Shown here piece by piece: positions 1 to 64,000 of a DNA stretch of 64,000 bases; the first letter of the stretch is position 1; every line of letters starts with the position of its first letter. The position numbers and the translations under genes are program-made. The stretch comes from Polytrichum commune (Eukaryota; Streptophyta; Polytrichopsida; Polytrichales; Polytrichaceae). The stretch is taken from the NCBI GenBank assembly GCA_950295325.1, contig OX485806.1, positions 58,957,169 through 59,021,168 on the forward strand, given 5' to 3'. The notes under the pieces were generated by a model. That model worked only from the letters and a program-made list of their open reading frames with translations. It searched no databases and was not told the origin of the DNA.

Positions 1-906
1 AACCATCCATGAAGGTATAGCGAGCATACCCACCTACCTCCTCCAACAGAAGTGTGATAAATGATAGGGGAAAATGGTCCTTCTGTGTGCACGCATTTAG
101 TTTCCTATAATTCACACACTCACAGTTTCCCGTTCTTGTTCTTGACCAACACCATCGGAGACACCCAATCCGTGATCTCTACTGGCTTTATAAACCAAGC
201 CGTCAGCAACCTCTCTAATTATGCCCTTACTAACAACTGCAACTGGGGGTTCATCCTTCTTTCCCTCTGTCTAATTGGTCTAGCACCTGGAATCAAAAGA
301 ATGTGGTGCTCCACCATCTCTCGAGGTATGCCCTTAAGTTCGTGATATAACCATGCAATGTGTCACTGAACTCATCCACTAATTCGCTATACTCCTTGAT
401 TTCGTTTTCCTCCAACTTAGACCCTATTTTCATCTGCCTAACCTTTTCATTCCTAGTTTTGATTTCTACATACTTCCAATCCGTTTCGGACACATGGGTT
501 TGCTTGGTTGTGTTCCTATACCAATGTGAAAGAACCTTAGGATAATCCTTGACATCTTGACCCATTAGAATGCATGTTGATGTGGTCTTGAAGTGCAAGG
601 GCTCCTCCAACTTGGCAGCCTCTAGCAGTGTCTCCTTGTCTTGAGTCCCATCTACATGCACTAAATTCACAGAGTGTTCCTCTATCCCATCTACCCATGG
701 AGTCAATCCTCCCTATAGCCATTCCTCCTCCGTGAGCATCTCACATGGCTCCAACAATTTGTACTCTTTTGTCTTTGAGTTATCCATATCATCCCTCAAG
801 TATTCATGGTGAGAGGTCACCATCACATCACACACCGACTTTGGATAATCTCTCAACCACCGAGCATACTCACCATTGTCACTCCAATGATAAAAACTAG
901 GATTGT
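1..906 (-). pseudogene. Ty3/gypsy polyprotein fragment (protease-RT linker and start of RT), cut by window edge
   Basis: This stretch aligns by eye, with many substitutions, to 5151-6050 of the larger gypsy copy further right, so it is a second copy of the same element in the same orientation. The longest open part (293-706) carries the linker between protease and reverse transcriptase, with the shared tracts VHVDGT and GQDVKDYPKV. Below 290 the frame is broken, but the start of the RT domain is recognisable. Similarity stops near 906, so the copy is truncated on its gag side; the other side runs off the window. It is a dead fragment with no complete domain. Confidence 0.75.
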
Positions 907-2495
907 CAGCCATAAACCCCCACCCTTTTGCGTCGTAGTCCGGGTGAAGGTCTCTGGTTTACATGGGCTCCAGTGGCCTCACTTAACCATTGGAACTTAA
1001 ATCCAACCAACTAATGATTTGGTGTACTAAACACCTTTCCTTTATTATATATAACCACACCAACGAACACACTTACATTCAATCCCTACAATGAGAATGC
1101 CTATCCTAGTTGCCACTTCCCAATGCTAAGTCCTGCCTCTGTTCCACCATCAATTGGGAATTACATTGATATCCCGGCTAAGCTGGGTTTCACCACCTAG
1201 CCCACCACTTCCTACAACAACACTAATTAATGCACTTGAACTATGTGCCCCCTCAATCCTACCACTAGGCTAATATGCAACCCCAAGAAATGTAAATTTA
1301 ATCCACTACTCACTACTGCCGACCCTATCTATATCAAAATGGCTGCGAGGTCAGGTGCCTTTGCTTGCAGCCAACTAGTCACCTCTTGGAACTGTGAAGG
1401 GGTTGCAACCTTGTGAGGAAAACCGTCCAGGAACCCACGTCTTCTAAACCAGTCTTCCCAGTTGGGAGCTCCCCTGATCTGATTCGAAAAATCAACCTTG
1501 CTCGTGGCTTCAAAAGCCTACCAGACCACCGACCTTGCCCTCGCTGGGACTCTGTAGTAGGAGTGTATCAACATAGCAGTGGCCCCCCTTTTATACAGTC
1601 TTTGTCCTTTTGTTAGCATACAAAACCGCAACACGGCATTCAACCCCTCCTGGAATCCCTGACTCCACACGTCCTTGGTCCATACTTCACCTGTCCAATT
1701 CTTTTGGCAACGATTATGGGACAGCCTTCACCCACATCTTCCTCCCTGTAGCATCAATGATTCCTCGCACAGAAAAGAAAGAGGCTGCCTGATTTAACTC
1801 ACTCGAGATCAATTCAAATGACAACTTGAACATGACCTGCATTTAGCGCTCCCCTGTCACACCGTAGCAGCTGCGGCTAGGGACAATGCCCTGGAGCTTA
1901 CGGTCCCAGCTACCACTAACATCGCCCCTTCGAGTGCAGGGTGAATTCGCACAAAATGTGGAATGAGGCCAGGGTATCACATGCTACCTCTTCTGACTCC
2001 CCGTCAAGATTCGCCCTTGGTAATGTACCACAACTGCACCCTTAGGCTGATCCCAGCTCGTCGTCGTTTCGAATCTACAGTAACAAAGATTTCGGTTTGG
2101 AGCCTACCCCCTTCCTCCGCACCTTGCCTCTGGGAACGGGCACAACACATTTTTCCTCTGAGCAGCTTGACCCTCCCCCTTCGCCGAGAGAGGAATCCAC
2201 CCCTCGGCGAGCTCCTCTGTTTTCAACCTTCTTCTCCACACGATTCTCCTTCGCCGCGGGCACCAGTCTAGAGTTCGGCAGCTCCCCTTGCTGCCAGCTT
2301 CATCCAGCCACCATACTCACCTGTCGCTCAAAAATCCTAAGTCTAGCCGCATGGTTCCACCAAAAAAAAAAAACCTTCCCAATAGCCGTCGCCCCCCAAA
2401 CCTCCACCTCTGCCGAGAGATAGAACAAAGAGCCCTCCCCGAACCGAACAAGGGAGGCCTTCACAAATCCGGGATTCCAGCCATCCCTCATCCGT
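907..2495. other. No gene recognised
   Basis: Only short unrelated open frames occur on both strands. The composition is C-rich on the plus strand, with several pyrimidine runs (for example 2100-2260). It may be retroelement LTR or leader sequence belonging to the neighbouring gypsy copies, but I found no repeat partner in the window that proves this. Confidence 0.4.
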
Positions 2496-2798
2496 TGTAA
2501 CGACCTTCCCCTTAAATTAAACCTACTTAAAGCCTAAAACGAACACATCTAAAGTTTTACTCGGCCCATCAATCATCTTGCAACCTAAGGACAACCCCAC
2601 TAACCCCCTAACCAATTCCAATTGTCTAACCCATTCCCCAACCATAAAGCAATACTCTTTTGAGCCTAAAACTAATTCTAACACAGCTCACAGTTTTCAC
2701 TCTGTTTAAGTTTTATAATGATTGATAAAAATTCAAAGTCTAGATTCTAAGAGCTTTAAAGGCTAAACCACCCATGTGGGCACTGTTTTGGGCTCACA
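2496..2798 (+). repeat. Candidate LTR with adjacent primer-binding-site-like sequence
   Basis: The segment starts TGTAACGACC and ends CTCACA, giving TG...CA termini over about 303 bp. It is followed at once by TAATTGGCGACCATCAAG, which has the form of a plant Ty3/gypsy primer binding site (TTGGCGACC-type). This predicts a plus-strand element, yet the next coding sequence (integrase) is on the minus strand. The LTR is therefore probably a remnant of a different insertion. No second copy was found in the window, so the call rests on termini and position alone. Confidence 0.35.
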
Positions 2799-2856
2799 TA
2801 ATTGGCGACCATCAAGGGATGGATCCCAAATTTCTTGCTCGATGGTAAGTGTTACC

Positions 2857-3966
2857 TTATGTTTTGTACTCCTTGCACCGACTGCCTGCCGTACGTGTTG
2901 GGAAGCTTTCCCTATTCAATGTCTCCAACTGCATCGAGTTGTTTGGAAATGCTTCCCGAACCAAGTAAAGCCCCAACCAACATGCATCAAACTTACCCGG
3001 GAAGTCAAGCTTCCTGGCATCCTGAATCATCACCATCATCCCTGGCCTCAATGCTTTCTTCTTGTGTCGTTTGTCGAAGGTGATCTTCCTTCGGCGTTGG
3101 ATGGCCTCGATGTGTTGAGCCGTTCTTCTTCTCCCCTCATCGAGTTCCTCTAAGGTTGTCAATCGATTCCTCAAAGACTGACTATCTGTGAGACGCGATT
3201 GCACCGCAACCCGTAGTGACTCTACCTCGAATTCAATAGGTAGTGTTGCCTCCAATATATACACCAAAGAGAAGGGAGTTGTCTGTGTTGTTACCTTGAA
3301 GGTTGTTCGATAAGCCCATAATACCGCTGTTAACTTGACGTCCCAATCCCTCTTCGAATCTAACAATGTCTTACGAAGGATGCTCACCAAAGTCTTGTTA
3401 ACACGCTTCGTATGACCATTGGTTTGCGGATGATAAGGAGTTGTCTTCCTATGGTCTATCTTGAACCTAATTGTGAGGTCTTGGAACATCTCGTTCAAGA
3501 AATGGATGCCCCTATCACTAACCAGAATCTTAAGACACCCAAATCTTGAGATGATGTTTTCATACATGAATGTGGCGGCGTTGGCGGCCGTGTTTATCTT
3601 TACCGCCTTAACTTCCGCCCACTTAATTAGGTACTCGGTTGCAACTATGATGTAAGCCATACCCTTTGAAGAATGGGGATGAACGTCACCTACATAATCA
3701 ATTCCCCACTTCTCAAAGGGAACTAGAGGTAAAGATATGTGAAGAGGCATCTCCATGCGGAGATCATTCTTTGCATACCTCTTACAAGCATCGCACTTCC
3801 TAACATATTCCTTAGCATCTTTGAACATGTCAGGCCAAAAGTAACTTGCTCTAAGTACCTTTTGCCCAGTGAGCAATCCAGATAAATGCCCACCGCTAGC
3901 ATTATCATGACAAGAAGCTAATACGGAAGGGGCCTCGATCTCCGACACATCGCCATAAGATCCCAT
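2857..3966 (-). pseudogene. Gypsy integrase
   Basis: The open frame of about 369 residues starts inside an HHCC zinc-binding region (H-x4-H and the pair CDAC). The integrase core follows, with WGIDYVG for the first acidic residue and VSDRG for the second. The third catalytic position, usually E in NGxTERVN, reads K here (NGHTKRVNKTL), so the DDE triad is broken. A basic C-terminal tail with KRHKKKALRPG and a GPY-like end (WLGLYLV) follows. There is no chromodomain. It lies directly downstream of the RNase H segment and would cut and join element DNA at the target. Confidence 0.85.
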
Positions 3967-4353
3967 CCATTCCTCTCCTAAATAATCTATGGCCTATGAC
4001 TGTGTAATGCCGACTATTCACTCTAACCTTTCTCCTCTCTTCCTTCGTCCTTTCCCCAATTAGCTGTTGGGTGGTGAGAAACTCCACAATGCCCCAGTAC
4101 CAATCCGCCCTAGCTGTGACTAAGAAAAGGTTGTCGTCCCTCAAACTGTCGTCCACCGGACTGTCGCCCGCCTCATCAGACAACCTTGATAAATGATCGG
4201 CTTGCAGGTGCATGCGACCAGATTTATATTCAACTGTATACTTGAACTCCTCCAAAGTAGCACCCATCTAGCCAACCTACCACTCAGCTCCGCCTTGTTG
4301 ACCAAGAACTTGATCGCCATATAATCGATAAAGAATACTATTGGATTACACAT
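3905..4353 (-). pseudogene. Gypsy RNase H C-terminal part and RH-INT connection
   Basis: Two overlapping frames cover this segment. The higher-coordinate frame has the end of RNase H (FIDYMAIKFLVN, then GRLARWV). The lower one has the tract EYKSGRMHLQADHLSRL, the usual end of gypsy RNase H where the conserved Asp lies in ADxLSR. It then continues through the connection region with TTQQL. A frameshift near 4265 separates them. Confidence 0.75.
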
Positions 4354-4362
4354 AAGGTAATA

Positions 4363-5436
4363 TCAAAATTTCTTTACCGAGAAAACCATGGCCAAACACT
4401 CCCTCTCCGTGCTGGAATAATTCCTCTCTGCCGGTGTCAATTGTCGACTCGCATAAGCCACATGTTGATCCTTCTCTTTTTCTCCCGTCAGTTGACATAA
4501 TGCACTACCCACAACTACTGAGCTAGCATCACAAAACACATGAAAAGGTTTTCCCCAGTCCGGTGGCACCAACACCAGATAGGTGCTCAATTTATTCCTC
4601 AATTCCTCGAATGCCCTTTGGCAAGCCTCTGTCCACTCAAACCTACAATCTTTCCTAAGCAACTGAGTAATGAGAACATCTATCTTAGAAAAATTATGAA
4701 TCAACTCTCTATACCAACCTACATGTCCGAACTGCTTGGCTATACCTTTAGCGTTCGTGGGAGTAAGCAATCCATCAATTACCGTGATCTTGTCAGGATC
4801 CGGTTCTTTCCCCTTCTCACTCACTACATAACCCAATAGGACTCCCTTGTGAACACCCAATAATGTCTTATCCGGGTTCAATGCCAGCCGCATCTGTGTA
4901 CACCTTACCAAAGCCTCTTACACACATCCTATGTGTTGACTAGAATTTGACTGAGTGCTAAAATCGTCAATGAAGATTGTCATGGATTTGTATAGCAAGT
5001 CGGTGAAGATGTACATGACGAGCCTCTGAAACGTGGCCGGAGCGTTACATAAACCAAATGGTATGACCACCGACACAAACGTGCCCAACGGAGTAGTAAA
5101 GGCCGTTTTGTGAACATCTTGTAACGCTACGGCGATTTGATTATAACTCGCATAACCATCCATGAATGTATAGCGAGCATGTCCTTCTACCTCCTCTAAA
5201 AGGAGAGTGATGAATGACAGAGAAAAATGATCATTTTTTGTGCAAGCATTTCGTTTCCTATAATTCACATACACTCTCAACTTCTCATTCTTTTTCTTCA
5301 CCAAGACCATCGGAGAGACCCAATCCGTAATCTCCACCGGCTTAATAAACCCGGCCTTCAACAACCTCTCTAATTCTGCCTTAACCAACAATTGTAATTG
5401 CGGGTTCATTTTTTTTTTGCCTAATTGGTCTAGCAC
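4363..5436 (-). pseudogene. Gypsy reverse transcriptase with start of RNase H
   Basis: The first frame (5436-4918) has the fingers and palm motifs: GFIKPVEITDWVSPMVLVKK, FMDGYASYNQI, the substrate-binding FGLCNAPATFQR, and the catalytic FIDDFS, which stands for the YxDD box. A stop near 4920 is followed by a second frame (4911-4363) with LNPDKT, GYVVSEKG, the thumb and the RNase H start VFCDASSVVVGSALCQ, ending in the TERECLA motif. The domain would copy element RNA to DNA. The order is standard, but the internal stop makes this copy inactive. Confidence 0.85.
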
Positions 5437-6007
5437 CCGAAATCAAGGGAATGCGATATTCGACCATCGTTCTAGGAATTCCTTTAAGCTTATCATATGA
5501 CCAAGCAAAGGTATCACTAAATTCATCCACCAACTCGCTATATTCTTTGATTTCCTTCTCATCCAACTTAGACCCCATCTTCATTTGTCTAACCTTCCCA
5601 TTCCGTATTGTCACCTCCACATACTTCCAATCCGCTTCCAACACATGAATTTATTCATCCTTGTTCCTATACCAATCTGGAGGAACCTTAGGATAATCCT
5701 TGACATCTTGTCCAACCGTTATCCCCGTTGACGTAGTCTTGAAGAGTAAAGGCTCCTCCAACCTCGCAGCTTCCACAATAGCCTCCTCATCCCGAGTCCC
5801 ATCCACATGTACTAAACTAACGTCACTCTCTTCCATACCATCTACCCAATGTGTCAATCCCCCTAAAATCCACTCATCCTCGGTGAGTACCTCACATGGT
5901 TCCAACAAGGAATATTCCTCGCCCCGAGAACTAATAACCTTATCGTTTAAATATACATGGTCAGACGTCACCATCACATCAAACTCCGACTCGGGGTAAT
6001 CTCTCAA
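5381..6007 (-). pseudogene. Gypsy protease-RT linker and RT N-terminus
   Basis: Two frames (6007-5651 and 5644-5381) encode the acidic linker between protease and RT, including VHVDGTRDEEA, GQDVKDYPKV, EYSELVDEFSDTFAWSYD and GIPRTMVEYRIPL. The last motif is the usual lead-in to a plant gypsy RT. The matching linker at 293-706 shows that this segment is conserved between copies. Stops separate the two pieces. Confidence 0.75.
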
Positions 6008-6267
6008 CCATTGTGCATACTCGCATTATCCCCATAATGATAGAAACTCGGACCTAGACTACTTGATCCCGAATCTATGACTTTCCCATGACCATCCGAG
6101 TGGACCACTCCTACCAATGCCTCGCCATCCTCTTTGTCCTCTTGGTCATCAACTTCATCATCCGAGGATGAGGTGATATCTTTTCGCACCCAACCACCTA
6201 ATGACCCTATGGAGACCTTGACTCTATTATCCTTAGGATCATAAGTAATGAAAGGCTTGGCTCCTCC

Positions 6268-7206
6268 TCACTCTACAATGGCCTCCGACATTCTCAACCA
6301 TGGCCTACCTAACAAGATGGGAAATGCATCTTTATTGGAGTGCATTTTGATGACATGAAAAGTGACCACATACTCTTCGCCTCCGGTGCTAATCCTACAA
6401 TCCTTAATCATTCCCAAATGTACAGCTGGAGTTTGATTCGTCATGTCGATGATGAAAGGTGACGGACCCGTAAGACTCAAACCCAACCTCTTCATGGTGT
6501 GCTCCGGCAAGATGTTTAGACCACTACCTCCATCCACCAACACATTTGGAACCACCTTGTCCACCACCATAACTTCAATTTCAATTGCGTTAACATCACG
6601 CCCTCCTCCTTGCAATTGAATTCTAACGGCCACCCTAGTCTTCACCTTCCTAATCCTCCTATTCACCGACATTCCTTCCTTGAGAGTCTTACGAGCCATG
6701 GGTGATATCTCTAACAATTGTCCAAAGGTAATGTCGGTCTTAAGCGAGCTAAGATCGGCCCATAAATCATAGCCATTTGGCTTTTTCATCTTTGCATTGC
6801 TCACACCATCAAATTCATCCAAAGAAATTTCCGGTCCTTCCCACTCTTCCATCTCACTACCCTCTAAATCATGAATAACATTAGACCTCTCCCTATCTTG
6901 GAGAATCACATTCTTCTTCTCTAGTGCCTCAGTGGCTCTTCTAGCTGTCCTAGTTGTCTTCTCTAAATCTAACAATTCAGGAGCCTCTCCCGAAGAATCC
7001 TCCTCCTGTGGCTCGACATCTTCCTCCCGCAAAAAATTTCCTCTCATAGCTCTAGTGGTGACCGCTAATGCCGGCGCCTCATGAGCGACCTCATCATCTA
7101 AACTCCTCAACTCATAGGTGATGGCATTGGTGTGTGGAGGCCATTGACCTTGTTCCTCACCAACACCCATTTGAAAAGGAATAGCCTCATCATGATGTGG
7201 CTCCAC
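6268..7206 (-). pseudogene. Gypsy aspartic protease with acidic N-terminal spacer
   Basis: The C-terminal third has the retropepsin-like motif VLVDGGSGLNIL (D-G-G-S in place of D-S/T-G), a flap region and the closing motif ILLGRPWL. This matches the protease of plant gypsy elements, which cleaves the polyprotein. The N-terminal two thirds are charged, with EEDSSGEAPE and a basic stretch at TTRTARRATEALEKK, probably gag-protease spacer. The frame is open for 312 residues and lies directly after the gag frame. Confidence 0.8.
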
Positions 7207-7230
7207 TACACCCTCCGTGACCCTACCATC

Positions 7231-7995
7231 CTAAGAGTTGGACGGACCCGGATCCATGGGAGGAGCTTGCCTCCTATTGTTGAAATTTTGTGGGACCCCT
7301 TGCCTATTTTGAATCGAGATGTATCCGGTTGTCGTTTGCAATCCCGACGGAGGATGGAAAGTTTGCCTCGCATTCCCATGGTCATAATACAAGTTCGGTA
7401 GCCTAAGCTCATTCGTTGGTCCACCTTGTGGCCTCGCTCCCCTCATATTGTCTCTAGCTTGTTGCTGTGGATTGGCCACCGGGTTGGGCATGCTAATGTT
7501 CTTATCCAGTTGACGACACTCGTCCAAAGGATGGTTTCCCCCACAATTACTACAACCATAACCTTGTCCCTTGGACCAACATTGACCTTGTGCATGCCAT
7601 CTTCCACAAAAAGGATGGAACTCCTTTCTGTCCACATTTTGACCACCTTGTCCTCTAGGAGGAGGTCCCCTATTGGTACCCTGTCCATACTGAATTTTCC
7701 TTTGACCTCTTTGGTTTTGTGGAGGTGGAACACCGTTCATTCTTTGATCCCGGTTTTTTCCATTCCTACAAAACTGACGAGTGTGACCCGGTTGGCCACA
7801 CTGAACACACCACAATCCCGAGGCATGCCTACCCGACTCAACTTGAGGAGGAGGACCAGGTTGTTGGCTCCTAACCATCAATGACATCTGATCAGTAAGA
7901 CTCTGCATTTGCTTAATCAGGGCCTCTTGAAATCCCAACTGACTAACAAGAGTGTCATACCTTAAGCAATTCGTCCTCCCCCTGCAAGTTAGCAC
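7231..7995 (-). pseudogene. Gypsy Gag C-terminal part with zinc knuckles
   Basis: The frame contains a canonical CCHC knuckle, CVQCGQPGHTRQFC (C-x2-C-x4-H-x4-C), followed by a Q/G/R-rich stretch and a second knuckle-like motif CSNCGGNHPLDEC with one residue fewer before the histidine. Such knuckles bind element RNA for packaging. A glutamine- and proline-rich tail leads towards the protease. The capsid part expected upstream is not recognisable. Confidence 0.75.
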
Positions 7996-7999
7996 TCAC

Positions 8000-8643
8000 C
8001 CTCGACTGTGACTCCACTTAGTTGCAACGTTAACAATTATCAAATGACAATTTCGTACTCTAGCAAGTATTGAATTCACAACATCCTAACTTGGAAACGG
8101 GAAACTTAGTAGTGTGAGGGTAGTGCGGAGAGCGGAAATTTTTGACTTTGTTGGATAATTTTAGGACTAGCAGTGCCCATTTCCGTGGAATTTATAGATA
8201 GTTTGAATTCAATTTGTTGGAAAGACACCCCATTCCCGTGGAGATAATAACCCAACCTAGTTCGAGGAACAAACGGAACCTAAAGGCGTGGAAGAATGTA
8301 TTTGTTATCAAAGATCTTATAGTCTAGGTTTCTAATGGTTTCATATTAAATTAGGGCTGACGTCATCAATTGAAATCAAACATCAACATATGATGAAGAA
8401 GGAGTTCAATGGGGTTTGTAAAAGGTACATGGAAATTCAAAAACTTAAACATAAACAATACACATGAGATGGAGGTTTCAAACGCACGAGGCGTAGTCAA
8501 TAACTTCGACTACCATGTCTATTACTATCATCGCCCTGCTTGGCCTTTATATCTAGGAAATCCAATACTATTTTGTTGAAAAGGCGGGTGCGATTAGGAG
8601 GTGGGGACGGTGCTTCCGCCAAAAGATGGGCAAGGTCAACAAC
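8000..8643. other. No gene recognised
   Basis: AT-richer sequence between the gypsy gag fragment and the end of the split-exon gene. No open frame with family features, no tandem repeat and no LTR terminus is evident. Confidence 0.4.
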
Positions 8644-8731
8644 CTACAAAGGGAGCTCGAACGTCGTCGAAGGGGTTGCAAACATGTCCGCTTTAAGGAC
8701 ACGAATCGGGCTCTCATTTTGAACTCTGCAC
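8644..8731 (-). CDS. Terminal exon of the methyltransferase-like gene
   Basis: The acceptor TATGTGCAG precedes the exon, which encodes RVQNESPIRVLKADMFATPS and a few more residues and stops with TAG at 8646-8644. Short and without a known motif, but in frame and with a good acceptor. Confidence 0.45.
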
Positions 8732-8837
8732 ATATAGGACGAGGAAACAAAAAAAATGAGCACAAGCCAAAAATTCCAATCCGAGAAGACAGAAATACAA
8801 GCAATCAAGTAAGAAGCCAAGAACACACTTACGTACA

Positions 8838-9034
8838 CAGCAAATTAAAATTGCGCTTTGCCATCTTCCGGGGAGGAGGAACAAAAACCAACCGTCGTTG
8901 TGGGGTCGTATGCTGAGATGTGTGTTCTTGCACAGCCTCACGCATGAGGAGGAGGATGGACTTAAAGATGTCGATATCCGATTCAAGCGCCTCAATATGG
9001 CGTTGAATGGTTCGACATGCAATGACAAAACCTC
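8838..9034 (-). CDS. Exon with methyltransferase C-terminal segment
   Basis: The acceptor CTTCTAG opens the exon, which reads FVIACRTIQRHIEALESDID, then FKSILLLMREAVQEH. In N4/N6 methyltransferases the matching segment follows the glycine loop: a helix with an aromatic/basic pair (RR/RH) and then an acidic residue that contacts the cofactor ribose (E/D in GIE). A basic tail RKMAKRNFN ends the exon before a GTACGT donor. The exact join to the glycine-loop exon is not resolved, because the simplest GT-AG pairing shifts frame. Confidence 0.5.
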
Positions 9035-9339
9035 CTAGAAGAAATAAATGCGAAAAGGTGAGCATAAAGAAATGAATGGGAAATGGAACAAGTATAAAAG
9101 AAAGCAAAATATTAAAAAACAAAGACAATGAGATGAAAAACCAACAAACGCCACATTGCCAATCTATGATAATGTCGTCCTTATCCGTGAGGGTGGAAAA
9201 AAGGATGGAGAAGAACTCGGGGCGTTTTTCACGAGCACTTCTCCAAGGCACCCCGTCTTTCCTCATCGACTGGTTCTTCGCATCGGCGAAGCTATTGAGC
9301 CAACCATCTCTCTTGAGATTGTAACCCATGTCTTTGAAT

Positions 9340-10314
9340 GTCGCAACCCTTGCTAGCCCCTTTAGCAATCTTGCCAATTTTCGTTTCTAGCAAAGGTTAC
9401 GAGCGCTAACCATTCGCATTCCGCCATGCTAATGGATAGCTCCTCTTACCCCGGACCAATAGTTCATAGGAGGGAGCCAACCCTCCTACTTTGCTTTCGG
9501 GACTCACCCCTTAATCGGTAACCCATTTCCCCAATGTGGACTTCCATCCATGGAAGTCCAATCTTATGTTGATCATCGCGTTGCCGGAGCAACACTACAA
9601 CAACCCGAAGCATACTAGGCAACTATGGCCTCACAATAGGCCAAAGCCCATGGAGGCCTTGCCGTTCGGCCTCGGGTGGGTGAGGCCACACCACCTCACC
9701 CATATAAGCCTCTAGGACTTCACGCGGGGCCCCTACCCCACCGTCAACCAACCTCTTGTCTCCCTACCAAGAGTTGGGGCCAAGTGGACATTTTCCTTTA
9801 TTTAGCTGCTGGGCCTAGAACCCCCCAGCAGCTTCAGACCATCATAACTTCCTTGTATGATGTCTGATCATAACAACCAACCACTCCATCCTCATCTACG
9901 CTTCACGTAGATGCCGATGGACTCCCCACTTGCTCCATTCGAGCAAGTCTTGAGGAAGTTATGCCTGTTTGAACCTTGGCAGTCCCGGGAATCCCTCCCA
10001 GGCACTGCTGTACCAGGGCGCTGTCCCGGGACAGCGCCCCACTCAAATGGCCATAACTCCTAGCTCACACCTCCGATTGAGGTGTTCTTGAGCATTCTAG
10101 AATCACCACGCCATGGGCTACGCATAGCTTATGGCCTTACCCTTGTGCCTCCTAGTCTTCGTGGGTGGGAGGCGTTCCTAACGCCCGGGGCCCTCACCCA
10201 CACTAGGATCACTTGGGCCCTCTCACCAACGGCGCCACAAGTCCCGGGTGTCACTCCGGGGTCCCCCTTGTGCCCATGGTGTTTCGGGCACTCATCATGG
10301 AGAGGTGCGCGACA
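9340..10314 (-). mobile_element. Solo LTR, copy A (975 bp)
   Basis: The termini are TGTCGCAACC and GTGCGCGACA in plus orientation. The flanks are TTGAA at 9335-9339 and TTGAA at 10315-10319, a perfect 5-bp target duplication. The copy is inverted relative to copies at 20353-21327 (same length) and 28853-29789. No internal retroelement sequence is present, so this is a solo LTR left by recombination between two LTRs, or a one-LTR remnant. It sits inside a coding exon. Confidence 0.9.
10016..10039. repeat. 24-bp perfect palindrome within the solo LTR
   Basis: The arm GGGCGCTGTCCC is followed directly by its own reverse complement. The same site in copy B (near 20629-20652) has one mismatch, and copy C has at least two. 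It lies in the LTR body, so it may be a regulatory dyad or simply a hairpin in the LTR transcript. Confidence 0.8.
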
Positions 10315-10474
10315 TTGAAGTCCGAGGTCCAGACATTCAAAACATATTCATTATGCACGAGCACCTTGATGAAGAACTTGCCAGTCTGGAAGAAATGTGA
10401 AGGGTAGAATTAAGAATATGAAAATGTAATTAAAAAAATAAAAAAATAAAAAAATGAGGCTACAAAAGAATTAC

Positions 10475-10800
10475 CAACTCGGAAGGATTAGTGGGCGATT
10501 GGAGATCGAGGTCATTCATGCCAAACCAGTCTTCGGCAACGTAGAAGTCCTCGGTATGTACCGAGTTGTGAATTGATCTAGACACTTCCGGATCAGCGGC
10601 GTGTACAAAGACAAGAATGTCATCGTTATGGAGGTTGGCGCTTGCGAAGGCAAACAGAACCTCAAAGTAAGTCGAAGAACGCTTGTTCCACTAAAGAACA
10701 TCGGCCTTTGATGACGAGATGCTTGGCACTCGGAGGTTTTCGGGCACATCTGCAAAGAGCAGATCAAGCCATGTGTGAACCTTAGGCTTCGTATTCGGAC
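10475..10800 (-). pseudogene. Methyltransferase-like gene exon with in-frame stop
   Basis: The frame reads PNTKPKVHTWLDLLFADVPE, and later FEVLFAFASANLHNDDILVF, HTEDFYVAEDW and FGMNDLDLQSP, up to a GTAATT donor at 10474. A single TAG at 10693-10691 interrupts an otherwise open frame of about 108 codons. The regular hydrophobic pattern (VLFAF, DILVFVHAAD) fits a Rossmann-like strand-helix fold upstream of the cofactor loop. The acceptor is uncertain within 10790-10830. Confidence 0.55.
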
Positions 10801-10907
10801 AAGTACGGCCCGCTCCAACATGCAAAGAAAAAAGCCAAAGAAAATTAAAAAAAACAAGTGTTCAATTATATAGAATGAATGGGAAAACAAGAGAATAACG
10901 CACAAAC

Positions 10908-11583
10908 CTTAGTAAGGAATTCTTGGATGCGGCGATAAGCCGGGGGGTAAACCTTGGACCGCATGAGATCCTCAATGAGCTCCCCCATGTCGACATTCTC
11001 AATCAAAGAGAGAGAAGACGACTTCTCCAAAGAAGTTGCGGAGGTATCCGGAGCGACGGCCTTCCTCTTGCGCGACACGGAGGGAATGGTGACACCGCTA
11101 TGGGAAGGAGCAGGAACATGGTCCCAAGAAGGGACTAAATGAGTTGCCGTTGGACTTCCGACAACCGTGGTAGCTGGAACTGGAGTGTGTTGAACGAAGG
11201 CCTTGGTGAAAGAATAGGTGGACACTTGACTGGAGGCCACCCTCTTGCCTTTGCCTTTGCCCTTGCCCTTCACTGGTGCAACATCTTTGTTATTGGTGGG
11301 AGGAGCTAGATTCTCATCTTCATCCGGCTCTTCCTCCAATTCAATTACTTTAGGGGCAGAGCAAGCAAAGCTGTTGTAGAGGGGTTCTTCTACGTCGGGA
11401 ACGAATCCACGAGAACAATCCAAGTACCAACCACCAGCCACCAAATGCACGCGTGGAAATTTTACAAGTTGCATGGGCGTGTATACACAAATATTTGAGT
11501 TGTCATCGATCCAATCTTCAAGGAATGACGGCAAGGACGAAGAAAGAAAAACATTCTTCACGACAAGCTCACGGTGAATGTAC
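10908..11583 (-). CDS. Large exon with low-complexity basic region
   Basis: The acceptor AATTTGTAG and the donor AAGGTTTGTG bound about 676 nt. The product begins YIHRELVVKNVFLSSSLPSF, includes FPRVHLVAGGWYLDCSRGF, an acidic tract EEEPDEDE, a run of KG dipeptides (KGKGKGKGKR) and the basic cluster SRKRKA, both plausible nuclear localisation signals. It ends MGELIEDLMRSKVYPPAYRR. The mid part is likely disordered. It lies between the N-terminal exons and the methyltransferase-like segment. Confidence 0.6.
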
Positions 11584-11665
11584 CTACAAATTGGAGAACA
11601 TGATAACATGGAAAGGTGAAAACAAACAAAGATATGAAGGACAAAAGAAAAACAAAAATGATTAC

Positions 11666-11907
11666 CGGTAAGCAACGCGCTTGATAGCTAAGGGGCGTTC
11701 CTCGAACTCCATGAGATCGAGCCCTTTGGTGAACTTCAAGACTCTCTTGTCATCAAAATACACCCGAAAAGCCTTGTCCCACAAAATGAGCCTCCAATGC
11801 TCGACAAAATGAGTAGGTTGCAAAAGATCTTCCGTAGAAGCCCAGTCGATGTCGATGGAGCATTCATTTTCAAATGAGGCGATCTCACCCTCAACCCCTT
11901 TCTCCAA
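11666..11907 (-). CDS. Exon of methyltransferase-like gene
   Basis: Bounded by the acceptor CATCTTAG and the donor CCGGTAATC. It encodes LEKGVEGEIASFENECSIDI, then HFVEHWRLILWDKAFRVYFD and MEFEERPLAIKRVAYR. No known motif. A degenerate duplicate of its first 40-50 bases occurs at 12420-12480, upstream in the preceding intron. Confidence 0.55.
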
Positions 11908-11949
11908 CTAAGATGAGATAAACATGAAGTTAGAAATGTGGTCAAAATC

Positions 11950-12480
11950 TGGTCCTAATGTTCTTAACAAAGACCCTCTCGGACATAACAACACAACAAC
12001 CAAACTAGGACACACAAGTTGAACCTATCTACACATACATTCAAGTGGAAATCTGGTATTAATCTCCTACCCGACACTAACAACCGAATTAGTCCACACA
12101 AGTTGAACCTAGCTACACATACAACATAGACAACATTGAAGTGGAAATCTGGTCCTAATGCCCTACTTGACTCTATCAACCGAACTCGACCACACAAGAT
12201 GACCCTATCTACACAATCAAAGTACCCAACCTTGAAGTCAAAATCTAGTCTTGATGCCCTCAACAAAATGAACGAAGACCCTCTCGGATCCGAGAGGGTC
12301 GAGGTCCAATCCATAACCAAGTATTACAACATATCAAAAAAACTACTTCATACAAGTTGAGCCTATCTACCCAAACAAGCTTCAGAACCTTGAGGTAAAA
12401 AACGAGTCATAATGCCCTTGAGTTTCAAATGAGGCAATGTCACTCTCAACCCCTTTCTCCAACTAAGATGAGACACACAT
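11950..12480. repeat. Intron with about 130-bp tandem units, a hairpin and a partial exon duplication
   Basis: Three loose copies share GTGGAAATCTGGT, CACACAAG and CCTATCTACACA. At about 12280-12303 there is a perfect palindrome with the arm GACCCTCTCGGA, the same CCCTCTCGG arm found in the large satellite at 14.4-18.0 kb. At 12420-12480 the sequence repeats the first bases of the next exon (TCAACCCCTTTCTCCAACTA) with its flank. The intron therefore looks like a local duplication that trapped a copy of an exon edge. Confidence 0.6.
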
Positions 12481-12541
12481 AAAGTTATAAATGACAAATA
12501 GTGAAAGAGAAAAAATAAAAAACAATAAGGTATTGGAGAAC

Positions 12542-12760
12542 CTGTGCCCAAAAATAAGCTTTGTGAAGCCAGTCATCGAGGATTTTCTTGCAAAGAGGAA
12601 GAGAAGAGGGGAACTTGTTTGTGGTTTTGACCTCGGTGGGGGAATTCCACCACCGAAGCCACCTAGCCTTAAAGGAAGCATCCACATGTGTAGTTGCCAC
12701 CTTTTGGAGTTTCTCAATAGTCATATCCGAGACAAGGAAGGTGGAAAAATGATGGTCAAT
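12542..12760 (-). CDS. Exon of methyltransferase-like gene
   Basis: The acceptor TTTTTGCAG and the donor CACAGGTTCTC bound a frame reading IDHHFSTFLVSDMTIEKLQK, then FKARWLRWWNSPTEVKTTNK, then LHKAYFWAQ. It is tryptophan-rich and basic. Splice sites are good; no family match is recognised. Confidence 0.55.
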
Positions 12761-12861
12761 CTGCAAAAATGAATAGTGAAATGTAAGTGAATATACATAA
12801 AGCACAAGTAGAAAAACATGAATGTGGAAGGAAACAAAAATTGAAGAGGTGAAGGGAGTAC

Positions 12862-13059
12862 CTCTTGGAAGAAGTCATCGCCGTTGTCCTTGTGGGCGAC
12901 GGAGATGAACTTTTCAAAGCTCCGAGATCGAATACTTTTGATCAATCTATCTTGGGCTTTTGTCATAGCATTCCAAATCCCAGGAGCAGATCTAAGTGCC
13001 TCGGGAGTGGCCTCGCGGTATAACCGTGCAGCAGTATCAGCCAAATTGGATATCTCTCT
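12862..13059 (-). CDS. Exon of methyltransferase-like gene
   Basis: The acceptor TTTGTTTTAG and the donor AGAGGTACTC bound REISNLADTAARLYREATPE, then APGIWNAMTKAQDRLIKSIR, ending DDFFQE. Predicted helical. No recognised family. Confidence 0.55.
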
Positions 13060-13141
13060 CTAAAACAAACAGAAATGTGTGTAAGGATAAATGCATAAAA
13101 CATGAGAAAGGAAAAAAAACAAGAGCGAAGAGAAAAATTAC

Positions 13142-13337
13142 CTTGTACAAAAACTTGACGAAGACGTCCAATGTGAGGGGATACCAAGTAGGATTCTTTT
13201 TCATCTTGGCCTCACACATCTTGTAGTCGTCAACAGAAATGAGGTCCTTGAAATCCTCAAGCTTCATTTTTCCAAATGTACGAATGTGAAGTAATTTGGC
13301 AGGCAGGTTGTCCTTAACATGATCCTGCTCCGTGGAC
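13142..13337 (-). CDS. Exon of methyltransferase-like gene
   Basis: The acceptor TTTTTTAG and the donor CAAGGTAATT bound a frame containing QDHVKDNLPAKLLHIRTFGK and MKKNPTWYPLTLDVFVKFLY. Joined in phase 0 to the following exon. No recognised family. Confidence 0.55.
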
Positions 13338-13407
13338 CTAAAAAACAAAGTAATGAGAATCAAATAAACAAAGATACATGAAACAAGGGAAAGAAATCTG
13401 AACTTAC

Positions 13408-13880
13408 CAATTGATGTCATTCATGGCATTGAAAAAAACCGCGGTGAAATTTCTTGGATCCACGACAATACAGTCAACAAAGATATGCCAACCTTTATCC
13501 AGGGAGTGATGCTTATTAATGTGCCTCCACCAAGCCGACAAACAATGGCTACCCTCCCACACGTAGAACATTTTGCCAGAAAGGTGAGCAAGGTCAGGGT
13601 CATTTTGGAGCATGGTGTCAAATTCTTCATTGGCCTCTTGCCATAATGAACTCCAAGAATTGTGGATGTCATTGGTGACATTGAGTACCTCATTGAGGTT
13701 GTTGTAGGGAGAGACATACAAGGCGCGGTCACCGTCACGGTAACCCATGACGAACTCATTTTCCAACCGAGCGACATCAACCTCGTTGATGGGACGAACA
13801 AGTGGAAGACATCGCAAGCGGCACAATGGGATAGAGAAACGCGACTTAAGAAGAGGTTTGATTCGAACCCGGTGAATCAC
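13408..13880 (-). CDS. Exon of methyltransferase-like gene
   Basis: A long open exon ends at the donor ATTGGTAAGT. It contains NEVDVARLENEFVMGYRDGD, ALYVSPYNNLNEVLN, LSGKMFYVWEGSHCLSAWWR and HIFVDCIVVDPRNFTAVFFN. The pattern W-x2-G-x-H-x2-SAWW looks like a structural core, but I cannot assign it. The 5' boundary is not resolved; an acceptor near 13855 is possible. Confidence 0.55.
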
Positions 13881-14068
13881 AACATTAAAGTCCTCTCAGT
13901 CTCCTATGGGTTGGACTCATCAAGAGGACGCAAAGAGTCAGTTGCAACAGGTGCATCATGCTACAAGGGTAAACAAAAAATTATTAGGTAGAGCCCAAAA
14001 TATTAAGAAACACAAAGAAACCAAGGTGATGATTGAAAATTTGACAAAAAAATCTATGGAACAAACAC

Positions 14069-14270
14069 CTCGCCGCGGAAGACATCAACTAATGTCCCAA
14101 CTCCTAGCACAGGAGCCTCCAATTGAACCTTACGGTCCTCTGTTGAGGGCTCCTCAAATAGAATGAGATCCAAAGCATTAAAGATAGGATGCAGAACACA
14201 AACATTCACGTCACCCTCCAAACAAAATGGTCCAGATTTAACACAAAATCTCAAACATGCAAAATGTTTG
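14069..14270 (-). CDS. Probable upstream exon of methyltransferase-like gene
   Basis: The frame CVKSGPFCLEGDVNVCVLHP, then DLILFEEPSTEDRKVQLEAP, ends at a possible donor GCGAGGTGTTTG. It is on the same strand and spacing as the other exons. The satellite begins just upstream, so any earlier exons lie beyond it or are lost. Confidence 0.35.
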
Positions 14271-14399
14271 AAGCAACTTAACTAAGCAAAATTTGGCCTC
14301 CTAGCACAACCCCCTTCAACCTTAACCCAAACCCCTTACTTCCACACACGACCTTACAAATCCTTTACTAACCCGAACCCCAAATTTGCACATCCTAGA

Positions 14400-17300
14400 T
14401 AGACAAACAAAACTTCACACATGAATGAAACATGGGTCGAAAGCAAAATATGTTTTGGGGTTCCTACCAGTCAAGCACCCTCTCGGAACCAAGAGGGTGT
14501 CTACGTGACATGTCATATCCAAAAACTTATATTTTCGAATAACATATATACAACCAAAAACTTCACACATACAAGAAGCCTAGGTCCCAAAGCAAAATCT
14601 GATGTGGGGAGCCTACCTGAACCTCGTACTTACACATGCTAGATACACAAACATAACTTCACACATGAATCAAACATGGGTTTAAAGCAAATTCTAGTGT
14701 GGGGTTCCTACCAGTCCAACACCCTCTCGGAACCGAGAGGGTGTCTAAGTGACATGTCATATCCAAAAAACTTATATTTTCAAATAACATATATACATAC
14801 AAAAACTTCACACATGAAGCAAACCTAGGTTAAAAGCACAATCCGGTGTAGGGTTCCTACAAGTCCAACTCCGTCTCGGAACCGAGAGGGTGACTAAGTG
14901 ACATGTCATATCCAAAAAACTTATATTTTCAGATAACATATATACAAACAAAAACTTCACACATGAAGCAAACCTAGGTCAAAAGCACAATCCGGTGTAG
15001 GGTTCCTACAAGTCCAACTCCGTCTTGGAACCGAGAGGGTGACTAAGTGACATGTCATATCCAAAAAACTTATATTTTCAGATAACATATATACAAACAA
15101 AAACTTCACACATGAAGCAAACCTAGGTCAAAAGCACAATCCGGTGTAGGGTTCCTACAAGTCCAACTCCGTCTCGGAACCGAGAGGGTGACTAAGTGAC
15201 ATGTCATATCCAAAAAACTTATATTTTCAAATAACATATATACAAACAAAAACTTCAGACATAAATCAAACCAGGGTCAAAACCAAAATCTGGTGTGGGG
15301 TTCCTACAAATCCACACCCTCTCGGAACCGAGAGGGTGTTTATGTGACATGCCATATCCAAAAAACTTATATTTTCAAATAACATATATACAAACAAAAA
15401 CTTCACACATACAGCAAGCCTAGGTCCCAACGCAAAATCTGATGTGGGAGCCTACCTGAACCTCGTCCTTGCACATTCTAGATACACAAACATAACTTCA
15501 CACATGAATCAAACATGGGTCAAAACAAAAATCTGGTGTGGGGTTCCTACAAGTCCAGCACCCTCTCCGAACCGAGAGGGTGTCTAAATGACATGTCATA
15601 TCCAAAAAACTTATATTTTCAAATAACATATATACAAACAAAAGCTTCACACATGAATCAAACATGGGTCAAAAGAAAAATCTGGTGTGGGGTTCCTACA
15701 AGTCCAGCACCCTCTTGGAACCGAGAGGGTGTCTAAGTGACATGTCATATCCAAAAAACTTATATTTTCAAATAACATATATACAAACAAAAACTTTACA
15801 CATGAATCAAACCGGGGTCAAAAGCAAATTTTACTGTGGGGACCAACCAATCCAACACCCTCTCGGAACCGAGAGGGTGTGTACATGACATGTCATATCC
15901 AAAACACTTATAATTTCAAATAACATATATACAAATAAAAACTTCACACATACAACAAGCCTAGGTCGCAAAGCAAAATCTGATGTGGGAGCCTACCTGA
16001 ACCTCGTCCTTACACATTCTAGATACACAAACATAACTTCACACATGAATCAAACCTGGGTCAAAAGCAACTTCTGCTGTGGGGTTCGTACCAGCCCAGC
16101 ACCCTCTCGGAACCGAGAGGATTTCTACGTGACATGTCATATCCAAAAAACTTATATTTTCAAATAACATATATACAAACAAAAACTTCACACATGAATC
16201 AAACATGGGTCAAAAGAAAAATCTGGTGTGGGGTTCCTACAAGTCCAGCACCTTCTCGGAACCAAGAGGGTGTCTATGACTCTACATGCCATGTCATATC
16301 CAAAAAACTTATATTTTCAAATCACATATATACAAACAAAAACTTCACACATGAAGCAAACCAAGGTCAAAAGCAAAATCTGGTGCAGGGTTCGTACAAG
16401 TCCAGCACCCTCTCGGAACCGAGAGGGTCTTTATGTGACATGTTATATCCAAAAAACTTATATTTTCAAATAACATATATACAAACAAAAACTTCACACA
16501 TACGACAATCCTAGGTCCCAAAGAAAAATCTGATGTGGGAGCGTACATGAACCTCGTCTTTGCACATTCGAGATACACAAACATAAATTCACACATGAAT
16601 CAAACCTGGGTTAGAAGCAAATTCGGGTGTTGGGTTCCTACCAGTCCAACACCCTCTTGGAATCGAGAGGGTGTCTACGTGACATGTCATATCCAAAAAA
16701 CTTATATTTTCAAATAACATATATACATACAAAAACTTCACACATGAAGCAAACCTAGGTTAAAAGCACAATCCGGTGTAGGGTTCCTACAAGTCCAACT
16801 CCGTCTCGGAACCAAGAGGGTGACTAAGTGACATGTCATATCCAAAAAACTTATATTTTCAAATAACATATATACAAACAAAAACTTCAGACATGAATCA
16901 AACCTGGGTCACAAGCAAATTTGAATGTGGGGTCCAACTAGTCCAGCACCCTTTCAGAACCGAGAGGGTGTCTACGTGACATGTCATATCCAAAAAACTT
17001 ATATTTTCAAATAACATATATACAAACAAAAACTTCACACATACAACAAGTCTAGGTTGCAAAGCAAAATGTGATGTGGGAGCCTACCTGAACCTCGTCC
17101 TTGCACATTCTATATACACAAACATAACTTCACACAATAATCAAACTTGGGTCAAAAGCAAATTTTGGTGTGGGGTTCCTACCAGCCCAGCACCCTCTCG
17201 GAACTGAGAGGGTGTCTACGTGACATGTCATATCCAAAAAACTTATATTTTCAAATAACATATATACAAACAAAAACATCACACATGAATCAAACCTGGG

Positions 17301-17990
17301 TCAAAAACAAAACCTTATGTAGGGAGCCTACCAGTCCAGCACCCTCTCGGAACCGAGAGGGTGACTAAATGACATGTCATATCCAAAAAACTTATATTTT
17401 CAAATAACATATATACAAACAAAAACTCCACACATGAATCAAACCTGGGTCAAAAACAAATTCTAGTGTGGGGTTCCTACCAGTCCTGCACCCTCTCGGA
17501 ACTGAGAGGGTGTCTAACTGACATGCCATATCCAAAAAACTTATATTTTCAAATAACATATATACAAACAAAAAATTCACACATGAATCAAACCGGGGTC
17601 AAAAGAAAATTTTATTGTGGGGACCAACCAATCCAACACCCTCTCGGAACCGAGAGGGTGTGTACATGACATGTCATATCCAAAACATATATACAAACAA
17701 AAACTTCATACATAAATCAAACCTGGGTTGAAAGCAAAATCTGGTGTGGCGTTCCTACAAGTCTAGCACCCTCTCGGAACTGAGAGGGTGTTTATGTGAC
17801 ATGTCATATCCGAAAAACTTATATTTTCAAATAACATACAAACAAACAAAATCTTCACACAGGAATCAAACCTGGGTGAAAATCAAAATCTGGTGTGGGG
17901 TTCCTACAAGTCCAGCACCCTCTCGGAACCGAGAGGGTGTCTAAGTGACATGTCAGATTTAATTAACATATATACAAACATAAACTTCAT
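14400..17990. repeat. Satellite of about 149-bp units, each with a palindromic hairpin
   Basis: More than 20 units share the order CACACATGAATCAAACCTGG, a GTGTGGGGTTCCTAC-like block, the palindrome, then TGACATGTCATATCC and CTTATATTTTCAAATAACAT. The palindrome has the arm CACCCTCTCGG, a 2-base AA centre and the complementary arm; most units keep both arms and several changes spare pairing. A variant block of about 100 bp without the hairpin (ATCTGATGTGGGAGCCTACC) recurs near 14570, 15412, 15951, 16500 and 17042. In the right half it recurs every 540-550 bp, which is a higher-order repeat. Flanks at 14264-14390 and 18075-18190 also resemble each other. Confidence 0.9.
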
Positions 17991-19064
17991 ATGGCCTCTA
18001 ATGACAACCTCCTTCCACCTCTATAAATTAAGATGGGCAAAATTTGACGCGACCCCCTTTCTTTGGAAATATTTTGAAGCAACATCACTAAACACAATCT
18101 TGCCTCCAAGTACAGCCAAGACGGTGTCTATGTGACCCAAACCCCTTACTTGCACATATTGGATAGACAAACAAAAACTTCACACATGCATCAAACCTAT
18201 GTGGCCCAAGCAAAATCTGATGTGGGGATCCTCATTGGGTTTTTGTTGGTGGGTTTTTTTCCTTGCTGCTACATATAAGGGCCTATGCCGCTTAGTATAC
18301 AAGAACCAAGGTTTCTTACAATAATGCCGGCAGTTGGGTGTCAAACCCACCGAGGCGCAAGTCACCACTCTTGGTTCCTTCTTGATTTCCATAGCCCTAT
18401 CCATATGTTGTTTGTCTTATTGTTTGCAAGATCTCTTCCATATTTAGAGAATTTAATTTCCATTCTCTTATTCCCATTAACCTAAATCTTGAAGTACCCC
18501 TTGTGCATATAACGTCTACGACAAACTTACTGTAATAATCGAATTCTTTTTTCTCTCCTCGCGAGACCCGCTCTGATTTGAATTGTTGCGATGCTCGCTC
18601 TCTGCCATAGATGGTGTTTGTGAACCACTTTCCTCCTCTTATTTGTCTATCGAATGCAGATTCAACCCTCCTTTGTCCATTGCAAACGTATTCTGCGAGT
18701 CTCATGGGATCCCTCTTCCTTTTATGCATGTTTCCTCTTTCTTCTTAAGTTCTCTCCGTCTCCTCTGTTTCAAATTGCTGAAACTCGTGCCTCCCTTTTT
18801 TTTTTAAATTATTTCCTGGATCGATTGTGGAGACTGTATTTTGGTCTGGTTCCTTCATGTGTGCGTTCCAGTTCCCCTCTATTGCTTTATCATGTGCTCT
18901 CCACTTTCTGGGCATACCTCTCCTTCACTCACAAAATGACCCCTCACCTACTTCTCATACCTATATAGTACCACTGTTGAAAGTTTAGGGTTTCCAATCG
19001 TCTGGTTGCCTTGCCTCGTATTTTTTTTTTGGATTTTTTTTCTTATTTGTCCATCTCTTTGTCC
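17991..19064. other. No gene recognised; satellite flank and T-rich leader
   Basis: The first 200 bases are diverged satellite flank (TTTGAAGCAACATCAC resembles 14270). The rest is T/C-rich on the plus strand, with short frames only. It may be the promoter and leader of the plus-strand fragment starting at 19065, but no clear TATA box was identified. Confidence 0.4.
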
Positions 19065-19975
19065 ATGGCTTCCTCATCCACAATGCCATGTTTATCAGAA
19101 ATGATTGAGCACCGTGCCAATGGCATCGGGATCCCCCTTCTTTTCCCCATAGATGCGAATGGATTTGCATCTGTCTCTTCCCTTCACCTTAGTATGAGGT
19201 TTTTGTTGCAAAATAGTACAATATGGGTCGAATGCGAGATTTATGATAATGTTAATTCTCTTTTGTCATTGACCATCCGTAAGAATTCTAGGGTTGCCGA
19301 CAACGGATCATCAGTGTGGGAACTTTGCGCTGGTAAATACAGAGCGTACGGACTCCCACATTTTTGCTCTAATGTATCCACGGAAATCCGTACCCCTCCC
19401 CCTTCATCTTCTTCCACTTTAAACACTCCTTTTGTGGTCAAAGTTAAGATTGAACCTGGTATACACATTGTCATACATCTTTCAGATTCCTTCGATGGTG
19501 ATGAGCCCCTCAATCCACTCCCATTCTCAAGCCATCCCCTTCCTCCCTCGATTCCTCCTTTCTAACCCCCCTTGTAGGCCTTCAACCTTTATGTCCTCTT
19601 CCTCCTCCATCCCCTGCCAAACCATCCATTTCCATTCTTCAATGCCTACGTTCTCTTGCTTCCATGCCCGGTAGGAAGAACATCCTAAAGAAGCTAGATT
19701 ATGACACTTTGCAAATTGAAGAGGTCAATTTCCTCCTTCCTCGTTTTGATGGGAATCGGATGTTTGTCCTCCCCCCTGTTGGTGTCTCTTCCTCTCATAC
19801 CAAGGCCAAATCCATGGACGGCATGGACAAACGCTATGACGGCCATGTCTGGACCAAAACCCAAACCATGAAAAGATTTTTTGGATGGTATTTTCACAAC
19901 TTTTATGTCTACATATTTTTGTGGTTGGTACATCCCATATATAGGGTCCTTTCCATAGTTGCCTTCAGCTGATCC
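19065..19975 (+). pseudogene. Unidentified protein fragment, probably transposon-associated
   Basis: From ATG at 19065 a frame runs to 19565 (MASSSTMPCLSEMIEHRANG, then IWVECEIYDNVNSLLSLTIR, SSVWELCAGKYRAYGLPHFC). After a stop and frame change a second frame continues from about 19570 (PGRKNILKKLDYDTLQIEEV, LPRFDGNRMFVLPPVG, KSMDGMDKRYDGHVWTKTQT), then loses coding character. The MDGMDKRYDGHVW tract reminds me of N-terminal parts of transposon-encoded proteins in plants, but I cannot name the family. It is truncated on the right, before the repeats at 20.1 kb. Confidence 0.35.
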
Positions 19976-20147
19976 GCACAAACTAACTACATGACCAAAT
20001 GCAAGTGTACACCCATCCAATCCTCCAAATGGTGCAATAAATTCTAGATAGTGTTGGAGGGCCCATGAAATTCATTGGAGGTGCCTAGCGTGCTCATTTT
20101 ATGTGGACAATGTGGAGGTACTTGTTATCCAAAACATTTAAGAGTGT

Positions 20148-20263
20148 CGTGTAAATAGCGATCGTGTGTCATTACACATCGAGTACCAACCACCACTAAG
20201 AAACAATACTAAAACATAACAATGTCACACATACACAACACACCTCGACAGAGAAGGAAGATA
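20148..20263. repeat. 117-bp direct repeat, left copy, TGTCG...CGACA ends
   Basis: Starts TGTCGTGTAAATAGCGATCG and ends CACACACCTCGACA-like. It is repeated almost exactly at 21557-21673. The TG...CA inverted ends and the length suggest a very short LTR (TRIM-like) or the edge of a larger LTR. Confidence 0.65.
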
Positions 20264-21556
20264 GTCAAACACTCATAAAAACTCTAAATCTCTTTTCAAA
20301 TGCACATAATGAGTTAAGCTATTTCTCACTCCACCACGGGAGAATCCAAGAGTGTCACGCACCTCTCCATGAGGAGTGCCCAAAACACCATGGGCACAAG
20401 GGGGACCCCGGAGTGACACCCGGGACTTGTGGCGCCGTTGGTGAGAGGGCCCAAGTGATCCTAGTGTGGGTGAGGGCCCCGGGCGTTGGGAACGCCTCCC
20501 ACCCACGAAGACTAGGAGGCACAAGGATAAGGCCATGAGTTATGCGTAGCTCATGGCGTGGTGATTCTAGAAAGCTCAAGATCACCTCAAGCGGAGGTGT
20601 GAGCTAGGAGTTATGGCCATTTGAGTGGGGCGCTGTCCTGGGACAGCGCCCTGGTACAGCAGTGCCTGGGAGTGATTCCCGGGACTGCCAAGGTTCAAAC
20701 AGGCATAACTTCCTCAGTACTTGCCCGAATGGGGCAAGTGAGGAGTCCATCGTCATCTACGTGAAGCGTAGATGAAGATGAAGTGGTTGGTTGTTATGAT
20801 CCGACATCATACAAGGAAGTTATGATGGTCTGAAGCTGCTGGGGGGGGTTCTAGGCCCAACAGCTAAAGGAAAATGTCCACTTGGCCCCAACTCTTGGTA
20901 GAGAGACAAGAGGTTGGTTGACGGTGGGGTAGGGGCCCCCCGTGAAGTCCTAGAGGCTTATATGGGTGAGGTGGTGTGGCCTCACCCACCCGAGGCCGAA
21001 CGGCAAGGCCTCCATGGGCATTGGCCCATTGTGAGGCCATAGTTGCCTAGTATGGTTCGGGTTGTTGTAGTGTTGCTCCGGCAATGCGATGATCAACATG
21101 GGATTGGACTTCCATGGATGGAAGTCCACCTCTAGGAATGGGTTACCGATTAAGGGGTGAGTCCCGAAAGCAAAGTAGGAGGGTTGGTTCCCTCCTATGA
21201 ACTATAAGGTCCGGGGTAGGGGGAGCTAATCATTAGCATGGCGGAATGCGAATGGTTAGCGCTCGTAACATTTGCTACAATTGAAAATTGGCAAGATTGT
21301 CAAGGGGGGCTAGCAAGGGTTGCGACAAAGAGTGTAAGTAGGGGGAGAAGAACTTAAGATTTTTTGCAAAAACATGCAATCTTCACATCACATAAGCTCT
21401 TTCCACACACTCACTCACAAGACTTGACTTGGCAAGAATGCCAAGCCAAGAAGGAGGCTCCTCACTTAGGAGCCTTCGTCTCCACATCTAGATTCATCCA
21501 TGCAAACCTAAATGGATGAAGCCCAACGGATAAGGTGCGGCCGCCGACGCCGCATA
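20264..21556 (-). repeat. Candidate 3' LTR segment of the methyltransferase retroelement, hosting solo LTR copy B
   Basis: The parts 20266-20352 and 21328-21551 together match 60323-60645 in the same orientation. The two segments flank the gag-to-PHD coding region on both sides, as LTRs would. The outer edge on the minus strand starts TGTTACGGTATGCGG (TGTCACGG in the right copy). The unit holds two hairpins: the arm AAGGCTCCT with a 5-nt loop, and the arm TTCATCCAT with a roughly 10-nt loop. LTR ends are not resolved because of the 117-bp repeats next to it. Confidence 0.5.
20353..21327 (+). mobile_element. Solo LTR, copy B (975 bp)
   Basis: The termini are TGTCACGCAC and GGTTGCGACA, with AAGAG at 20348-20352 and AAGAG at 21328-21332 as a perfect 5-bp target duplication. 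The uninterrupted target sequence is seen at 60420-60435 (CCAAGAGTGTAAG). It is the same length as copy A and in the opposite orientation. Confidence 0.9.
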
Positions 21557-21673
21557 CCGTAACAGTTGTCGTGTAAATAACGATCGTGTGTCACTGTAGC
21601 TCGAGTACCAACCACCACTAACAAACAACACTAAAACAAAGCAACGTCACACATATACAACACACCTCGACAT
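21557..21673. repeat. 117-bp direct repeat, right copy, next to a polypurine tract
   Basis: Near-identical to 20148-20263. On the minus strand the preceding bases read TTAAGGGGGCCA, a polypurine tract in the place expected just upstream of a 3' LTR, which would begin TGTCGAGGTG. This suggests the 117-bp unit is the LTR start or the whole LTR of the minus-strand element. Confidence 0.55.
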
Positions 21674-22005
21674 GGCCCCCTTAAGCTGACTATGGAGTCC
21701 CGCCAAGCAGCTAGGACCAATGCCAATCCAAAAGGCATGGATAATGAAATATTTGCTCCACAACTAACTAGTGTGGTGAATGTTATTCCAAGGAACTGTA
21801 GGCTGGGTGCAATGTGAGCCCCATCCTTAATCGCCTTTGATGTTTGGCCATCAAATTCCAGAGAATTAAATCCACTACCTCATGTTGATTACGTCTCTAA
21901 GCCATAAATCCTCATTTTCCATTTGGGCATGTATACAATGATGAAAACCACACAGGATCATTGGGTACGATTGGTGGAAACACCAAGTACCGAAGATCCT
22001 CAACA

Positions 22006-22137
22006 GCGATGACAACTCCACTATCCAGATGGTAGAGAAGTCAAGGGTGGCCTCAAGCATGTCATGTGCCAACCATGTTGACACTGATCACACAAGAGCA
22101 TAGTAGCCGTTCCATTCTTCTCTCCACACACAAAACA
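22006..22137 (-). pseudogene. PHD finger fused after integrase
   Basis: The frame reads CFVCGEKNGTATMLLCDQC, then HGWHMTCLRPPLTSLPSG, a TAG stop at 22023-22021, and WSCHRC. The pattern C-x2-C, C-x2-C, H-x2-C, W-x-C-x2-C is the Cys4-His-Cys3 signature of a PHD finger. Known PHD fingers bind histone H3 tails. Here it occupies the place where gypsy chromoviruses carry a chromodomain, so a targeting role for integration is a reasonable inference. The stop codon falls before the last cysteine pair. Confidence 0.85.
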
Positions 22138-23345
22138 TGGAAGACCCTGTGGCACGACAGCTAGTTCAGGATGAACTATACCCTCAATGGGTAGATGACA
22201 TGGGGCACAGTTTTTGGAATGCTCGCGACACTCCTTGCCATCCTTGCCTTCCAACAATAACAAACCACTCGGCAACACCTCCTTCACCCGAAGGATAGTG
22301 CGCCCCGCCCTGACATCCAATGTTGTAGGCGCCTCACGTTGGAGATAAATATAATCCCCCTGCCGGAATCTCCGCAACTGAGGTTGGTAAGCACCACTGC
22401 GAATGCATGCACAATGCAATATGTCACGGTGTTGAGCAATGGACAAATTCTCCATGGCCATAGGCATGGCCCTCTGGAAGAATTGATCCCGCTCCTGCAA
22501 ATACTCTGCCCAAATGTTTGGGTCATCCAAGTCCACAACATAAACTAGTTTTTCCCAGATAGAACTCGAGAGTATAGGCTCACGTCCATACAACAACTGA
22601 TACGGGCTGTAGGACGCCAAAAAGGCATGCCTACTAAATCGATAGCCCATAGCAATCCAAGGCAACATAAGGTTCCAATCCCGGTGGCTCCCTCGAAATA
22701 ATCCATACTTCCTCGAGCCACGCTTGGTTGTCTGAACAACCCGTTCAACCAAGCCATCCGCCACTGGATGATCCCGAAAGGTGGTGCGGTGATCTATGAG
22801 CGCCTTAGTGCACAAGTCCTCAAAAACACCGAGGAACTTCCTCCCTTGGTTCATCAATACCTCAGCCGGTGCTCCAAAACGTGCCAACACACAATTCAAA
22901 AAGGGGCCGTGGCCAACTCTGCAGAGTTTTGGGGTAAAACAACAAGCTCAATCCACTTGCTAAAATGCTCCACCATCACCAACATGTACTTTGCTCCACG
23001 TGGCGTGACAACCAACGGCCCCGCAAAGTCCAGCGACCAACGGTAGCCCAATCCCATGATAGGTAAGGGCTATAACTAAGGTGACAAGGTGTTAAAGCTA
23101 GACCTGACCCGGTCACAAACTTCACACCTCCCGACATAAGCAGCCACCTACTGATACATGCCAATCCACCAATATTGGCCATGCAACATCGAATGTGTCA
23201 TGCGTATGCCAAAATGGCCAAGTTCCTCGTGCACTTGTCACACCAAGGAGGCCCTTTGATCCGGTCTAGGGACAATACGCCTTGTCCCATCCGACCACAA
23301 TCGAAATAACAAACCGTTCTCCCAACGGACCCTTGTTATTCGATG
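22138..23345 (-). pseudogene. Integrase of the methyltransferase retroelement
   Basis: The frame has a zinc-binding module (HEELGHFGIRMTH... CEVCDRVR, with one internal stop) and the core motif WSLDFAGPLVVTPRGAKY. The second catalytic position reads N instead of D (VLMNQGRKF), and the third has a conserved E (HPVADGLVERVVQT). A C-terminal module with FRQGDYIYLQREAP and RVKEVLPSGLLLLEGKDG follows. The frame changes near 22900. The D-to-N change and the stops indicate an inactive copy. Confidence 0.8.
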
Positions 23346-23439
23346 TCCAATCTTGTCCCTTTCCATTACCGAGGTAGACGAAAGAAAGGTCCCCTGTTGA
23401 AGCTTTTGCAATTCGCCAAACCCAAGAAAGCACGAAGTC

Positions 23440-24125
23440 TCGGCACATCGACTAGTGCTGGAATCTTCTCCAAGGCGTCCACCTTAGCTTGTTGTACCCC
23501 AAGACCTCCTGGAACAATCATATGCCCCATTTATGCCAGTCGGTCATGGAAAAACTTGCATTTGCCGTGGTGTAAGCGCAATCTCCAGTGCTGCAACCGT
23601 TCAAAAACGGCTTGCAGATGCCTCACATGCTCTTGTGGTGTCCTGCTGAAGATGATCACATCGTCTATGTAACACCGAGTACAGGGCAAGCCAGAGAGGA
23701 CCTGGTCCATCACCCTTTGAAACTCAGCAGGTGCATTATTCAGGCCAAATGGAAGAAACTTCCAATGGTAAAGTTGATCCTTCCCATCTTGATCAACTCC
23801 CCAAAATGCGGTTTTCACCCGGTCTCCCACAAGTAATGGGAGCTAGTGATAGCCAGATCTCAAGTCCAACGTGCTAAAAACTCGAGCAAATCCGAGGGCA
23901 TCGAACAACTTCTCCGGGATTGGCATGGGATACCGATCCGACTTGGTCTTCCGGTTAACTGGACGGTAATCCCCTCACATCCGCTTCTCCGTCCAATTGC
24001 CAAAGATATTCTTCTTCGATGGCATAACCGTAGCACAAGCATACTCCCCGTTGGAAAGTTCGATTAACCTTGCTGCCAAGAATTCTCGGCAACGAGTCTG
24101 AATGCCAATCCGCTCAGAAACACTG
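23440..24125 (-). pseudogene. Reverse transcriptase of the methyltransferase retroelement
   Basis: Recognisable motifs are NGEYACATVMPSKKN, DYRPVNRKTKSDRYPMPIPE, STLDLRSGYH, AFWGVDQ, WKFLPFGLNNAPAEFQRVMD and the catalytic YIDDVIIFS, followed by the thumb (LRLHHGKCKFF; QQAKVDALEKI; LRAFLGLAN). Stops interrupt the frame near 23840 and 23975. After the thumb only about 100-200 bases separate it from the integrase, so the RNase H domain is almost wholly deleted. Confidence 0.8.
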
Positions 24126-24249
24126 AGTCTATAAGGTCTCCGAAAAATTGGATGGTCGTCCTCAAACTGAATGTGGATGGGTTTTCCCTTATAACCTATG
24201 TGGTTTCCCTCTCCACTAGAAGAAAACCACCTGGTGCTGGCATGGACTC

Positions 24250-24540
24250 TAATTGCTAATGAGAAGAGGGGGCATTAACCATGCCCCCAACATCTGTGCT
24301 AGCAATAAAGTCCATCCGTTCTTCACCACCACCAATATGTGATGATGAAGCCACCACCGGAGGTGAAGAAGCCGAAGCAGTATAAACCCGTTGAACTCGG
24401 AGCTCCTCCATGACCTGCTGCTCGAATCGAAAGATTCGTTCGGCTTCTCCAACCGTGACCTCAATTCCTTCCTCCATGGATGTGGACCGCTGTGCCCCCT
24501 GACCAGAATCCTCTGCCCCCAGAGACAACAACTAGTCACC
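24250..24540 (-). pseudogene. Spacer between methyltransferase and RT
   Basis: An open frame encodes MEEGIEVTVGEAERIFRFEQ and QVMEELRVQRVYTASA, a charged spacer with serine-rich patches. It stays in the frame of the methyltransferase C-terminus at 55030-55200 if the CACTA element and one AAG copy are left out, apart from a TAG near 24533. This supports one original reading frame across the insertion. Confidence 0.6.
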
Positions 24541-24561
24541 ATGATGCCGTTGCAATGTAAG

Positions 24562-25340
24562 CACTACAACAAAATCGACAAAAAACGACTTTGTTTATGA
24601 TTGTTATTTGAGTCGTTGAGAACTACAATGACTTTTAATTTTTGTGTTATTACAGACGACTTGTAACGGACAGACAATCATTGGAGACGTGACGTGGGAA
24701 CCTGAACTCTATAGTCATATAGGGTAGTCGTAAACATGTTGAGCAGACGTAGCAAACCGTCATGACGCAGATTTCACGTGGCATTCACGCCACGACCTCA
24801 CAACCAGGTCATCATATGACATGGCATCCATGCCACAACCTCACATCCGGGTCATCATCTGAGTTGGCTCTCACGCCATGTCAACAAACACGTGGCTTCC
24901 GAGCCAATTGGCCATGTCATCATGACAAGTGGGCAACTAATATAATGCCACGTGTCCATAAATAAAGTTCTTGTGTAGTCATTTGCCGGTTGTTAAACAT
25001 GACATGGCGCATACATGAAGCACGTTGGGTTTTGCCATGTGGTCATGTGTATCCGAAACGACTATTATGTTACTATTGAAGGACTACATGCTAGTGACAT
25101 GTGCACGGGTTTAGGCCATCTATGAGCACATTGAGCCTTTGTTTATTCTTTCATTAGTGGGACATTTCAGTGTGTGTGCTGAGGTGTCAGGGGTACATGT
25201 GTCTTTTGTAATGACTCAGACCTCCACGTGGATGCATAAATGACTAGAATTCGACATCAGGTACACATTTTTATGCTTTTTGTGCGGCCATGATTGTACC
25301 ACGACGGATTTGTGTCATGCTATTTTGACTGCGAGGCGAC
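24562..25340. repeat. CACTA left subterminal region
   Basis: Repeated short ACGACT and AATGACT motifs (24585, 24655, 25055, 25335, 25365) match the form of subterminal transposase-binding sites in CACTA elements. A 46-bp tandem duplication at about 24777-24868 carries CATGCCAC, CAACCTCACA and GGTCATCAT blocks. No coding potential is seen. Confidence 0.6.
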
Positions 25341-25738
25341 TTTGAATGGTTAACAACGACTTTACTGCAAAATCTGTGCAGTCATTGATATACACTCAAC
25401 ATCCATCTCAACTTGACAGTGACTACAAAATCTGCGAAGAACTCGACCTCAACGACGACAAAATTGCTACTCAATGCATGCCAATGACAATGAGAAATTG
25501 CGTTAACAATACCTTTCAAGCACGCAACTACCATTCAAGCATTAAGGAGGGAGACTCAATGGGTGAGTCGGGATCATATTTAAAAAAGAATACATATTTC
25601 AAATTTATTGTTCAGTTCCCAACAAAATGCGTGGGCGTGTTCTTGAGTGGGTTCAGAGTTTACAATGCGGAAGCCCTCTATGTCCTCCCTAATAAGTACG
25701 TGGGAGGAAATTCATGCTGCTCTCAGGTTCCTTTCATT

Positions 25739-26074
25739 TCACAGTGTGCATCCTCCCACCACATCTTTCACTACCCATTGGTCTCCGTCCTCATGTGGAT
25801 ATGCAAGTTTTACGTCACCTAGGTAAGCAGTGGTCACGTCCACTTTGTAGCAAAACTCCGGAATGACCTTAAAGTGAAACTTATCCACATCCCCCACACC
25901 GTTGATTTTACCAATGGCCACCTTCCGTCTCTTGTTTTTCGGGCTCATCATATGCACGGATTGCCCAACATTGAACTGCACCCATACACCATCCACAAAA
26001 CAATCAATGGCATAACTCATACAATGTAAGTATCTAATTAGCAATGTGTCAGCAATCAAGGCTTCATGTGGCAC
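25739..26074 (-). pseudogene. C-terminal exon of CACTA TNPA-like gene, DUF8039-like
   Basis: The frame has RRKVAIGKINGVGDVDKFHF, VIPEFCYKVDVTTAYLGDVK and AYPHEDGDQWVVKDVVGGCT. The sequence of a VAxGKI strand, an IP-x-GCY-x-V-x-V segment and a closing V-x-DAVG-x2 is the layout I know from C-terminal domains of plant transposon proteins annotated as DUF8039. It lies at the 3' end of the left-hand gene. Confidence 0.55.
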
Positions 26075-26169
26075 TAACCAATGTTTTCATTGCCCTCCAA
26101 TGTCACTTCCATAATGGACTCAAAAACCCACACCAAATAATGCCTACGACATTTATACGGTTCTAAAAA

Positions 26170-26330
26170 TGTTCAGGGATGGATTGCTTAAGGACTGCTG
26201 AATGATTGCCTAATGACTGCTAAATCACCGCTAAATGACTGTTGAATGACTGCTAACTGACTGCTAAATGACTGCCGAATGACTATTGTCTGACTGCTAA
26301 ATGACTACTAAATGACTTCCAAAAATGTTC
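26170..26330. repeat. Array of TGACTGCTAAA-type motifs
   Basis: At least ten spaced copies of AATGACTGCTAAATGACTG-like units (period 10-12 bp). Similar arrays occur at 31260-31400, 49389-49540, 50195-50300 and 53505-53580, always between exons of the CACTA genes. Confidence 0.75.
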
Positions 26331-26469
26331 ACGGATGGATTGCACAAACTGGGCGTGCAGGCAATGTTGTATTGCCTTATGTGCTATCCCCTGTTTTTGC
26401 ACCCCTTCCCCACAATTCCATCCCGGGAACCACCTACACATGCAAGTAAAATCCAAATTCAATTAGTCA

Positions 26470-27519
26470 TGGACCAACTAGGAGGAGGAGGGCAATGTTT
26501 ATTATGAACTTCAATTCCACAACTCCCCTCACCTCCTAGAGCTTCCACAGTAGTCTTTGCCATGTTCTTCGAAAATTGATTCAGTTCACACACCCCTGCT
26601 TGCATTCTGGATAGATTGCAAATGGACCAAAAACTTCCAACGTCCTGGTGCACATAGAGGCCTTGAAGAGCTGGCCATAATTTTTGCTGTAAGTAATCTT
26701 TGTCCTCAAATAAATCCTTCAGATTTGTAACATAGAAAGGGGGGGGATGATCACATTCGATTGTGGGTTGAAGTCCATCCTAGGCTCATGGTGGTCTATG
26801 ATAACAGTGTTGGTAGCATCCCAACATGGCCATTTCTTCCAAACCTTGATCAAGGGTTTCCCCCACAATGAAACCTTATCACTTTTTTTAATTTACTCGC
26901 AATCATTTGCTGACCACGTGAAAATTGGTATATGGCCTTTCAAATGTGAGAACACTGGTAGGATCTCCCGTAGAACCTCTTTCATATACTCATTACTCTT
27001 TGTACCCCAAAATGCTATTTTGAACATTTTAAAACACCGGCCCAAGAACTTCATCATCCATGGCCTGAACACGAATCTACGTGTGTAAGTTTTTTTGGTC
27101 ACACGGATGTTGCAGTTTGGATTTGGTTGAGTCAATAGGCTGGTATCCAGAAGTGTACTATGCACATTGAAGATCAAAAGTTTGGTTTGATTGTAGGGTT
27201 CCGCTATCGAATTCATACTAAAACTTAGCGGCGGACTCACCTGACCACCATGCGTACTGTTTGAACCACCAATGTCACCTATCTTGCTTGGTGACATGAT
27301 CTTGGGGTTTTTGCTCACAGATTCCGGAGATTCTCCCTTCCCCACTGACGCAACAAGGGATGCATCCTCAGCCAACACAACAACGTCTCCGCCCTCTATA
27401 TGCTCACTCTCCACAATTTGCTCCAGCTTTTTCCCTCCTCCCAAACTCCCACCTCCACCACTGATGCGCTCCCCACTCCCACCTACCTTTTGTGCCACTC
27501 CCCTAGTTGCGTTTTCCAT
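26470..27519 (-). pseudogene. FCP1/NIF-like pseudophosphatase domain in CACTA TNPA-like gene
   Basis: After a G-rich linker the frame reads KLLIFNVHSTLLDTSLL, RRFVFRPWMMKFLGRCFKMF and KIAFWGTKSNEYMKEVL, then (beyond a stop at about 26890) SLWGKPLIKVWKKW, NTVIIDHHEPRMDFNPQSNV. This follows the FCP1 homology order: DxDxT loop, R-PG-x3-F, the WSS-like segment, K-x-L-x2-W, LIDD. The nucleophile motif DxDxT reads N-V-H-S-T, so both aspartates are lost, and LIDD reads IIDH. FCP1 enzymes dephosphorylate the RNA polymerase II tail; this version would bind rather than catalyse. A C-run frameshift near 26740 follows. Confidence 0.75.
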
Positions 27520-28247
27520 ATTCCCTCCCTTCCCCCCCCACTCCCATCCACTGCAATGTTGGGAGGGCCACTGTCATGTTTTACAACCCCACCTACAACA
27601 GCTCCAACTTCCTGCCTCCCATCATCCGGGGTTATTGGCTGCCCAGTGGCCACCGCTGCTGCAGCTCGCCTCTTCATACCTCCCTTCGCTGTCCTCCCTT
27701 TTTTGGGGGCCTTCTTGCTTGCACGGCCCTTGCTCCCCACCTGACCATTCTCTTACGACACGGTAACCCCCTTCAACTTAGCATCTTTGCTTCTAGTCAA
27801 CCTAGTATATACTAAAGGCTGGTTGTCATCTTCACTATGATGGTCTGTGTCATCCACCACATCTATTGGCAACGTAATGGAGGTTCCAATGCCAACCGGG
27901 CGGGATTGGGCTTGATTCTCGCACGTAGACTTAGGAATGCTTCCATGGATGCCCTCGTTGTTGACTGCCATCTTGGGCTCGCTCACAATGGTCCTCGACT
28001 CCAATTTAGTCATTAGGCTCGTCAACATAGTAGCCAGGCTATTCAACGTCAACGTGTTAGCTTTCAAAGCTTGCTCATTGTTCTGACTAGTCAATAACAT
28101 CTCAGACAGTTGATGCCTAAACTCGGCCTGGGTTAGCTCCATAGCAGCAATGCGTGCTGACATCCTCCCTGACAGGGCTTGCTGTGCACACCACAAACAA
28201 GGACTTCCAACCTTAGAATGGGATCCAGTTAGGGTCTGCCCTAGCAT
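27483..28247 (-). pseudogene. Middle exon of CACTA TNPA-like gene (coiled coil, basic linker)
   Basis: The upper part reads GRMSARIAAMELTQAEFRHQ, LSEMLLTSQNNEQALK and TMLTSLMTKLESR, a heptad-rich helix such as TNPA-like proteins use for dimerisation. An acidic patch (DDTDHHSEDDNQP) follows, and in a second frame the basic stretch KGRASKKAPKKGRTAKGGMK and RRAAAA, likely a nuclear signal or DNA contact. A stop at about 27755 and a frame change separate the pieces. Confidence 0.55.
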
Positions 28248-28259
28248 TCATTTGAATAC

Positions 28260-28560
28260 AATTTCACCACTACACAATGACACATAATCTACTGACTGCA
28301 GCTACACAATGACTCATTAAGCACTAGGTGCAAGTACACAATGACTTAAATACAACTGTCAATACTTTGCAACAACGACACATATAGCGGGATATACAAC
28401 TACATAATGACACATAAAATACATGATACAACTAAACAATGATACATAAAGCATTGAATTATGACTGCACAATGACCAATACTTGCTACTGGAAACAACT
28501 ACACAATGACACATATTGTGTAGGATACAACTATAGAATGAAACATTGATCACTCCATAC
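28260..28560. repeat. Intron with ACAATGACACATA-type repeats
   Basis: Loose copies of ACAACTACACAATGACACAT recur about every 30-50 bases. They share the ATGAC core with the TGACTAGTGAA arrays elsewhere in the element. Confidence 0.6.
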
Positions 28561-28599
28561 ATACAACTGACCAGGAACCAGTAAAATGCACATGCAAAC

Positions 28600-28785
28600 A
28601 CTTTGTGGATCTTACAGAGGTGCATGCCCTTGTCTGCTCTGAATCCTGCAGGTCCTCCGCTATTTCCGTAATCTCGGGACTCCTCTGTCTCTTCTTCTTT
28701 TGTCATCATGAACACGCGCTCAATTTTTGGCCCACATTTCAAAGTCACCAAGCCCAACTCAACATAATGGTGAAGGAACACTAGA
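28600..28785 (-). pseudogene. Exon of CACTA TNPA-like gene
   Basis: The frame HHYVELGLVTLKCGPKIERV, then MMTKEEETEESRDYGNSGGP, ends at a GTAAGATC donor near 28612. It lies between the Transposase_24-like exon and the coiled-coil exon. An acidic region; no motif. Confidence 0.45.
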
Positions 28786-28821
28786 AAATCATTACTAATC
28801 ATTGCTAAACACAACACTTAC

Positions 28822-30482
28822 CAACTGCGCTTCTTTCCCAGCTTTGCCAGCTTGTCGCGCACCTCTCCATGAGGACTGCCCGCAACACCATGGGCACAAG
28901 GGGGACCCCGGAGTGACACCCGGGACTTGTGGCGCCATTGGTGAGAGGGCCCAAGTACTCTTAGCATGGGTGAGGGCCCCGGGCGTTGAGAACGCCTCTC
29001 ACCCACGGGGACTAAGAGTCATGAGGGTAAGGCCATAAGTTATGAGTAGCTTATGGCGGTGGAATTCTAGAATGCTAAGGAACACCTCAATCGGAGGTGC
29101 TAGCTAGGAGATATGGCCATTTGAGTGGGGCGCTGTCCCGGGACAACACCCTGGGACAGCAGTGACCTGGGAGTGGTGCCCGGGACTGCCAAGGTTTGAA
29201 GAGCCATAACTTCCTCAATACTTGCCCAAATGAGGCAAGTGATGGGTCCATCGGCATCTACGAAAAGAGTAGGTGACGATAGAGTGGTTGTTTAATAGAA
29301 TCAGACATAATATGTAGAAGTTATGGTGGTCTGAAGCTGTTGGGGGGTTCCAGCCCCAGCGGCTAAGGGAAAATGTCCACTTGGCCCCAACCCTTGTAGA
29401 GAGACAAAAGGATACTTGATGGTGGGGTAGGGGCCCCGCCCAAAGTCGTAGAGGCTTATATGGGTGAGGCGGCTTAGCCGACCGACCCCCCCGGAGCATA
29501 CTTGGCAATGTGCTCCGGGTAGTTGTAGTGTTGTTTTGGCAACACGATGATCAACTCAAGAGTGGACTTCCATGGATGGAAGTCCACCTTAGCCATTGGC
29601 TACCTACTAAGGGGAGAGTCCCGAATGCATGTGTAGGAGGGTTTGGTGACCTAACCATGAGCTTGAAGGTCCGCGGTTTTGGGAGCTAACCATGCATGTG
29701 CGTGGGATGTGCAGGTTAGCGCTCGTGGCACTTGCTAGGTTGGAAAGGCGGTCAAGCTAAGTGAAGGAAAACTAGCAAGGGTTGCGACACAGCCCGCCAA
29801 CGGTGGATTGGTTATTCACTAACTTCCTTGCATTTGCCATTCTGATTGCCTTCTGCTCCGTCTCTGGTTTTGACCAGTACTCACAAAGATGTGCCCACTG
29901 ATCGGGCTCAATGTAAATCGGGCATTGTTTCTTTCCACCCAAAAATCATGTCTTCATTTTAGTCCTCTCAATCTTCATCTGCCTCTTTACTGCATTCTTG
30001 AATCCCTTCTCTGATAGTTTGTTCCCCACATATTCAAACTCATTGTCTAGGGCACTCCTTAGTTTCTCAATGCTGCAAGGGGATTGGTCCTTCCACTCCA
30101 CACAACTCACGTCCAATATCCTAGAGATCAGGCTCCTATATGCTTCGTCAAATTCATTCTTACCTTCGCAACCTCCATCTATGTCTCCACCCGCCTTGAC
30201 CTTCACCTTGTGCGGTTTCTGCCCCACAACTCTCCTTGCATCCACTGACTCCTCTATTTCCTTCCTATGCGCTTTCCTTGCTGCCCTCGCCTCGCTCTCT
30301 GGCTTCAATGTGGGACCCTCGTTATGTGGGGCCGCGGGAGCTTGTTGTGGCTGCATCCAAGGACTAGGAAATTGTTGAGCCATCATCCATGGGGTGGGCT
30401 GACCCATCATCCACGGGCCATGTTGCCCCATCATCCACTGTTGTTGTTGTGTGGATGGCAGCGCCATCCATGGTTGTTGCAT
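28822..30482 (-). pseudogene. TNPA-like plant transposase (Transposase_24 type), split by solo LTR copy C
   Basis: From ATG at 30482 the frame has a Q/M/W/P-rich low-complexity start (repeats of WMMGQ), then KAHRKEIEESVDARRVVGQK, EFEYVGNKLSEKGFKNAVKR, an in-frame TGA at 29948-29946, and YIEPDQWAHLCEYWSKPETE. The W-x2-LC-x2-W-x2-PE-x3-K pattern is the core of plant Ptta/En/Spm Transposase_24 proteins, which bind subterminal repeats. Coding resumes beyond the LTR at 28852 with AKLGKKRS and a GTAAGT donor. The matching family usually has HTGGS at the split site; here it reads VGGL. Confidence 0.7.
28853..29789 (+). mobile_element. Solo LTR, copy C (about 937 bp)
   Basis: The termini TGTCGCGCAC and GGTTGCGACA match copies A and B. 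The flanks are CAGCT (28848-28852) and CAGCC (29790-29794), a 5-bp duplication with one mismatch. Slightly shorter and more diverged than A and B. It interrupts the TNPA-like coding exon. Confidence 0.85.
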
Positions 30483-30715
30483 CCACGAGGGATTGGTCGG
30501 GAGTGCAGTTTCTGGTTAAGGAGGAGATGCTGTTTTTGGTTGGAAGACGTGCGACTTCGTGCAAAGAACCAACATCATCATGAGCGCATAACTACATTCA
30601 TTTCGACAGTTCCGGTAATTGTCTTAGGAATGTGAAGCGACATGTTACTACATGAGAAGCTACACACATGAGAACCGACTGAATTCGCAATTCTTCACAT
30701 ATTCACATCCAGAAA

Positions 30716-31023
30716 TTACCGCATCGGATATTCTGAAACAAACCTACAAGAAGGCATGAAAATTATCTTTTTGGCTGGGCTCTTGAATATTTGTCTTGTA
30801 CGCCTCTTTGTTGTACTTGACCCTGGCAGATCCGAGGTGCCTCCTCGTAGTGAGTAAACATCTTTATCCTCTTCCTCATCTGCAAGTGGCTCACCAACCA
30901 CACAATCACGTACGTACGGACAGTTGCAGTGGCAATGACGATCATGCAACGTAGAGAAAAGTCACCATGCACCGAAATTGGAGCCAGTAGAATCCCCCGT
31001 GCATGTTCAATTAGAAATTGCAA
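30716..31023 (-). pseudogene. Possible 5' exon of CACTA TNPA-like gene
   Basis: Two overlapping frames are open; the one with VGEPLADEEEDKDVYSLRGG and KRRTRQIFKSPAKK looks most protein-like. Plant TNPA-like proteins often start with a short RRGPT-type basic motif, and this may be its counterpart, but similarity is weak. Confidence 0.3.
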
Positions 31024-31259
31024 CGTGGTTTAGAGGGGTTGTTTCAAAGGGATCAGCTCTAGTGCTCAGCCAAGAAAAGATGTTAGTTGAAGCCTACAAA
31101 CCCTTGTATATTGTTCCACCTTTGTGAATGTTGCAATGTCCCGACTCCATGAGTGCTGGAGCTCATGAAAAATGTCAGTTGGTCAACAGTCCCTACACAA
31201 TATATGATGTAGGCTTCATATAGGTGCGGTTGGGACTAGGATTTAAGGAATGTATGGGT

Positions 31260-31400
31260 TTTGAATGACTATGAATTACTACTTAATGACTAGTTTGCAA
31301 CTAGTGGATGATTGGTGAATGGCTGCTCAATAACTAGTGAATGACTGGTGACTGATTGGTGAATGACTGTTGACTGACTGGTGACTGAATGCTGAATGAC
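31260..31400. repeat. Array of TGACTAGTGAA-type motifs
   Basis: About ten units of AATGACTGGTGACTGA form, mixed with AACTAGTGAATGACTGG. It is upstream of the TNPA-like gene. The following 31400-31940 shows no gene. Confidence 0.7.
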
Positions 31401-31941
31401 TAGTTAAAGACCATAAAACCACTCTGATATACAAATACGACTGACCTATACATACTTCTATGACCACCATGGTAGAAAGACTCTATATCATGATTGTCAT
31501 TCGCATTCTTGGGAAACAATAGTGGTCAATTTGGTAACTGGACTAATCAATTTGAACCTGCTTTACTGAAAAAATTGGACCACTGTGGCAGTGTGGCTAA
31601 TTAAGGGCACATATGTAGAGTAATAAAATGAAACTACTACAACATATCACATAAGTATTTGCTAACAAACAGCTAAATGGGTAACATTTGCCTTTTAAAA
31701 CACTATGAACTATGTTTGCAGACGTAGATCCAAATAATTCAACAAACATAGTCTCAATCCATAACTTAATATGAAAAATACAAACTATGATAGTGCCAGT
31801 GTATCAATATTGAAAACCTATAAATCCATGCCAAAAATTGTATCAATATTGCATACTTGCAAAGCTATATATCTCCATTCCAAAAATTGTAGACCCCCTC
31901 TCCACTCACTTACCCATGTTCACATTTTATATCAACCATCG

Positions 31942-32147
31942 TCATGGTTGAGGACGCTCACCTGGACTGTACTCGTCCTCAGTCTTTGTCTCTACTGATT
32001 CCTCCGAACCCACCATGTCTTGAAGATCTTCCCGAGCCTCCAAGGTTGCAGTTTTCCGCAGTACTCTATGGCTGCGACGCACTCGTACCCCCAGTGCCGC
32101 CTGCCTAGCGATCGAAGCTGACTTCAATGCGCCGAAGCTGTCACGCC
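31942..32147 (-). CDS. Last exon of a CACTA-borne coiled-coil gene
   Basis: The acceptor GCTCAATGCAG precedes RRDSFGALKSASIARQAALG, VRRSHRVLRKTATLEAREDL and an acidic tail EESVETKTEDEYSPGERPQP, followed by a stop at 31942. The basic helix may be a nuclear signal. It continues the minus-strand gene whose earlier exons lie at 32.8 kb and, beyond the nested elements, 45.7-49.3 kb. Confidence 0.45.
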
Positions 32148-32769
32148 TGCATTGAGCACAATGGATAGCATGCAACAATCTCTCAATAATTGAACGACAC
32201 AAAATGAACTATACATAATGAATGATACAAAATGCATCGTACATCATGAACGATACAAACCTTCATCACACCGCATTCTCAGCATATCAGAATCACCCCC
32301 TAAATCAGCTAAGCATCGCTCGCTTATGAGCAAATAAGTGTGTCTTCACTAAGCAAAAATCAAGACTAAGTTGAATGTGGGATATTTTTGTAGAATATCC
32401 ACTTTCCCCTGTCAAAGCATGCCAGTTGCCACATGGGTCAGAAAGGAGATTTAGAGGACAATGACACCATGCAACAACATCTCAACCACAGTTTCCATGT
32501 AGGAAGGCAATGTTCGCAAAGGCTGCAATGTGGATATACCGTGTAATTGCAAGCAAAGGCCTACATAAGGGTTTGAGCCACCCTTGTACTGACCCACATA
32601 ATGACCCATGTATACAAAGATCTTCTCACCTTGTGATACCCACCAAATATCAATATCTTACAAGTATTACAAAATTTGATACCGGTCGGGTAGGTTATTT
32701 GACACCAATGTTGATATTGTATATTGATCCTATTATGCCATATTATATAACATCCAACATTGGTAAATA

Positions 32770-32950
32770 CCTCACGTTGCGTCTTTTCCTTCGCTTGGAT
32801 GAAAATAGGCATCATCCCTTGGATTTTAGCTACAATGCCCTCATTCTCTTTCAGCTTGAGGATAGTTTTGTCTTTGTCTTTCACTGTATTAGCTAAGATG
32901 TCAGTTTGGTGCTTGAATTCAGACATTTTTCTGGTGAGCTCGCCTCCCTC
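32770..32950 (-). CDS. Coiled-coil exon
   Basis: The frame ELTRKMSEFKHQTDILANTV, DKDKTILKLKENEGIVAKIQ and MMPIFIQAKEKTQRE ends at a GAGGTATTT donor. The heptad pattern of L/I/V predicts a coiled coil. It is part of a longer open frame (32561-33265) whose upstream half is the repeat at 33060-33260. Confidence 0.5.
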
Positions 32951-33049
32951 GACACCAGGGGAGATCGGAGAGCAAAGAAGCTCGAGGAGAATGCAAGGGG
33001 GAAGCCACCGAACAAGTGATGAGGTGGCGGTGTGGAAAGAACCCTGAGG

Positions 33050-33265
33050 CGCTTGAGAACGTGCTCGGGAACGCAACAGCGGTTTGGGAGCACGACGCCG
33101 ATTGGGAACACAGAGCCAATCAGGAACGCGCTCGGGAACGCAACGGCGGTTTGGGAGCGCGACGCCGATCGGGAACACGGAGCCGGTCGGGAACGAAGCG
33201 GCTGTTTGGGAGCAGAGCCGATCGGGAACGAGGAAGCCGCCCGGGAGCGCCACAGAGACCGCCAA
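33050..33265. repeat. Minisatellite of about 67 bp
   Basis: Blocks with CGGGAACGCAACGGCGGTTT and GGGAGCGCGACGCCGATCGG recur with a 67-bp offset (33073 and 33140) plus shorter GATCGGGAAC pieces. It is GC-rich against an AT-rich setting. The minus strand stays open through it (VPDRLCS, VFPIGVALPNRR), perhaps by chance of the repeat. Confidence 0.7.
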
Positions 33266-33410
33266 GGATCAACTCAAGGGGTCCATGCCAATGATAATGA
33301 GCCAAGGTGGCCAACGCCCGTAGTTATAGGACATGTGGGGAAAAAGACCACGGATGGATGGACTCGGGATGGAAATGTAACCACTGGATCCCAAGAGTTA
33401 TGTAGTCATT

Positions 33411-35284
33411 AGGAACATATTAGGGAGGATAGATTTAGGATTATAGACCTAAGACGCTTGATCCAGGCTATTAATAGATACAGTCCTAAAATTAGCCGAG
33501 GATAACATTAATTTAATCTTACCAAAAACTAGATGTGAAAGACTATATAAGGAGGCCTACTTAAGGGCCCTAATACACTTCATTCGCTCAAGCAAATTTT
33601 ACATGAGTGTCAAGAGACCTCAAGCGTGCTACCTTTCGATAATGTGATACCTTTCTTGTGTTACCATTCTTATATCGAAAGGATTGACAAATCGGGCGAT
33701 ACATTAAAGACTTAGGAAGAGGATGGAATTCCTTATAACTTAAGGAAAACGACTAAGGTTGGAAACTTAAAGGACTCAAAAAGTTTAGGTGAAATACCTA
33801 AGGAAGAACTCGTCGCGAGACAACATTGTAAGAAGCCCGAGAGGGCTATCCCTTGAAGGACAATCACAAGATTTTGTACGAGCAACACTTGAGCTTAAAA
33901 AAGGATTTAAGTTGCTATCCGACGACTTGAGCAATTGTTGGACTAAGGTGTGTTATCCATGGCATTAGGATAGGCACCGCAAGGCATTAGATTTCCACAT
34001 ATGCTCCCGCATGCAATCGGAACATTCCCACAACATCTATCACTCAACGGAGGAGAATTAAGGAATTCCGAGCAACGTGAGAGATTGAAGATTTAGAAAA
34101 GGAATTAAAAACTTATGTGAACCCGTATGATTTTAAAAACTTGAGGTACGGGTTGAGTTGAGAATCCGATAAGGACTTAGGAAATACATGTAAGATTTAC
34201 CTAAGAGAATTTATTTAGAATGGGTTACGAGTGAATTATGTTTTGGGATTCTCATGAAAGCTAACTTAATGGCTAGAAGTGGATGTACCAAATACTTGAG
34301 TATAAAGGGAATTGAATTATGTGCCTCCATACTTGGCAACCTTTCGGATTTGATTTACCGGGATTACATCACCGCAACCACATGAGAGTATGATTACAAC
34401 CAATTGAGGGGCCGCCAAGTGGGCATATCAAACATCCTCTAGCAACCTATACCTCTTATCAATCCAAGGTGTTAGAGGAGAAATAAGTAGGGAATTAAAG
34501 AAATAAATGTGAGGCTTAATTAAGCTCTATCTTTGAGGGATATCTTAGGGAATTTGATAGATCTTATCCATCCCTTTTGAGAATAAGGCTACCAAAGGAG
34601 AGAGTGTATGAAGAATGTTTTCATGTCCGCGAGTTTAATACAAATCCGGGAAATATTTAACGAGGGAATATGCTTGCAAACATTTTTACATTGATACTTG
34701 GGTTGTGAACGACTCGCTAGTCATTCAAACCATGAAGGAGTTGGAGTGAATCTACAAGATATTAGACTTAAGGAATGATTTCCCTTCACAAACACTTAAC
34801 CTTGACATTAGAGAAGTAGGGAACATTATCTTAAGCTCTAAGGTACCTATCCATTTAGGAGATGATTTAAAAGGAACTACATACTAAGAGATGTTGTAGA
34901 AGTGTTCTCGTTAAGGGTACTTTCGGGGAACATAAACTTGACAACTTGGACACTTTATCCCTAGGGATTTATAAAAGGGTCTTGGACACAATATTCTTGA
35001 TTAAGAAAAATATTGTGTTACTAAATCTATTTAAAGGTTTAGGAACACCAAACCTTGACATTAGATTCAGGGAAACATAAACTTGTAATCTTAGACCGAC
35101 TACTCTTAGAGAGTTTATAAGGACATTGGAACTACATGTTACGGAATTGAGATACAGAAGAATGCAAACACCTTCACGAGTCTTAGAGAAGAGAAGATCT
35201 AATTTTGGTGGGAGTAACTTCCATGTAAACCGGTTCAGCAGCGGGTTACACCGTCTGAGGCTGGATGGTTGAAGGTGCCCTCCA
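33411..35284 (+). repeat. Candidate 5' LTR (about 1.9 kb) with TATA box
   Basis: TG...CA ends bound the region, the right end abutting the primer-binding site. TATATAA at 33544-33550 stands in a position suited to the U3 promoter. No coding frames of note. The left boundary is inferred from the TG dinucleotide and composition only. Confidence 0.45.
33544..33550 (+). promoter_or_regulatory. Putative LTR TATA box
   Basis: TATATAA followed by GGAGGCC, about 130 bp inside the presumed LTR start. Typical of plant LTR promoters; start site not known. Confidence 0.45.
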
Positions 35285-35304
35285 ACATTTTGGCAACCAT
35301 GCTG
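35285..35304 (+). other. Primer binding site
   Basis: TTTTGGCAACCATGCTGGGG resembles the common plant gypsy primer site TTTGGCGACTCCGCTGGGGA. It follows the LTR-like end CAACA. It would bind the 3' end of a tRNA to start minus-strand DNA synthesis. Confidence 0.65.
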
Positions 35305-35397
35305 GGGATTACGCCACATGGATGTTACACTTACCTAGATTAGAGATAAAATTTACAACATATTGTTTTGGGAAAAAAAGATGGATGGCAGGCATCA

Positions 35398-36000
35398 ATG
35401 GAGAACTTGTACTACCTGTATAATGGGAGACGCCAACAGGAGGCAAATGAGCAACGTAAGTGGGCTGAAACATTTGGACCGCGGAAACAAGACCGGATAG
35501 AAAGAGCTGTGCAGCGGAGGCTCGAACAGTTCAACCTACGAGGATTCATTTTGCAAGGACGTGAAGAAGAAATAGAAGAAGAGAACTCGGAACAACAAGG
35601 GATTCTGGCCGTAGGAAAATGGCCGTGGGATTACCCAAAGTATGGCGCAAGTAAAATCGCTTTGAGGAAATGGGAAGGAATCAGGAAGTTTCACGATCTT
35701 ATGTGGGATATGCAAAAGATCTACGAAGATAGAATATGGCAACTATTTAGAGAGAAGGAGATAGGTTTTACGTATCGGTCACAATTGGAGAGAGATATCG
35801 ACGAGTTACCAGAAGAGCTGCAAGCAGTGATCTTCTCCAAGGTTTGGAACGACGGAAAGGAGGGGATCAGCGCCTATGTTCTAGGAGCAACTAGACATCG
35901 AGGTTATCATTACAAGCAAGAAGGATTGTTGTACGATTTGTATGTTAAGAAGATATTTTTACCTCTGTATGGTGGTTTGAATGGTAGGATGGGAAACTAG
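35398..36000 (+). CDS. ORF0 upstream of gag, unknown function
   Basis: Starts MENLYYLYNGRRQQEANEQR at the first in-frame ATG and runs about 200 codons to a stop. It includes WAETFGPRKQDRIERAVQRR, GKWPWDYPKYGASKIALRKW and HDLMWDMQKIYEDRIWQLFR, and ends GLLYDLYVKKIFLPLYGGLN. The minus-strand copy at 63941-63345 is highly similar and starts at the equivalent ATG. Conservation of an intact frame in two copies suggests selection. I recognise no known domain. It is helical, basic and aromatic-rich. Confidence 0.7.
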   Translation: MENLYYLYNGRRQQEANEQRKWAETFGPRKQDRIERAVQRRLEQFNLRGFILQGREEEIEEENSEQQGILAVGKWPWDYPKYGASKIALRKWEGIRKFHDLMWDMQKIYEDRIWQLFREKEIGFTYRSQLERDIDELPEELQAVIFSKVWNDGKEGISAYVLGATRHRGYHYKQEGLLYDLYVKKIFLPLYGGLNGRMGN

Positions 36001-36158
36001 GATTCAGAATAGAAGCATAACCAAAAAGAAACAAGGCAAGGAAAACTTAACTCCAAGTGAATCATCTATAGGCAAACAGGTGAAGTACGGGTGCATTGAG
36101 GCGTCAGTGCTGGGAGAGCCGGCCAAGACATGATCCCGAAACACTCTCAGTAGCGTAC

Positions 36159-37858
36159 ATGGTTGACCATGAGGACACATCTAGCACGAGAAGCACATCA
36201 CCAACCCCAAGGGAACAAGAAGCAGAGCGGAGGCATGTGGAGCGCATGCACTCTAGAGAGGATTCCGTGAGACGGAACGAACAACAGGAAAAAAAAAAAA
36301 AAAGTACGCTAGGCGTACGCGTCAAAGAACTACAGGAGAAGAAGAAAATCGAAATGCTTCTGAACCACCAGCAATAGGTTCCCATACCACCAAACCCATC
36401 CACCATAGAAGTCATAGTGAAGGAGGAGGTAACGAGAAGACATACAAAGGGGATAAAGACACGAATGAGGACGACTTAGCTCAAGAAGAAAGCGAGGACG
36501 AAGATGATGTGATAATCGGTACCCCTCTTGGGACCTATGTTATAAGAACAAAAGGTACATGTAAAAGCACCGGTACGCATACCCCGGTAAGTGGGGCGCA
36601 TGATAAAGGTAAAGCTCATCAAGGAAACACGAACAAGGAAGACCTTCTCAACCACAGGACTTGGGAAGAGTTAAAAAGAAATTTTGAGATGCAATTTAGC
36701 TACGAGGATTCCGGTTTCTCCGGAGGGAGCACACAGAACAACACCGACCAAGAAGTAAAGAAACCTATCAGTCAAGAGGAGTTTGACGAACTTAGGAGGA
36801 AGTTTGAGGAGAGACACACGCAATTCCAAAACATTGGAGTTAACCCCGGAGTCAGGCCACCCCCAGCAAACAACAACAACGTACCAAGTTTTGGGAACAA
36901 CCCACCTAACCCGGCCAACATGGCCGCTCAACAACGGAGAACAAAGGTTCCCTTACCCACCTATAAAGGTAAGACTGATCCTGATACTTACATGCAGGAA
37001 TTTAACAATGTTTGTCTTGCCAACCAGGAAGACACCGATGCGATCAAGCTACAATTATTTCTAGTTACTTTAAAGAAGCGGGCACTAGAATGGTATTCTC
37101 AATTTGGCCCACACCATTTTCCGGATTGGCCAGCCTTGGGAGCTGCCTTTCTGATGAGATTTAGATCCAAGAAATCGGAGGGAGAAGTAATTGAGAGTCT
37201 AGGATCTCTCAAGCAGAAGAAGGATGAAACAGTCGAAGAATTTTACAAACGGGTGATGGTGGAATCATCAAAGATCAATCCACAGCCCAGTGATCATTTC
37301 AAAAAAGCATGGTTTCTTAACGGCCTTAAGAAGGAGTATGCCAAACATATTGATCTCATGCCAACCGATGACTTAGACGAAACCAAGGCCTTAGCTCGGA
37401 AATTGGAGCTAGGTCAGATGAGGAAAGGAAGATTCCTCGATGAAAGTGACAGCGACGACTCGAGCGATGACTCAGAAGAAGAATGCAAGAAGAAGAAGAG
37501 AAAGTCAAAGGGTAAGAGAAACGACTCTACCAAAGATGACATAAAGACCCTCAGGGAAGAGATTGAAGGACTAGCTCTAGGGAGCAGGAAATTTCGAACG
37601 GGCATCAACTGCCGGAGATGCCGAAATGAAGGACACTACGTGCAGGAGTGTCAGATGAAGCAGTGCACCAACTGCAACAGCCTAACGCATAACACAAGTG
37701 AATGTGTCTATGAACGGCACGAATCTCGGAGACCCCGGGAAAGGAGATATGGGGTAAATCAAGTGCAACCCCAAACCAATCGAAGGCCAGGAGCGATAAC
37801 TCCTAGGCGAGACATGAATGATCGAAGGGTTCGGTTTGAACCAAGGACTGAGTTTTGA
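36159..37858 (+). pseudogene. Gag polyprotein with two zinc knuckles; frameshifted in an A15 run
   Basis: The ATG at 36159 begins MVDHEDTSSTRSTSPTPREQ, as in the minus-strand copy. A run of 15 A (36289-36303) shifts the frame; downstream the frame continues with YARRTRQRTTGEEE and then the long open part from about 36310. The capsid region has LPTYKGKTDPDTYMQEFNNV, RALEWYSQFGP and FRSKKSEGEVIESLGSLKQK, the retrotransposon gag domain. Two knuckles follow: CRRCRNEGHYVQEC and CTNCNSLTHNTSEC. A basic tail ends at 37858. It would package element RNA. Confidence 0.8.
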
Positions 37859-38159
37859 ACCAAGGATTGGCTTTCCGGATCCGGATAGTCCTTTGGAAGT
37901 CCTTATTCCGGGACTTGCTTTCCGGAATGAACCTCTATAATTAAGTCTTACTCCTACATGCATCTTTCTTCAATACCTACCTACTTCCTACCTTCATTGA
38001 TGATTGGGTTCATCCAGTGAAGACGTCCCTATATGGTCAGAATCCGGATTTCTCTCACAACCAGTCCGGATCAGCCTAATCTTTCATGGCAGATCACACA
38101 GAGAATCCGGATGGTTCCCGGAACTACAACGACAGAAAGGTCAAGATTCGTCCGGAGAT

Positions 38160-38650
38160 CTGTTAATCCGGGATAAGTGGGTGATCCATGCCACTTTCCG
38201 GATTGCCCCGCCCAGGACCCGTGAGACCTCTTCAAAAGATCGGATGGCGTAAGTCCGGCACCTCCTTGATCTTACCCAATCCTAACGACAGCTATCTCAC
38301 ATGGATGTTACCCAGGCATCCGGAATAATGAGGTTTTCTTCCCACTACACGCCGGAAAGGCTCTCCGGACCGGACACCTAACCGTTCCGATTTCTCTCCC
38401 CCTTCCGACGGATTGATCTGGCTACAGCGAACTTAGGCTCAACTAAGTCTGAGATAACTAGGCGATTCGTACCACTTTCCGGATTGCCCCGCATAGGATC
38501 CATGAGACCTCTTCAAAAGGTCGGATGGCGTAAGTCTGGCACCTTCCTGATCTTACCCAATCCTAATTACGGCTATCTCACATAAGCGTTACCCAGACAT
38601 CCGGAATAATGAGGTTTCCTTCCCACTACACTCAGAAAGGAGCCATAGTA
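38160..38650. repeat. Two direct repeats offset by 281 bp
   Basis: CCACTTTCCGGATTGCCCCG at 38191 recurs at 38472, and CCCACTACAC at 38341 recurs at 38622. The offset is constant, so about 170 bp is duplicated without indels, with around 85-90 percent identity by eye. Confidence 0.8.
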
Positions 38651-41600
38651 TTGTAGTCGGATCCGATCTGGGTTTCCTCTCCTTTGTCCTATCTGTACTT
38701 CCTACTCATCCATTCCCTCTAGATCTGCAACATTCTCCTAACAATCCGTGCACAAAACAAGTCAGAATAGATGGAGAACTAGAGTTTTATTGAGTAGGGA
38801 GCAACAACATACAACATCGGAGAAGAGAACCCTTCTCAAGCTCCTTATTCAACCTTAAATAGAGGCCACAATCCCTAACTACCGGTGGCGGCCCAGGCGG
38901 CCGCTTAGAAAATCCCAGGCAGCGGGAAATCCGGAAACGCGTCCTTCGCGGAATTCTTGAATGTGGTACTTTTGGGCCACCCCCTTTCGAGGGAGCCTAA
39001 AAGTATCACACAAGCCCTTCGGTGAAGGTGGCCTGCATTTGCAGGCGCCCAAGCCGAACCCGGATGATAGGTGTATAACGTGAATAATTAGATTTTTAAG
39101 GGAGATTAAATATGCGTCGTAGTACCTCCGGAGGTTAGGCCTTAGTTTTTTACTAGTGTGGCTTTAAACTCCACTAACCAATTTCATATCTAGTTCTAAC
39201 CTTAACCTACAACCTATTCTACGCGCAGACGCACCAGCCTTGAAACCAAGGCAATCCTAATTTGTGAATTGGGATGGTTCTGATACACCCAACCGGGTGT
39301 GACTCATACCACCCTAACTCAACGAACGGAATAACGACAATTTGATGGACCATTCAATTCTTCCTATTTCTTTATTTAGTTCTATTTAGTTTTCTAAGCG
39401 GGGGAACTTGGCCTAAGTCCCACCCTTCACACAAATTCCTTCTTAATTACTTACTTTTGTTTGCACGTCCTAACTTACTACATTAACATATTAGGCATCA
39501 CCCCTTACCTCGGGTCTCTTGCCAACAAGGGTTTACGATTTATTTTGTATGTTTTGATTGTTAAATGTGTTTACACTGGATAGACCACGAAATGCAACTC
39601 AATGGGACCAGGGTGACGGGCGACCTGTAGGTTCAACCTGTTGCGCAATCTTCATAAATTGGGGCCATTACTCCCAATTTATGGGGCCAACAACATAATA
39701 GTGGATTCGCGGGTCATTAACCCCACCTTTCCACCAACAACATTCAGAGTGGTCGTGTCGGTGATTAATCCGACTTACCACACACGAAACTTGCTAATAA
39801 ATGAAGCTACTACCACAAAACATACCAAGGGCCCCGAAAACAATGGAATTGGGTACTCCCTTGGCGGTCAAGTGGTCAAGCTACTTGACCTTACGAGATA
39901 GGTGAGTGGGTTTAGAGATGCGTACCTTAGCCGTGCTCCCTCCAATCCTAAATGGAAGGCTTAAGGTTAGTTAATTTACCTCAATTTTCCTCGGTTGATT
40001 TGGGCTTGATGTAGGCCGAGCCGCTACCTCCTTCCTTGCTCCACTTTCCGAGCGTCGACCTTGCCTCCTTCTTTGTAACTAGTTTGGTAGTAAGCGTACC
40101 TTAGTTAACAATTAAAATATAAAGTGTTATTCTGCCCTGTAATTTAATCCTAAGCATAATATTTATACTTAGTGCACCAAATTATCTTTCCAATGATCTA
40201 AAAATCACTCTAATCGGATAAGAAATGCAAAAGTTATGAGGGTTGGAAGTGTGAGGTCGATTCAACCGACCCTTCCAACCCACCTATCTACCTTCTAACT
40301 TCAAAAATTCATAGCACATTCCTTACTACTTGGATCTAGGCTTTCCTTATACCATTGGAAAGCTATGAACAAGCTCTAACTAGAAAAATTATGACATCAG
40401 CAGGTTAAGCTAATAGAAATTCAGCGGACTCCTTGTAACACAGCAGTCAATCAAGAAGGCTTAAACTATGTATCTCGCCTTCAACAATTCATATCTAATT
40501 CAAATCTTAGTCAAATCAAACGTTCTATATGACCCTGGAGAGATATTAAAAATATGTATTTGATAAAAATATGTGATTAGAAAGGTAAGCCGAAGTGAAC
40601 CCAGCAGATCCTCTGTAATGCAGCAGTCAACCAAAAGTTCTCAAACTATGTGTCCCATCTTGCACAATTCATAACTAATTCAAATCATGCTCAAATCAAA
40701 TGTTCTAAGCCATTTTGGAAAGCTACACAAAAGTTCTACTTGGGAAAAATATAATTTCTTGGAATTAAAATTCCTATTGGGCTTGCAGGTCTGATCCAGC
40801 AGCCGCTACCCACAAGACCACCCAGTTTTTCTACTCCATCTTTGAAAATCCATAACTAATTGTCATCTCAACCAAATCACAAATGGGAAACGGCTATGGA
40901 TAGCTATATGAAATCTCTCTAAGAGAAAAATGATAAGTATCTTGTTCTAGCTTTTGAACTAAGCCTTCAGGGCATTGGCAGATGAGGTCTATAATGCCTC
41001 TACTCAAAACTCTACCATCCAACCTACCTCTACAAAAAAAGGAATAATTTTGTTGGTGTGTTAATAAACACACAACCTAACTAGGAGAGAGAGAGTAGAG
41101 GAGGTTCTCAAGCCTTTCTTTTAGACCATTGAGAATACATGCTAAAGGATTTTTTCCTAACTACATTGAAGCAGGGCTTCGCCCAAAAACTAGAGAAAGA
41201 GAGAGAGCTACAAGGTGGAAGGAGGGGTTTTTAAACCCTCTCACAAAAGGGTTGGACCCCTCCTCCACCGGATCCATTTTTCAAACCCTTTCCCGAAATT
41301 TTGGCTCGGGGGTTTTCCCGGTTGAGGTTGCCACCCTCTCGCCGAGGTGGCTCCGACAAAAAACCTTTAGAAATCTTTCTAATTTTTCCGCCATCGAGTT
41401 GGCAAGGGGGCAAGTGGGCAAGTATCCCCCTTGCTCTCTTTCTTTTTTGTCTTCAAAATTCTTCACGCCGATTTTATCTTCTTACGTAAAACACCTCCAA
41501 TAGTCTTGTGTGCCTCACACTAACTAATAAACTAACACTTGCTTAGCTAGCATCTACTAACATTTGCTTAATAACTAGCATCTACTAATATTTGCTTAGC

Positions 41601-42400
41601 TAGTTGTTTTTACTAGCTAGCACATTTTTTCTACTTTGCTATCTTTTAGCACTACTTAGTTTCATTTTGACCTTCCTTCTTCTAGGCTAAATGCTAAATG
41701 AACTAATTTTCCCTAAATTCCCTATCAATTCTAACTTTTAATGCTAACATTCTGACTAAAAGTGATCCCGCAGAGTGGTGGACCACTCAAAGGGTTCACA
41801 TTGGATCTCGATCCGCTTTTCGCGCTGACAAAATTTGAATTTACAGTTTTGCCAAAAACTCAAAAGGGGATTCCTAACCTCTGCCTACCTAATTCTGAAC
41901 TATCTACAGCTAATCTACCTAAGCCTAATCTAAGTGGTGCGATGCTTCTTCGAAGCCGTCCCTTCCTTGGATTGACTCGCGGGCTCGCTGATGGCGAAAG
42001 AGCCTCCCCCGAGGGTCAAAAGTCGTCGCTCCTGCAGCCTTGTAAATACCCTCCTCATGTTTGGGGAGGGGGCGACCTCTTCTTCAGAATCGTCTACCAC
42101 AGCCGGATCCTCTCCCGATCCGGATCACGCTGCACCGAAAGCATTATTCTCCTTCCGGGACCTCTGGCCAGGTGAGGGGTCATTTCCGGTGGCCCGCTCC
42201 CTGTTCCGGCCACATGAGACGGAAGTCGTCCGGGGATCCCTGGCGGACATCGCATGTGAGGGTCGAGGAGCCCACGGCTCCACTATCATGCAGTCAAGAG
42301 CAAGAACGGGCAAAACCTGGGATACCAGTGCCTTCTCCTATCCGGAGTCTTTGTCCGATCCGGCATCCTCATCTTTTCCGGAGTTCTGGCCCTCTCCGGC
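38651..42400. other. No gene recognised; non-coding part of the CCGGA-rich element
   Basis: AT-rich stretches alternate with short pyrimidine runs. At 40400-40900 two to three degenerate units of about 180 bp share CAGCAGTCAA, CTCAAACTATGTGTC-like and ATTCATAACTAATTCAAATC blocks. A sequence like a minus-strand primer binding site (CCACTCTGCGGGATCAC) lies at about 41765-41785, but no LTR end could be paired with it. Frames at 41129-42635 lack features of proteins. Confidence 0.45.
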
Positions 42401-42421
42401 GTTCGAGACCGCCCTGACGCC

Positions 42422-44003
42422 CTACCCTAACCCCGATTCGGTGATTGTCCCCATCCGGACCTGGTTGACCGTTCTGTACTCTTCCGTCGAACCAAGGATG
42501 AGCGGGGCCGTTCCGGAACAGGGGTCTTCTCTCGATCCGGAATTCGTCTGGATTCCGGTGGCTGGGAAGTTCCGGTTGGCTGATTGGGCCCCGCACCCAC
42601 TTGTGAGGCCGGAACCAGTTCCACTTGCCCAATAACCTCGTACAGAATGCCCGTCGAAGATCCGGGTGGACCCGGATAGAGCATCCGCATGGGGGTACCA
42701 CCTGGTAGCAGCTTCTGGATCTCCTTGAGCGGATCCTTCATCGAGTGGGAGTATCTTACCAGGATTGGGAGCGTTTTCCGGGCGGAAGACGGATCCGCTG
42801 ACTCCATCAGCAGGTCGTAGAGGTGTGCCTTGTTGACGATCTCTCCCGGATGGCCCACCAACTCCCGGACCCGGCTCAGAACCACAACTTGTTCCGCCTA
42901 GTATTTCCGGATTTCTTCGCTCTTCTGGGCGAGCTCCCGGGTCATAGCGGCCAGCTGTGCCTTCTCCATCTCCAGGGTCTCCACCTGTTTCCGGTCCGTT
43001 CGCTTGACCAACTCCTGGAGGATATTTCCGGGTCCACAATTGCCTAAGGCCCTGTTCACTCCACGAGTGATGTGCTCCATCCGGAAGTACTAGTTCTGGA
43101 GCTTCGTCAACTCATCCCGAACACGCTTAAAGGGGGCTTCCGGAAACTCAAAGGTGGAGAGATTGATGTCCTTCCAAGGGATTTCCCGGCTGGGTCCGGT
43201 TTCCTGTCAAGGCGGTGGCGAGTCGGGTTTCCGGACCTTCGGAGGAGACGAAACCGGAGGTGGTTCCGGAACTACTGTGTCGCTCGAGTTTTCTATTCTG
43301 GTCTCCACAACTTCGACTTCCGGACCGATTTTGTACACCACCTCATCTTCCGTTATTGTCAGCATGTCCTCCTCCTCTTCGTTGATGCAGTCGTGGTGTT
43401 GGTAGAGGTGGAGGATGTAAGGGGAAAGAAAGAGGGTTTCCGACCAATGTGGGGGATGGATTTCTCCACATACTCTTGAATTAATCTACCCCAATTGATA
43501 GGGCGGGCTCCGGACATGGCCCCGAACAGGGTGTTGACCATGGTATTGTTGAGTCGCTTGGGCTTTTCTGTACTAAGGATGGGGAGAATGAATTCTATGA
43601 CCCTCCTCTCTCTAAGGTTCCGACAATTCCCGGGATGGAATCCGTCCTTCGGATCCGGATCTGTTCGGAATTTTCCCACATAGAAACTGTCCCTGCGGCT
43701 AGCCCAGCCCTCACCCTTTCCTTTTGGAAACCCGTAAACTCCAGCCCATACCTCCGGCGCCCACTTCTTCGGCTCCTGCCTCATTGTCCGAAGCCACTGA
43801 TTTCCCCTCTCAAACAGAAATTCCCGCAATGTGGCCTCCGCCCGAAGATTCCAGGGTTTGGCGAGTAATCCCTCACAACCCATCTGGATAAGGTTCTCTA
43901 TGAGCTCCTTCAGCTCGGAATCTCTTTTCGGGGTGGCCGGCGATACCGGTTTCACGGGAATTGGGACCTGCTCCCTCTCATCTTCCTCTCACGCTTCCGG
44001 CAT
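42422..44003 (-). pseudogene. Unidentified element-encoded protein with coiled coil
   Basis: The ATG at 44003 starts MPEA, then a TGA stop (likely a decayed CGA), EEDEREQVPIP and a 199-codon open frame: LRAEATLREFLFERGNQWLR, EVWAGVYGFPKGKGEGWASR, FILPILSTEKPKRLNNTMVN, ARPINWGRLIQEYVEKSIPH. Further frames carry an acidic patch, a heptad region (VETLEMEKAQLAAMTRELAQ) and MRMLYPGPPGSSTGILYEVI. Together about 500 residues. The INWGRLIQEY tract is reminiscent of gag-like or transposon proteins of plants, but I cannot name the family. Confidence 0.5.
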
Positions 44004-44500
44004 TTTGCTTCGCACCCTCAATCCTCTAACAATCCCCAGCTTCTTCCCTCCAGAGTTCTATTCGCTAACCACTAAGGAATCCCAACAAACTAACTGCTGG
44101 TGACTCAAAAAACAGCTCACCACTCGTTCTCTCGACAATGCCGCTCGCGCAAATGGCTCGGAGAAGGAGACAAATCCTTTTAAGTACTTTCTCCCTCTTC
44201 CTCTAACGGTTCTGGGTCCGTAACCGCTTCCTCCACAACCGTTCGGATTCCATTGCAACCGTTCGGGTTCCGGTGTAACCATTTTCCGGACCGGACCGTT
44301 TACAAACAGTCTCCCTGGATTAAGTTCCAGTGCAGCCAAAGTGTCTGTTCTAACCATTTTAACGCGTAAGGCGGATGCTTAGAACCTTATTTCATAAAAC
44401 AACTAACCTACCCTAGAAAACCCTACTTTGAGACCAATACCAGGGTATTATCCGGATATTAATCCGGTTAGGAAGCCAATCCGGACTTCCGTGGATTTTT

Positions 44501-45700
44501 GGGCTCCCACACCTTGCCTTCATGAGAACCTTCTTAATTGGGCCCCATTAAAACTATTTGTGAAGTTTCCATAACATTATTCAGCCATGTGGGTCGATTC
44601 CATGACCCTGGAATATGTCAACTATATTTCATGGACCCTCAAAACAGATTGGGAATGTTTGTTTACTTTTCATACATTCAAGCTGAACTTCAAAATTTGG
44701 GTGGAGTTTTGCTCCCAACACTATGCACAGTAATTATTGTTCATACTCGGAATATTTGCACGCATTTATTGTTCATCCCAATATTGCTCCCTTGATATTA
44801 CTATTAATAAAAGAATTATCATTGAAACTACTGACACTATTCACAATATTCTTACTATTCAAACCGGCACTATTCATTGTTTGTACCAGCGTCAATTTCT
44901 TCCTATTGTCTAAGTTTCTTCCCATGAAGGTAAGATGGTGGAGGCCCATGTCAGATGCTAAATATAGAATGGAACACAACCATGCAGCTAAATATTGTTA
45001 TGTCTAGGTCAAACTCTGGGTGAGTTAGCTATAGGTAAGTTTGAGAGTTATGTATAAAGTGACTCAAGTTTTCTTAAGGCTTAGATTAACATATGAAAAT
45101 AGTAAGGCCAAACTGATAGAACCTGACTTTCTAGGTTATCATACTAGGATCAATGGGCCAAGCTAGCTTTACATAGGCCAATCCAGGATTTGAGGTGCCT
45201 AGGTCCCATGGGTGAGACCCTATTTTAGATCCTAATTTTTTCTCAAAAATATTTTGAATTAAATGAGGTCCAAGAAATTTCACCGATGTTTTCACAACAC
45301 AAGACGCTCTAATGAGCTCTTAATTGAAGAGTCCTTCAAAGAGGCACCCTATTCCTTGTTTTGCCCCTATTTGCGGGACTTTGCGGATAAATCTACTTTT
45401 TCAATAGAGTTTGAAAAGAAGGGTTTAAATGATATCATTCAAGAGTTGAGAAAAATTCACCTTCGCTCCCCATTTCGCATCCTGAGCTCTCACAAACACT
45501 AGTGCACTGAGCAAAATATCGCTCTGCACAATCATCAAACAGTCGAAAATCTCTTCAGCATTACATGCTTTGTTTTGTTGATGTACAGGCATCACATCAT
45601 CTTATGAGACGCGGTAGCCCCAACAGCAATGAAAATAATGGAGGAATCACATGAAGATAGTATACGTACAAAATAGTTCAATAGGAAAATAAGGTTGTCT
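44501..45700. other. No gene recognised
   Basis: AT-rich sequence of the CACTA interior to the right of the nested element. A plus-strand open frame at 45263-45502 (MRSKKFHRCFHNTRRSNELL) is the only one of note and has no family features. Confidence 0.4.
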
Positions 45701-48700
45701 TCTTACTTGTTTGCGATATCTCTCTGGCTGCCCTTCAAGGGTGCCCAGTTTAGTTTGCACCTCGCCTAAAGTGTTTTTTACTACTTTTAGTTCATCAGTC
45801 ACTTGTTCAAGTTTTTGTTTTGCTTGTTCAATCTGTCAAACAAATCGCCAATCTTCTTTCATTCAGATCCCAGATCTAAAACATAAACTTTTTCTCATTG
45901 TTGCATCACAACTTGTAGGGATCGCGCGTATATAGAAATGCTCAAAATTTTTGGAAATGTAGAAATGTGGTCCAGGCACACAAATAGCATTTCAACAAAA
46001 CAAGCAGGAAAGACTTTTTGACGGGTTTCCCAAATTTACATGAGTGATCGCACCTCCTCGGTAGTGGTTTCTGATTTAGCCAAATCATCAACTATTTCCT
46101 GGCCTGCAGTCTTGATCTCCAACTGCAACACACTATGTCACCCATGCCAAACAGATCGGTATCCATACTTGTATCGTCAATGTTAAGGTAATTGGGCCTA
46201 ACTCAGTTACTATCCTTAATTAGAGACCTATGTTTAAGTGATGTGTAGTTAGGTGTGGATCTAAGAACAAACACCAAAAAGGGCATAGCGTGTTTGAAAG
46301 AGACTGGACTACATGCTCAAAATTTGTTCATTAATCTAGGTTCAATAGTCAAAACAATTGGGGGGGGGGACCTGTATGATCATACAAGAAAAAGAAAAAA
46401 TAATCTACACTTTGATAATGAGTAAGATATTCATATGAGGTCCAAAAATTATGAGAAACAGTGGCAATAGCCTCAATTCGGATTAGCTTAACATCTCATA
46501 CAAATCATTTGTTCAACATTTGAGAAGGATTGGACTAATCAGTTGAAGTGTCCATATTAGGCCCACTTACTGTAGTGTCAAATTCTAAATACCATAACCC
46601 AGTGATGCATTATATCCTTTTGCTTTATTCCTCGTCCAAGAATAAGATGGTCTGATCTAATCTAATCGTGGTATTGCAAGCACATTTTTTTAATTTATTT
46701 TCCCCAAGATTTCAGTTAAAGCCAACAGTCTTGAACTTTGCATAAAATCAACCCCAAAGTGGACACACAACTGTCCCAGCTGGACTGTGTCCTCTTTTTA
46801 CTTTCTGCCACCTTCCAGAATAATGAAGAGGAGAGTGAGGGGACATAGATAAAATGAGAAAATGTGCCCAAAAATCAACCCCAAAGTGGACACATTTTAT
46901 CATTCTAACATAAATATGCTCAATTTAAAGAAAGAACAAGAGATGACTGACATGCATACGCCCTATGACTGGAGCAAGGGCCTCATGATAGTGGTGCTCA
47001 ATCTTCTTCTTGTAGTCATCTCGAATCCGCATCAGCTCAGAAGACTCCAAAAGCAGGTTTTGCTCCCTCTCCCTGCTTGCACAATATTCAATTAGAAATT
47101 GAAACACTCGTATTGCTTATTTTCTCATTGTAGCTAGTAGAGATTAGTTTAAAATAATTCAGTTGTTAGGAATTCAAGATTATCCTCAGATTCCTTTTAA
47201 GTCTTACTGACAAGCTTAAGTTGAATGCATTCGACAACAACCTAAATAGCGTATGAATCAGGTGTTACAAATCGTGTCCTCTTTAAAGCAGCTAAGATTG
47301 GACATGCACCCCAATGACCTTATCATTTGGAAACTAACAAGGGTGTTGAACTAATCTCAAATCCTCTCATAAATTTTATCAACCAATCAAGACTCACATG
47401 CAAACATGGTATGCAGAATTGCGCGATTATCCACAAGCCAGACTTTTTTGAGATGCATCATCAACTTCCTAAGATGCAGAAGTTGCCTTGCAAGATTGGC
47501 TTCACCGTTGGCTTGCTCGGCATCCTCCTTTATCAACTCCAATGCTACAACGTCCTCTTCGGATGCCTTCAATAACTTCCTTAAATCTTCCTTTCCTTTC
47601 TGCGATCCACAATAAGGTCCAAATCAACTCAACATGTCCACCCCCAAACATCCCTAATCCTATGTACTGGAAATTACTGGAATGACTGTTGGTATATCAC
47701 AATGGTAAGATGGAGCGGTGTACAGATCAAGTTTACATTTATTTCACAATGCATTCTCCAGGTCAAGTTTACAGGAATTTCACAATGCATGCTCCAGGTG
47801 TATACTATCGTACTTGAGAAAGTAAAATCTAGAAACACACCCCAAGGTATGGGCCACCTGAAAACATAGTTATTCTCTTCACCACAACATGTTAAGGATA
47901 ACTCATTTTTCAGAATACCTTCTGATGATTTAGACCACATATGGAAACATAAAACTAGGAAATGTTTCCACATTCTGCCTTGCTTTCGACACAAGGAAAC
48001 CCGGAGAGATGAGACTAAACCCTGAAAAGTAAGTTGAGAATACTTGGTCATGTTACTGGAATAAGTTATTTTGGATAAACCCATGACCATCAACACAAGC
48101 ATGATAAACCCTCGTTCCAAACATTTGATGATAACTGGAAACTCTGACTTTGATATTTACGCAAGATTTTCAACTCCGTCAACCAAAATTTTGCGGCCTC
48201 TACGAACCGTGGAAAAATCAAGCCTTCTCCCACGTTTCCGTTTCCACATTATGCCTTGCCTTCCGAGGAAGGCTATCTAACATTCCCGTGTACACGCATC
48301 TACCTGTCTATCACATACGAATGCGTCCCAGGAAACACCAACAGGGCAAGTTAGGCATCATTCTTCTTCTTCATCTTCTTCTCCTCTTACCAATCTAAAA
48401 GACCATTTCTCAAATTCGCCCAACCTCTCTACACTACGGCACCCTTTTGCAAGTTGCTGAGGATCTCCTCAGCGCTGCTGGTGGTGAACGCACCGCCCTC
48501 CTCAAGGTTAAGAGTCTTCACCACCGTTAATGTACAACCCCTTTGCATCACAGACCCTTACAACCACACCCTTAGCTACATAATCTACAAACCTTGAACC
48601 TTAACATGGGAGATGGGTAACTTACCAGGAGCGAAGAGTACTATGAGAGACGAGCGCAGATCCAAAAGGAGAGAATGAGGGGGGGAATTCGACAACACTC

Positions 48701-49309
48701 TGTGACCCCTGCTGAGCCACAGCGAAGTGGACTGCATCCACACCGTCCATATGAACGGCGGAGATGTTGCCACGTGGCACGTTCGTGCACTCCCAACCTA
48801 CAACCAACGTCCAAAACCCCAACGTCCGCAAACCCCAACTTTTCGGAGTTGCTGTGCCGCGGAGCATCTGATGGTAACTTGTATTGAGCATTGCCGACAT
48901 TGGTGGCGCCAATGCAGGTCGCTGACATCGGTGATGTGGAGGCTATTCATCCCCACAAGATTCAGACACAACCATACAACACTTAGTAGGTAAGAAACAC
49001 TTATAGACTCACTGCCGCTTGTTGCATGGGCTTCATGATCTCCTTGATCTTTGCGACACGTTTGTCGCGTTCCAGCTTGTAGGAGCACCTATCCAGGTCC
49101 TCATCGTCATCTTCAGTGGGACCACTGACAATAGGTTGCCCACGCTTCTCTTTGGTCTTGGGAGGTTTGAGAGGTTCGGTCACGGAGTCCATATCCTCAG
49201 CCTTATACTTCAGAGAATCGCACAAAATACCTCTATACTCTCTACAGATAAGACAACAATCTGAGTCTTTTGCCTTGAGCCCAGACGTGCAATACGCCAT
49301 GGACTGCAT
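45700..49309 (-). pseudogene. CACTA-borne coiled-coil gene, upstream exons
   Basis: Exons on the minus strand: 49309-49014 (MQSMAYCTSGLKAKDSDCCL, GPTEDDDEDLDRCSYKLERD, RVAKIKEIMKPMQQAA, donor GTGAGT), 47580-47390 (KASEEDVVALELIKEDAEQA, NGEANLARQLLHLRKLMMHL), 47100-46945 (REREQNLLLESSELMRIRDD, YKKKIEHHYHEALAP), about 46125-46050 (LEIKTAGQEIVDDLAKS) and 45840-45705 (IEQAKQKLEQVTDELKVVKN, TLGEVQTKLGTLEGQPERYR). All are helical and heptad-rich. The first resembles the Y-x-x-ERD-x-RV-x-x-I motif common in plant transposon-associated proteins. The 3' exons at 32.9-31.9 kb are separated by the nested elements. Confidence 0.5.
47650..49000. other. Large intron or intergenic stretch within the coiled-coil gene
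   Basis: Short frames on both strands overlap each other (for example 48622-48928) with no conserved motif. I regard them as chance frames. The CGTGTACACG-type and pyrimidine-rich sequences give no signal. Confidence 0.35.
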
Positions 49310-49388
49310 TGTATTTAGGGGCGGGGACCTAACGGATACAATTCGAGGCGCTAGGGCTTCACTATGTAGACTGTTCCAATTTGAAGAA

Positions 49389-49545
49389 TGACTAGTGAAT
49401 GACTAGTGAGCGACTAATGAATGACTGGTGAATGACTAGTGACTGACTAGTGACTGACTACCCTATGACTGGTGAGTGACTAGTGAATGATTACCCTATG
49501 ACTAGTGAATGACTTGTGAACAACTGCTGAATGACTAGTGATTCA
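49389..49545. repeat. Array of GACTAGTGAAT motifs
   Basis: About 14 units of TGACTAGTGAATGACTGG form, period 10-11 bp, with occasional CCCTATGACT units. It lies between the coiled-coil gene (-) and the transposase gene (+), so it could be a shared promoter region with transposase-binding motifs. Confidence 0.8.
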
Positions 49546-50194
49546 TGAACACATGATCACAATAGCAATTATAAGCTCATGACATATTTTTTAAGTGCTG
49601 ATTCAAATCTCTGGCATAAGACATGTGCATAGCCCTCTTTATTGTTTGGAGGTTCATTTGGCTCACTTATGAGGGTCGTCAAACACGGTGTTGGCTTCCC
49701 ACATTGTATATCCTTCTCCATTTGTGATATTTGCAATTACAATCTTTTCAGATGTCCTTATATTTGTGGACAAAATTTGCAGCTGCTAGTGATACCATTC
49801 AATTTTTCTTTACCGATTTGAGGTATATTTAATGAGATTCATATAGTATGACTTGATATTGGGACCTCAAATTTGAGAGTGGGCGTGCATTTCACAAACT
49901 CATGCCCAGGTCTCCACTTTGGAACATAGTCTACAAGGCCAACTTTATTTTTCCTCTTGTATACGTTGTATGGTCAACATGATGGAGGGAATGTACATGT
50001 GTGTTTGATGAGCTCGAGAATCTTCCGATCGATGATGAACAAGAATATCCTCATAGCTTTGACAACTATGAGCATAGTACCCACAACTTATTTGAAATTT
50101 GCAACCATCTCACACTAATTAGTGTTTTACAAACCACAGGAAGTGGGCACCAAGCTAAAATTGTCCATTTAAGAGCCACTGACCTTAAATTCAA

Positions 50195-50300
50195 GGTTAA
50201 TGACTAGTGAATGACTAGTTCATGTTGAGTGTTCTCTACGTACACGTGAACAACTACTGTGTGACTAGTGTACGACCAATTTATGACAGATGAACAACCA
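50195..50300. repeat. Short array of TGACTAGTGAAT motifs
   Basis: Four to five imperfect units (AATGACTAGTGAATGACTAG, TGTGACTAGTGTACGACC) upstream of the first recognisable transposase exon. Confidence 0.65.
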
Positions 50301-50465
50301 TTAAATGGGTGGTGGGAACCCTGTTTGGAGAGCACACATTATAGTCACTGATATGTGCATAGTGGCAAGCTTGCAGGGGACATGAACGGAGGAAGACTCC
50401 CTTTTAATGACATGAGACGGCAACAACATCGCGACGGCCGTCTGTGAAGGAGGGAGCAAGAGAGG

Positions 50466-50590
50466 GCCACCCTAACCTAAATCAAATTCATTGCCCATGC
50501 TACAAATGCAAAGGACGAGTTCAATGCTCTATTGCAAAAGTAAAGGATCATCTAATCGGGAATGGGAAGGAACCCACATTTAGAGTGTAG
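50466..50590 (+). pseudogene. CACTA transposase N-terminal zinc-binding exon
   Basis: The frame reads IHCPCYKCKGRVQCSIAKVK, then DHLIGNGKEPTFRV. C-P-C-x2-C followed by a V-x2-HL segment is the Transposase-associated domain found before Tnp2 in plant CACTA transposases, a zinc-binding module. It is short and ends at a stop. Confidence 0.6.
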
Positions 50591-50683
50591 AGGGGGCCTG
50601 GAGAGAGGGACGGCTCCGATGAGGAGTGGGAACAGGAGTTTAGGAGACCCTCAAGACCACATGACGGACACATCGACGAAGGA

Positions 50684-52119
50684 TTGGATATGCATGCCAT
50701 GCTCAAGGAAGCATTCCAGGAAATTGATGAGGCACCAACCCACCCCCCTACAGTGGAAGAGCAAATTGCGGACATAATAATGGGTGCATTCACAGTTGTC
50801 GATGAGCTGGCCGATGATGAAGTCCCACTTTCGGACGATGAGTCAGAGGATGAGCCTTTGGGGGAAAATGGTGGTAGTAATGCAGAAGAACACAATTATG
50901 GTGATTCCCACGATATGGAAGAAGCCATGGAGGAGCTGTACCATGGAGCCAAGTTTTCCATATTGGCGGTCACGATATTGATAATGACTTTGTGTACGAT
51001 CCATGGTGTAAGCAACAAATTTGTGGACATGTTTTTCACCCTCTTCCGTGAACACCTTCTACCCAGTGAGAATATGTTACCCAAAAACCTTCATGCTGCA
51101 AAAACCTTGATTCAAAAATTATGATTGAATTACAATACAATTCATGCATGCCAAGTAGGTTGTGTTTATTTAGAGGGCAATATGAAGGTGCCACTAGTTG
51201 TTCGAAGTGCAAGAAACCATGTTACAAAGATGAGGCCAAAAAACAGAGGCCTTGAAAAGTACTTAGACAGTTTCCCCTGATTCCAAGACTAAGACGTATG
51301 TTCCGTACATCGGCAATATCTGAACTCATGGTGTGGCATGCAAAGAACACAAGCACAGATGGATACCTAAGACATCCTTGTGATTCAAAGGCATGGAAAC
51401 ACGTACATGAAAATGTAGATTCTAGTTTTGGCCAGGAAGACCGTAACATTCACCTAGCAATGGCAGCCGATGGAGTGAACCCTTGTAAGTTGCAACGTAC
51501 CACTTGGAATACGTGGCCGGTAATGTTGTTGAATTACAACATACCCCCATGGTTGACTACGAAGAAATTTTTTATTATGTTGGCGCTGCTAATTTTGGGG
51601 AAACAATCTGTGACATCGCAATTTTTTGATGTGTACTTGGAACCATTGGTTGAGAAGTTGATGCAATTGTGGAAGGGTGTGGCTGCTGACGACGTGCTCA
51701 AAGAGTTGGGATCAAGGGCTTTCAAACTTAGAGTAGTTTTGCTATGGACCATCTATGATTTTCCCGGTTATGGGACAGTTGTAGGTGTTGCACATCAAGG
51801 CTATGTGGCGTGTCCTGTTTGTGGGCCTGATTTCAAAGGTGAACATTCTGTTGAACTTGCAAAGCAAACCTATACAGACACGAGGCGGTGGCTAGCCCAT
51901 GACGATCCATGGAGGTCTCCGGGAATGAAGGACCACTTCAATGGACGTATAGAACTTCGAGGGAAACCCAATCGTGTTACTGCAGATGAGCAAGTGCAGC
52001 GAGCCACCGAGTATCACACCTGGTTGGATGAGGGCAACAAAGAAGGCGCCGTTGGAGATCCCTCGAAAATACATGGTGTGAAAAGGAGGAGCATTTTACA
52101 CAACGTGCCTTATTTGAAG
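50684..52119 (+). pseudogene. CACTA TNP2 transposase core, first part
   Basis: The acidic N-terminal region (ADDEVPLSDDESEDEP) leads into Tnp2: NKFVDMFFTLFREHLLP, CSKCKKPCYKDE, FPLIPRLRRMF, DGYLRHPCDSKAWKHV, LAMAADGVNPC and LLWTIYDFPGYG. The last two carry the first and second catalytic aspartates of the DDE triad. It ends HNVPYLK at a GTAAAT donor. A TGA at 51122-51124 and a frameshift near 51180 break it. TNP2 cuts the transposon ends. Confidence 0.85.
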
Positions 52120-52526
52120 GTAAATGATGCAACTCCTTTGACTCTTGATTATTGCATGTATCGGCACACGCATCGGTATGTACAACCAATCACAGAGTAA
52201 ATAAAGGCTCAATGTGCTCACAGATGGCATAAACATGTGCTCATGTCATGAGCTTGTAGTTGTAAAGCAGTCGCAGAATAGTCGTTTACGATACACATGG
52301 GTGCATGAGGGAACCTAGCGTACATGACGTCTGGGACATGTCTGGTTCAACAACTGGCAATGACTACACAAGAACTATAGAAATGGACACTTAAAATCGC
52401 CCTCATAACACATACAATACTAGTCATTTTCCTCATAAACGATGCAAATGATAGTCATAAACCAAGTCGTGAATTGTCGATTTTGTTTTAGTGTTTGAAC
52501 TAACCAATATATGACTATATTGGCAG

Positions 52527-53425
52527 GATCTGCTCATACCAAACACGTTGGATGTTATGCATTGTGAGCAAAATTTTGCGAAGAATATTTTGAAGACCGT
52601 CACCGGACATAAGGACACGGTAAAGGTCCGGTGAGACTTGCAACGTAGAGGCATCAGGTCGCATTTAGGGCTCATTCCCCATCCAAAGAAAAACGGGAAA
52701 ATGTTGAAACCAGCCGCATCATATGTGTTGACCACCGATGAGTTTCAAATTTTTGCTAGTAATATCGAGAACTTGAAGACACTGTCAGGACATGTTTCCA
52801 ACATGGCTCAATACATACGCAAGAGGAAATACGGGGATTTGAAGTCACATGACTACCATGTACTTATGCAGCAAATCATGCCGCTAGCCTTACGAGGACT
52901 TTTAGAACCTGGTCCACGAATGGCGGTGATGAGGATTTCCAAAGTGTTCCGAAGAATATGTGATAGTGTTTGGAACCCATTAGAGTTTGCCACTCTACAG
53001 GTGGACGTTGCACGGAGCATGGCACTTCTAGAAATTCATTTCCCTCCTTCATTTTTTGACATTATGACGCACTTGCTATATCACCTTGTTGATGAATTGG
53101 ACATGTGTGGACCTGTCTCGACAAGGTGGATGTATCCTATTGAAAAATACATGAAAACATTAAAGCACTATGTTTGGAACATGGCAAGACCGGAGGCCAG
53201 CATGGCGGAGGGTTACGCCCGGGAGGAATGCCTAGGTTTCATCACTGAATATTTACACAAGTTTGAAGTGGTCGACCGCCGAGTTTGGGATGCAGATGAG
53301 GAGTACGGAGATGCTGAGGAGGTGCTGGAAGGGGCAGGAACAAAGTACTTGATGACACCAGTATTGAGAGATCTTGCCCACCAATACGCATTGACAAATG
53401 TCTCCCTCGTGGTACCTTGGCATAG
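52527..53425 (+). pseudogene. CACTA TNP2 transposase, third catalytic motif and DUF4218 region
   Basis: The acceptor TATTGGCAG is followed by LDVMHCEQNFAKNILKTV, which holds the catalytic glutamate (normally DVMHVEKN). A TGA at 52632-52634 replaces a probable CGA. DUF4218-like sequence follows: LKSHDYHVLMQQIMPLALRG, LEIHFPPSFFDIMTHLLYHL, GPVSTRWMYPIEKYMKTLKH, and RPEASMAEGYAREECLGFIT. It ends at the donor CATAGGTGAG. Confidence 0.85.
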
Positions 53426-53504
53426 GTGAGCCTGATTGTGTTTTTCCAGCTTGTACACTCTCATGTGAGTGTGTCCTGTTGTTTTGGAATACATGATTGC
53501 ACGT

Positions 53505-53580
53505 GAAAATGACTAGTGAATGACCAGTGAATGACTACTGTATAACTAGTGAATGACTACCCCATGACTAGTGAACAACT
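53505..53580. repeat. Intronic TGACTAGTGAATGAC array
   Basis: Five to six units of AATGACTAGTGAATGACCAG form within the intron between the DUF4218 and DUF4216 exons. Confidence 0.7.
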
Positions 53581-53598
53581 AGTTGGATGTGCAAGCAG

Positions 53599-54325
53599 TG
53601 GAAAGAGGAATAGGCAAAAAATCCCAACATTTGCACATTTGAAAATTGGATTAAAGATGGAGTGCACAATCACCCTATGGACCCGAACGATGCGGATGAC
53701 ATGGACAGGGTTATGATGTGCAGCAGACCGTCACAGTTAGCTACACGATACACAAGGATGAAGGCGTATGAAAACCACTTCCGCGTGGAGGACCAACAAT
53801 CCATGACGCTCAAAAATTACGACAGTGGTGTTGCCTCTATGTTTCACATGCCTTCAGTGGGTTCGGAGGAGGTGACATTGAACTATGTGGGAGTACTAAA
53901 GGATATATTGAAATTGAACTATGGGCCTCTTCGTACACCTGTCATACTTTTTAGGTATGAGTGGATGAAACAATATGACAACTGTGGCAACCCTACGTAT
54001 GTAAGAGACGAGGCTAGATTCATGGTCGTGAATTTCTGCCACAAGGTTCCAAAGATGTTGGAGCCATTCATATTTCCAAGCCAAGCAACACAGGTATTTT
54101 GGTCAGACAAAGTGTGGAAACTGGGGTGGAAAGTATGTCTTGGTGAAGGAGGCACGCTCCCAAAGACATCAACAGAGCACAACAGATGTCTTCATGACCA
54201 CCACCGAAGAAGCGGATGGCATGCAATTGGCGAACCATGTACCTCCCCCGCCCAGCACAACGTCATTGGTGGGAGCCATAGAACTATCAGATTCCGATAA
54301 CTCCTTAGCACTAGCTAAATTTTAG
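53599..54325 (+). pseudogene. CACTA transposase C-terminal exon, DUF4216-like
   Basis: After the acceptor GCAAGCAG the frame continues as FENWIKDGVHNHPMDPNDAD, CSRPSQLATRYTRMKAYENH, DSGVASMFHM, LNYVGVLKDILKLNYGPLRT and VILFRYEWMKQYDN. This matches the DUF4216 layout (x-PS-x-x-x-x-Y-x-x-Y-x-x-x-G-x-x-F; V-L-F-x-C-x-W). A frame change near 53640 and another after 54100 are present. It would complete the transposase. Confidence 0.75.
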
Positions 54326-55022
54326 GTATTTGTCCTTACAAAAGCCTAGCTGGGCTTACAAATGTCCTTAGTGGGTTGTACTCAACAATACTATGACTGA
54401 ACAACAACTCCACTATGACTTATACGTCCACGTCATTGAGTATGTGGCATGAAAAATGAAATGATTTGTGCGTGCCCGGTGCCCGCCATTGAACTTATGA
54501 TTTCAGACCTCCATCATATGTGCACCTTGGCAATGAATATCTTTCATATACGTCAATACATGTACTAAGCTTATGTCATCGATGACACGACATGCCACCT
54601 CATCGTGCTGACACATGTTTAGTGACCAATATGTTGTGTTTGCCACCATTATGTTGTATCTCACATGTGTACTCATCCTTTGTTGTGGGCATATTCGTAC
54701 TTACAATGTGTTGGAGAATCATAGTTAAGTATGGGTTGGTCAAGGGCAACACATAAATGACTGCACATTTGCTACGTCAGAATTGTCTTGGCACGTCACA
54801 CCGGCATGGATGAATTGGACGATGAATAACTAACCATAAATCAATATTTGGGGTTGTCGCTTGCACATTTCATCCATGAGTCATTTCAGTAACTGAACAA
54901 TGACTGAACGCTTATACACGTCATCCCAAATTCAGCAGGCATGTGAATCAGTCATTTACTGAGTTCTTTAGGATACGTAGTCATTGATACCATGGTTGGA
55001 ATGGACAAGGTTTGTTGTAGTG
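54326..55022. repeat. CACTA right subterminal region
   Basis: Repeated AATGACT/AGTCATT motifs (54415, 54880-54910, 54950, 54980) lead to the terminal inverted repeat TTTGTTGTAGTG at 55011-55022. No coding sequence. Confidence 0.65.
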
Positions 55023-56319
55023 AAGGCATAAACCAACAGTCCACACCATGGTATGAAGATCCATGGTTTGGCCCAACACGAAGCATCGTTGGCCCTCAGA
55101 AAGGCCAGGAGCTGCGGTGGTGCCAGTGCGGAATCCCATGGCCCGCTCCCGTTTATCAGCCAATGGTTCGGTGTGGGTTTTGGTGTGAGTATCCCACACC
55201 ATACCCGGGCCCCGATCGCGGAATGCGAATGACTGTGGAAATGTCATAAAGGTGGAAAATGCCCGCCGTGGTGCCCCCACTTTGTTGACCAATGCCAACG
55301 GGAATAAATCATCTCGAACAACCGGCAAAGAGGTCCGGTTTGGATCCAAGAGGTCCGGTTTGGATCCAAAATGTCATCCACCTTCTGATCAAAAGGTGGA
55401 GGCACTGCAAAAAATGCTTCAACTAAAGTAAATGACGGTGTGAGGTTGGTCCAAATCCACCGAGGCCGGTGGGCATAAGAACCAATGCTCGCGGCATCCA
55501 CAAAAATGGGATCTCCAAGGTGTTGATGAACATAATGACCGCCTTCCAACACCTTGTCCCGAGAGTCTCCCAACAAAGGTACACTCTCGAAGATATACCA
55601 TGGAGGAGAAGGTTGGTGGGTAAACCACCACTGCATAAGCCGGATGAGGTCCCAAAAAAAGCTAGACTGGGATCCTCTAAACCTCGGCCTGCTCCAGCAC
55701 GTGAGTGGCCTTGGTATGGCCATCCCGCAATCACCATATCCATCGGACCCAAGTGTCGTAAGTCGACCTCACTGATGAGTATGATATCACGAGGGAGACG
55801 TGAAAAACACCCACGAATGGCAATTGGGTGTAACTGCTAGGGGTACAATACCATCAACTGATGAAGATGGTGACGAGCCACATGGGTGGACACTAGAGAG
55901 TTGTCCACATAGACATACCGTCTGACCGTGAGGCCAGCCTCCAATACGCCTGCTAAGCCTGTGCCGATGCCCCCAAATAATTCCACCAAAGTGAGCCCTG
56001 CATCAAGCGGCCGCCACATAATTGGGTGTGCCAACGCCAATGGGCTATCAAGTATGACCGGTGTCGTAGAGGTGAGAGAGAGGACAATGTCCTCGCATCG
56101 CCGGAATAAATCAGCGGAATCGTGCCAGGGAGGAAGGGGATCTTTGGGATGGCGCACCAATGCACCCTTAGGTGCCATATCCCATTGATCGTCTGTACTC
56201 CCCATGAATGCCAGTGACTCCTCCAACAATGGAGAACTATAAGGCAAAGTATCCATAATAGCACCACATCCAAAGACCATGGATAATGGTGCTATGGTCG
56301 CGGCCGCCGTGAATGCCAC
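55023..56319 (-). pseudogene. Cytosine-5 DNA methyltransferase domain in retroelement
   Basis: Motif order fits C5 methyltransferases: I, LVELFGGIGTGLAGVLEAG (SAM-binding F-x-G-x-G); II, YVYVDNS; IV, AGWPYQGHSRAGAGRGLEDP; VI, FESVPLLG (ENV usual); VIII, SYAHRPRWIWTNL; X, GFRTGTTAAPGLSEGQR and VLGQTMDLHTM. The catalytic PCQ of motif IV reads P-Y-Q (Tyr codon 55716-55714), so this copy cannot form the covalent intermediate. Frames change near 55830 and 55350. Known family function: transfer of a methyl group from SAM to cytosine C5. It sits between protease and RT. Confidence 0.85.
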
Positions 56320-56421
56320 AGGAATAAGCTCCCTGCAGCCGTCCCCAGCCGACCAACTCGGTCGGATCCACGCCTCCTCAGTCCAGTTGTCTAAACCAAA
56401 GCCAAGAGGATAAAATGCTTG

Positions 56422-56748
56422 CTAACCAACTAAAATGTCATAGTCGGTCGCATCCGTCACCGCACACCTAAAAAGAAGAGGTGCGGGTGGATCTCCAGGT
56501 TTCACTCGGAAGCTAAGTTGTAATGGCTCCCGAATATAACCCGTGGCCCGCTCCACGTGACCAACGGATGTGACAATAATGAATGGACAAGGAGCCAAGT
56601 CCTCGGCCGCCAATCCAAACTCCTGGGCAAGCCTCTTGCCGATCATAACAGGTTGTGCCCTTGAATCCATCATCACACAACGGGGAGCAACCCGAGTGGC
56701 ATTGCCCCTAGTCCGACTGACCACCAAAATGTCAATATCATTCACCAT
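56422..56748 (-). pseudogene. Aspartic protease of methyltransferase retroelement
   Basis: The frame has CVMMDSRAQPVMIGKRLAQE, where DSR replaces the catalytic D-S/T-G, then a mid strand FIIVTSVGHVERATGYIREP and the closing FRCAVTDATDYDILVG. The retropepsin layout is clear. It is placed directly before the methyltransferase. The G-to-R change at the active loop suggests loss of activity. Confidence 0.75.
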
Positions 56749-56916
56749 ACGCAGGACACCGGGTCGAATGCCGCGGCGTTCGCGAGCAGGTCTAGCAGCT
56801 ACATCAGAGAGATAAGCTGCTCCCGCGGATTGTGGTGAGGCATAAGACGTGGTCGACCCCTTGTCATATGAGGTGTGTGAGTCAAAAGAAGCAATGGTAT
56901 CTGCGGCAAGCCTTGC

Positions 56917-57750
56917 TCACCGTTTGGCCACTTCATCGGGGTCTTTAGAAGTAGGGATGTCCGTGGTGGCTTGGGCCACGGTCAGAGAAGGTGAGGATGC
57001 CTTCCCTTCCAAAATTCTACCCGCTAAGTAGAAAACCTTAGCATGTTGGAACTTTGGTGGCGACCACTCCATCGCCGCAAACAAAGGGGTGTGCAACACA
57101 TTTGATGCCAAAGTATGCACCATGCCAGTCGCCGGATTCGAAGCCTCTAAGCTCGAATGACGACCACTTGCAGATTGGACCCCATCCGCCAATCCAAAAG
57201 ATAATGGCAGACCAATCTGATCCGCGGGACCATTGCCCGGAGCTCGTAAACTATCCACAGACTCCCCTATGGTCGAGGGTGTGGCTCGTGACACGGATTG
57301 AGCCCGTGTCACCGCTGTGGAACTCATCATTTCTCCCGAGGCTCTGAACATATAATAATCCGGAGTGGAAGAACTAGCTTTAGCGGCGGAGGAAGACGGT
57401 GAGTCTAAGATTTGGCCGGATGAGGTCAAACTTTTGAACCTCTCCTCCAATGTTCCAATCTTTGCCTCCAACGCCTTCTCCCGATCGGAAGAAAGACGTT
57501 TCTCTGGATGGAGAGCAAAGCAGTTCTCCACCGCGTGATTGTTCCGCCCATAATGGAAACACGTCAACTATTTGGGTAAATATTTACCCGCCCCCTTCGT
57601 CGAATCCTTCGCGGGAACAAATGGTTTCCATTTCGGATTACCTACGGTCTAGGCTTGCCTTTGCTTCGAAGGACAATCTTTCTTAGCATGGCCCGCATGC
57701 CTACAAGACCAACAATGCAAGGTCTTGTCCACCTCTGCCTCCGCCAAACT
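56917..57750 (-). pseudogene. Gag C-terminal part with zinc knuckles
   Basis: One knuckle, CWSCRHAGHAKKDC (C-x2-C-x4-H-x4-C), lies at about 57715-57674. A second, CFHYGRNNHAVENC, at about 57560-57520 has Y for the second cysteine. Downstream is a serine-rich spacer with a heptad-like EKALEAKIGTLEERFKSL and MVHTLASNVLHTPLFAAMEW. It would bind element RNA. The frame is open for 216 codons in 57567-56917. Confidence 0.7.
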
Positions 57751-57779
57751 TGTAGTCGCGATCGAAGCCTTCCGGAATT

Positions 57780-58810
57780 TGCTAGAATCCACTAGCAAGA
57801 ATACCAAATCAGTGGCATCGTGTTAATACAATGCACGTCACACTGCTCCACAATGACAAATGCCTCTGCGAGTGTCGTCCGACCACCAAAGTTCATAATG
57901 ATCTTGGGTAGCGCCAAGTCAAGGAGGAGTTTGTCACTCTTAGACAAAAAATACCTTCACCAGTTGATTTTCCGCAAACACAACTCGAGATTCTCTGGCA
58001 AATTTCGCCAACCTCGTATACATGGTACGAGGTGTATCGTCATTCTCCCGTCTAAAATCTTGTATCCGCTACATCTGGTTCCGACATAAACCTTTATACT
58101 CCTCATGTAGATGCAGCTCAAATGCCCGCAACGGCTCAAAAATTGGCGGAATCCCCAAAGAGGCTAAAGCCGCCTGGATAGCGTTGCATAACGGGAGAGT
58201 GGAAGAATGGGACTCGACGTATTCGCCGCAGCGGGAGTAGAACCCTTATCCTTGAGTTCACCAGGAAAAACTCCCTCCACATCCACTACATATACTCCCT
58301 CCGGCACCTCCGACTTAACCTAAGGGACGGCTATGAAACTAGAAGTTGCGTCTTCCTTCAATGCGGATACAAACTCAACCCGAGTCTCCCAGTACCGCTC
58401 GACCTGGCGCAACTCCATCCAATGAGCTTCCGTCCACTACACATAAGTCTGGAGAGCCTCGTGCTCCAAATCTTGGGACAGTAGGTCGAACACATATCAG
58501 TCATTCAAATTAGTATTGCGTTGACGTTTTTCCCTCATCCATGTCCTGAACCGAATCTTCCAATCTTGCAAGGAAATGGTCCCCGTTCGACCAGAAAATT
58601 GGTCACGGATGCCACCTCGCGTCTCCTCCTCCATCTCGTCAAAGGATCTGACCCAAAGGATGTGAGACCAAATGACAGTCCCCAAGCCGATTTAGGCTGA
58701 AAACCCTCGTTGGATGCTACCACTGGTTCAACATCCAAAAGGTCCGAGGATCGGCCTTCCGATGATGTCGGAGGCGGAGAATGATAGTGTTGAGTCCGGG
58801 TTGTAACCAT
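57780..58810 (-). pseudogene. Gag N-terminal and capsid region
   Basis: The ATG at 58810 starts MVTTRTQHYHSPPPTSSEGR. In other frames the gag capsid pattern follows: SLQDWKIRFRTWMREKRQR, FELHLHEEYKGLCRNQM and RIQDFRRENDDTPRTMYTRL. Several stops and frameshifts interrupt it (for example near 58500, 58320, 58080). It is the expected first product of the element. Confidence 0.6.
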
Positions 58811-59511
58811 AACCCCACAATAGGCTGGTCACGGAACCAACAAACCAAATGAATTAGTATTTAGGTACAAAGAAAAAAATGGTCAAAGGTAACCTGCACC
58901 TGCAACCACCACCAAAACTTATGGTCTGTTGGTCATTAATCCAGCCTCACCACAAGTGAAAACAAGCACCATCCACTTGGTGCACAAACAAAGGTCCCGC
59001 CGGTCATTAATCCGACCTCACCTCCATAGTATCCTATCACAATTTAGGACAACACAAAATGAGGCAGTGCTAGAACACTCCAGCACTACAGCCCACCACA
59101 TGGGAAGGTACCACAACAAAATACAAGGAACAATGCAATAACAACATTGGATCCTCTTCCCCAAATAACATTTAAACATAAATTAAAAGCGACCGGGACT
59201 AACCGGCACCCGCCTACGGTTAGTGGTCAAAATAAAAAGCCCTGTTGCTTAGGAAAAAGAAATGCACATGTCTTATCCTTCCCTTACAATCCATAATTCA
59301 ATGCTTAAGGAAACATGTGGAACATGTGTCCATAAACACAATTTGACCTCAACATAGGTTGAATGGTGATTCCACATGCCACACAACTCCCAGTGGCAAT
59401 CCCTTAGCAATCTCGTGCTCCACAATTTTTCAACAAATTTAATGTCCGAAGGGAGGCTGCCGCAACCAAGAATATTATCTAAGAAATTAACCACAAAGAA
59501 GATTCTTCGTG
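58811..59511. other. Probable 5' leader of the methyltransferase retroelement
   Basis: Non-coding. A block CGGTCATTAATCCGACCTCACC recurs in part (58933 and 59002 regions, GGTCATTAATCCRRCCTCACC-like), giving a roughly 70-bp duplication. No primer binding site or LTR end could be identified before the rRNA fragment. Confidence 0.4.
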
Positions 59512-59839
59512 TGACTAGTTATTAGGTTGAGGTCTTGTTCATTAACGGAATTAACCAAACAAATCACTCCACTAATTGTTCATATTAATCATTACTCCGG
59601 TTCCGACGGCCGCACTCGCGCTACCTTGACCACGATCCAACTCCGCGTTTGTTAATTGCAACAACTTAAATGCACGCTATTGGAGCTAGAATTACCGCGG
59701 TTGTCGGCACCACATTTGCCCTCCAATGGATCTTCGTTAAGGAATTTAAATTGTATTCATTCCAATTACCGAACTTGTAAAAGCCGAGTGTTGTTATTCA
59801 TTGTCACTACCTCCCCGTGTCAGAATTGGGTAATTAACA
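59512..59839 (-). pseudogene. Composite 18S rRNA fragment
   Basis: On the minus strand three blocks match conserved nuclear small-subunit rRNA. The piece around GTTAATTCCGTTAA lies at about 59512-59570, a short piece with the complement of TATTAATCATTACTCCG at 59583-59610, and the 530-loop region (complement of GCTAGAATTACCGCGG, CCCTCCAATGGATC and TCACTACCTCCCCGTGTCAG) at 59630-59839. Normally these are hundreds of bases apart, so internal parts are deleted. About 85-90 percent similar to land-plant 18S by memory. It is not a functional rRNA gene. Confidence 0.85.
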
Positions 59840-60322
59840 GAGAATGTGTTATGTAACCGGTTGGACTTGCAAACACTCAATATCAACCGTTTACGCCCAA
59901 AAATCTCCCCGAACCTTGCTGCCTACAGTTTGTTGCCGACTGCCGCTGACTGCCACCGCAGTCTGCCGGACATGAGCAGAGGCCAGCAGAGGAGGGACGT
60001 TGGCCTCCTTTTTGTTTGTTTCTTGTTACAAATTTGATCCCTTTTGAGGATCAAGAATGCCCCCTTCACCTCCCACTTCACAACCTCATGCTTGTAGGCA
60101 ACTCATGACAAGAAATTCCGTGTAGTATTTAGAGATTTCTCACCACAATTCAAAATGATGTATAAACTTCACAAGTACACCTCTTTCTTCTTGTTGCTCC
60201 GCTAATCCGCGATGTTTGTCGTTTTCCACTTCACAATCTCGCCACCACTTGTCTTCACACTCCTTCTTGAGTGTTGTAGCTCAATATTTGAAGAAAAGAA
60301 AAGGAATCATGCATTTTTGCCA
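59840..60322. other. No gene recognised
   Basis: Sequence between the rRNA fragment and the candidate 5' LTR. A CCGACTGCCGCTGACTGCC-like short repetition at 59930-59960 is the only structure noticed. Confidence 0.4.
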
Positions 60323-60645
60323 AATGAAAAGGAAGAGAGTCAAACACTCATAAAAGCTCTAAATCTCTCTTCAAATGTACACAATGAATCAAGCTATCTC
60401 TCATTCCACCACGGGAGAATCCAAGAGTGTAAGTAGGGGGAGAAGAACTTAAGATTTATTGCAAAAATATGCAATCTTCACCTCACACTCACTCACAAGA
60501 CTTGATTTGGTAAGAATGCCAAGCCAAGGAGAAGGCTCCTCACTTAGGAGCCTTCCTCTTCACATCTAGATTCATCCATCCAAACCTAAATGGATGAAGC
60601 CCACTGGATAAGGTGCGGCCGCCGATGCCGCATACCGTGACAAGG
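60323..60645 (-). repeat. Candidate 5' LTR segment of the methyltransferase retroelement
   Basis: Matches 20266-20352 plus 21328-21551 in the same orientation. On the minus strand it begins TGTCACGGTATGCGGC. It retains the uninterrupted CCAAGAGTGTAAG site that holds solo LTR B in the other copy. The hairpin arms AAGGCTCCT/AGGAGCCTT and TTCATCCAT/ATGGATGAA are both present. Confidence 0.5.
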
Positions 60646-62817
60646 GACCCAACATAATCAATGTCATTGCCATTCATATCTATTGATGAAGATGGTAAAC
60701 TCGTGTGAACAACAAAACTACATGTTGAAATGGGGCATATAGAATGATGCCATGAAAATCTATTGACAAAGCAAGTTGGACATGCACCAAATACCCATGT
60801 GCATTGTGTACAATATGAAAAACATTATTTATAGCCTCACCCACCAATAATGGACAATCATCTCATATGAACTCAAAGTTCCATGGGCTCATGACATTTC
60901 CTAGGATTTGACTGGCCACCATAGTTTGTGAAAACATTATGATGATGAATCCATGTTTGGCATTGGACTACCCTACAACAAATGACGTCCATAGCCCTTA
61001 AACCCAATACCTTCTGTGGAGACATCATCCCATTTGAAAAAAAAATTGTACAAGCCTAGTGCAAGGCAATTGAGACAACACATGCAATATGGGAGGGCCA
61101 TGAATGTCCATTATTGCAATGAATCATTCAATTGGGGGCGCCTTTGGTGTGATGGCAATCTCAACAACCTTGGTGCATTTGGAATTATGTTTTAGCATTT
61201 CCAAATAATGTATGCCCCAATTCGATCCCACAAAGTATGTGTGAAATCCTTACAATGTTGGCAAACACAAACTACCACTAGGATTACGTCCTTGGCTACT
61301 AATCTCCTAGGCTGTAAGTTTGACAAGAGTAGGAGGTAAGAGAACAAGAAAATCAAAGTAGATGTTGTTAACCATACCAAGTGCACCACCACAACACTCT
61401 AGAGTGGCATTTTGCCAAAATTGTTGTAGGCAGGTATAAGTGGGCATATGCAATGCCTATTTTGTGGAATGGTTGATCAATGTTGGCATAAGACTATGGC
61501 ATGGTTAGGGTGGGTGACCAATACCCTAAGGTAGGTGCCATGCACCCACTTAATGACAATCATTTGAATCCCAACAAACATAGTGTAGTTATTTTTTGTG
61601 GCCATATGCACAAATCAACTAAGATGCAATAAAAGTTAATGCAAATTTCTTAGAATTATGTAGAAATATACATTTCCAATGAGCTCTCATGTCTCACAAC
61701 AAATCACATTCATGCTACATACGTTTGATTATGGTGGGTGACAATGCCACCAAATGACATCCAAGACATGTGAAAAGCATAATTAAATACACTAAACACA
61801 CCATAGATTGCCACCCATTTGGGTGAAATACACCATGTATGGATGATATAACACCCATGCAACCCACCCGCCATAAAAATCACATGTATAAATTTCAAAA
61901 AACCATTCAAAATGCATACTCAAAACATGAAACACGTGCACCCAACGTCTACTAACTAGTCAATAAAATGGTGACAGTTGTCTTGTTAGATGTTATGGGT
62001 CTTTGAACATGAAATATTTTTAAAAAATTGGTATTATCCTAGTGGCATCTAATTTGCAATCAAAATGGCATAGGCATTTTGGATGTGCCAAAATAATAGT
62101 CATTTTTTGATAACTAACACCATAGTATTTGGACACGGTTTCATCTAGTGATATGCATTCTTATTAAACTTTTGCAGTGGAGCTACAATAGTAGAAACAT
62201 ATACTCAAAATAGGTTGGACTTTTGTTGTCTTGACCCCTAGGAACCCTTTGCATGAATTATGAATAATGTATGACTATGATTAGTAATTTTCTTTGAGAC
62301 CCCCTATTTCAACCAATTGTAACCTTTTAGCCTCTAGCTTCCTAATTTTATCCTTCAATCTATACATTACAAAAATTGGGAGCATATTTTAAAACATTGT
62401 TCAAACATTAAAGTAATAAATAAATAAATTGAAAAAAAAAATGTCAAGGGATTGATTATGGTCACCTAGTGAGCCTATTTGTGTGCACATCAACCCCTAC
62501 GCATTGTCCAAATGGGGCTTCTCCAAACACAAAAAAAATTTATGAGTTACATACTTTCATTTTAAACCAATCATGTTAAAAATGACTATATTGAAAATCA
62601 TTTTATTATTCAAGATCATTATTTGAATAATATAGACATATTTTTTATTGAAGATTTAAGTTCAAATATACATTTTGGATGCCCCTTGATGCAAATACAT
62701 GTGTCATATATTAATTAACAATGTTTGATATGAATATATTTTATTTTTTATCCTTGACATAAGACAAATTACATATTAAGGTTTCAAACACATATACACA
62801 CACATACATGCATTCAT
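60646..62817. other. No gene recognised; AT-rich
   Basis: AT-rich sequence with short frames only. The part 62500-62780 is particularly AT-rich. It is likely the flank in which the retroelements landed. Confidence 0.5.
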
Positions 62818-62948
62818 GTAGTTCGTTGTCTTGTACGCCTAACGTACCTCTCTTCTCTTTCTCTCTTGAGTTGTTTAGTCCGCCTTATGCGGTCTTCTCT
62901 GGAATGCATGCGCTCCACATGCTTCTTTTCTGCCTCCTGCTCTCTAGG

Positions 62949-63302
62949 AGTTGGTGATGTACTTCTCATACTAGATGTATCCTCATGATCAACCATGTAC
63001 GCTACTGAGAGTGTTTCGGGATCATGGTCTTGGCCGACTCTCTCAGCTCTGACGCCTCAATGCACCCGTACTTCACTTGTTTGCCTATGGATGATTACTT
63101 GGACACTTGATTTAAGTTCTTGTTTCTTGTTCCTTAAGGTTAGGTGATGTGCTTCTCATGTTGGATGTGTCCTCATGGTCAACCATGTACGCTACTGAGA
63201 GTGTTTCGGGGTCATAATTTTGGCCGGCTCTCTCAGCTCAGACGCCTCAATGCACCCGTACTTCACCTGTTTGCTTTTATGGTTGATCATTTTGGATTCC
63301 AA
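62949..63302. repeat. 190-bp tandem duplication
   Basis: CATGTACGCTACTGAGAGTG at 62994 recurs at 63184, and CTCAATGCACCCGTACTTCA recurs with the same 190-bp offset. It duplicates the start of gag and its leader; the 36 kb copy has only one. Confidence 0.85.
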
Positions 63303-63344
63303 TTTTCTTTTCTTTTCTTTCTTGTTTTCTCTGTGTTGCTTCTA

Positions 63345-63941
63345 TTCCAATTCTAGGTTCCCTACTTTACCGTTTAGTCCACCATACAAAGGTAAAAACA
63401 CTTTTCTAACGTAGAGATCATACAATAACCCCTCCTGTTTATAGTGGTATCCTCGATGCTTGGTTGCTCCCAACGCATGAGCATTAATACCTTCACCTTC
63501 GTTATTCCACACCTTGGAATAAATTAACGCCTGTAGTTCCTCAATGCTTCTCTCAAATGGAGACTGGTAAGTAAAGCCTATTTCTTTTTCTTTAAACAAC
63601 TGCCATGTTTTGTCTTCGTAGTATTTTTGCATGTCCCACATCAAGTCGTGGAATTTCTTCGTTCCTTCCCATTTTCTCAAGGTTGTTTTATCGGTGTTAT
63701 ACTTTGGATAATCCCATGGCCACCTGCCTCGGATTGAGATTTCTTGTTGTTTGGAGTTATCTTCTTTTCTTTCTCTATTTTCCTGCACAATAAATCCGCG
63801 GAGGTTAAACTGTTCGAGTCGCCATTGCACTGCTCTTTCTACATGATCTTGTTTTCGCGGTCCAAACATTTCCGCCCACTTACGATTCTCATCTATGGCT
63901 TGTTGGAGTCTCCCACAATATAGGTAGTATATGTTCTCCAT
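63345..63941 (-). CDS. ORF0 upstream of gag, second copy
   Basis: Starts MENIYYLYCGRLQQAIDENR and ends YGGLNGKVGNLELE. The frame is intact for 199 codons and aligns end to end with the plus-strand ORF0 at 35398-36000; conserved tracts are KWAEMFGPRKQDHVERAVQW, RGRWPWDYPKY, FHDLMWDMQKYYEDKTWQLF, EKEIGFTYQS and HRGYHYKQEGLLYDLYVRK. Some differences are conservative. Function unknown. Confidence 0.7.
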
Positions 63942-64000
63942 TGATGCCTGCCATCCATCTTTTTCCCAAATATTGTACGTTGTAAATTTTGACTTCTAAT

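What the first reader, a model, noticed from the sequence alone, without database searches (positions are those of the whole stretch)
20148..60645. An LTR retroelement carrying its own cytosine-5 DNA methyltransferase, split by a CACTA transposon
The right part (55-58.8 kb) ends within a C5 methyltransferase. The left part (21.7-24.6 kb) begins with a spacer, then RT, integrase and a PHD finger. Removing the CACTA element and one AAG gives the order gag, protease, methyltransferase, RT, integrase, PHD between similar flanking repeats. Capture of cytosine methyltransferases by retrotransposons has been reported in some eukaryotes (de Mendoza and colleagues, 2018, as I recall it). A copy with the enzyme between protease and RT and with a PHD finger is unusual. 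An element that methylates its own or host DNA could tune its own silencing.
Basis: partly seen in the sequence, partly recalled or inferred. Interest (0 to 1): 0.88.

Follow-up and report, generated by a model that had tools for sequence, protein, structure and literature searches.

The report
Retrotransposon family carrying DNA methyltransferase, leaky stop
The window holds a dead copy, split by another transposon, of a plant-type jumping element whose intact relatives carry their own DNA-methylating enzyme, encoded together with the particle protein and set off from the copying enzymes by a stop codon of the leaky kind.

Summary
On the minus strand, 60642-20145 is one decayed Ty3/Gypsy-type element, split by a 30.5-kb CACTA transposon (24562-55022, AAG duplication). 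In 4 of 4 own-genome copies compared, the matches of the two halves overlap by exactly 3 bp, so they belong together. Order: gag, protease, DNMT3-type methyltransferase, RT, (RNase H deleted), integrase, PHD. The window's enzyme is broken (catalytic Cys is Tyr, stop, frameshifts). A genome search scored 123 methyltransferase places.

Twenty of them, chosen for long open frames, were read. (1) In 16 of 16 copies whose first frame reaches its end, gag-protease-methyltransferase stops at TAG-CAA-YYA, the plant-virus leaky-stop motif, with RT-integrase-PHD in the same frame. (2) Repeats are split (A1-ORFs-B1-A2-B2), yet ends are TG..CA with an exact 4-bp target duplication in 16 of 18. (3) The methyltransferase is under purifying selection in the window's subfamily; the other subfamily is inconclusive. 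Relatives occur in Marchantia, Sphagnum, Closterium and two green algae.

Closest known: KnitGypsy-Dnmt3 (de Mendoza 2018), so a new variant of a known kind. Readthrough and methylation of the element's own cDNA are inferred.

The parts
60326..60642 (-). repeat A1, 5' end of the element; starts TGTC (at 60642)
   Evidence: 87-90% match to A2; same repeat in window-subfamily copies
60643..60646 (.). probable 4-bp target duplication, right copy (AGGG)
   Evidence: 3 of 4 bases as at the left end; exact in 16 of 18 copies with both ends
58850..60325 (-). leader between A1 and the gag reading frame; in this copy holds an 18S rRNA fragment
56917..58685 (-). gag with zinc-knuckle-like motifs, broken by stops
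   Evidence: tblastn with P0010/P0009, 38-52% identity; zinc knuckle below Pfam cut-off
56422..56916 (-). retroviral-type aspartic protease region (DSGA of copy e09 reads DSRA here)
   Evidence: aligned to relatives whose Asp_protease_2 / gag-asp_proteas matches are mostly below the Pfam cut-off (above it in P0032)
55023..56019 (-). DNMT3-type C5 cytosine methyltransferase, motifs I-X in three frames; catalytic Cys replaced by Tyr (WPYQGHS)
   Evidence: relatives P0003-P0018
24562..55022 (.). CACTA transposon inserted into the methyltransferase reading frame; transposase on + strand
   Evidence: end CACTACAACAAA, AAG duplication, 3-bp overlap in 4 of 4 copies; Transposase_21 1.9e-58
24259..24561 (-). 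C-terminal tail of the methyltransferase reading frame (end of ORF1)
   Evidence: P0010 matches both sides of the CACTA at residue 1241
24250..24258 (-). leaky-stop context TAG CAA TTA between ORF1 and ORF2
   Evidence: TAG CAA YYA in 16 of 16 copies counted
23411..24196 (-). reverse transcriptase; RNase H that should follow is deleted (about 727 nt)
   Evidence: RVT_1; 78-85% identity to P0053/P0052; deletion
22140..23410 (-). integrase (H2C2 zinc domain and DDE core), frameshifted
   Evidence: Integrase_H2C2 47.7 bits, rve 27.5 bits
22021..22137 (-). PHD finger at the C-terminus, cut by a stop
   Evidence: PF00628 8.4e-08
21567..21672 (-). repeat B1, after a G-rich tract in the copies
   Evidence: 88.7% to B2; 94-96% to B of window-subfamily copies
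20251..21564 (-). repeat A2, interrupted by a 972-bp insert
20356..21327 (.). 972-bp insert in A2 with 8-bp duplication
   Evidence: further copies 9339-10314 and 28853-29792
20145..20250 (-). repeat B2, 3' end of the element, ends GACA (at 20145)
20141..20144 (.). probable 4-bp target duplication, left copy (AGAG)

Best explanation
20145-60642 is a dead copy of a Ty3/Gypsy-type retrotransposon family that is numerous in this genome and has young copies. Shown: in the most intact copies (7 of the 20 read) one 1366-1386-aa frame (gag, protease, DNMT3-type methyltransferase) ends at a TAG-CAA-YYA stop and is followed in the same frame by 1045-1048 aa (RT, RNase H, integrase, PHD); most copies lie between split direct repeats A1 ... 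B1-A2-B2, with TG..CA ends and 4-bp target duplications. Inferred: ribosomes mostly stop at the TAG, giving Gag-PR-methyltransferase, and a small share read through to give the full polyprotein. The methyltransferase is thus made at Gag level and carried into the particle, where it can methylate the element's cDNA before integration, marking new copies in a host that reads cytosine methylation; the PHD finger may steer integrase to a chromatin state. Inferred from anatomy: reverse transcription treats B-A as the LTR unit (G-rich tract before B, both repeats homogenised along their length), and the integrated molecule is permuted, cut at the B|A palindrome. The window copy lost its enzyme and RNase H and was hit by a CACTA element; the order of these events is not known.
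Against: No readthrough or methylation was measured. Subfamily-2 pairs give dN/dS 0.53-0.80, not significant (5 pairs), and one window-subfamily pair 0.40, p 0.16. The PHD end gives 2.26 within the window subfamily (2 synonymous, 14 other changes in 3 pairs), though 0.08 between subfamilies. A permuted 2-LTR circle should also give A-B-A-ORF-B; 0 of 18 seen, against 15 A-ORF-B-A-B and 3 A-ORF-B, so the integration step is not explained. No classical primer site was recognised after A1 (by eye). Within-copy repeat differences show no clear excess at CG sites (6 of 44 transitions against 8.9% of sites). One relative with a short match, P0001, has Tyr at the catalytic Cys. The 20 copies are a biased sample (long open frames).
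Confidence: 0.7

Rival explanations
1. The methyltransferase is a passenger: a captured host domain that is now a structural or RNA-binding part of Gag, or methylates RNA, and does not act on the element's cDNA.
For: Subfamily-2 copies show no significant constraint (dN/dS 0.53-0.80, 5 pairs). de Mendoza 2018 found one retrotransposon DNMT type that did not methylate DNA in yeast and suggested RNA (Discussion read).
Against: Catalytic Cys kept in 46 of 47 relatives; window-subfamily dN/dS 0.17-0.24 in three pairs; C5 motifs I, IV, VI, VIII, X and a DNMT3 fold. The paper's abstract reports de novo CG methylation by retrotransposon DNMTs.
Confidence: 0.2
2. Two separate elements lie side by side: one ending in a methyltransferase, the other starting with RT, and the adjacency is chance.
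For: The window alone shows the halves 30 kb apart.
Against: Single frames of relatives span the junction (P0009, P0010, P0005); 4 of 4 copies show the 3-bp overlap; 35 of 44 RT-PHD places follow a methyltransferase or ORF1 place.
Confidence: 0.01
3. ORF2 is made by re-initiation, a subgenomic RNA or splicing, and the TAG motif is incidental.
For: No translation data. ORF2 of the three subfamily-2 copies examined has a Met at residue 14.
Against: The three window-subfamily copies examined have no Met before residue 117; same frame and TAG CAA YYA in 16 of 16; 0 of 34 other frame ends have it.
Confidence: 0.12
4. The split repeats arise as in DIRS/Ngaro elements (model recalled): the RNA lacks the tips of A1 and B2 and they are refilled from the B1|A2 junction, with a DDE integrase in place of the tyrosine recombinase.
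For: A1-ORF-B1-A2-B2 order; in 6 of 6 copies printed the B1|A2 junction is the joined ends with 2 nt between, the palindrome GACAGCTGTC. It explains why A-B-A-ORF-B is not seen.
Against: Variants shared by both repeats lie along the whole of A (positions 13-396) and in B, not only at the tips; copy e14 has the same internal duplication in both A repeats.
Confidence: 0.3

Closest known systems
KnitGypsy-Dnmt3 of Klebsormidium nitens (de Mendoza et al. 2018, PMC5890265; abstract, section 9 and Discussion read)
   Same: Gypsy-type domains, intron-less Dnmt3 inside the polyprotein, repeats of DIRS form, purifying selection on the enzyme.
   Different: There the enzyme is said to lie in the Pol ORF; here it ends the gag-protease frame before a TAG-CAA-YYA stop. 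PHD finger (the word is not in that paper's main text; a K. nitens integrase-PHD protein, P0054, is), 4-bp target duplications and repeat homogenisation are added here.
SymbioDIRS-Dnmt3 / SymbioLINE-Dnmt of Symbiodinium (same paper)
   Same: Retrotransposon-borne C5 methyltransferase.
   Different: DIRS and LINE elements, classes unrelated to Gypsy (section 9 and Discussion read).
Ngaro/PAT-type tyrosine-recombinase retrotransposons (recalled)
   Same: Split direct repeats A1-ORF-B1-A2-B2.
   Different: Here a DDE integrase, TG..CA ends and 4-bp target duplications.
Type I stop readthrough of tobamoviruses, benyviruses, pomoviruses (PMC5382211, PMC3542737, passages read)
   Same: UAG-CAR-YYA between an upstream product and an extended form.
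   Different: Here in a retrotransposon, with the methyltransferase on the upstream side; readthrough not measured.

Membership tests
Gypsy elements with Dnmt3 (KnitGypsy-Dnmt3 kind) | RT-RNase H-integrase order of Gypsy | tested here: met
   Pfam on ORF2 of copy e09 and on relatives; RNase H deleted in the window copy
Gypsy elements with Dnmt3 (KnitGypsy-Dnmt3 kind) | DNMT3-type methyltransferase in the element's reading frames | tested here: met
Gypsy elements with Dnmt3 (KnitGypsy-Dnmt3 kind) | repeats arranged as in DIRS elements | tested here: met
   15 of 18 copies with both ends A-ORF-B-A-B, 3 of 18 A-ORF-B; window too. The paper's figure was not seen, only its legend
Gypsy elements with Dnmt3 (KnitGypsy-Dnmt3 kind) | purifying selection on the enzyme | tested here: inconclusive
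   window subfamily yes (0.17-0.24 in 3 pairs; a further pair 0.40, p 0.16), subfamily 2 not significant in 5 pairs
Gypsy elements with Dnmt3 (KnitGypsy-Dnmt3 kind) | de novo CG methylation by the enzyme | not testable with these tools
   needs expression and bisulfite or EM-seq
LTR retrotransposon (Ty3/Gypsy) in the strict sense | two identical terminal repeats | tested here: not met
   split repeats, no common terminal repeat at both outer ends
LTR retrotransposon (Ty3/Gypsy) in the strict sense | TG..CA ends and short target duplication made by a DDE integrase | tested here: met
   exact 4 bp in 16 of 18; rve domain
LTR retrotransposon (Ty3/Gypsy) in the strict sense | tRNA primer site after the 5' repeat | tested here: inconclusive
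   sequence after A1 of six copies read by eye; no standard site recognised
DIRS/Ngaro elements | split direct or inverted repeats | tested here: met
DIRS/Ngaro elements | tyrosine recombinase instead of DDE integrase, no target duplication | tested here: not met
   DDE integrase present, target duplications present
CACTA (En/Spm) transposon | CACTA ends, 3-bp duplication, tnp2-type transposase | tested here: met
Type I stop-codon readthrough | UAG followed by CAR-YYA with open frame beyond | tested here: met
   motif in 16 of 16 copies; frame of 1045-1048 aa open beyond it in 9 of these 16
Type I stop-codon readthrough | measured readthrough product | not testable with these tools
   needs reporter or proteomics

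The most novel reading that the evidence does not exclude
A retrotransposon lineage spread through the green lineage makes a de novo DNA methyltransferase at Gag stoichiometry by a leaky stop, packages it to methylate its own cDNA, and integrates a permuted molecule: LTR-type reverse transcription with B-A as the LTR, then cutting by a DDE integrase at the B|A palindrome, giving split repeats with target duplications. That would be an integration route I do not know of for Gypsy elements, and a self-methylating particle.
Probability: 0.3. Interest if true: 0.88.

Novelty: new variant of a known kind. Interest (0 to 1): 0.72.

Why it matters
It extends a kind described in one charophyte (Klebsormidium) to a family with relatives in Sphagnum, Marchantia, Closterium and two green algae, in two gene orders. 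It points to a genome with several fully open copies in which self-methylation of a retroelement can be tested. The leaky stop makes a clear prediction: far more methyltransferase than RT per particle. The split repeats with target duplications pose a sharp question about how a DDE integrase chooses its ends.

Tried and rejected
Rejected: plain LTRs. Chance neighbours. A simple 2-LTR-circle origin as a full account: it predicts A-B-A-ORF-B, 0 of 18. Tip refilling as a full account: repeats homogenised over their length. Mutation context as a sign of methylation: no clear signal. First structure model (8 sequences) was poor, pLDDT 42, and not used; the second (32 sequences) was used. The A-ORF-B copies (3 of 18) may come from circles with one repeat unit or from B1-B2 recombination; not separable here. 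IMG/VR had no match to the patterns of P0005, plasmids none to 55000-60700. Literature: ten searches, three of which returned no paper or no relevant title. Five papers were opened in part (PMC5890265, PMC9406493, PMC8616336, PMC5382211, PMC3542737); only PMC5890265 was seen to report DNMT-bearing Gypsy elements. Other listed papers were not opened and may mention them. The search for readthrough in retrotransposons with the CARYYA term found nothing. PMC9406493 and PMC8616336 hold no mention of Klebsormidium or Symbiodinium. The host was not identified (seven large contigs, 408 Mb); one search did not settle it. Rows dropped: e01, e03, e11, e15 (ORF1 interrupted) from the stop count and from dN/dS, and also e08 (near copy of e09) from dN/dS; e01 and e11 (one end missing) from the 18; relatives with methyltransferase matches under 300 residues from the 47; proteins lacking RT, integrase or a long methyltransferase match from the trees (Closterium P0048 among them).
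Full report
What is there. The element lies on the minus strand, 60642 to 20145. Its right half (58685-55023 as matched by relative P0010) aligns to ORF1 proteins of relatives: gag, protease and methyltransferase. The methyltransferase runs through three frames: motif I LVELFGGIGTGL, motif IV WPYQGHS (relatives: WPCQGHS), ESVP, HRPRW and motif X up to 55023. Broken pieces alone gave no match over a Pfam cut-off; with X at the breaks DNA_methylase scores 28.4 bits, cut-off 22, and the best solved relatives are DNMT3A/B. The left half holds RT (74.9 bits for one unbroken piece; 96 read through), Integrase_H2C2 and rve (27.5 bits, under its own cut-off) and a PHD finger (8.4e-08). RNase H is missing by a deletion of about 727 nt.

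One element, split. P0010 matches both sides at its residue 1241: the right half ends at 55023 and the left begins at 24561. In each of four copies compared (e02, e09, e10, e19) the matches of the two flanks overlap by exactly 3 bases, for instance 7745-7747 in e10: the AAG duplication of the CACTA insertion. Its transposase reads on the plus strand (Transposase_21 1.9e-58).

The family in this genome. The window is G000:C4:58957169-59021168 of a 408-Mb unnamed assembly. The Pfam methyltransferase search scored 123 places of 353 candidates, with open frames up to 1386 aa. The window's own broken copy is not among the 123, and a few of the 123 could be other C5 methyltransferases: 24 were checked and are of this family (20 copies read with 13-14 kb each; loci L001, L004, L007, L008). 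The 20 were chosen for long open frames. 44 RT-integrase-PHD places were scored of 4024 candidates: 31 have a listed methyltransferase place 826-1127 nt upstream on the same strand, and 4 more have an ORF1 place (37 scored of 982 candidates), so 35 of 44. The lists are partial; the other 9 are open.

Reading frames and stop. In 7 of 20 copies (e04, e07, e09, e10, e13, e14, e16) ORF1 is open for 1366-1386 aa and ORF2 for 1045-1048 aa, counted from stop to stop. In 16 copies the last open stretch of ORF1 (1114-1386 aa) reaches its end. All 16 end in TAG CAA followed by TTA (6), TCA (9) or CCA (1); the window has TAG CAA TTA at 24258-24250. ORF2 follows in the same frame. Of 34 other ends of frames of 250 aa or more none has stop-CARYYA; of 3118 TAG triplets in the stretches 23 have it, these 16 included. 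The copies of one subfamily are near relatives, so the 16 are far from independent; the stronger point is that two subfamilies (ORF1 about 55% identical) keep the motif while the tail before it is 33% identical. In e02, e09 and e10 ORF2 has no Met before residue 117, which lies 11 residues before the Pfam RT match; in e04, e07 and e13 there is one at residue 14. UAG-CAR-YYA is the type I readthrough motif (passages of PMC5382211 and PMC3542737). I infer readthrough; it was not measured. 18 relatives (P0003-P0005, P0009-P0023) end 77-137 residues after the methyltransferase, consistent with the same stop, though their DNA was not seen. In P0032, P0036 and P0038 the methyltransferase and RT are in one frame.

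Repeats and integration. Of 20 copies 18 show both outer ends: 15 read A-ORF-B-A-B, 3 read A-ORF-B, none A-B-A-ORF-B; 16 of 18 have an exact 4-bp duplication and 2 have 3 of 4 bases. The script printed 14 as A-ORF-B-A-B; e06 was printed A-ORF-B-B because its second A carries some 20 extra nt near its start, and I count it as the fifteenth. The window has AGAG/AGGG, 3 of 4. B1|A2 reads GACA-GC-TGTC in 6 of 6 copies printed, a palindrome of the two element ends (window: GACA-AC-TGTT); A2|B2 joins the end of A to the start of B. In 15 copies with both repeats, variants seen at least twice are nearly always in both repeats of a copy (A 45 against 6; B 19 against 2; no repeat-specific column of 38); variants seen once, mostly changes after insertion, were left out of that count. 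This fits LTR-type copying with B-A as unit and a later permutation. The lack of A-B-A-ORF-B forms is unexplained.

Selection. Methyltransferase dN/dS: within the window subfamily 0.20 (4 copies, 6 pairs, not independent), subfamily 2 0.55 (11 copies, 55 pairs), between them 0.11 with dS saturated; RT 0.07, 0.12, 0.04; gag 0.19, 0.38, not computable; PHD end 2.26 (only 16 changes in 3 pairs), 0.39, 0.08; tail after the methyltransferase 1.07, 0.55, 0.61. Single pairs: e02/e09 0.24 (p 2e-8), e09/e10 0.17 (p 1e-12), e02/e10 0.20 (p 1e-7); e10/e19 0.40 (p 0.16); five subfamily-2 pairs 0.53-0.80 (p 0.12-0.43). So constraint is clear in one subfamily and not shown in the other, whose copies are too alike.

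Relatives. 43 long proteins match the methyltransferase (7991 candidates sharing most words were scored) and 66 the integrase-PHD part (2813 candidates). The catalytic Cys is kept in 46 of 47 relatives with a methyltransferase match of 300 residues or more; P0029 has a gap there. P0001, with a shorter match and so outside the 47, has Tyr as the window has. Two orders exist: protease-methyltransferase-RT-RNase H-integrase (type I, window kind) and RT-RNase H-methyltransferase-integrase-PHD (type II). For the 12 relatives with methyltransferase, RT and integrase in one protein plus 4 own copies, the methyltransferase tree and the RT-RNase H-integrase tree both separate the types (96/93 and 98/97); inside the types many forks are unresolved. 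That fits joint inheritance since the split; it does not tell one capture followed by a move from two captures.

Compared with what is known. de Mendoza et al. 2018 (abstract, section 9 and Discussion read) report KnitGypsy-Dnmt3: Dnmt3 in the Pol frame of a Gypsy element with DIRS-like repeats and Ka/Ks under 0.2, and treat it as an acquisition in the K. nitens lineage. The same kind is found here in another genome and, by protein matches, in more lineages. New here, as far as the searches listed under Tried and rejected show: methyltransferase on the Gag side of a leaky-stop motif, PHD finger, target duplications with split repeats, homogenised repeats, two gene orders. Verdict: new variant of a known kind; the window copy itself is a relic.

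Noticed in passing
window 59678-59856 (-): 18S rRNA fragment (RF01960, 113.7 bits) in the leader of the window copy, with a 394-position jump in the model; not reported in 12 other loci searched, most of them 5' halves of copies.
   Followed up: partly
window 20356-21327, 9339-10314, 28853-29792: A 972-bp element with an 8-bp duplication at the first place; three copies in the window, 94% and 79% identical to the first.
   Followed up: no
window 14371-18001: Satellite-like array with 149-nt and 244-nt units in a higher-order pattern (392, 541).
   Followed up: no
window 26168-26329, 31274-31435, 49365-49559: Arrays of an 11-nt unit like AATGACTGCTA inside the CACTA element, possibly its subterminal repeats.
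   Followed up: no
window 2860-7230 (-): A second, different Gypsy-type element: integrase, RT by tblastn at 5385-4231.
   Followed up: no
window 36257-37855 (+): Retrotransposon gag (1.6e-09) nested in the CACTA element; inverted partner sequences at 62.8-64.0 kb.
   Followed up: no
P0001: A metagenome relative, 77% identical, also has Tyr in place of the catalytic Cys: shared decay or a recurrent change.
   Followed up: no
L035:140-383: snoRNA pair SNORD14 and snoU36a just upstream of copy e14.
   Followed up: no
copies e04, e05, e08: Copies with a single A and a single B around the frames, with exact 4-bp duplications: one-unit circles or B1-B2 recombination.
   Followed up: partly
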